From a virus: 33,650 bases of DNA. The notes under the pieces were generated by a model that saw only the letters and a program-made list of their open reading frames with translations, searched no databases and was not told the origin of the DNA. Where the stretch lies: positions 1 through 33,650 of the IMG/VR virus record IMGVR_UViG_3300013131_000131; one strand, written 5' to 3'. Both the position numbers and the translations under genes were made by a program. Shown one piece after another: positions 1 through 33,650 of this stretch; the stretch's first letter is position 1, and each line of letters starts with the position of its first letter.

Positions 1-1
1 G

Positions 2-937
2 TCGCCGGGTGCTCCGAGCATCGAGTTCAAGGGTGACCTGACCGACGAGTTCCGTTCCTACCTCGAAGGTGCAGGCGACTTCGCTGAGGCGGTCAACAAC
101 TTCGTGATCTTGCACCCGGGTGCGACGCCGTACACGGTGTTCCAGTCGGAGACCGAGTCAGGCGCGTCGATGCCAGCGAGCCGCAAGGCGTACAACTGGA
201 TGCGGGAGAACGAGCAGTTGTTGAAGGACAACCGGTTCGCTGGCCCGTGGCTGATCCCGAAGGACGAGGAAGGTACGTCGAGCGACTACTTCTCGAAGGC
301 GTTCGATTGGCAGTTGGCCCAGGGGCACCGCGAGTTGCGCCTCCCGAACGAGTACTACGACGAACTGATCTTCTCCGCAGATTCGCGTGCCTACTTCAAC
401 ACGCAAGACGACCATGAGACACGGATCGACGAGGCCGAGAAGGCCGGCGATTTCCAGACGGCCGGCGAGTTGAAGGCCCAGTGGAAGTTCTACCGTGACA
501 CGTACTTCACGCAGCATCCGTTGTTCAAGGAGATGCTGACCGACCCGGTCCGTCAGCAGCGCCGGACGAAGATCATCTCGGAGATGGACCGTCTGATCGG
601 TCCGGGCGGGCCGCTCTCGGACCGTCCCGAGTATGCGGGGCAGCGGGCCTTGTTGAACATCTGGGACTGGTACTTGACGGAGAAGTCGCGGTGGTCGATC
701 AGTTCGACCGCGTACGCCCGGGCGCAGGCCAAGCGCGTGAAGAACGAGGCGTACGTCCGGATGAACCGGTACACGACGGACGTGAACCCTGGGGTGCGTA
801 GCCTGTTCTTCCGGGTATTCCGACCGGAGTTCCAGTTGAACGACATCGAGCAGGCTGAGGCAGAACAGATGGTGACAGACTCGGGCTACCGACTCGTCGA
901 CGACGAGTTGATGGCTGAACTGGTTGGAGGTAACTGA
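2..937 (+). CDS. Large virion structural protein, C-terminal fragment (5' end outside window)
   Basis: The frame is open to the window edge, so the 311 visible residues are the C-terminal part of a longer protein. An internal GTG at 104 could be read as a start, but the 34 codons before it are normal coding sequence (S-P-G-A-P-S-I-E-F...), so the gene should be taken as truncated. The visible part is mostly helical and rich in charged and aromatic residues, with no signal peptide or membrane segment. I recognise no enzymatic motif. It resembles large internal or minor capsid proteins encoded near capsid genes of actinobacterial phages, but that is from memory and weak. It overlaps the next gene by 1 nt (TGATG), so the two are probably translated together. 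Other possibilities are a portal-associated or injected protein. Confidence 0.8.
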   Translation, partial: SPGAPSIEFKGDLTDEFRSYLEGAGDFAEAVNNFVILHPGATPYTVFQSETESGASMPASRKAYNWMRENEQLLKDNRFAGPWLIPKDEEGTSSDYFSKAFDWQLAQGHRELRLPNEYYDELIFSADSRAYFNTQDDHETRIDEAEKAGDFQTAGELKAQWKFYRDTYFTQHPLFKEMLTDPVRQQRRTKIISEMDRLIGPGGPLSDRPEYAGQRALLNIWDWYLTEKSRWSISSTAYARAQAKRVKNEAYVRMNRYTTDVNPGVRSLFFRVFRPEFQLNDIEQAEAEQMVTDSGYRLVDDELMAELVGGN

Positions 938-2790
938 TGCCGCCTGGGCGTTCGACCCCATGGAACACTGGTGCGGCTCCGGTCTCGAAGAAGCCGAAGC
1001 CGAAGCCGAAGCCGACGACAACGGACACTGCTGCGCGTGATGCGCAACTTCGTGCTGCGTTGGAACGCCGCCGGATGGAGGTGCTCCGTCGTTCTCGCGA
1101 GGCACGCCAGAAGGCGTTGGAGAAGGCGCGTGCTGACGCCGCAATGGCCCGTGACGAATACGATCAGTACCTCCGGAACGAATTCGTCACCAAGGGGTCT
1201 GATGGCAAGGGCGAAGGTGAGGAACTCTTCATCGAGCGCGTGAACAATTACGACGCTCGCGCGCAGGCCGCGGCCGAGGAGTACAACCGTTGGACGATGG
1301 ACAACAAGCAGGGCCTGGAGCGTCTCGACGCGTGGGAGGAGAGCCAGAAGAACGACAACCAGAACTTCAACAATCAGGTCTCGAAACTCCAGGGTGACGC
1401 GAAGTACCGCCAGGAACGGTACGCACGCGTGAACAGTGTCCGGCTCGCGAACGGTCAGGCGCCGATCGTGATCAGCCAGCAGCGCCTCGAAGACGGCAAC
1501 CTCTCCGACACGGAGGTCGTCGCGTTGATGAACCCGGCAGAGTTCACGGACGAGAACGTCGAGGCCCGCGCCGATATGGAGCGGGCTCGGACGCAGTTGG
1601 AAGACAAGCGTTGGGTCGAGAACCAGTGGACGGAACGACGGAAGCGGTTCGAGGAGAACAACGAGATCTGGGTCCCGGACGAGGACGGGAAGGGCGGGTC
1701 GTTCCAGCCTTTGATGACCGAGGAGGGCAACGGAACCGTCCTGATCAAGGACGATGGCTCTGTCTACGTCGGAGGCCAGCGGATCCTTGGTGATCGGGCC
1801 GCACAGATCGAGAACCAGTACGCCTGGTTCCGTGATGGTGACAACAAGAGTCGCGACCAGGTGCTCGCGAACATCATGGTCGGCGATGACCGGATCTTCG
1901 GAGATACGTCTGGCTGGAACATCTACGACGACAGCGTCTTGGATCAGATCCGTTTCGTTGACCCGGCGTACGCACTGGATGAAGACGCGGCCGGTCCACT
2001 TAGCCAGCACTACGCGGCCGATCTCGACGGCAACGCGTTCACGATCGACGACTACTTGTACGGCGATCGGATGCTCGTGCCGGACGAGGACTCGCTGCGT
2101 GTCGCGCTCAACAACCAGCAGGCCCAGCCGCTCACCCAGGCCGAGGTCTACTTCAAGATCAAGAGCCTCGCCCAGTCGGACCCGGTCCGGTTCAAGCAGT
2201 ACCAGAAGGCGTTGTACCTCGGGGGGTTCTTGTCGAAGCCGGCGAACGCCGGAGAGACCTGGAACCCTTCGGGGATCATGGACCAGGAGACAGATGTCGC
2301 GTTGCAAGAAGCGGTCGGGTATGGCTACAACGAAGCCTGGCGGAACGGTCAGACCTTCGACTCGTGGCTCTACACCCAGGTCGACGCTGGCACCCAGGAC
2401 CAGAGCGGCAGCGGCAGTGGCAGTGGCTCTGGTGCGGCGAACGCCTGGGCTGTCACCGACGAAGTGTCGCTGAACATGATCGTTGACACGGCAGGCCAGT
2501 CGTTGCTCGGCCGGAACTTGAAGCCAGACGAGCGCGCACAGATCGTCGAACGGATCCAGGCCATGGAGAACGCCGAGGGCCAGAAGACGAGTGGTGCGAT
2601 CCAGACGATCGACCCGACTGCGCAGGCCGAGAACATGATCCGTGAACTGCACCCGGATGCGGCGAAGGCCCACGATGTTGCGGGCACGTTCGACATGTTC
2701 GCCGACATCCTTGGCGCCGGTCTCGGTCTTGCTGGCGGCAGTTCAAGTTTCGGTTCGGCACCGACTGGTCCGAACACGTTGGGAGGCTGA
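937..2790 (+). CDS. Putative virion structural protein with coiled-coil N-terminus (617 aa)
   Basis: Function not recognised with certainty. The start ATG overlaps the previous TGA and has GGAGG at 926-930, 6 nt upstream. After a short basic leader with a Lys-Pro repeat (residues 18-26, from four AAGCCG units at 991-1014), residues about 32-180 are highly charged, Arg/Glu/Ala-rich and helical, as in a coiled coil. The middle is a mixed globular region. A Gly-Ser linker near residues 489-499 separates a C-terminal domain that ends in a Gly-rich tail. There is no signal peptide, membrane helix or catalytic motif. Its place between other virion-type genes and the scaffold/capsid pair suggests an internal or minor head protein. 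A scaffold-like or ejected protein is also possible. Confidence 0.8.
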   Translation: MPPGRSTPWNTGAAPVSKKPKPKPKPTTTDTAARDAQLRAALERRRMEVLRRSREARQKALEKARADAAMARDEYDQYLRNEFVTKGSDGKGEGEELFIERVNNYDARAQAAAEEYNRWTMDNKQGLERLDAWEESQKNDNQNFNNQVSKLQGDAKYRQERYARVNSVRLANGQAPIVISQQRLEDGNLSDTEVVALMNPAEFTDENVEARADMERARTQLEDKRWVENQWTERRKRFEENNEIWVPDEDGKGGSFQPLMTEEGNGTVLIKDDGSVYVGGQRILGDRAAQIENQYAWFRDGDNKSRDQVLANIMVGDDRIFGDTSGWNIYDDSVLDQIRFVDPAYALDEDAAGPLSQHYAADLDGNAFTIDDYLYGDRMLVPDEDSLRVALNNQQAQPLTQAEVYFKIKSLAQSDPVRFKQYQKALYLGGFLSKPANAGETWNPSGIMDQETDVALQEAVGYGYNEAWRNGQTFDSWLYTQVDAGTQDQSGSGSGSGSGAANAWAVTDEVSLNMIVDTAGQSLLGRNLKPDERAQIVERIQAMENAEGQKTSGAIQTIDPTAQAENMIRELHPDAAKAHDVAGTFDMFADILGAGLGLAGGSSSFGSAPTGPNTLGG

Positions 2791-2791
2791 C

Positions 2792-3718
2792 ATGGCAGAG
2801 CCGGCTAAGACCGAAGACCCGGAGAAGAAGGTCAACGAGCAGGCCGCGTCAACTGGGAACGAAGCGTGGGTGATCAAGGCCCAGGAGCAGTACGGGTATC
2901 TCGCCGCGTTCATCACGCACGCCGAACTCGGCCCGTTGCTTCGCAAGGCAGCGCAGAACGGCTGGACGAAGGAGACACTCCAGGGCGAGTTGTACAAGAC
3001 TCGTTGGTGGAAGACGACTTCGGAGACGGTTCGCAACTGGCAGTTGCTCCAGTCGTCCGACCCTGCCGAGGCGAACAACCGGATCGAGCAGAAGTACCAG
3101 TCGCTGTCGTTGATCGCGAAGCAGCAAGGCTTCCCGATGTCGGACAGTGCGCTCCGTCAGGTCGCGACCGCTTCGGTCGTCTACGGGATGGACGACTCAC
3201 TCACTCAGCAGGCGCTGTTCTCGCATGTCCGCTGGAAGCCGAAGATGAAGGTCGGCGGTGTCGGCGGTCAGCAGATCGCGAACGTGAAGGCGCGCGCTTT
3301 GGCGTATGGCGTGAACATGAGTGACGAGATGGCGTTCAACTACTCGCGTCGCATCGCGTCCGGGCAGATGACGGTTGATGGTGTCGAAGTCGATCTGCGG
3401 AACCGGGCGAAGTCGAAGTACGGGTATCTCGCGAACGACATCGACCGCGGGTTCACGACCCAGGAGATCCTCGACCCGTACGTCCAGCAGTACGCCGAAC
3501 TGTTGGAGGTCGCCCCGACTTCGGTGTCGTTCACCGATCCGGGGTTCCGTCAGTTCTTCGAGGGACGTGGCGAGAAGGGCACGCAGTTGATGTCGTTGAG
3601 CGAATCGGCTGAGCAGATCCGCAAGACGAAGGAATGGCGGAGTACGCGTCAGGCGAACCAGCAGGCGGCGACGTTCGCCGAGACCCTGTTGACGACGTTC
3701 GGTGAGGTGAAGGTCTGA
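2792..3718 (+). CDS. Putative internal virion protein (308 aa)
   Basis: Start chosen at ATG 2792 because GGGAGG (2781-2786) lies 5 nt upstream and the previous gene stops at 2790; the same frame is open further upstream but overlaps that gene. The protein is soluble and helical. Residues about 45-90 contain L-G-P-L-L-R-K-A followed by a W-W-K-T-T segment. From memory, this pattern recurs in very large virion proteins of actinobacterial phages. A second helical block (about 225-280) contains Y-G-Y-L-A-N-D-I-D-R-G-F. I see no enzyme motif. It is coupled to the next gene by TGATG. Likely role: a head-interior or neck-associated structural protein; this rests on context and a recalled motif. Confidence 0.78.
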   Translation: MAEPAKTEDPEKKVNEQAASTGNEAWVIKAQEQYGYLAAFITHAELGPLLRKAAQNGWTKETLQGELYKTRWWKTTSETVRNWQLLQSSDPAEANNRIEQKYQSLSLIAKQQGFPMSDSALRQVATASVVYGMDDSLTQQALFSHVRWKPKMKVGGVGGQQIANVKARALAYGVNMSDEMAFNYSRRIASGQMTVDGVEVDLRNRAKSKYGYLANDIDRGFTTQEILDPYVQQYAELLEVAPTSVSFTDPGFRQFFEGRGEKGTQLMSLSESAEQIRKTKEWRSTRQANQQAATFAETLLTTFGEVKV

Positions 3719-4539
3719 TGGCGAACCAGGATGCGGCCATGGCCGTGAAGGCCGTGCTCAGCAAGTACGGGCTGGAGTCGTTGACGGACTGGGCGATGGA
3801 CGCTCTTGTCCGCGGCCTGTCCGAAGCGGAGATCGTGCAGGAGATGCGGAACCGTCCCGAGTTCGATCAGCGGTTCCCGGGGATCAAGCAACGCGAGGCT
3901 GCTGGGCTGAACGCGATCTCGCCCGGCGAGTATGTGGAGTACGAGACCCGGGCGTCGCAGTTGGCGAAGTTCTACGGGATGCCGTTCACTCTCGGTCGTC
4001 AGCAGGTTGCGGCGTTGATCTCAGGCGACGTGTCCCCAACGGAGTTGGAAGCCCGGATCCAGGGCGGCTACAACCGGGTGGCGTCCGCACCGGCAGAGGT
4101 CCGGGACTGGTTCAGCCAGATGTACGGGACGAAGGGCGACCAGGCGCTCGCGGCGTTCTTCGTCGACCCGGACTTGTCGGCCCCGGAACTGGAACGGTTC
4201 GCTGCGGCAGCAGAGGCCGGCGGGTACGCGACGATGGCCGGGTTCGGGCTCGGGCGCGACCAGGCGGAGACGGTCGCTCGTCTTGGGCTGTCGCGCGATC
4301 AGGTTGCGCAGGGCATGGCGGGTGTCGGCCAGCAGGCCGGGCTGTTCGATGAGACGATCACGGAGTCGGTGGACCTCCAGGCTGGCCGCGAAGGCGTCGA
4401 TGCCCAGTTCGGCTCGTCGGACCAGGCCCGTCAGGCGGTGCAACGCCGCGCTGATCAGCGTGCGGCGGCGTTCGCTGGGTCGAACGAGACGACCGCGACA
4501 CAGCAGGGCGTGATCGGGCTCGGCACGTCGAAGGGCTAG
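3718..4539 (+). CDS. Putative internal virion protein (273 aa)
   Basis: ATG overlaps the preceding TGA; GAGGTGA at 3704-3710 is 7 nt upstream. The protein is soluble and helical. Residues 46-89 carry R-P-E-F-D-Q-R-F-P-G-I followed by an A-G-L-x-x-x-S-P-G-E-Y segment. From memory, this pattern occurs in long phage structural proteins whose relatives may also contain the segments seen in the gene just upstream. The C-terminal 70 residues are Ala/Gln/Arg-rich and end in a low-complexity tail. This is the only gene in the arm that ends in TAG, and it closes the first coupled block before a 210-nt gap. Function is inferred from context only. Confidence 0.78.
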   Translation: MANQDAAMAVKAVLSKYGLESLTDWAMDALVRGLSEAEIVQEMRNRPEFDQRFPGIKQREAAGLNAISPGEYVEYETRASQLAKFYGMPFTLGRQQVAALISGDVSPTELEARIQGGYNRVASAPAEVRDWFSQMYGTKGDQALAAFFVDPDLSAPELERFAAAAEAGGYATMAGFGLGRDQAETVARLGLSRDQVAQGMAGVGQQAGLFDETITESVDLQAGREGVDAQFGSSDQARQAVQRRADQRAAAFAGSNETTATQQGVIGLGTSKG

Positions 4540-4749
4540 ACAAGCCCGGCATCGCGTGATACAACTTGTCACGACGTGCGCTGTCCGTGAGCCCCGCAGG
4601 GCCGGATGGCCGTCCTTCCGCCAGGGAAGTCGCATCCCCTGTGCGCGTACTCGCGGTATGGCGCGATCCCCAGCGAAGGATCGCCTCGCCCCCGCCTCGC
4701 CCTCCGTGCTCGTACTCCGCGCGCACGCGTCTGGAATTGGAGAACCCCA
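4540..4749 (+). promoter_or_regulatory. 210-nt non-coding leader with stem-loops before the scaffold gene
   Basis: No convincing gene is present: an in-frame ATG at 4606 would add an Arg/Pro-rich extension unlike the acidic scaffold. A 5-bp stem (4533-4537/4543-4547) spans the upstream stop codon. An imperfect stem-loop has outer arms GGATG/CATCC (4604-4608/4633-4637) and inner arms CTTCC/GGAAG (4615-4619/4625-4629). A perfect 7-bp stem GCGATCC/GGATCGC (4663-4669/4678-4684) has an 8-nt loop. No U-tract follows any stem and I cannot assign a clear -35/-10 pair. The region may hold a terminator, a processing site or a promoter for capsid genes. Confidence 0.4.
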
Positions 4750-5289
4750 ATGGCTGATGACAACGACAACTTGGATGACGACGACACGTCTGGTCCGGCG
4801 ACGGTCACGTTGACCCGGGCGCAGATCCGTTCGATGGAGCGTGATGCGAAGTCGGCCCGCGAAGCAATCGCGGAGGCGAACTCGCTGCGGCTCCAACTGG
4901 CGGTGACGCAGGCCGGTCTCGACATCACCGACCCGAAGATCGCGTTCTTCGCGAAGCACTACGACGGCGAGACGACCGTGGAGGCCGTGAAGGCAGCCGC
5001 GGCCACGCTCGGTTTCGTGACGGCAGCGGAGAGTGACGACGAAGGAGATGATGGCGTGGACCCGAACCTGACCGACGCCCGAGACCGTCTCGCTTCTGGT
5101 GCCCTGCCCGACAACGGCAAGGCGCCGGAGAAGCCGGTCCGAGAGACCGCCATCACCCAGGCCCGCGAGTTCGTGAAGAACGGCGGGACCCAGGAAGACG
5201 GCATGGCGTTCGCGTTCAACCAGATCGTCGGTGCCGCAGCCAAGGGCGACAAGTCGGTGATCATCCCGAGCATCGGCCAGTCAGCCTGA
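4750..5289 (+). CDS. Phage capsid scaffolding protein (179 aa)
   Basis: Scaffolding proteins guide assembly of capsid subunits into the procapsid and then leave. Start ATG 4750 is chosen because GGAG at 4739-4742 lies 7 nt upstream; longer in-frame starts give an atypical basic N-terminus. The protein opens with a very acidic stretch (D/N-rich, residues 2-13). A charged helical region follows (about 21-50), then a segment containing F-F-A-K-H-Y-D-G-E-T-T-V-E-A-V-K-A-A-A (67-85) that resembles actinophage scaffold proteins. Another acidic patch lies near 94-104. Size, charge pattern and position two genes before the major capsid gene all fit. It overlaps the next gene by 1 nt. A capsid-associated protein without scaffold function is the main alternative. 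Confidence 0.72.
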   Translation: MADDNDNLDDDDTSGPATVTLTRAQIRSMERDAKSAREAIAEANSLRLQLAVTQAGLDITDPKIAFFAKHYDGETTVEAVKAAAATLGFVTAAESDDEGDDGVDPNLTDARDRLASGALPDNGKAPEKPVRETAITQAREFVKNGGTQEDGMAFAFNQIVGAAAKGDKSVIIPSIGQSA

Positions 5290-5630
5290 TGGGGTGCGCC
5301 CACAACCCCGATTACGAGTGCTTCACATGCGAGACGGCACGTCACGACATGGAGCACCCGTCTGAGGTGGATGGGTGCCGTACCTGCAAGTACCGGACCA
5401 TCAGCATCTCGAACGCAGCGACACCTACGAAGACGTTGCGGTTGGGAACGCAGAAGGATCCGTCGAACAACTGGGAACGTGGGATCGCTACCGACCATCG
5501 GGGCGTCCCGTACCTGAACGCATCGGGTTCTCCGATCGGCGTGAAGGAGTTCCAGAACAACCGTTCGACATACGAGCAGGCGATCCGAGACAACCGCAAC
5601 GCCCAGCCCGCGACTACTAAGGTGAACTGA
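5289..5630 (+). CDS. Small zinc-ribbon-like protein between scaffold and capsid genes (113 aa)
   Basis: The start overlaps the scaffold TGA (TGATG) with no clear Shine-Dalgarno, so translation is probably coupled. The N-terminal third holds five cysteines. C11-x2-C14 and C30-x2-C33 have the spacing of a four-cysteine zinc ribbon; C3, H5, H19 and H23 lie nearby. The rest is a short polar domain with no membrane segment. I do not recognise the family. Its position suggests a role in head assembly, a minor capsid component, or a regulator of late genes. Zinc binding is inferred from cysteine spacing. Confidence 0.72.
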   Translation: MGCAHNPDYECFTCETARHDMEHPSEVDGCRTCKYRTISISNAATPTKTLRLGTQKDPSNNWERGIATDHRGVPYLNASGSPIGVKEFQNNRSTYEQAIRDNRNAQPATTKVN

Positions 5631-5631
5631 C

Positions 5632-6771
5632 ATGGCACAGGCCACGCTCCCGTCCCTCTACCAGACCTACGACCTCACGGTCGGCGTCATCGTCGACATC
5701 GAGGACATGATCCACCTGCTCGACCCGTTCGAGGCGCCCCTCCAGGGCATGAACGGTGCTGATGGCCGTTCTGCGCTATCGACCGGCACCTGCTTCGAGA
5801 AGAAGGTCGAGTGGCTCGACGAGGAACTCCTCCTCCCCAAGAGCACGCTCGCCGCGAACGTGACCGCCGGCACGACCACGATCGGCGTGCAGACCGGCCA
5901 CGGCCTGCGTTTCTCGACCGGCGACGTGGTCCTGATCGGCTCGGAGAAGGTCAAGGTTCAGGCGATCTCGTCGGATACCCTGACCATCGACCGCGGCTAC
6001 GCAGGCACCACGGCCGCGGCCCAGGCGACCGACGCCGTCGCTCTGATTCTCGGTCAGGCCCTCCAGGAAGGCTCGAACCCCGAGAACCCGCGGGCGAAGG
6101 ACCGCACGAACCGGGACAACAACACCCAGATCTTCGGCCCCACGGCCGTCCGGGTGTCGGCGACCGAGAACGTGGTCCGCAAGTACGGCCTCGGCGGCAT
6201 GTCGGAGTTCGACAAGCAGGTCGCGAACCGTGCGAAGGAGCAGTTGATCCAGATTGAGCAGGCCATCCTGTACGGCACCAAGTACGACGACGAGTCGAAT
6301 GGCCGCACGATGGGTGGCTTCACCCAGTACATCACGACCAACGTGGACTCGACCACGACCGTGATCACCGAGGCGACTCTGCTCGACGACATGCAGGCCA
6401 CCTGGGATGTCGGTGGTCGAGTCGACCGTCTCATCGTCGGTGCGACCCAGAAGCGCAAGGTGTCGGGTCTCGCGACCGGTGCCGGGACCAACCTGACGAT
6501 CCACACGACCCAGGGTGAGGGCACCCGCGGCATCGTGATCGACACGCTGGTCTCCGACTTCGGCAACGTCTCGGTTCTGCTGAACCGGTGGTGCCGTGCG
6601 TCGGACCTGTTCGGCATCGACCGCGACCAGGCCGAACTGCTCACGCTCCGTCCGATGCAGTTCGAGATGCTCGCCAAGACGGGCGACTCGATCCACGGCC
6701 AGATCGTGCAGGAGAAGACGATGCGCTTCCGCCGGGAGCGCCACGCCTTCCGGTACAGCGCCCTGACCTGA
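5632..6771 (+). CDS. Major capsid protein, HK97 fold, SU10/DUF5309-like (379 aa)
   Basis: The main shell protein of the head. AAGGTGA at 5619-5625 is 6 nt before the ATG. Features matching the SU10-type major head protein family are a Leu/Tyr-rich N-terminal arm, an inserted beta-rich module at about 75-140 (V-G-D/E-K-V-x-V ... R-G-Y-A-G-T-T-A-A-A), an N-N-T-Q-I-F segment at 163-168, a long helix around 188-215, and a C-terminal region rich in R/H/F that ends shortly after Q-E-K-T-M-R-F-R-R-E-R. Length is normal for the family. Scaffold and zinc-ribbon genes lie directly upstream and a strong hairpin directly downstream. Codon choice (mainly CTC/CTG, ACC, GTC, AAG) is more uniform than in neighbours, as expected for the most highly expressed late gene. 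Confidence 0.88.
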   Translation: MAQATLPSLYQTYDLTVGVIVDIEDMIHLLDPFEAPLQGMNGADGRSALSTGTCFEKKVEWLDEELLLPKSTLAANVTAGTTTIGVQTGHGLRFSTGDVVLIGSEKVKVQAISSDTLTIDRGYAGTTAAAQATDAVALILGQALQEGSNPENPRAKDRTNRDNNTQIFGPTAVRVSATENVVRKYGLGGMSEFDKQVANRAKEQLIQIEQAILYGTKYDDESNGRTMGGFTQYITTNVDSTTTVITEATLLDDMQATWDVGGRVDRLIVGATQKRKVSGLATGAGTNLTIHTTQGEGTRGIVIDTLVSDFGNVSVLLNRWCRASDLFGIDRDQAELLTLRPMQFEMLAKTGDSIHGQIVQEKTMRFRRERHAFRYSALT

Positions 6772-6784
6772 TCGTGATAGCAGC

Positions 6785-6812
6785 GGTGGCCGGCCCTTCG
6801 GGGCCGGTCGCC
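6785..6812 (+). terminator. Strong hairpin with TTCG tetraloop after the capsid gene
   Basis: The stem is 6785-6796 paired with 6801-6812: twelve pairs, including two G-T wobbles, closed by C-TTCG-G, an exceptionally stable tetraloop. It begins 13 nt after the capsid stop. No U-tract follows, as is common in high-GC actinobacteria and their phages. It may terminate capsid transcription or protect the 3' end of the capsid mRNA. Confidence 0.75.
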
Positions 6813-6813
6813 G

Positions 6814-6826
6814 TATGCTCACCGTC
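6814..6826 (+). promoter_or_regulatory. Candidate leaderless promoter (TATGCT -10-like box)
   Basis: TATGCT at 6814-6819 fits the TANNNT -10 pattern and sits 7 nt before ATG 6827, the spacing expected if transcription starts at the start codon. No Shine-Dalgarno precedes the gene, consistent with a leaderless mRNA as is common in actinobacteria. The -35 region would fall inside the upstream hairpin and matches no consensus, so this is suggestive only. Confidence 0.4.
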
Positions 6827-7567
6827 ATGAACCGAGCGCAACGCCGCCGTCAGGCACGCCCCCCGCAGCGCAAGAACTTCGTGATCGGCTTCGTCCACCC
6901 GGACATGATCGACGCCCAGTTCGGTCGAAGCCTCGCCACGTTGGTCCTGAACGATTCGGGGCGCGTAGCCCAGATCATCGCAGCCCAGTCCGGGCCGCGG
7001 ATCGCTACCGCACGCAACGACATCGTGCGGGCGTTCCTCGCGATCGAGAGCAAGCCTGAGTGGCTGTTCATGGTCGACACGGACATGGTGTTCCCGCCGG
7101 ACATCCTGGCCCAGTTCGAGCAGGTGCTGGATCCGGCCGTAGCCCCGATCGTCGGTGGGCTCGCGTTCATCTACGAGAAGTTCGGCCAGTCGATCCGGAC
7201 GAACATGATGATCTGGGAGGAACTCGAAGCAGGCCCGATGCTTCGTGGCGTCTCCGGCTATCCGGATGATGCGCTCTGCCGGGTCGCAGCGACCGGCGCG
7301 GCTTGCTTGGTGATGCACCGCGACGCGTTGCTGACGATGGAAGAGAAGTACGGGGCCTTGGTGCATCCCTGGTTCCAGGAGACAACGACCGACACTCACG
7401 AGTGGGGCGAGGACATCACGTTCTGTGTGCGGGCAGGCCAGTGCGGCCTGCCGATTCATGTTCACACTGGTATCGAGTTCGGTCACATGAAGAAGGGCGT
7501 GATCTCTTCGGAGGATTTCGCTCCGTTTCGTCAGCCGCTCGTGAAGGAGCAGACCGATGCCGCTTGA
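6827..7567 (+). CDS. Phage GT-A-type glycosyltransferase (246 aa)
   Basis: Predicted to transfer a sugar from a nucleotide-sugar donor. A basic N-terminus (M-N-R-A-Q-R-R-R) precedes a Rossmann-like strand (F-V-I-G-F-V, 18-23). The segment G-P-R-I-A-T-A-R-N-D leads to W-L-F-M-V-D-T-D, whose D84-T-D86 is the metal and donor-binding DxD motif. G-A-A-C-L-V-M-H-R-D (157-166), G-E-D-I-T-F-C (194-200) and F-G-H (218-220) follow in the order usual for phage GT2-like enzymes. There is no membrane anchor. ATG 6827 is preferred over ATG 6815 because it gives a typical N-terminus and leaves room for the -10-like box. The gene overlaps the fibre gene by 11 nt. The acceptor is unknown; virion proteins or a host surface glycan are the candidates. 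Confidence 0.8.
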   Translation: MNRAQRRRQARPPQRKNFVIGFVHPDMIDAQFGRSLATLVLNDSGRVAQIIAAQSGPRIATARNDIVRAFLAIESKPEWLFMVDTDMVFPPDILAQFEQVLDPAVAPIVGGLAFIYEKFGQSIRTNMMIWEELEAGPMLRGVSGYPDDALCRVAATGAACLVMHRDALLTMEEKYGALVHPWFQETTTDTHEWGEDITFCVRAGQCGLPIHVHTGIEFGHMKKGVISSEDFAPFRQPLVKEQTDAA

Positions 7568-8867
7568 TGAAGAGATCGAAGAGGGCGAAGCGGGCCACAT
7601 CGCCGCGCACGAACAGATCCATGATCACCTGAACGAATGGTTGGGCGAGGTCCCATCGAACTTCTTGAAGCCGGCCGGTGGGACGGTGACCGGGGTGTTG
7701 ACGCTGGCTGACGGATCGCCCGCAGCGTCCGAAGCACATGTTGCGACCGAGTTGGAGGCGTATCTACCGGTCACTGGCGGGACGCTCGAAGGGACGTTGA
7801 CGCTCGCGGCGAATGCGACGACAGGCTTGCAGCCCGTCACGTATCAGCAGTGGCAGGCTGCGTTGGCGGCGACCGTGACGACGTTCCATTCGCCGAACGC
7901 TTCGACTGCGGCAACAGCGAACGTCACGAAGTCTGGCGAGCAGACCATCAACGGCGTGTTGACAAACGACTCCCGGATCGTGCTCACGGCGCAGACCGAC
8001 GCGACGGAGAACGGCGTGTGGGTCACCGCGGATGGCGCTTGGGCGCGCGCCTCGGACTTCGATGCCGCGGCCGAACTCACCAAGGGCAACGCGATCTACG
8101 TTGAAGACGGAACCCAGGCAGGGATCTGGGTGACGAACAAGACGGTCAGCGCGGTCGGCACTGACGATGTTGGCTGGGCGTATGCTGGCAGCAACGCCGG
8201 GTATACGCCAGGAGGTGCGGATGTTGCCGTCGCCGATGGCGGGACGGGTGCGTCGACAGCCGCTGACGCGCGCACGAACTTGGGCTTGGGCTCGATCGCT
8301 ACTCAAGCGGCGTCGGCCGTCACAATCACGGGCGGAAGCGTCACTGGCATCACCGACATTGCGGTGGCGGACGGTGGTACTGGCGCATCGACTGCGGCGG
8401 ACGCTCGGACGAACCTGGACGTGGATCAGGCTGGAACTGCGGCGACCCTCCTCGCTACTCACACCGGGGACACTTCAGATGCACACGACGCCTCAGCCAT
8501 CTCGATTCTCGACACAGGCGGCTACTTCGCAGGGACCGATGTGGAAGCGGCGCTGCAAGCGTTGGGCGCAGCGTCAGGCGGATCGTCGATCACGTACACG
8601 TACGAAACGCAGGCTGGCACGTCGTTCACGATCTCGAAGGACATCACGACCTGTTCGAGCACCTCGACGGTGATCGCGACCCTGCCGTCCGCGACGACCT
8701 GGGCAGGCAAGCGGCTCATGGTCTACAAGTCTGGCTCGGGCGGGTCGGTGGCGATCCGCCGGGCAGGTTCGGACCTGATCATGGGATCGTCGTCCGATCT
8801 TGTGATCTATGTCCAGAACGAGATCGTCGAACTTGTTTCCGTTGGTACGAACTGGTTGGTGATCTGA
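7557..8867 (+). CDS. Tail fibre-like protein (436 aa)
   Basis: AAGGAG at 7544-7549 precedes ATG 7557, which lies inside the end of the glycosyltransferase gene. Residues 1-28 form an acidic, His-containing module shared with the product starting at 10136, probably the attachment end. Two G-G-T-x-x-G-x-L-T-L repeats (about 41-52 and 74-85) follow. Residues about 114-194 match a common phage-fibre domain (N-D-S-R-I-V-L-T-A-Q-T-D ... E-N-G-V-W-V). Two nearly identical A-V-A-D-G-G-T-G-A-S-T-A-A-D-A-R-T-N-L repeats (about 223-245 and 268-290) are typical of trimeric fibre shafts. A T-H-T-G-D-T-S-D-A-H segment (301-310) leads to a beta-rich C-terminal tip, presumably receptor-binding. Confidence 0.85.
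   Translation: MPLDEEIEEGEAGHIAAHEQIHDHLNEWLGEVPSNFLKPAGGTVTGVLTLADGSPAASEAHVATELEAYLPVTGGTLEGTLTLAANATTGLQPVTYQQWQAALAATVTTFHSPNASTAATANVTKSGEQTINGVLTNDSRIVLTAQTDATENGVWVTADGAWARASDFDAAAELTKGNAIYVEDGTQAGIWVTNKTVSAVGTDDVGWAYAGSNAGYTPGGADVAVADGGTGASTAADARTNLGLGSIATQAASAVTITGGSVTGITDIAVADGGTGASTAADARTNLDVDQAGTAATLLATHTGDTSDAHDASAISILDTGGYFAGTDVEAALQALGAASGGSSITYTYETQAGTSFTISKDITTCSSTSTVIATLPSATTWAGKRLMVYKSGSGGSVAIRRAGSDLIMGSSSDLVIYVQNEIVELVSVGTNWLVI
8223..8426 (+). repeat. Two-copy shaft repeat inside the fibre gene
   Basis: Positions 8223-8291 and 8358-8426 encode nearly the same 23-residue unit (V/I-A-V-A-D-G-G-T-G-A-S-T-A-A-D-A...). At DNA level the copies differ at many third codon positions, so identity is kept at protein level while the DNA has diverged. 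Confidence 0.85.
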
Positions 8868-10123
8868 TGAGCCGTCGTCCTCTTGCTTCCGGCGTCTTTG
8901 CTGTCGCGGCGTCCGACACGCCTGACGAGTTGAAGTTCCGCGCTGATCCGTTCGTCTGTGATGGGACCGACGATCACACGACGATCAACGCAGCGATCGA
9001 CGCGTCACTGATCGCGTCGTCGCCCGGTCCGATCTATGCCGGCGTCCATCTCTGCGCTGGCGAGTTCGGGTTGCGTGGCCCGATCCTGATCAAAAGCCGT
9101 GGTCAGTCGATCACTGGTTCGGGCTGTCGCACGGTCCTCACGTCCGACACCGGTGGCGGCAGTTGGGACATGACTGGTGCCGAAGGCGCACAGCCCGCGA
9201 TGATCATGGTTGCGGATACCGCCGCAGGCCAGAACTCCTGCATGTTCAGCATCGGCAACATGTACTTCAACGGCACGAACGGCGGTGGCGTCTCGGCGGT
9301 CTACATCGACCGCACGAACGGTGACGTTGAGTCGAGCACCGAGCGTGCCTCCGACGCGACCTACGGGGTGCCGACCGCAGGCACCGGCGGCGACACCTAC
9401 GACTTCATCTACAACCTGCGTGGCCGTGGCCTGGAGTACGGCCTCGCAGCGATCGGCGGGGCTGGAGTCAATGGCCGCGGTCTGAGCGGTCACAACATCC
9501 GTTGGTCCGGTATCGACGCGTACGGCTACTACATCGACCAGTCGTCCGACGTGTCGATCGTCCAGTCGCACTGCATCGTCGCGAACTCTTCGAACGCGGT
9601 CGGAGCGTTCATCGGCGGCGGCAACGTCCGGTTCACGCACTACAAGACTTCGGACTTCAACACGACCGGAGCCTGGGGCATGATTGTCGACTCGGCCCGG
9701 TTCACTGGTGGCGACATCGAACTCCAGTCCTGCCGCAACGGACTGAAACTCAACGACGTGATCCACGCCGACATCAAGGCCCGGATCGAGACCGCGTACA
9801 ACACTGGCGTGACCGCCGTGTTCGTGGACTCTGCCGCGACCTACTACGACCTTGACTTGAAGATCCACCGCCGCGGTTCCGGTATCTACCAGAACGGTCT
9901 CGTGTTCGGTGGGGCCGGTGGTGGCTCGACCGGTCTTGGTCCGAACCACGTCCGGGCTTCGATCGACAACAGCGGCGGCACGGCTGGGGTCACGAACCCG
10001 GTCTTGCTCGGCGGTACCGAAACTGGTGGCGGTTCGGCCCCGACCGGGATCAGCAGTTTCCAGGGGTCTTCGGGCCGTGGCGACTACCGCATCATCACGA
10101 ACACGACCCGGTACTTGAGTTGA
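8867..10123 (+). CDS. Beta-helix tailspike, pectate-lyase-like (418 aa)
   Basis: ATG overlaps the fibre TGA (TGATG). After a short leader, residues 30-46 read V-C-D-G-T-D-D-H-T-T-I-N-A-A-I-D-A. A gap then leads to H-L-C-A-G-E-F and a P-I-L-I-K-S ... I-T-G-S-G-C segment. This is the usual entry to right-handed parallel beta-helix phage proteins of the pectate-lyase-3 type. The long central part is rich in short strands and turns with many G, N, D and S, as in stacked coils. The protein should trimerise and bind, and perhaps cleave or deacetylate, a surface polysaccharide. I cannot assign catalytic residues. It lacks the N-terminal module of the two appendage genes flanking it, so it may attach through one of them. 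Confidence 0.8.
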   Translation: MSRRPLASGVFAVAASDTPDELKFRADPFVCDGTDDHTTINAAIDASLIASSPGPIYAGVHLCAGEFGLRGPILIKSRGQSITGSGCRTVLTSDTGGGSWDMTGAEGAQPAMIMVADTAAGQNSCMFSIGNMYFNGTNGGGVSAVYIDRTNGDVESSTERASDATYGVPTAGTGGDTYDFIYNLRGRGLEYGLAAIGGAGVNGRGLSGHNIRWSGIDAYGYYIDQSSDVSIVQSHCIVANSSNAVGAFIGGGNVRFTHYKTSDFNTTGAWGMIVDSARFTGGDIELQSCRNGLKLNDVIHADIKARIETAYNTGVTAVFVDSAATYYDLDLKIHRRGSGIYQNGLVFGGAGGGSTGLGPNHVRASIDNSGGTAGVTNPVLLGGTETGGGSAPTGISSFQGSSGRGDYRIITNTTRYLS

Positions 10124-10135
10124 TCGGAGCACACC

Positions 10136-11254
10136 ATGCCCCTCGATGAAGACATCGAAGACAACGAAGCCGGGCACATCGCCGCGCATGAGGCACTGCA
10201 CGACCGGTACAACGAGTGGGAGAACTACGGCCCCGCCGACTTCCTCCGTCTCGCTACTGGCGGCACGGTCGCTGGTGATCTGATCCTCGCCGATGGTGGT
10301 ACGGCGATCTCGTCTGTGATCGGCGACAAGTTGGTGAACCTTGACGCGTGGGAGGAGTACACGCCCACGCTGACGACCGATGGGGTCGGTGCTGATCCGA
10401 CGCTCGGTACTGGTGGCCGCTCGATCGGGTATCGGGCGCGTCTCGGTCGTTTCGGCATCGGCCTGTTCGGGATCCGGTTCGGGACCTCTGGTCAGGTGCG
10501 CGGGTCCGGCACGTACACGGTTGCGACCGCGTACACCGGGGCGGGGCGTCTCCGCATCGGCGGCATGACCTCTGATCTCGTCGGGTTCGGAACGCTCTGG
10601 CGTGGCTACAACGGCCTGGACCTCGCGACCGGATCGCATCCGTTCGTCCACTGGCACACGGTCAACGACGGTCTTGACAATCGGATCCTCGCGATTGTTC
10701 AGCCCGGTGCGAGCCACGGCAGCGATGTCGAAGAGGTGAAGAAGACCGCGGACCAGACCGGAATTGGGACGACCGCCACGGACGTGAGCGGCCTGACCGT
10801 GTCGGTGACCCCTCCGCGTCGCGGTGCTCGGTATCTCGTGAGTGCCGACATCCAGGTCTGGAAGAGTGGCGGTACCGCAACCGACCCGATGTTCCTTCAG
10901 ATCGTCGATGAGGACGGCACGGTCCTTCAGATCCGTGGCTGCCATGCGGCGGTGATCGGCGCCGGTCTCGGCACTGGCCTGGTCCCGGTGCACCTGGAGT
11001 TCATCGACGAGAACCCTGCGGTCGGCGATACCCGCACCTACAAGGTGCAGGCGTTCACTACGGCATCGACGATGGCGGTCTACGGTTCGGCGACTTCGCC
11101 GGCGATCATCCGATACATGGAACTCCCGTCCATGTCGACTTCTGGCCTGGACGAGCCGGCCGACTACATGAGCGCGACGTACCCGTGGTACTGGGATGAT
11201 GGCAACGGAGGCCCGGAGATCTGGGGTCTCACGATTCAGGAGATCGCGGCATGA
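10136..11254 (+). CDS. Tail appendage protein with shared N-terminal module (372 aa)
   Basis: GGAG at 10126-10129 is 6 nt before ATG 10136. Residues 1-28 match the fibre starting at 7557 at 21 of 28 positions (M-P-L-D-E-x-I-E ... A-G-H-I-A-A-H-E). Similarity continues into a G-G-T-V-x-G-x-L-x-L-A-D-G segment around 42-54. After that the proteins differ: this one has a Gly/Thr-rich beta domain (about 70-190), then a second beta-sandwich-like domain (about 205-335) and a C-terminal W/Y/D-rich tail (S-A-T-Y-P-W-Y-W-D-D). It probably docks at the same tail site as the fibre and provides a different tip. An ATGA overlap couples it to the neck-like gene. Confidence 0.78.
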   Translation: MPLDEDIEDNEAGHIAAHEALHDRYNEWENYGPADFLRLATGGTVAGDLILADGGTAISSVIGDKLVNLDAWEEYTPTLTTDGVGADPTLGTGGRSIGYRARLGRFGIGLFGIRFGTSGQVRGSGTYTVATAYTGAGRLRIGGMTSDLVGFGTLWRGYNGLDLATGSHPFVHWHTVNDGLDNRILAIVQPGASHGSDVEEVKKTADQTGIGTTATDVSGLTVSVTPPRRGARYLVSADIQVWKSGGTATDPMFLQIVDEDGTVLQIRGCHAAVIGAGLGTGLVPVHLEFIDENPAVGDTRTYKVQAFTTASTMAVYGSATSPAIIRYMELPSMSTSGLDEPADYMSATYPWYWDDGNGGPEIWGLTIQEIAA

Positions 11255-12207
11255 CGTTCACTGACATCTACAGCGATCTGTATGGGTCGCCGACGATCCC
11301 GAACCCGGATGAGCAGGTCCCTGCTGGTGAAGCGAACGTGTCGTACATCATCGAGATGACGCGCCGCCTCGTCTACTCGTCGCACCGCCAGGAACTGAAC
11401 CGGTTGACGACGGCATTGAACGCGACGAACGTCACGGTGCAGGTCGACTTTGCGCCGGACGGGATCGCGAACGGGACGTACATCAGCATCGACGACGAGT
11501 TGATGTTCGTGTGGGAAGTGAACGCTGGCGGCAAGACGATCACGGTCCAGCGCGGCATGATCGGCACGACGCCCGCAGCGCACGAAGCGGGCGCGTTGAT
11601 CGAAGTGAACCCCCGGTTCCCCCAGGCGGTGATCCGTCAGGCGTTGAAGGACGAACTGCGTTCGTGGGGCCCGCGGGTCTACACGACGACAACGGTCGAA
11701 CTGACTCCGACAAACCAGGCCGTGGACCTGACTGGTGTCGGCGAGTTCCATCATGTCCTGCGCGTCGTTCGTTCGCCGCGTACGGGTTCTGACCTGTGGT
11801 TCCCGATCCGGTACCGCCAACTCGAAGAGTTGAACGTGAGCGACTTCGGATCCGGCAAGGCCCTGATGCTCGACGAGACCCCCGAAACCGGAACTCGGAT
11901 TCGTGTGACGGTTGCCCGTCCGTTCGTCATCACCGACATGTCGGACAACACGAACCTCCAGACGACGGTCGGTGTCCCCGCGTCGATGCTCGACATCCTC
12001 CCGATTGGCGCGGGCTACCGGCTCATGATCGGCCGCGAGGTCGCGCGCACATCGACCGAAGCGCAGGGCCAGCCGCGTTTCGCGGCGGAAGTCCCGCCCG
12101 GCCACATGCAGCAGACCGCGATCGGTTTGAAGCAGCACCGTGATGCCCGTCTTGCTGAGGAAGCCTTGCGGCTTGCGATGCGCTACCCGCCGTCGAACCT
12201 GCGATGA
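11251..12207 (+). CDS. Neck/adaptor-like virion protein with inserted beta module (318 aa)
   Basis: AGGAGA (11238-11243) is 7 nt before the ATG, which overlaps the previous stop. A helical N-terminus (about 1-55) is followed at 58-120 by a beta module (Y-I-S-I-D-D-E-L-M-F-V ... V-Q-R-G-M-I-G-T-T-P-A-A-H) of the same type as inserts in the major capsid protein and the fibre starting at 14054. Residues about 123-140 (F-P-Q-A-V-I-R-Q-A-L-K-D-E-L) resemble helices of head-to-tail adaptor proteins. The C-terminal third includes A-G-Y-R-L-M-I-G-R-E and an R/A/E-rich helix. It may join head to tail or form part of the tail hub. The adaptor call is by resemblance and position. Confidence 0.65.
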   Translation: MTFTDIYSDLYGSPTIPNPDEQVPAGEANVSYIIEMTRRLVYSSHRQELNRLTTALNATNVTVQVDFAPDGIANGTYISIDDELMFVWEVNAGGKTITVQRGMIGTTPAAHEAGALIEVNPRFPQAVIRQALKDELRSWGPRVYTTTTVELTPTNQAVDLTGVGEFHHVLRVVRSPRTGSDLWFPIRYRQLEELNVSDFGSGKALMLDETPETGTRIRVTVARPFVITDMSDNTNLQTTVGVPASMLDILPIGAGYRLMIGREVARTSTEAQGQPRFAAEVPPGHMQQTAIGLKQHRDARLAEEALRLAMRYPPSNLR

Positions 12208-14054
12208 TCTCCACGCTCCTCAACGCGCCGTTCTACACGGGGTCGAGTCGTTCTGCGAACGTCCCCTACCCGTTCCAGTGCGCGATCGGGGGGCATGGCT
12301 ACTTCATCGACTTGGCGAAGTACGAGCGCGGCACGCTCGATCTGCTCCGCCAGGCATACGACCAGCAGGGTGAGCCTGGCGACCAGACCCTCTCGATCGA
12401 GGGGTTCTGGAAGCGGACCCAGAACGACTGGTCGTTGGGTGCCGGGCAGGATTACCTCGACGATGGTGGGGACCGCAGCCGGTTCTTCTCGTCGACTGGC
12501 GTTGATCCGTGGGAGCGGCGTCAGATCTCGTTGCTGAACGACACGGCCCGGATCCGCACGTCATCGGAGACGAACCTCGCGTTGGCGGTCGCGTTCAATG
12601 CCGGGGTCGCCTACCTCTTCTTCGGTTCGGGCCAGACTGTCACTTACACGACGGATCCCGAAGCCGAAGCACCGTCGTTCACGACGGTCACTGGTACCCC
12701 GAGCGCGGCCGTCACCGGGATGACTACGGACGGTCAGACGGTGTGGGTCGCGTTCGGGTCTTCTGGCGTGTACAAGATCGTGGCGTCGTCGCCGGGCTCC
12801 GCGACCCAGGTGAGCACCGCAGCGACGACCCAGGTCGCGTTCGCGAACAACCACCTGATCTGCACGCATGGCGCCGAGATCTTCGAACTGACTGCGGCCG
12901 GGACGAAGACGACGATCATGACGCACTACAACACGAACTTCACGTTCGCAGCGATCGCGTCCGCCCCGACCGGAGTGTTCGCTGGCGGCAACAGCGCGGG
13001 CACGGGCCACTTCTTCTTCCTCGGTTACAACACGGACACCCAACGGATGGCGGTTCCGCTCCCGGCGGGCCGGCTCCCTGATGGGGAGCAGATCCATGCG
13101 ATCGCCGAGTATGGCGGGGTTCTCGCGTTGGGGACTAGCCGCGGGGTGCGGCTCGCCCAGATCGTCGAAGGTCGCGGTGTTGGTCTCGCCCCGTTGATCG
13201 AGACGGGTGAGGCGGTCCGGTGCCTGGAGCCTCAGAACGACGACTTGTGGTTCGGGTGGTCGGACTACTCGGCGACGAAGACGGGGCTGGGCCGGGCGAA
13301 GTTGTCGCGGTTCTCCTCGACGCTGGTCCCGGCGTACGCGTCGGATCTGATGGCGGCAACGATCGGTGATGTGCGGGCCGTGGTGACGGTCGGGGCGAAG
13401 CGATACTTCGCCGTGTCGGCCTCCGGACTCTGGGCCGAACAGGACATCAAGGTCGCAAGTGGGACAATCGACGTGGGGTGGATGAACTTCTCCACCCCTG
13501 AGACGAAGGTCACCGCCAGCCTGGACATCCGCCACGCCCCCCTGAACGGCTCTGTGAGCGCCGCAATCGTCAACGAGGCCGGCAGTGCCACCACGGCAGG
13601 AACGTCCAGCAACGCCGGATCCTACGGGCCTGTCGACCCCTGGGCGACCAGCAGCCTGCGAGGCGAGTACTTCAAGATCCAACTCACTCTCACCCGGGAC
13701 GCCGACGACACCGCCCTCGGCCCTGTGGTCTACCGCTGGACCCTCCGTTCGATCGTTGCCCCACGCCAAGTCGAACAGTTCTCCGTCCCGATCCTCCTCT
13801 TCGAACGCGTCGACGACGGGATCGCCGAAGGCCAGACCCGAGCGTTCGACCCGCTCGCCGAATGGGACTACCTCAAGAGCCTCGAACTCTCCCGCACCCC
13901 GGTCACCTACCAGGAAGGAAACCGTGCCTACCTCGTCACAGTACGATCGGTCGCAATCCCCGAAGGGGCGATCCGTGGCTGGGACCACAAGCGCGGGTTC
14001 TTCAACGCGACCATCTACGTCCGCCTCATCACTCTGGATCCTGGGAGCAACTGA
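12204..14054 (+). CDS. Large beta-rich tail protein, propeller-like (616 aa)
   Basis: ATG 12204 overlaps the preceding TGA (ATGA). No Shine-Dalgarno is seen, so coupling is likely. The N-terminal domain (1-100) has aromatic and Gly-rich strands (G-G-H-G-Y-F-I-D-L). Residues about 115-430 form repeated strand-turn blocks such as A-Y-L-F-F-G, V-W-V-A-F-G-S-S-G-V-Y, L-A-L-G-T-S-R-G-V-R and Y-F-A-V-S-A-S-G-L-W-A, as in a beta-propeller. The C-terminal third (about 430-616) is a separate beta domain. It may be the tail nozzle or stabilisation component of a short-tailed phage, or a minor tail protein. Synonymous codon use changes sharply near 13400, inside this gene, without any frame disruption. 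Confidence 0.7.
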   Translation: MISTLLNAPFYTGSSRSANVPYPFQCAIGGHGYFIDLAKYERGTLDLLRQAYDQQGEPGDQTLSIEGFWKRTQNDWSLGAGQDYLDDGGDRSRFFSSTGVDPWERRQISLLNDTARIRTSSETNLALAVAFNAGVAYLFFGSGQTVTYTTDPEAEAPSFTTVTGTPSAAVTGMTTDGQTVWVAFGSSGVYKIVASSPGSATQVSTAATTQVAFANNHLICTHGAEIFELTAAGTKTTIMTHYNTNFTFAAIASAPTGVFAGGNSAGTGHFFFLGYNTDTQRMAVPLPAGRLPDGEQIHAIAEYGGVLALGTSRGVRLAQIVEGRGVGLAPLIETGEAVRCLEPQNDDLWFGWSDYSATKTGLGRAKLSRFSSTLVPAYASDLMAATIGDVRAVVTVGAKRYFAVSASGLWAEQDIKVASGTIDVGWMNFSTPETKVTASLDIRHAPLNGSVSAAIVNEAGSATTAGTSSNAGSYGPVDPWATSSLRGEYFKIQLTLTRDADDTALGPVVYRWTLRSIVAPRQVEQFSVPILLFERVDDGIAEGQTRAFDPLAEWDYLKSLELSRTPVTYQEGNRAYLVTVRSVAIPEGAIRGWDHKRGFFNATIYVRLITLDPGSN

Positions 14055-15304
14055 TGACCCGCAAGTACTTCGCCGGAGCCGCAAGCGCCGTCACACTCGA
14101 CGGCGCGATCGGCGCGAGTGGTGAGACCACGATCGACACGAACGGCTCGACCGGCTGGCCGAGCACCGGCCCGTACGTCATGGTCATCGACCGTGGCCTC
14201 GAATCCGAAGAGAAGATCCTGATCGCTTCCCGATCGGGGAACACGCACACGATCTCATCGCGTGGCTATGACTCGACGACCGCGATCGCCCACGCAAACG
14301 GGGCTGCTGTCGAGCACTGCATCGACGCGAACACGATCGACGAAGCGAACGCTCACGTCAACGACACGACCCGCGACGACCACACCCAGTACCTGACGCC
14401 CGGACGGCATGGCGTCAACTCCCTCCACCTGTTCGGTGGGGCCCTCGCTGTCCCGGGCGCCCCAGCAGCAATCGGCATCACCGCGAACAGTGGCAGCGGT
14501 ACGGCTCCAGCACGAGAAGACCACGTCCACACCATCGGCCCCGAAGCGATCGACCAGTCGGCGATGTTCGCCGCAGGCGTCGTCGACAACAACGCGATCG
14601 GCGAAGACGCTGTCGACACGATCAACATCCTTGATGACGCGGTCGAACAAGACCAACTCGCCGACGACAGTGTCGGCACGGACCAGATCATCGCTGCTGC
14701 CGTCACCGAGACGGAACTGGCAGCATCGGTCGCGGGTGCTGGCCTGACGGGGGGCGCCGGGTCAGCACTCGCGGTAGTCGTCGACGACTCCACTCTCGAG
14801 ATCGCGACCGACACCGTCCGGGTCAAGGACGGCGGGATCACCCCAGCGAAACTCCAGGTGGTCCCCGCCTGCTCCGCCTACCGGGCCGCGACCCAGTCGA
14901 TCAGCCACGCAACCTGGGAAGCCGTGTCGCTCACCGCCGAAGACTTCGACTTCTCGACGGCGATGCACGACAACTCGACGAACGCGACGCGCATCACGAT
15001 CCCGGCCGGTTGGGGCGGGAAGTACATGGTGATCGCGACCTGCGAGATCGACAACACGAGCGTCACCGGCACGACTGCGTACGCTGGGATTGGTGTGAAC
15101 GTCAACGCGTTCTCGTCGAGCCCGACGTACATCGGTCAGCGGATCCCGATCGCGAACGACAACTACGACATCATGCTCACGATGTCGCAGATCATCGAAC
15201 TCGCAGCCGGCGACTACGTCCAGTTGTACATCTGGCATGCGTCTGGATCGAACGCCCGGTTCGCGCAGAACGCCCGCCTCCAGGTCCGGTACCTCCAGCC
15301 ATGA
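14054..15304 (+). CDS. Fibre protein with C1q-like C-terminal domain (416 aa)
   Basis: GGGAG (14043-14047) is 6 nt before ATG 14054, which overlaps the previous TGA; the same frame is open upstream but lies inside that gene. Residues 22-90 carry the beta module seen in the capsid and neck-like proteins (E-E-K-I-L-I ... S-S-R-G-Y-D-S-T-T-A-I-A-H). D-D-H-T-Q-Y-L at 108-114 and G-T-A-P-A-R-E-D-H-V-H (149-159) are well-known fibre motifs. Residues 163-225 are approximately ten-residue repeats (A-V-E-Q-D-Q-L-A-D-D...) of a trimeric stalk. From about 273 the sequence fits a C1q/TNF-like jelly roll, ending L-Q-V-R-Y-L-Q-P. It probably makes a trimeric adhesin. Confidence 0.8.
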   Translation: MTRKYFAGAASAVTLDGAIGASGETTIDTNGSTGWPSTGPYVMVIDRGLESEEKILIASRSGNTHTISSRGYDSTTAIAHANGAAVEHCIDANTIDEANAHVNDTTRDDHTQYLTPGRHGVNSLHLFGGALAVPGAPAAIGITANSGSGTAPAREDHVHTIGPEAIDQSAMFAAGVVDNNAIGEDAVDTINILDDAVEQDQLADDSVGTDQIIAAAVTETELAASVAGAGLTGGAGSALAVVVDDSTLEIATDTVRVKDGGITPAKLQVVPACSAYRAATQSISHATWEAVSLTAEDFDFSTAMHDNSTNATRITIPAGWGGKYMVIATCEIDNTSVTGTTAYAGIGVNVNAFSSSPTYIGQRIPIANDNYDIMLTMSQIIELAAGDYVQLYIWHASGSNARFAQNARLQVRYLQP

Positions 15305-15915
15305 TGTTCGATGAGGTCGGCCCCGACTGTGCTGGCGAACAGCCAGGCATGGAAGCACTCCAGGCATGGATGTGTCTGGAGCACACGCTCGCGGATAGCG
15401 GCACCTACGTCTGCAAGTACATCTCGGGATCCGATCCGCCGAAGCGGTCGTTCCATGCCGAGGGTCGCGCAGGCGACCTGTCCGGCTACCCGCTCCCCAT
15501 GAGTCGAGGCGCACTGTTCCTCGTCGGCCACGCCGAAGAGATCGGCGTACAGGAAGTGATCTACGACCGCCGGATCTGGCGTTCCACCTACCAGGAGTGG
15601 CGTAAGTTCACCGGCAAAGACCCACACACCAGCCACATCCACTACGCAATCAACTGGCAAGCAGCGCGACGGTCCACCGAAGCGATGCTCGCAGTGCTTG
15701 CCGCAACGAAGGGACGCCCCGTGACCCAGTTCAGCCCCGAGCAACTCACCCAGTTGAAACTGGTCGTGACCGCCACGATCCGTGAACACATGGGCGACCT
15801 CGGCCACACCAGTGCGGGCAAGCCTGTCACCCCCAGTTTCGTGAACGCCGCGCGTCGGGCCGTCGACCTCGAACGAGTCGCGCGCAAGGCTGACGTGGGG
15901 AAGGCCGAGGGATGA
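15301..15915 (+). CDS. Endolysin, M15-type peptidoglycan peptidase (204 aa)
   Basis: Predicted zinc peptidase that cuts peptide stems or cross-links in the host cell wall. Residues 50-59 (S-F-H-A-E-G-R-A-G-D) match the S-x-H-x-x-G-x-A-x-D motif, giving H52 and D59 as zinc ligands. H-T-S-H-I-H (109-114) supplies the third. V-I-Y-D-R-R-I-W (87-94) is a typical core strand. There is no signal peptide, so a holin is needed for access. The C-terminal 75 residues are helical and match no wall-binding domain I know. Start is ATG 15301, overlapping the previous TGA; ATG 15304 is an equal alternative. The protein begins far downstream of the first in-frame ATG at 15010, which lies inside the fibre gene. 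Confidence 0.82.
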   Translation: MMFDEVGPDCAGEQPGMEALQAWMCLEHTLADSGTYVCKYISGSDPPKRSFHAEGRAGDLSGYPLPMSRGALFLVGHAEEIGVQEVIYDRRIWRSTYQEWRKFTGKDPHTSHIHYAINWQAARRSTEAMLAVLAATKGRPVTQFSPEQLTQLKLVVTATIREHMGDLGHTSAGKPVTPSFVNAARRAVDLERVARKADVGKAEG

Positions 15916-15916
15916 C

Positions 15917-16264
15917 ATGCTGGTCGCTCTCCCGTCGTGGACCCCGATCCACAACTTCTTCATCGAAGCGGGTCTGGTTCTTGGCGTCATCGGTGGGGCG
16001 ATCACGGCATACCGGAAAGGCTTGACCCCGATGTATCGGGCAATCAAGCATGGGCTACACAAACTTGAAATCCTCGATGACATCGCGAAGGAGTTCCAAC
16101 CGAACGGCGGGTCGTCAATGATTGACCGGCTCGGGCGTCTCGAATCGAATCAGAACCTGCTCCTGCGTTCAGCCGCCGAAAGTCAGGCGCGGATGGAACA
16201 GCACATGGAAGAAGACCGGGTTCAGTTCGCGAAGATCCGTGAACACCTCGACATTAAGGAGTGA
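15917..16264 (+). CDS. Membrane protein next to endolysin, candidate holin (115 aa)
   Basis: GAGGG (15907-15911) lies 5 nt before the ATG and the previous gene ends at 15915. Residues about 13-32 (F-F-I-E-A-G-L-V-L-G-V-I-G-G-A-I-T-A) form a single membrane helix. A basic stretch follows, then a long polar, charged helix (about 45-110) likely to be a cytoplasmic coiled coil. One transmembrane helix with a coiled-coil tail directly after an endolysin is common in actinophages, where such proteins are called holin-like or DUF2746-like. A spanin-like or other lysis role is also possible. Confidence 0.68.
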   Translation: MLVALPSWTPIHNFFIEAGLVLGVIGGAITAYRKGLTPMYRAIKHGLHKLEILDDIAKEFQPNGGSSMIDRLGRLESNQNLLLRSAAESQARMEQHMEEDRVQFAKIREHLDIKE

Positions 16265-16266
16265 TC

Positions 16267-16458
16267 ATGAACTGGAAGTGGATCCTCGACCCGACGCTCG
16301 GTGCTCGCGCACGAGCGGTTGTTGTCCAGGTTACGATGGCGATCACCGCTGTCACGTACTTCGTTGACGAACTCGACAAGGCCGGCTGGATCGTCACGCC
16401 CGCCTTGATCATCTCGATCCTCGGCAACTGGACGAAGGTCGGGGACAAGAAGGACTGA
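16267..16458 (+). CDS. Small two-helix membrane protein, candidate holin (63 aa)
   Basis: ATG 16267 is chosen because AAGGAG (16256-16261) lies 5 nt upstream; a GTG at 16261 would add two residues but sits on the ribosome-binding site. Two hydrophobic segments, about 17-33 and 40-54, are joined by a short acidic turn (D-E-L-D-K). The C-terminus is basic (W-T-K-V-G-D-K-K-D). Size and topology fit a class II holin. With the 115-aa membrane protein and the endolysin it forms a lysis group. Which of the two membrane proteins sets lysis timing cannot be told from sequence. Confidence 0.68.
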   Translation: MNWKWILDPTLGARARAVVVQVTMAITAVTYFVDELDKAGWIVTPALIISILGNWTKVGDKKD

Positions 16459-16754
16459 TGCGTCTCTACGGCCCCGCCCAGCCCACGACATCGGACACCG
16501 TCCTCTACACGGCCCCGTCCGCGACGTGGATCACGCACATCTGGGCAGCGAACACGAGCGGGAGTGCCGCGACCCTCACGCTTGATGTGAACACGGCGGG
16601 GGTCGCGTACCGGCTGGTACCGACGATCTCGATCCCAGCGAACACCGTGTTCGTGATCGAAGGCCGGTACTACCTGGATGCCGCCGAGATCATCCGCGGA
16701 CTCCAGGGTACGAGCGGGGCGATCACCGTCCACATCATCGGAGAGACCGCGTGA
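16458..16754 (+). CDS. Small beta-sandwich virion protein (98 aa)
   Basis: ATG overlaps the previous TGA; AAGGA (16450-16454) is close upstream. The sequence alternates short strands: V-L-Y-T-A-P, W-I-T-H-I-W-A-A-N-T-S-G, A-T-L-T-L-D-V, I-S-I-P-A-N-T-V-F-V-I and A-I-T-V-H-I-I-G-E. This pattern is shared by small phage proteins found near tail or fibre genes that may decorate the virion or help fibres assemble. There is no signal peptide or membrane helix. Exact role unknown. Confidence 0.7.
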   Translation: MRLYGPAQPTTSDTVLYTAPSATWITHIWAANTSGSAATLTLDVNTAGVAYRLVPTISIPANTVFVIEGRYYLDAAEIIRGLQGTSGAITVHIIGETA

Positions 16755-16825
16755 GCATCGAGCAGTACCCGCCCTCCGCGACGGGTGGAGGCGGGCCTGG
16801 CGTTTCCGACCATGGCGACCTGACC
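16751..16825 (+). CDS. Fibre-like gene truncated at the fold (first 25 codons)
   Basis: A GTG start at 16751 overlaps the previous stop (GTGA), with GGAGAG at 16740-16745, so initiation looks genuine. The product begins S-I-E-Q-Y-P-P-S-A-T, has a Gly-rich stretch, then S-D-H-G-D-L-T at the axis. H-G-D-L-T-G is the usual start of a fibre motif that continues L-x-D-D-D-H-x-Q-Y. Beyond the axis the frame runs on to 16981, but that part is antisense of the same locus and is not a real protein. The true 3' part is missing. Confidence 0.7.
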
Positions 16826-16829
16826 GGTC
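16822..16829. other. Fold point of the inverted repeat (GACCGGTC)
   Basis: The axis of symmetry lies between 16825 and 16826, inside GACCGGTC. In the + reading frame the codons here spell H-G-D-L-T-G, the start of a motif that in phage fibres usually continues as L-x-D-D-D-H-x-Q-Y. The native gene probably already had GACCGGTC here, a short self-complementary site where a fold-back or graph reversal could start. That last step is inference. Confidence 0.75.
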
Positions 16830-16900
16830 AGGTCGCCATGGTCGGAAACGCCAGGCCCGCCTCCACCCGTCGCGGAGGGCGGGTACTGCTCGATGCTCAC
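16826..16900 (-). CDS. Mirror copy: truncated fibre-like gene
   Basis: Exact reverse complement of 16751-16825, with its start at 16900. It runs into the axis and is cut at the same codon. The frame continues to 16670 as chimeric antisense sequence. Confidence 0.65.
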
Positions 16901-17193
16901 GCGGTCTCTCCGATGATGTGGACGGTGATCGCCCCGCTCGTACCCTGGAGTCCGCGGATGATCTCGGCGGCATCCAGGTAGTACCGGCCTTCGATCACGA
17001 ACACGGTGTTCGCTGGGATCGAGATCGTCGGTACCAGCCGGTACGCGACCCCCGCCGTGTTCACATCAAGCGTGAGGGTCGCGGCACTCCCGCTCGTGTT
17101 CGCTGCCCAGATGTGCGTGATCCACGTCGCGGACGGGGCCGTGTAGAGGACGGTGTCCGATGTCGTGGGCTGGGCGGGGCCGTAGAGACGCAT
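16897..17193 (-). CDS. Mirror copy: small beta-sandwich virion protein
   Basis: Identical to the 98-aa product of 16458-16754, in opposite orientation. The GTGA overlap with the truncated fibre gene and the TGATG overlap with the upstream membrane protein gene are kept. Confidence 0.68.
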   Translation of the reverse strand: MRLYGPAQPTTSDTVLYTAPSATWITHIWAANTSGSAATLTLDVNTAGVAYRLVPTISIPANTVFVIEGRYYLDAAEIIRGLQGTSGAITVHIIGETA

Positions 17194-17384
17194 CAGTCCT
17201 TCTTGTCCCCGACCTTCGTCCAGTTGCCGAGGATCGAGATGATCAAGGCGGGCGTGACGATCCAGCCGGCCTTGTCGAGTTCGTCAACGAAGTACGTGAC
17301 AGCGGTGATCGCCATCGTAACCTGGACAACAACCGCTCGTGCGCGAGCACCGAGCGTCGGGTCGAGGATCCACTTCCAGTTCAT
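17193..17384 (-). CDS. Mirror copy: two-helix candidate holin
   Basis: Identical to the 63-aa product of 16267-16458, including its ribosome-binding site. Two membrane helices; see the left-arm entry. Confidence 0.66.
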   Translation of the reverse strand: MNWKWILDPTLGARARAVVVQVTMAITAVTYFVDELDKAGWIVTPALIISILGNWTKVGDKKD

Positions 17385-17386
17385 GA

Positions 17387-17734
17387 TCACTCCTTAATGT
17401 CGAGGTGTTCACGGATCTTCGCGAACTGAACCCGGTCTTCTTCCATGTGCTGTTCCATCCGCGCCTGACTTTCGGCGGCTGAACGCAGGAGCAGGTTCTG
17501 ATTCGATTCGAGACGCCCGAGCCGGTCAATCATTGACGACCCGCCGTTCGGTTGGAACTCCTTCGCGATGTCATCGAGGATTTCAAGTTTGTGTAGCCCA
17601 TGCTTGATTGCCCGATACATCGGGGTCAAGCCTTTCCGGTATGCCGTGATCGCCCCACCGATGACGCCAAGAACCAGACCCGCTTCGATGAAGAAGTTGT
17701 GGATCGGGGTCCACGACGGGAGAGCGACCAGCAT
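17387..17734 (-). CDS. Mirror copy: single-helix membrane protein, candidate holin
   Basis: Identical to the 115-aa product of 15917-16264: one membrane helix near the N-terminus, then a charged coiled-coil-like tail. Confidence 0.66.
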   Translation of the reverse strand: MLVALPSWTPIHNFFIEAGLVLGVIGGAITAYRKGLTPMYRAIKHGLHKLEILDDIAKEFQPNGGSSMIDRLGRLESNQNLLLRSAAESQARMEQHMEEDRVQFAKIREHLDIKE

Positions 17735-17735
17735 G

Positions 17736-18350
17736 TCATCCCTCGGCCTTCCCCACGTCAGCCTTGCGCGCGACTCGTTCGAGGTCGACGGCCCGACGCG
17801 CGGCGTTCACGAAACTGGGGGTGACAGGCTTGCCCGCACTGGTGTGGCCGAGGTCGCCCATGTGTTCACGGATCGTGGCGGTCACGACCAGTTTCAACTG
17901 GGTGAGTTGCTCGGGGCTGAACTGGGTCACGGGGCGTCCCTTCGTTGCGGCAAGCACTGCGAGCATCGCTTCGGTGGACCGTCGCGCTGCTTGCCAGTTG
18001 ATTGCGTAGTGGATGTGGCTGGTGTGTGGGTCTTTGCCGGTGAACTTACGCCACTCCTGGTAGGTGGAACGCCAGATCCGGCGGTCGTAGATCACTTCCT
18101 GTACGCCGATCTCTTCGGCGTGGCCGACGAGGAACAGTGCGCCTCGACTCATGGGGAGCGGGTAGCCGGACAGGTCGCCTGCGCGACCCTCGGCATGGAA
18201 CGACCGCTTCGGCGGATCGGATCCCGAGATGTACTTGCAGACGTAGGTGCCGCTATCCGCGAGCGTGTGCTCCAGACACATCCATGCCTGGAGTGCTTCC
18301 ATGCCTGGCTGTTCGCCAGCACAGTCGGGGCCGACCTCATCGAACATCAT
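17736..18350 (-). CDS. Mirror copy: M15-type endolysin
   Basis: Identical to the 204-aa product of 15301-15915, with H52, D59 and the HTSHIH zinc motif intact. No substitution separates the two copies, unlike what an old duplication would show. Confidence 0.78.
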   Translation of the reverse strand: MMFDEVGPDCAGEQPGMEALQAWMCLEHTLADSGTYVCKYISGSDPPKRSFHAEGRAGDLSGYPLPMSRGALFLVGHAEEIGVQEVIYDRRIWRSTYQEWRKFTGKDPHTSHIHYAINWQAARRSTEAMLAVLAATKGRPVTQFSPEQLTQLKLVVTATIREHMGDLGHTSAGKPVTPSFVNAARRAVDLERVARKADVGKAEG

Positions 18351-19597
18351 GGCTGGAGGTACCGGACCTGGAGGCGGGCGTTCTGCGCGAACCGGGCGTT
18401 CGATCCAGACGCATGCCAGATGTACAACTGGACGTAGTCGCCGGCTGCGAGTTCGATGATCTGCGACATCGTGAGCATGATGTCGTAGTTGTCGTTCGCG
18501 ATCGGGATCCGCTGACCGATGTACGTCGGGCTCGACGAGAACGCGTTGACGTTCACACCAATCCCAGCGTACGCAGTCGTGCCGGTGACGCTCGTGTTGT
18601 CGATCTCGCAGGTCGCGATCACCATGTACTTCCCGCCCCAACCGGCCGGGATCGTGATGCGCGTCGCGTTCGTCGAGTTGTCGTGCATCGCCGTCGAGAA
18701 GTCGAAGTCTTCGGCGGTGAGCGACACGGCTTCCCAGGTTGCGTGGCTGATCGACTGGGTCGCGGCCCGGTAGGCGGAGCAGGCGGGGACCACCTGGAGT
18801 TTCGCTGGGGTGATCCCGCCGTCCTTGACCCGGACGGTGTCGGTCGCGATCTCGAGAGTGGAGTCGTCGACGACTACCGCGAGTGCTGACCCGGCGCCCC
18901 CCGTCAGGCCAGCACCCGCGACCGATGCTGCCAGTTCCGTCTCGGTGACGGCAGCAGCGATGATCTGGTCCGTGCCGACACTGTCGTCGGCGAGTTGGTC
19001 TTGTTCGACCGCGTCATCAAGGATGTTGATCGTGTCGACAGCGTCTTCGCCGATCGCGTTGTTGTCGACGACGCCTGCGGCGAACATCGCCGACTGGTCG
19101 ATCGCTTCGGGGCCGATGGTGTGGACGTGGTCTTCTCGTGCTGGAGCCGTACCGCTGCCACTGTTCGCGGTGATGCCGATTGCTGCTGGGGCGCCCGGGA
19201 CAGCGAGGGCCCCACCGAACAGGTGGAGGGAGTTGACGCCATGCCGTCCGGGCGTCAGGTACTGGGTGTGGTCGTCGCGGGTCGTGTCGTTGACGTGAGC
19301 GTTCGCTTCGTCGATCGTGTTCGCGTCGATGCAGTGCTCGACAGCAGCCCCGTTTGCGTGGGCGATCGCGGTCGTCGAGTCATAGCCACGCGATGAGATC
19401 GTGTGCGTGTTCCCCGATCGGGAAGCGATCAGGATCTTCTCTTCGGATTCGAGGCCACGGTCGATGACCATGACGTACGGGCCGGTGCTCGGCCAGCCGG
19501 TCGAGCCGTTCGTGTCGATCGTGGTCTCACCACTCGCGCCGATCGCGCCGTCGAGTGTGACGGCGCTTGCGGCTCCGGCGAAGTACTTGCGGGTCAT
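18347..19597 (-). CDS. Mirror copy: fibre with C1q-like tip
   Basis: Identical to the 416-aa product of 14054-15304, including the beta module, the D-D-H-T-Q-Y-L motif, the stalk repeats and the jelly-roll tip. Confidence 0.77.
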   Translation of the reverse strand: MTRKYFAGAASAVTLDGAIGASGETTIDTNGSTGWPSTGPYVMVIDRGLESEEKILIASRSGNTHTISSRGYDSTTAIAHANGAAVEHCIDANTIDEANAHVNDTTRDDHTQYLTPGRHGVNSLHLFGGALAVPGAPAAIGITANSGSGTAPAREDHVHTIGPEAIDQSAMFAAGVVDNNAIGEDAVDTINILDDAVEQDQLADDSVGTDQIIAAAVTETELAASVAGAGLTGGAGSALAVVVDDSTLEIATDTVRVKDGGITPAKLQVVPACSAYRAATQSISHATWEAVSLTAEDFDFSTAMHDNSTNATRITIPAGWGGKYMVIATCEIDNTSVTGTTAYAGIGVNVNAFSSSPTYIGQRIPIANDNYDIMLTMSQIIELAAGDYVQLYIWHASGSNARFAQNARLQVRYLQP

Positions 19598-21447
19598 CAG
19601 TTGCTCCCAGGATCCAGAGTGATGAGGCGGACGTAGATGGTCGCGTTGAAGAACCCGCGCTTGTGGTCCCAGCCACGGATCGCCCCTTCGGGGATTGCGA
19701 CCGATCGTACTGTGACGAGGTAGGCACGGTTTCCTTCCTGGTAGGTGACCGGGGTGCGGGAGAGTTCGAGGCTCTTGAGGTAGTCCCATTCGGCGAGCGG
19801 GTCGAACGCTCGGGTCTGGCCTTCGGCGATCCCGTCGTCGACGCGTTCGAAGAGGAGGATCGGGACGGAGAACTGTTCGACTTGGCGTGGGGCAACGATC
19901 GAACGGAGGGTCCAGCGGTAGACCACAGGGCCGAGGGCGGTGTCGTCGGCGTCCCGGGTGAGAGTGAGTTGGATCTTGAAGTACTCGCCTCGCAGGCTGC
20001 TGGTCGCCCAGGGGTCGACAGGCCCGTAGGATCCGGCGTTGCTGGACGTTCCTGCCGTGGTGGCACTGCCGGCCTCGTTGACGATTGCGGCGCTCACAGA
20101 GCCGTTCAGGGGGGCGTGGCGGATGTCCAGGCTGGCGGTGACCTTCGTCTCAGGGGTGGAGAAGTTCATCCACCCCACGTCGATTGTCCCACTTGCGACC
20201 TTGATGTCCTGTTCGGCCCAGAGTCCGGAGGCCGACACGGCGAAGTATCGCTTCGCCCCGACCGTCACCACGGCCCGCACATCACCGATCGTTGCCGCCA
20301 TCAGATCCGACGCGTACGCCGGGACCAGCGTCGAGGAGAACCGCGACAACTTCGCCCGGCCCAGCCCCGTCTTCGTCGCCGAGTAGTCCGACCACCCGAA
20401 CCACAAGTCGTCGTTCTGAGGCTCCAGGCACCGGACCGCCTCACCCGTCTCGATCAACGGGGCGAGACCAACACCGCGACCTTCGACGATCTGGGCGAGC
20501 CGCACCCCGCGGCTAGTCCCCAACGCGAGAACCCCGCCATACTCGGCGATCGCATGGATCTGCTCCCCATCAGGGAGCCGGCCCGCCGGGAGCGGAACCG
20601 CCATCCGTTGGGTGTCCGTGTTGTAACCGAGGAAGAAGAAGTGGCCCGTGCCCGCGCTGTTGCCGCCAGCGAACACTCCGGTCGGGGCGGACGCGATCGC
20701 TGCGAACGTGAAGTTCGTGTTGTAGTGCGTCATGATCGTCGTCTTCGTCCCGGCCGCAGTCAGTTCGAAGATCTCGGCGCCATGCGTGCAGATCAGGTGG
20801 TTGTTCGCGAACGCGACCTGGGTCGTCGCTGCGGTGCTCACCTGGGTCGCGGAGCCCGGCGACGACGCCACGATCTTGTACACGCCAGAAGACCCGAACG
20901 CGACCCACACCGTCTGACCGTCCGTAGTCATCCCGGTGACGGCCGCGCTCGGGGTACCAGTGACCGTCGTGAACGACGGTGCTTCGGCTTCGGGATCCGT
21001 CGTGTAAGTGACAGTCTGGCCCGAACCGAAGAAGAGGTAGGCGACCCCGGCATTGAACGCGACCGCCAACGCGAGGTTCGTCTCCGATGACGTGCGGATC
21101 CGGGCCGTGTCGTTCAGCAACGAGATCTGACGCCGCTCCCACGGATCAACGCCAGTCGACGAGAAGAACCGGCTGCGGTCCCCACCATCGTCGAGGTAAT
21201 CCTGCCCGGCACCCAACGACCAGTCGTTCTGGGTCCGCTTCCAGAACCCCTCGATCGAGAGGGTCTGGTCGCCAGGCTCACCCTGCTGGTCGTATGCCTG
21301 GCGGAGCAGATCGAGCGTGCCGCGCTCGTACTTCGCCAAGTCGATGAAGTAGCCATGCCCCCCGATCGCGCACTGGAACGGGTAGGGGACGTTCGCAGAA
21401 CGACTCGACCCCGTGTAGAACGGCGCGTTGAGGAGCGTGGAGATCAT
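19597..21447 (-). CDS. Mirror copy: large propeller-like tail protein
   Basis: Identical to the 616-aa product of 12204-14054. The codon-usage change appears here near 20250. Confidence 0.68.
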   Translation of the reverse strand: MISTLLNAPFYTGSSRSANVPYPFQCAIGGHGYFIDLAKYERGTLDLLRQAYDQQGEPGDQTLSIEGFWKRTQNDWSLGAGQDYLDDGGDRSRFFSSTGVDPWERRQISLLNDTARIRTSSETNLALAVAFNAGVAYLFFGSGQTVTYTTDPEAEAPSFTTVTGTPSAAVTGMTTDGQTVWVAFGSSGVYKIVASSPGSATQVSTAATTQVAFANNHLICTHGAEIFELTAAGTKTTIMTHYNTNFTFAAIASAPTGVFAGGNSAGTGHFFFLGYNTDTQRMAVPLPAGRLPDGEQIHAIAEYGGVLALGTSRGVRLAQIVEGRGVGLAPLIETGEAVRCLEPQNDDLWFGWSDYSATKTGLGRAKLSRFSSTLVPAYASDLMAATIGDVRAVVTVGAKRYFAVSASGLWAEQDIKVASGTIDVGWMNFSTPETKVTASLDIRHAPLNGSVSAAIVNEAGSATTAGTSSNAGSYGPVDPWATSSLRGEYFKIQLTLTRDADDTALGPVVYRWTLRSIVAPRQVEQFSVPILLFERVDDGIAEGQTRAFDPLAEWDYLKSLELSRTPVTYQEGNRAYLVTVRSVAIPEGAIRGWDHKRGFFNATIYVRLITLDPGSN

Positions 21448-22400
21448 CGCAGGTTCGACGGCGGGTAGCGCATCGCAAGCCGCAAGGCTTCCTCAGCAAG
21501 ACGGGCATCACGGTGCTGCTTCAAACCGATCGCGGTCTGCTGCATGTGGCCGGGCGGGACTTCCGCCGCGAAACGCGGCTGGCCCTGCGCTTCGGTCGAT
21601 GTGCGCGCGACCTCGCGGCCGATCATGAGCCGGTAGCCCGCGCCAATCGGGAGGATGTCGAGCATCGACGCGGGGACACCGACCGTCGTCTGGAGGTTCG
21701 TGTTGTCCGACATGTCGGTGATGACGAACGGACGGGCAACCGTCACACGAATCCGAGTTCCGGTTTCGGGGGTCTCGTCGAGCATCAGGGCCTTGCCGGA
21801 TCCGAAGTCGCTCACGTTCAACTCTTCGAGTTGGCGGTACCGGATCGGGAACCACAGGTCAGAACCCGTACGCGGCGAACGAACGACGCGCAGGACATGA
21901 TGGAACTCGCCGACACCAGTCAGGTCCACGGCCTGGTTTGTCGGAGTCAGTTCGACCGTTGTCGTCGTGTAGACCCGCGGGCCCCACGAACGCAGTTCGT
22001 CCTTCAACGCCTGACGGATCACCGCCTGGGGGAACCGGGGGTTCACTTCGATCAACGCGCCCGCTTCGTGCGCTGCGGGCGTCGTGCCGATCATGCCGCG
22101 CTGGACCGTGATCGTCTTGCCGCCAGCGTTCACTTCCCACACGAACATCAACTCGTCGTCGATGCTGATGTACGTCCCGTTCGCGATCCCGTCCGGCGCA
22201 AAGTCGACCTGCACCGTGACGTTCGTCGCGTTCAATGCCGTCGTCAACCGGTTCAGTTCCTGGCGGTGCGACGAGTAGACGAGGCGGCGCGTCATCTCGA
22301 TGATGTACGACACGTTCGCTTCACCAGCAGGGACCTGCTCATCCGGGTTCGGGATCGTCGGCGACCCATACAGATCGCTGTAGATGTCAGTGAACGTCAT
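21444..22400 (-). CDS. Mirror copy: neck/adaptor-like protein
   Basis: Identical to the 318-aa product of 11251-12207, with the same ATGA overlaps at both ends. Confidence 0.63.
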   Translation of the reverse strand: MTFTDIYSDLYGSPTIPNPDEQVPAGEANVSYIIEMTRRLVYSSHRQELNRLTTALNATNVTVQVDFAPDGIANGTYISIDDELMFVWEVNAGGKTITVQRGMIGTTPAAHEAGALIEVNPRFPQAVIRQALKDELRSWGPRVYTTTTVELTPTNQAVDLTGVGEFHHVLRVVRSPRTGSDLWFPIRYRQLEELNVSDFGSGKALMLDETPETGTRIRVTVARPFVITDMSDNTNLQTTVGVPASMLDILPIGAGYRLMIGREVARTSTEAQGQPRFAAEVPPGHMQQTAIGLKQHRDARLAEEALRLAMRYPPSNLR

Positions 22401-23515
22401 GCCGCGATCTCCTGAATCGTGAGACCCCAGATCTCCGGGCCTCCGTTGCCATCATCCCAGTACCACGGGTACGTCGCGCTCATGTAGTCGGCCGGCTCGT
22501 CCAGGCCAGAAGTCGACATGGACGGGAGTTCCATGTATCGGATGATCGCCGGCGAAGTCGCCGAACCGTAGACCGCCATCGTCGATGCCGTAGTGAACGC
22601 CTGCACCTTGTAGGTGCGGGTATCGCCGACCGCAGGGTTCTCGTCGATGAACTCCAGGTGCACCGGGACCAGGCCAGTGCCGAGACCGGCGCCGATCACC
22701 GCCGCATGGCAGCCACGGATCTGAAGGACCGTGCCGTCCTCATCGACGATCTGAAGGAACATCGGGTCGGTTGCGGTACCGCCACTCTTCCAGACCTGGA
22801 TGTCGGCACTCACGAGATACCGAGCACCGCGACGCGGAGGGGTCACCGACACGGTCAGGCCGCTCACGTCCGTGGCGGTCGTCCCAATTCCGGTCTGGTC
22901 CGCGGTCTTCTTCACCTCTTCGACATCGCTGCCGTGGCTCGCACCGGGCTGAACAATCGCGAGGATCCGATTGTCAAGACCGTCGTTGACCGTGTGCCAG
23001 TGGACGAACGGATGCGATCCGGTCGCGAGGTCCAGGCCGTTGTAGCCACGCCAGAGCGTTCCGAACCCGACGAGATCAGAGGTCATGCCGCCGATGCGGA
23101 GACGCCCCGCCCCGGTGTACGCGGTCGCAACCGTGTACGTGCCGGACCCGCGCACCTGACCAGAGGTCCCGAACCGGATCCCGAACAGGCCGATGCCGAA
23201 ACGACCGAGACGCGCCCGATACCCGATCGAGCGGCCACCAGTACCGAGCGTCGGATCAGCACCGACCCCATCGGTCGTCAGCGTGGGCGTGTACTCCTCC
23301 CACGCGTCAAGGTTCACCAACTTGTCGCCGATCACAGACGAGATCGCCGTACCACCATCGGCGAGGATCAGATCACCAGCGACCGTGCCGCCAGTAGCGA
23401 GACGGAGGAAGTCGGCGGGGCCGTAGTTCTCCCACTCGTTGTACCGGTCGTGCAGTGCCTCATGCGCGGCGATGTGCCCGGCTTCGTTGTCTTCGATGTC
23501 TTCATCGAGGGGCAT
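22397..23515 (-). CDS. Mirror copy: appendage protein with shared N-terminal module
   Basis: Identical to the 372-aa product of 10136-11254. Confidence 0.75.
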   Translation of the reverse strand: MPLDEDIEDNEAGHIAAHEALHDRYNEWENYGPADFLRLATGGTVAGDLILADGGTAISSVIGDKLVNLDAWEEYTPTLTTDGVGADPTLGTGGRSIGYRARLGRFGIGLFGIRFGTSGQVRGSGTYTVATAYTGAGRLRIGGMTSDLVGFGTLWRGYNGLDLATGSHPFVHWHTVNDGLDNRILAIVQPGASHGSDVEEVKKTADQTGIGTTATDVSGLTVSVTPPRRGARYLVSADIQVWKSGGTATDPMFLQIVDEDGTVLQIRGCHAAVIGAGLGTGLVPVHLEFIDENPAVGDTRTYKVQAFTTASTMAVYGSATSPAIIRYMELPSMSTSGLDEPADYMSATYPWYWDDGNGGPEIWGLTIQEIAA

Positions 23516-23527
23516 GGTGTGCTCCGA

Positions 23528-24784
23528 TCAACTCAAGTACCGGGTCGTGTTCGTGATGATGCGGTAGTCGCCACGGCCCGAAGACCCCTGGAAACTGCTG
23601 ATCCCGGTCGGGGCCGAACCGCCACCAGTTTCGGTACCGCCGAGCAAGACCGGGTTCGTGACCCCAGCCGTGCCGCCGCTGTTGTCGATCGAAGCCCGGA
23701 CGTGGTTCGGACCAAGACCGGTCGAGCCACCACCGGCCCCACCGAACACGAGACCGTTCTGGTAGATACCGGAACCGCGGCGGTGGATCTTCAAGTCAAG
23801 GTCGTAGTAGGTCGCGGCAGAGTCCACGAACACGGCGGTCACGCCAGTGTTGTACGCGGTCTCGATCCGGGCCTTGATGTCGGCGTGGATCACGTCGTTG
23901 AGTTTCAGTCCGTTGCGGCAGGACTGGAGTTCGATGTCGCCACCAGTGAACCGGGCCGAGTCGACAATCATGCCCCAGGCTCCGGTCGTGTTGAAGTCCG
24001 AAGTCTTGTAGTGCGTGAACCGGACGTTGCCGCCGCCGATGAACGCTCCGACCGCGTTCGAAGAGTTCGCGACGATGCAGTGCGACTGGACGATCGACAC
24101 GTCGGACGACTGGTCGATGTAGTAGCCGTACGCGTCGATACCGGACCAACGGATGTTGTGACCGCTCAGACCGCGGCCATTGACTCCAGCCCCGCCGATC
24201 GCTGCGAGGCCGTACTCCAGGCCACGGCCACGCAGGTTGTAGATGAAGTCGTAGGTGTCGCCGCCGGTGCCTGCGGTCGGCACCCCGTAGGTCGCGTCGG
24301 AGGCACGCTCGGTGCTCGACTCAACGTCACCGTTCGTGCGGTCGATGTAGACCGCCGAGACGCCACCGCCGTTCGTGCCGTTGAAGTACATGTTGCCGAT
24401 GCTGAACATGCAGGAGTTCTGGCCTGCGGCGGTATCCGCAACCATGATCATCGCGGGCTGTGCGCCTTCGGCACCAGTCATGTCCCAACTGCCGCCACCG
24501 GTGTCGGACGTGAGGACCGTGCGACAGCCCGAACCAGTGATCGACTGACCACGGCTTTTGATCAGGATCGGGCCACGCAACCCGAACTCGCCAGCGCAGA
24601 GATGGACGCCGGCATAGATCGGACCGGGCGACGACGCGATCAGTGACGCGTCGATCGCTGCGTTGATCGTCGTGTGATCGTCGGTCCCATCACAGACGAA
24701 CGGATCAGCGCGGAACTTCAACTCGTCAGGCGTGTCGGACGCCGCGACAGCAAAGACGCCGGAAGCAAGAGGACGACGGCTCAT
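23528..24784 (-). CDS. Mirror copy: beta-helix tailspike
   Basis: Identical to the 418-aa product of 8867-10123, with the C-D-G-T-D-D-H entry motif near residue 31. Confidence 0.77.
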   Translation of the reverse strand: MSRRPLASGVFAVAASDTPDELKFRADPFVCDGTDDHTTINAAIDASLIASSPGPIYAGVHLCAGEFGLRGPILIKSRGQSITGSGCRTVLTSDTGGGSWDMTGAEGAQPAMIMVADTAAGQNSCMFSIGNMYFNGTNGGGVSAVYIDRTNGDVESSTERASDATYGVPTAGTGGDTYDFIYNLRGRGLEYGLAAIGGAGVNGRGLSGHNIRWSGIDAYGYYIDQSSDVSIVQSHCIVANSSNAVGAFIGGGNVRFTHYKTSDFNTTGAWGMIVDSARFTGGDIELQSCRNGLKLNDVIHADIKARIETAYNTGVTAVFVDSAATYYDLDLKIHRRGSGIYQNGLVFGGAGGGSTGLGPNHVRASIDNSGGTAGVTNPVLLGGTETGGGSAPTGISSFQGSSGRGDYRIITNTTRYLS

Positions 24785-26094
24785 CAGATCACCAACCAGT
24801 TCGTACCAACGGAAACAAGTTCGACGATCTCGTTCTGGACATAGATCACAAGATCGGACGACGATCCCATGATCAGGTCCGAACCTGCCCGGCGGATCGC
24901 CACCGACCCGCCCGAGCCAGACTTGTAGACCATGAGCCGCTTGCCTGCCCAGGTCGTCGCGGACGGCAGGGTCGCGATCACCGTCGAGGTGCTCGAACAG
25001 GTCGTGATGTCCTTCGAGATCGTGAACGACGTGCCAGCCTGCGTTTCGTACGTGTACGTGATCGACGATCCGCCTGACGCTGCGCCCAACGCTTGCAGCG
25101 CCGCTTCCACATCGGTCCCTGCGAAGTAGCCGCCTGTGTCGAGAATCGAGATGGCTGAGGCGTCGTGTGCATCTGAAGTGTCCCCGGTGTGAGTAGCGAG
25201 GAGGGTCGCCGCAGTTCCAGCCTGATCCACGTCCAGGTTCGTCCGAGCGTCCGCCGCAGTCGATGCGCCAGTACCACCGTCCGCCACCGCAATGTCGGTG
25301 ATGCCAGTGACGCTTCCGCCCGTGATTGTGACGGCCGACGCCGCTTGAGTAGCGATCGAGCCCAAGCCCAAGTTCGTGCGCGCGTCAGCGGCTGTCGACG
25401 CACCCGTCCCGCCATCGGCGACGGCAACATCCGCACCTCCTGGCGTATACCCGGCGTTGCTGCCAGCATACGCCCAGCCAACATCGTCAGTGCCGACCGC
25501 GCTGACCGTCTTGTTCGTCACCCAGATCCCTGCCTGGGTTCCGTCTTCAACGTAGATCGCGTTGCCCTTGGTGAGTTCGGCCGCGGCATCGAAGTCCGAG
25601 GCGCGCGCCCAAGCGCCATCCGCGGTGACCCACACGCCGTTCTCCGTCGCGTCGGTCTGCGCCGTGAGCACGATCCGGGAGTCGTTTGTCAACACGCCGT
25701 TGATGGTCTGCTCGCCAGACTTCGTGACGTTCGCTGTTGCCGCAGTCGAAGCGTTCGGCGAATGGAACGTCGTCACGGTCGCCGCCAACGCAGCCTGCCA
25801 CTGCTGATACGTGACGGGCTGCAAGCCTGTCGTCGCATTCGCCGCGAGCGTCAACGTCCCTTCGAGCGTCCCGCCAGTGACCGGTAGATACGCCTCCAAC
25901 TCGGTCGCAACATGTGCTTCGGACGCTGCGGGCGATCCGTCAGCCAGCGTCAACACCCCGGTCACCGTCCCACCGGCCGGCTTCAAGAAGTTCGATGGGA
26001 CCTCGCCCAACCATTCGTTCAGGTGATCATGGATCTGTTCGTGCGCGGCGATGTGGCCCGCTTCGCCCTCTTCGATCTCTTCATCAAGCGGCAT
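24784..26094 (-). CDS. Mirror copy: tail fibre-like protein
   Basis: Identical to the 436-aa product of 7557-8867. The two-copy shaft repeat lies at 25225-25428 in this arm. Confidence 0.82.
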   Translation of the reverse strand: MPLDEEIEEGEAGHIAAHEQIHDHLNEWLGEVPSNFLKPAGGTVTGVLTLADGSPAASEAHVATELEAYLPVTGGTLEGTLTLAANATTGLQPVTYQQWQAALAATVTTFHSPNASTAATANVTKSGEQTINGVLTNDSRIVLTAQTDATENGVWVTADGAWARASDFDAAAELTKGNAIYVEDGTQAGIWVTNKTVSAVGTDDVGWAYAGSNAGYTPGGADVAVADGGTGASTAADARTNLGLGSIATQAASAVTITGGSVTGITDIAVADGGTGASTAADARTNLDVDQAGTAATLLATHTGDTSDAHDASAISILDTGGYFAGTDVEAALQALGAASGGSSITYTYETQAGTSFTISKDITTCSSTSTVIATLPSATTWAGKRLMVYKSGSGGSVAIRRAGSDLIMGSSSDLVIYVQNEIVELVSVGTNWLVI

Positions 26095-26824
26095 CGGTCT
26101 GCTCCTTCACGAGCGGCTGACGAAACGGAGCGAAATCCTCCGAAGAGATCACGCCCTTCTTCATGTGACCGAACTCGATACCAGTGTGAACATGAATCGG
26201 CAGGCCGCACTGGCCTGCCCGCACACAGAACGTGATGTCCTCGCCCCACTCGTGAGTGTCGGTCGTTGTCTCCTGGAACCAGGGATGCACCAAGGCCCCG
26301 TACTTCTCTTCCATCGTCAGCAACGCGTCGCGGTGCATCACCAAGCAAGCCGCGCCGGTCGCTGCGACCCGGCAGAGCGCATCATCCGGATAGCCGGAGA
26401 CGCCACGAAGCATCGGGCCTGCTTCGAGTTCCTCCCAGATCATCATGTTCGTCCGGATCGACTGGCCGAACTTCTCGTAGATGAACGCGAGCCCACCGAC
26501 GATCGGGGCTACGGCCGGATCCAGCACCTGCTCGAACTGGGCCAGGATGTCCGGCGGGAACACCATGTCCGTGTCGACCATGAACAGCCACTCAGGCTTG
26601 CTCTCGATCGCGAGGAACGCCCGCACGATGTCGTTGCGTGCGGTAGCGATCCGCGGCCCGGACTGGGCTGCGATGATCTGGGCTACGCGCCCCGAATCGT
26701 TCAGGACCAACGTGGCGAGGCTTCGACCGAACTGGGCGTCGATCATGTCCGGGTGGACGAAGCCGATCACGAAGTTCTTGCGCTGCGGGGGGCGTGCCTG
26801 ACGGCGGCGTTGCGCTCGGTTCAT
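26084..26824 (-). CDS. Mirror copy: glycosyltransferase
   Basis: Identical to the 246-aa product of 6827-7567, with DxD at residues 84-86. Its start lies next to the mirrored -10-like box. Confidence 0.77.
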   Translation of the reverse strand: MNRAQRRRQARPPQRKNFVIGFVHPDMIDAQFGRSLATLVLNDSGRVAQIIAAQSGPRIATARNDIVRAFLAIESKPEWLFMVDTDMVFPPDILAQFEQVLDPAVAPIVGGLAFIYEKFGQSIRTNMMIWEELEAGPMLRGVSGYPDDALCRVAATGAACLVMHRDALLTMEEKYGALVHPWFQETTTDTHEWGEDITFCVRAGQCGLPIHVHTGIEFGHMKKGVISSEDFAPFRQPLVKEQTDAA

Positions 26825-26837
26825 GACGGTGAGCATA
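26825..26837 (-). promoter_or_regulatory. Mirror copy: candidate leaderless promoter
   Basis: Reverse complement of 6814-6826. TATGCT reads on the - strand at 26837-26832, 7 nt before the start codon. Confidence 0.38.
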
Positions 26838-26838
26838 C

Positions 26839-26866
26839 GGCGACCGGCCCCGAAGGGCCGGCCACC
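26839..26866 (-). terminator. Mirror copy: TTCG-loop hairpin after the capsid gene
   Basis: Reverse complement of 6785-6812. On the - strand the loop reads TTCG again, just downstream of the capsid stop. Confidence 0.72.
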
Positions 26867-26879
26867 GCTGCTATCACGA

Positions 26880-28019
26880 TCAGGTCAGGGCGCTGTACCG
26901 GAAGGCGTGGCGCTCCCGGCGGAAGCGCATCGTCTTCTCCTGCACGATCTGGCCGTGGATCGAGTCGCCCGTCTTGGCGAGCATCTCGAACTGCATCGGA
27001 CGGAGCGTGAGCAGTTCGGCCTGGTCGCGGTCGATGCCGAACAGGTCCGACGCACGGCACCACCGGTTCAGCAGAACCGAGACGTTGCCGAAGTCGGAGA
27101 CCAGCGTGTCGATCACGATGCCGCGGGTGCCCTCACCCTGGGTCGTGTGGATCGTCAGGTTGGTCCCGGCACCGGTCGCGAGACCCGACACCTTGCGCTT
27201 CTGGGTCGCACCGACGATGAGACGGTCGACTCGACCACCGACATCCCAGGTGGCCTGCATGTCGTCGAGCAGAGTCGCCTCGGTGATCACGGTCGTGGTC
27301 GAGTCCACGTTGGTCGTGATGTACTGGGTGAAGCCACCCATCGTGCGGCCATTCGACTCGTCGTCGTACTTGGTGCCGTACAGGATGGCCTGCTCAATCT
27401 GGATCAACTGCTCCTTCGCACGGTTCGCGACCTGCTTGTCGAACTCCGACATGCCGCCGAGGCCGTACTTGCGGACCACGTTCTCGGTCGCCGACACCCG
27501 GACGGCCGTGGGGCCGAAGATCTGGGTGTTGTTGTCCCGGTTCGTGCGGTCCTTCGCCCGCGGGTTCTCGGGGTTCGAGCCTTCCTGGAGGGCCTGACCG
27601 AGAATCAGAGCGACGGCGTCGGTCGCCTGGGCCGCGGCCGTGGTGCCTGCGTAGCCGCGGTCGATGGTCAGGGTATCCGACGAGATCGCCTGAACCTTGA
27701 CCTTCTCCGAGCCGATCAGGACCACGTCGCCGGTCGAGAAACGCAGGCCGTGGCCGGTCTGCACGCCGATCGTGGTCGTGCCGGCGGTCACGTTCGCGGC
27801 GAGCGTGCTCTTGGGGAGGAGGAGTTCCTCGTCGAGCCACTCGACCTTCTTCTCGAAGCAGGTGCCGGTCGATAGCGCAGAACGGCCATCAGCACCGTTC
27901 ATGCCCTGGAGGGGCGCCTCGAACGGGTCGAGCAGGTGGATCATGTCCTCGATGTCGACGATGACGCCGACCGTGAGGTCGTAGGTCTGGTAGAGGGACG
28001 GGAGCGTGGCCTGTGCCAT
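26880..28019 (-). CDS. Mirror copy: major capsid protein
   Basis: Identical to the 379-aa product of 5632-6771 (SU10/DUF5309-like). A functional phage has no evident need for two identical convergent capsid genes, which supports the artefact reading. Confidence 0.84.
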   Translation of the reverse strand: MAQATLPSLYQTYDLTVGVIVDIEDMIHLLDPFEAPLQGMNGADGRSALSTGTCFEKKVEWLDEELLLPKSTLAANVTAGTTTIGVQTGHGLRFSTGDVVLIGSEKVKVQAISSDTLTIDRGYAGTTAAAQATDAVALILGQALQEGSNPENPRAKDRTNRDNNTQIFGPTAVRVSATENVVRKYGLGGMSEFDKQVANRAKEQLIQIEQAILYGTKYDDESNGRTMGGFTQYITTNVDSTTTVITEATLLDDMQATWDVGGRVDRLIVGATQKRKVSGLATGAGTNLTIHTTQGEGTRGIVIDTLVSDFGNVSVLLNRWCRASDLFGIDRDQAELLTLRPMQFEMLAKTGDSIHGQIVQEKTMRFRRERHAFRYSALT

Positions 28020-28020
28020 G

Positions 28021-28362
28021 TCAGTTCACCTTAGTAGTCGCGGGCTGGGCGTTGCGGTTGTCTCGGATCGCCTGCTCGTATGTCGAACGGTTGTTCTGGA
28101 ACTCCTTCACGCCGATCGGAGAACCCGATGCGTTCAGGTACGGGACGCCCCGATGGTCGGTAGCGATCCCACGTTCCCAGTTGTTCGACGGATCCTTCTG
28201 CGTTCCCAACCGCAACGTCTTCGTAGGTGTCGCTGCGTTCGAGATGCTGATGGTCCGGTACTTGCAGGTACGGCACCCATCCACCTCAGACGGGTGCTCC
28301 ATGTCGTGACGTGCCGTCTCGCATGTGAAGCACTCGTAATCGGGGTTGTGGGCGCACCCCAT
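28021..28362 (-). CDS. Mirror copy: zinc-ribbon-like small protein
   Basis: Identical to the 113-aa product of 5289-5630, with C11-x2-C14 and C30-x2-C33. Confidence 0.7.
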   Translation of the reverse strand: MGCAHNPDYECFTCETARHDMEHPSEVDGCRTCKYRTISISNAATPTKTLRLGTQKDPSNNWERGIATDHRGVPYLNASGSPIGVKEFQNNRSTYEQAIRDNRNAQPATTKVN

Positions 28363-28901
28363 CAGGCTGACTGGCCGATGCTCGGGATGATCACCGACTT
28401 GTCGCCCTTGGCTGCGGCACCGACGATCTGGTTGAACGCGAACGCCATGCCGTCTTCCTGGGTCCCGCCGTTCTTCACGAACTCGCGGGCCTGGGTGATG
28501 GCGGTCTCTCGGACCGGCTTCTCCGGCGCCTTGCCGTTGTCGGGCAGGGCACCAGAAGCGAGACGGTCTCGGGCGTCGGTCAGGTTCGGGTCCACGCCAT
28601 CATCTCCTTCGTCGTCACTCTCCGCTGCCGTCACGAAACCGAGCGTGGCCGCGGCTGCCTTCACGGCCTCCACGGTCGTCTCGCCGTCGTAGTGCTTCGC
28701 GAAGAACGCGATCTTCGGGTCGGTGATGTCGAGACCGGCCTGCGTCACCGCCAGTTGGAGCCGCAGCGAGTTCGCCTCCGCGATTGCTTCGCGGGCCGAC
28801 TTCGCATCACGCTCCATCGAACGGATCTGCGCCCGGGTCAACGTGACCGTCGCCGGACCAGACGTGTCGTCGTCATCCAAGTTGTCGTTGTCATCAGCCA
28901 T
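28362..28901 (-). CDS. Mirror copy: scaffolding protein
   Basis: Identical to the 179-aa product of 4750-5289, with the same ribosome-binding site. Confidence 0.7.
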   Translation of the reverse strand: MADDNDNLDDDDTSGPATVTLTRAQIRSMERDAKSAREAIAEANSLRLQLAVTQAGLDITDPKIAFFAKHYDGETTVEAVKAAAATLGFVTAAESDDEGDDGVDPNLTDARDRLASGALPDNGKAPEKPVRETAITQAREFVKNGGTQEDGMAFAFNQIVGAAAKGDKSVIIPSIGQSA

Positions 28902-29111
28902 TGGGGTTCTCCAATTCCAGACGCGTGCGCGCGGAGTACGAGCACGGAGGGCGAGGCGGGGGCGAGGCGATCCTTCGCTGGGGATCGCGCCATACCGCGA
29001 GTACGCGCACAGGGGATGCGACTTCCCTGGCGGAAGGACGGCCATCCGGCCCTGCGGGGCTCACGGACAGCGCACGTCGTGACAAGTTGTATCACGCGAT
29101 GCCGGGCTTGT
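28902..29111 (-). promoter_or_regulatory. Mirror copy: non-coding leader with stem-loops
   Basis: Reverse complement of 4540-4749. The 7-bp stem lies at 28967-28973/28982-28988. I see no gene in it. Confidence 0.38.
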
Positions 29112-29933
29112 CTAGCCCTTCGACGTGCCGAGCCCGATCACGCCCTGCTGTGTCGCGGTCGTCTCGTTCGACCCAGCGAACGCCGCCGCACGCTGATCAG
29201 CGCGGCGTTGCACCGCCTGACGGGCCTGGTCCGACGAGCCGAACTGGGCATCGACGCCTTCGCGGCCAGCCTGGAGGTCCACCGACTCCGTGATCGTCTC
29301 ATCGAACAGCCCGGCCTGCTGGCCGACACCCGCCATGCCCTGCGCAACCTGATCGCGCGACAGCCCAAGACGAGCGACCGTCTCCGCCTGGTCGCGCCCG
29401 AGCCCGAACCCGGCCATCGTCGCGTACCCGCCGGCCTCTGCTGCCGCAGCGAACCGTTCCAGTTCCGGGGCCGACAAGTCCGGGTCGACGAAGAACGCCG
29501 CGAGCGCCTGGTCGCCCTTCGTCCCGTACATCTGGCTGAACCAGTCCCGGACCTCTGCCGGTGCGGACGCCACCCGGTTGTAGCCGCCCTGGATCCGGGC
29601 TTCCAACTCCGTTGGGGACACGTCGCCTGAGATCAACGCCGCAACCTGCTGACGACCGAGAGTGAACGGCATCCCGTAGAACTTCGCCAACTGCGACGCC
29701 CGGGTCTCGTACTCCACATACTCGCCGGGCGAGATCGCGTTCAGCCCAGCAGCCTCGCGTTGCTTGATCCCCGGGAACCGCTGATCGAACTCGGGACGGT
29801 TCCGCATCTCCTGCACGATCTCCGCTTCGGACAGGCCGCGGACAAGAGCGTCCATCGCCCAGTCCGTCAACGACTCCAGCCCGTACTTGCTGAGCACGGC
29901 CTTCACGGCCATGGCCGCATCCTGGTTCGCCAT
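29112..29933 (-). CDS. Mirror copy: internal virion protein (273 aa)
   Basis: Identical to the product of 3718-4539, ending in the same TAG stop. Confidence 0.75.
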   Translation of the reverse strand: MANQDAAMAVKAVLSKYGLESLTDWAMDALVRGLSEAEIVQEMRNRPEFDQRFPGIKQREAAGLNAISPGEYVEYETRASQLAKFYGMPFTLGRQQVAALISGDVSPTELEARIQGGYNRVASAPAEVRDWFSQMYGTKGDQALAAFFVDPDLSAPELERFAAAAEAGGYATMAGFGLGRDQAETVARLGLSRDQVAQGMAGVGQQAGLFDETITESVDLQAGREGVDAQFGSSDQARQAVQRRADQRAAAFAGSNETTATQQGVIGLGTSKG

Positions 29934-30859
29934 CAGACCTTCACCTCACCGAACGTCGTCAACAGGGTCTCGGCGAACGTCGCCGCCTGCTGGTTCGCCT
30001 GACGCGTACTCCGCCATTCCTTCGTCTTGCGGATCTGCTCAGCCGATTCGCTCAACGACATCAACTGCGTGCCCTTCTCGCCACGTCCCTCGAAGAACTG
30101 ACGGAACCCCGGATCGGTGAACGACACCGAAGTCGGGGCGACCTCCAACAGTTCGGCGTACTGCTGGACGTACGGGTCGAGGATCTCCTGGGTCGTGAAC
30201 CCGCGGTCGATGTCGTTCGCGAGATACCCGTACTTCGACTTCGCCCGGTTCCGCAGATCGACTTCGACACCATCAACCGTCATCTGCCCGGACGCGATGC
30301 GACGCGAGTAGTTGAACGCCATCTCGTCACTCATGTTCACGCCATACGCCAAAGCGCGCGCCTTCACGTTCGCGATCTGCTGACCGCCGACACCGCCGAC
30401 CTTCATCTTCGGCTTCCAGCGGACATGCGAGAACAGCGCCTGCTGAGTGAGTGAGTCGTCCATCCCGTAGACGACCGAAGCGGTCGCGACCTGACGGAGC
30501 GCACTGTCCGACATCGGGAAGCCTTGCTGCTTCGCGATCAACGACAGCGACTGGTACTTCTGCTCGATCCGGTTGTTCGCCTCGGCAGGGTCGGACGACT
30601 GGAGCAACTGCCAGTTGCGAACCGTCTCCGAAGTCGTCTTCCACCAACGAGTCTTGTACAACTCGCCCTGGAGTGTCTCCTTCGTCCAGCCGTTCTGCGC
30701 TGCCTTGCGAAGCAACGGGCCGAGTTCGGCGTGCGTGATGAACGCGGCGAGATACCCGTACTGCTCCTGGGCCTTGATCACCCACGCTTCGTTCCCAGTT
30801 GACGCGGCCTGCTCGTTGACCTTCTTCTCCGGGTCTTCGGTCTTAGCCGGCTCTGCCAT
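29933..30859 (-). CDS. Mirror copy: internal virion protein (308 aa)
   Basis: Identical to the product of 2792-3718, with the same GGGAGG ribosome-binding site. Confidence 0.75.
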   Translation of the reverse strand: MAEPAKTEDPEKKVNEQAASTGNEAWVIKAQEQYGYLAAFITHAELGPLLRKAAQNGWTKETLQGELYKTRWWKTTSETVRNWQLLQSSDPAEANNRIEQKYQSLSLIAKQQGFPMSDSALRQVATASVVYGMDDSLTQQALFSHVRWKPKMKVGGVGGQQIANVKARALAYGVNMSDEMAFNYSRRIASGQMTVDGVEVDLRNRAKSKYGYLANDIDRGFTTQEILDPYVQQYAELLEVAPTSVSFTDPGFRQFFEGRGEKGTQLMSLSESAEQIRKTKEWRSTRQANQQAATFAETLLTTFGEVKV

Positions 30860-30860
30860 G

Positions 30861-32714
30861 TCAGCCTCCCAACGTGTTCGGACCAGTCGGTGCCGAACCG
30901 AAACTTGAACTGCCGCCAGCAAGACCGAGACCGGCGCCAAGGATGTCGGCGAACATGTCGAACGTGCCCGCAACATCGTGGGCCTTCGCCGCATCCGGGT
31001 GCAGTTCACGGATCATGTTCTCGGCCTGCGCAGTCGGGTCGATCGTCTGGATCGCACCACTCGTCTTCTGGCCCTCGGCGTTCTCCATGGCCTGGATCCG
31101 TTCGACGATCTGTGCGCGCTCGTCTGGCTTCAAGTTCCGGCCGAGCAACGACTGGCCTGCCGTGTCAACGATCATGTTCAGCGACACTTCGTCGGTGACA
31201 GCCCAGGCGTTCGCCGCACCAGAGCCACTGCCACTGCCGCTGCCGCTCTGGTCCTGGGTGCCAGCGTCGACCTGGGTGTAGAGCCACGAGTCGAAGGTCT
31301 GACCGTTCCGCCAGGCTTCGTTGTAGCCATACCCGACCGCTTCTTGCAACGCGACATCTGTCTCCTGGTCCATGATCCCCGAAGGGTTCCAGGTCTCTCC
31401 GGCGTTCGCCGGCTTCGACAAGAACCCCCCGAGGTACAACGCCTTCTGGTACTGCTTGAACCGGACCGGGTCCGACTGGGCGAGGCTCTTGATCTTGAAG
31501 TAGACCTCGGCCTGGGTGAGCGGCTGGGCCTGCTGGTTGTTGAGCGCGACACGCAGCGAGTCCTCGTCCGGCACGAGCATCCGATCGCCGTACAAGTAGT
31601 CGTCGATCGTGAACGCGTTGCCGTCGAGATCGGCCGCGTAGTGCTGGCTAAGTGGACCGGCCGCGTCTTCATCCAGTGCGTACGCCGGGTCAACGAAACG
31701 GATCTGATCCAAGACGCTGTCGTCGTAGATGTTCCAGCCAGACGTATCTCCGAAGATCCGGTCATCGCCGACCATGATGTTCGCGAGCACCTGGTCGCGA
31801 CTCTTGTTGTCACCATCACGGAACCAGGCGTACTGGTTCTCGATCTGTGCGGCCCGATCACCAAGGATCCGCTGGCCTCCGACGTAGACAGAGCCATCGT
31901 CCTTGATCAGGACGGTTCCGTTGCCCTCCTCGGTCATCAAAGGCTGGAACGACCCGCCCTTCCCGTCCTCGTCCGGGACCCAGATCTCGTTGTTCTCCTC
32001 GAACCGCTTCCGTCGTTCCGTCCACTGGTTCTCGACCCAACGCTTGTCTTCCAACTGCGTCCGAGCCCGCTCCATATCGGCGCGGGCCTCGACGTTCTCG
32101 TCCGTGAACTCTGCCGGGTTCATCAACGCGACGACCTCCGTGTCGGAGAGGTTGCCGTCTTCGAGGCGCTGCTGGCTGATCACGATCGGCGCCTGACCGT
32201 TCGCGAGCCGGACACTGTTCACGCGTGCGTACCGTTCCTGGCGGTACTTCGCGTCACCCTGGAGTTTCGAGACCTGATTGTTGAAGTTCTGGTTGTCGTT
32301 CTTCTGGCTCTCCTCCCACGCGTCGAGACGCTCCAGGCCCTGCTTGTTGTCCATCGTCCAACGGTTGTACTCCTCGGCCGCGGCCTGCGCGCGAGCGTCG
32401 TAATTGTTCACGCGCTCGATGAAGAGTTCCTCACCTTCGCCCTTGCCATCAGACCCCTTGGTGACGAATTCGTTCCGGAGGTACTGATCGTATTCGTCAC
32501 GGGCCATTGCGGCGTCAGCACGCGCCTTCTCCAACGCCTTCTGGCGTGCCTCGCGAGAACGACGGAGCACCTCCATCCGGCGGCGTTCCAACGCAGCACG
32601 AAGTTGCGCATCACGCGCAGCAGTGTCCGTTGTCGTCGGCTTCGGCTTCGGCTTCGGCTTCTTCGAGACCGGAGCCGCACCAGTGTTCCATGGGGTCGAA
32701 CGCCCAGGCGGCAT
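30861..32714 (-). CDS. Mirror copy: coiled-coil virion protein (617 aa)
   Basis: Identical to the product of 937-2790, including the Lys-Pro repeat and the Gly-Ser linker. Confidence 0.77.
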   Translation of the reverse strand: MPPGRSTPWNTGAAPVSKKPKPKPKPTTTDTAARDAQLRAALERRRMEVLRRSREARQKALEKARADAAMARDEYDQYLRNEFVTKGSDGKGEGEELFIERVNNYDARAQAAAEEYNRWTMDNKQGLERLDAWEESQKNDNQNFNNQVSKLQGDAKYRQERYARVNSVRLANGQAPIVISQQRLEDGNLSDTEVVALMNPAEFTDENVEARADMERARTQLEDKRWVENQWTERRKRFEENNEIWVPDEDGKGGSFQPLMTEEGNGTVLIKDDGSVYVGGQRILGDRAAQIENQYAWFRDGDNKSRDQVLANIMVGDDRIFGDTSGWNIYDDSVLDQIRFVDPAYALDEDAAGPLSQHYAADLDGNAFTIDDYLYGDRMLVPDEDSLRVALNNQQAQPLTQAEVYFKIKSLAQSDPVRFKQYQKALYLGGFLSKPANAGETWNPSGIMDQETDVALQEAVGYGYNEAWRNGQTFDSWLYTQVDAGTQDQSGSGSGSGSGAANAWAVTDEVSLNMIVDTAGQSLLGRNLKPDERAQIVERIQAMENAEGQKTSGAIQTIDPTAQAENMIRELHPDAAKAHDVAGTFDMFADILGAGLGLAGGSSSFGSAPTGPNTLGG

Positions 32715-33649
32715 CAGTTACCTCCAACCAGTTCAGCCATCAACTCGTCGTCGACGAGTCGGTAGCCCGAGTCTGTCACCATCTGTTCTGCCTCAGCCTG
32801 CTCGATGTCGTTCAACTGGAACTCCGGTCGGAATACCCGGAAGAACAGGCTACGCACCCCAGGGTTCACGTCCGTCGTGTACCGGTTCATCCGGACGTAC
32901 GCCTCGTTCTTCACGCGCTTGGCCTGCGCCCGGGCGTACGCGGTCGAACTGATCGACCACCGCGACTTCTCCGTCAAGTACCAGTCCCAGATGTTCAACA
33001 AGGCCCGCTGCCCCGCATACTCGGGACGGTCCGAGAGCGGCCCGCCCGGACCGATCAGACGGTCCATCTCCGAGATGATCTTCGTCCGGCGCTGCTGACG
33101 GACCGGGTCGGTCAGCATCTCCTTGAACAACGGATGCTGCGTGAAGTACGTGTCACGGTAGAACTTCCACTGGGCCTTCAACTCGCCGGCCGTCTGGAAA
33201 TCGCCGGCCTTCTCGGCCTCGTCGATCCGTGTCTCATGGTCGTCTTGCGTGTTGAAGTAGGCACGCGAATCTGCGGAGAAGATCAGTTCGTCGTAGTACT
33301 CGTTCGGGAGGCGCAACTCGCGGTGCCCCTGGGCCAACTGCCAATCGAACGCCTTCGAGAAGTAGTCGCTCGACGTACCTTCCTCGTCCTTCGGGATCAG
33401 CCACGGGCCAGCGAACCGGTTGTCCTTCAACAACTGCTCGTTCTCCCGCATCCAGTTGTACGCCTTGCGGCTCGCTGGCATCGACGCGCCTGACTCGGTC
33501 TCCGACTGGAACACCGTGTACGGCGTCGCACCCGGGTGCAAGATCACGAAGTTGTTGACCGCCTCAGCGAAGTCGCCTGCACCTTCGAGGTAGGAACGGA
33601 ACTCGTCGGTCAGGTCACCCTTGAACTCGATGCTCGGAGCACCCGGCGA
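32714..33649 (-). CDS. Mirror copy: large virion protein, C-terminal fragment
   Basis: Identical to the product of 2-937, and open at the window end at exactly the mirrored base. Both arms therefore stop at the same codon of the same gene. Confidence 0.77.
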   Translation of the reverse strand, partial: SPGAPSIEFKGDLTDEFRSYLEGAGDFAEAVNNFVILHPGATPYTVFQSETESGASMPASRKAYNWMRENEQLLKDNRFAGPWLIPKDEEGTSSDYFSKAFDWQLAQGHRELRLPNEYYDELIFSADSRAYFNTQDDHETRIDEAEKAGDFQTAGELKAQWKFYRDTYFTQHPLFKEMLTDPVRQQRRTKIISEMDRLIGPGGPLSDRPEYAGQRALLNIWDWYLTEKSRWSISSTAYARAQAKRVKNEAYVRMNRYTTDVNPGVRSLFFRVFRPEFQLNDIEQAEAEQMVTDSGYRLVDDELMAELVGGN

Positions 33650-33650
33650 C

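Follow-up and report, generated by a model that had tools for sequence, protein, structure and literature searches.

Contigs that mirror themselves exactly have been reported from Illumina single-cell assemblies of the JGI, where they were judged very likely to be assembly artefacts and were discarded (PMC12755884). Like the stretch of DNA analysed here (33,650 nucleotides, hereafter the window), those palindromic contigs span several genes and were produced by the JGI/IMG assembly route; they belong, however, to cyanobacterial single-cell genomes, whereas the window is a phage record. Whole-genome amplification also yields palindromic products (PMC6218980), and 85% of the chimeras formed by MDA are inversions, most of which carry a deletion between the joined parts (PMC1855051). 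Such inverted chimeras (PMC1855051, PMC6218980) resemble the window in that a sequence is joined to its own complement, but the deletion would usually leave a spacer at the axis, so that the lack of a spacer in the window is a point against the MDA route. Fold-back artefacts are documented in both Nanopore and PacBio reads (PMC12870357). Within IMG/VR itself, contigs containing repeated genomes, flagged through CheckV k-mer frequency, have been regarded as probable assembly artefacts (PMC8116208). These too hold one sequence more than once per record, but there the same genome is repeated several times, whereas in the window the repeat is inverted and involves a partial fragment.

The window constitutes the whole of IMG/VR record IMGVR_UViG_3300013131_000131 (G000:C1:1-33650), and its palindrome therefore has no unique flank on either side. 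A preliminary description had recognized a perfect 16,825-bp inverted repeat without spacer and proposed that the arms be aligned base by base for any difference; when the window was set against its reverse complement, the repeat was confirmed, with 0/33,650 mismatches. The two arms are of equal length, the left occupying positions 1–16825 on the forward strand and the right (16826–33650, reverse strand) being its exact reverse complement, and they meet at an axis between 16825 and 16826 with zero spacer. That this lies far beyond chance is clear from the other zero-spacer palindromes within the arm, the longest of which has a half-length of 7 bp. We put the probability that the record is a technical artefact at around 0.95: the palindrome exists in the file but not in biology. 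The source of the record is almost certainly one 16,825-bp late-region fragment of an SU10-capsid tailed phage of about 45 kb, the fragment having been linked at the downstream end to its own reverse complement. The left arm is accordingly read here as the single real piece, carrying structural genes, and the right arm as an artefactual copy.

Judged by its gene content, the arm is part of the late region of an SU10-capsid tailed phage (Caudoviricetes), with all of the following features on the forward strand. The major capsid protein, of SU10 type, is encoded at 5632–6771 (Pfam PF17236, E 6.5e-61; phrog_1328). Upstream lie two genes for phage proteins of unassigned function, at 2642–3718 (phrog_6654, E 1.9e-46) and 3718–4539 (phrog_8424, E 3e-45). 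Immediately downstream of the capsid gene is one for a glycosyltransferase-like protein (6815–7567; phrog_34859, E 4.7e-22), a homologue of which occupies the same place in two of the long relatives described below (G002 and G003), none being detected in the third (G001). Virion structural or tail-fibre-like proteins are predicted at 7557–8867 (phrog_2824, phrog_11518) and at 14054–15304 (phrog_23837, phrog_38058). Between these are two conserved late genes, at 11251–12207 (phrog_7578, E 3.1e-52) and 12204–14054 (phrog_11667, function unassigned, E 6.2e-44), relatives of the latter also having been found. A possible peptidase-type lysin at 15301–15915 is a weak assignment, its match to PF06904 (E 0.0097) falling below the Pfam cut-off. 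The arm is completed by a gene for a 98-aa protein (16458–16754) and, at its two extremities, by portions of two further genes that are considered below. Neither a terminase nor a portal protein was matched among the window proteins scanned against PHROGs and Pfam.

The nearest relatives found in IMG/VR include three SU10-capsid records (IMGVR_UViG_3300003319_000462, 3300037100_000084 and 3300036800_000124) that share the gene order of the window and have major capsid proteins 49–52% identical to its own; they differ from it in being 44–46 kb in length, with the region present once and no palindrome. The preliminary description had proposed a search for phages carrying this region in a single copy, and the long relatives G001 (44,253 bp), G002 (46,238 bp) and G003 (45,857 bp) supply them: in 3/3 the recognizable genes occur once, in the order of the window. 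Among 146 loci compared, an inverted repeat of more than 150 bp was present in two, L001 and L002, both of which were cut from the window itself; it was found in 0/144 related loci. The terminases (phrog_38) of G001 and G003 are located towards the opposite end of the map, beyond the part to which the arm corresponds; PF03237 failed to detect a terminase in any of the three long relatives, and it was with PHROGs that those of G001 and G003 were recognized. Taken with the size of the relatives, this position indicates that the arm represents somewhat over one-third of such a genome. Identical direct repeats at the ends of G001 (25 bp) and G003 (127 bp) suggest that these two maps may be complete, either circularly assembled or terminally repeated. 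A near-identical phage with the region in single copy was not found among the records searched, from which such close matches may be absent; the closest major capsid protein was ~52% identical, and a blastn search of the phage collection with the first 8 kb gave no match.

The position of the axis is particularly informative. An ORF beginning at 16751 overlaps the end of the 98-aa gene by 4 bp, and the axis falls 75 bases into it, between codons 25 and 26. Its first 25 codons (VSIEQYPPSATGGGGPGVSDHGDLT; 16751–16825) belong to a tail-fibre-like gene, and beyond the axis the ORF is simply the antisense of itself, reaching a stop at 16981. With the 98-aa protein as query, one syntenic relative was found, L022, in which the ORF directly after a homologue of 42% identity extends for 517 codons or more without reaching a stop before the contig ends. 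A second candidate relative with a gene resembling that for the 98-aa protein, L062, was rejected because the genes downstream are unrelated. The two ORF starts, MPFQQYPS in L022 and VSIEQYPPS in the window, are only weakly similar, and the case for an interrupted fibre gene is made mainly by position in L022 and less by this similarity. In addition, SDHGDLT, the stretch of residues immediately preceding the axis, looks like the beginning of a fibre motif in L113 (TDHGSLKGLSDDDHTQYL), a likeness that makes a truncated motif likely. From these comparisons, a longer fibre gene is most likely broken off by the axis, which sits at an arbitrary place, at neither a genome nor a gene boundary. A tblastn search with the 25-aa fibre start gave no match, and a 29-base pattern near the axis occurs in no other record of the viral contig collection, so that the true sequence past the axis was not recovered.

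A linear phage genome may end in a covalently closed hairpin, and reading through a closed telomere of the N15 type gives a zero-spacer mirror. A closed end at 16825, with sequencing having read around the hairpin, would explain the absence of a spacer, and the axis does lie towards the downstream side of the block of late genes. Such an end would, however, be expected outside coding sequence, whereas here the fibre-like ORF crosses the axis and is cut after 25 codons at a place where the L022 gene extends for at least 517. It would also be expected to terminate a near-complete genome, but the arm is 16.8 kb, compared with 44–46 kb in relatives, and has no terminase or portal match, while the direct end repeats of G001 and G003 suggest circular or terminally repeated maps and not hairpin ends. 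Protelomerase (PF16684) was not found in the window or in G001–G003, although the window is a fragment and such a gene could lie elsewhere in the genome. A hairpin telomere is therefore highly improbable.

The outer ends of the record tell a similar story. Because the palindrome is the entire record, its two ends are a single cut point seen on both strands. The frame at 2–937 is open at the first base of the record, and its product matches the C-terminal portion of a G001 ORF of 2018 aa, the alignment beginning at about residue 1739. An ORF of ~2,000 aa lies upstream of the capsid genes in both G001 (L012:265-6321) and G003 (L018:515-6379) and has no PHROGs match. The outer ends too are thus arbitrary, cutting through a gene of ~2,000 aa. 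The same cut point on both strands is what would be expected of an assembler that walks along the arm, turns and returns to the same dead end.

Genes cut at both ends of the arm bear equally on the possibility that the late region has undergone a real inverted duplication in the phage population, or that the record captures a head-to-head replication intermediate. Template switching at replication forks can reportedly generate inverted duplications in cells (PMC10766183). An event of this kind would, however, have broken the fibre gene, and it would have to be recent to account for zero divergence across 16.8 kb; each of the three long relatives has one copy of the region, and the duplication is absent from every relative examined. 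Long palindromes without a spacer are, furthermore, unstable in cells. We regard such a duplication or intermediate as exceedingly improbable. It should be borne in mind that from a real inverted repeat, or from a hairpin end, a graph-based assembler would likewise print the arm followed by its complement, and so the form of the contig alone is compatible with biology. The preliminary description had placed both the head-to-head and the hairpin-telomere alternatives below an artefact, and both lose further support from the location of the axis in a fibre-like gene, the direct end repeats of two relatives and the lack of a detected protelomerase. That there exists a phage population in which the late region is genuinely duplicated head to head without a spacer, or in which the genome has its hairpin end in a fibre gene, is scarcely credible.

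The case for a technical artefact is made by the perfect identity and equal length of the arms, the absence of unique flank, the location of both cut points, at the axis and at the outer ends, within genes and the single-copy state of the region in relatives, all of which are matters of direct observation; the particular laboratory or software step that made the join is something that we infer. Sequence support would stop 75 bp into the tail-fibre-like gene, where the turn could be made either by a fold-back chimera, arising through amplification, end-repair or long-read fold-back, or by a self-conjugate step in the assembly graph. The assembler would then pass from the arm onto its complement and retrace the same sequence to the same dead end, giving two identical arms of equal length with no unique flank. 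The earlier reading of the record as a fold-back product, or as an assembler running onto the complement, is thus borne out by the cut genes, the single-copy relatives and the zero divergence between the arms. Fold-back of the strand just before the axis gives a hairpin whose stability is no greater than that of shuffled sequence (z 1.2), which argues against a strong local trigger on that side of the axis. A more specific route, the likelihood of which is contained within the figure of around 0.95 given above, is that a single fold-back read, resulting for example from a missed hairpin adapter or from Nanopore fold-back, was reported as a contig. Reads of this kind are known (PMC12870357). 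At the axis, however, no adapter of PacBio, Illumina or ONT type was found, and zero mismatches between the arms would be unusual for one raw read, making this route unlikely.

The record matters as quality control only. As it stands, it counts every gene twice and gives 16.8 kb of sequence a length of 33.7 kb, double the true value; it could also be misread as a phage whose genome carries giant inverted terminal repeats. Virus collections could be screened for such records simply by asking whether each contig equals its reverse complement. In itself, the fragment represents an unremarkable phage of an SU10-capsid lineage, one that has not been cultivated. Viral contigs are often mis-binned, and it is therefore as a weak hint of Chloroflexi as the host group that we mention the only relative of the 11251–12207 protein found in bacterial genome contigs, which is 42% identical and is encoded on a Chloroflexi MAG contig (VGPE01000042.1; L021:1573-2409).
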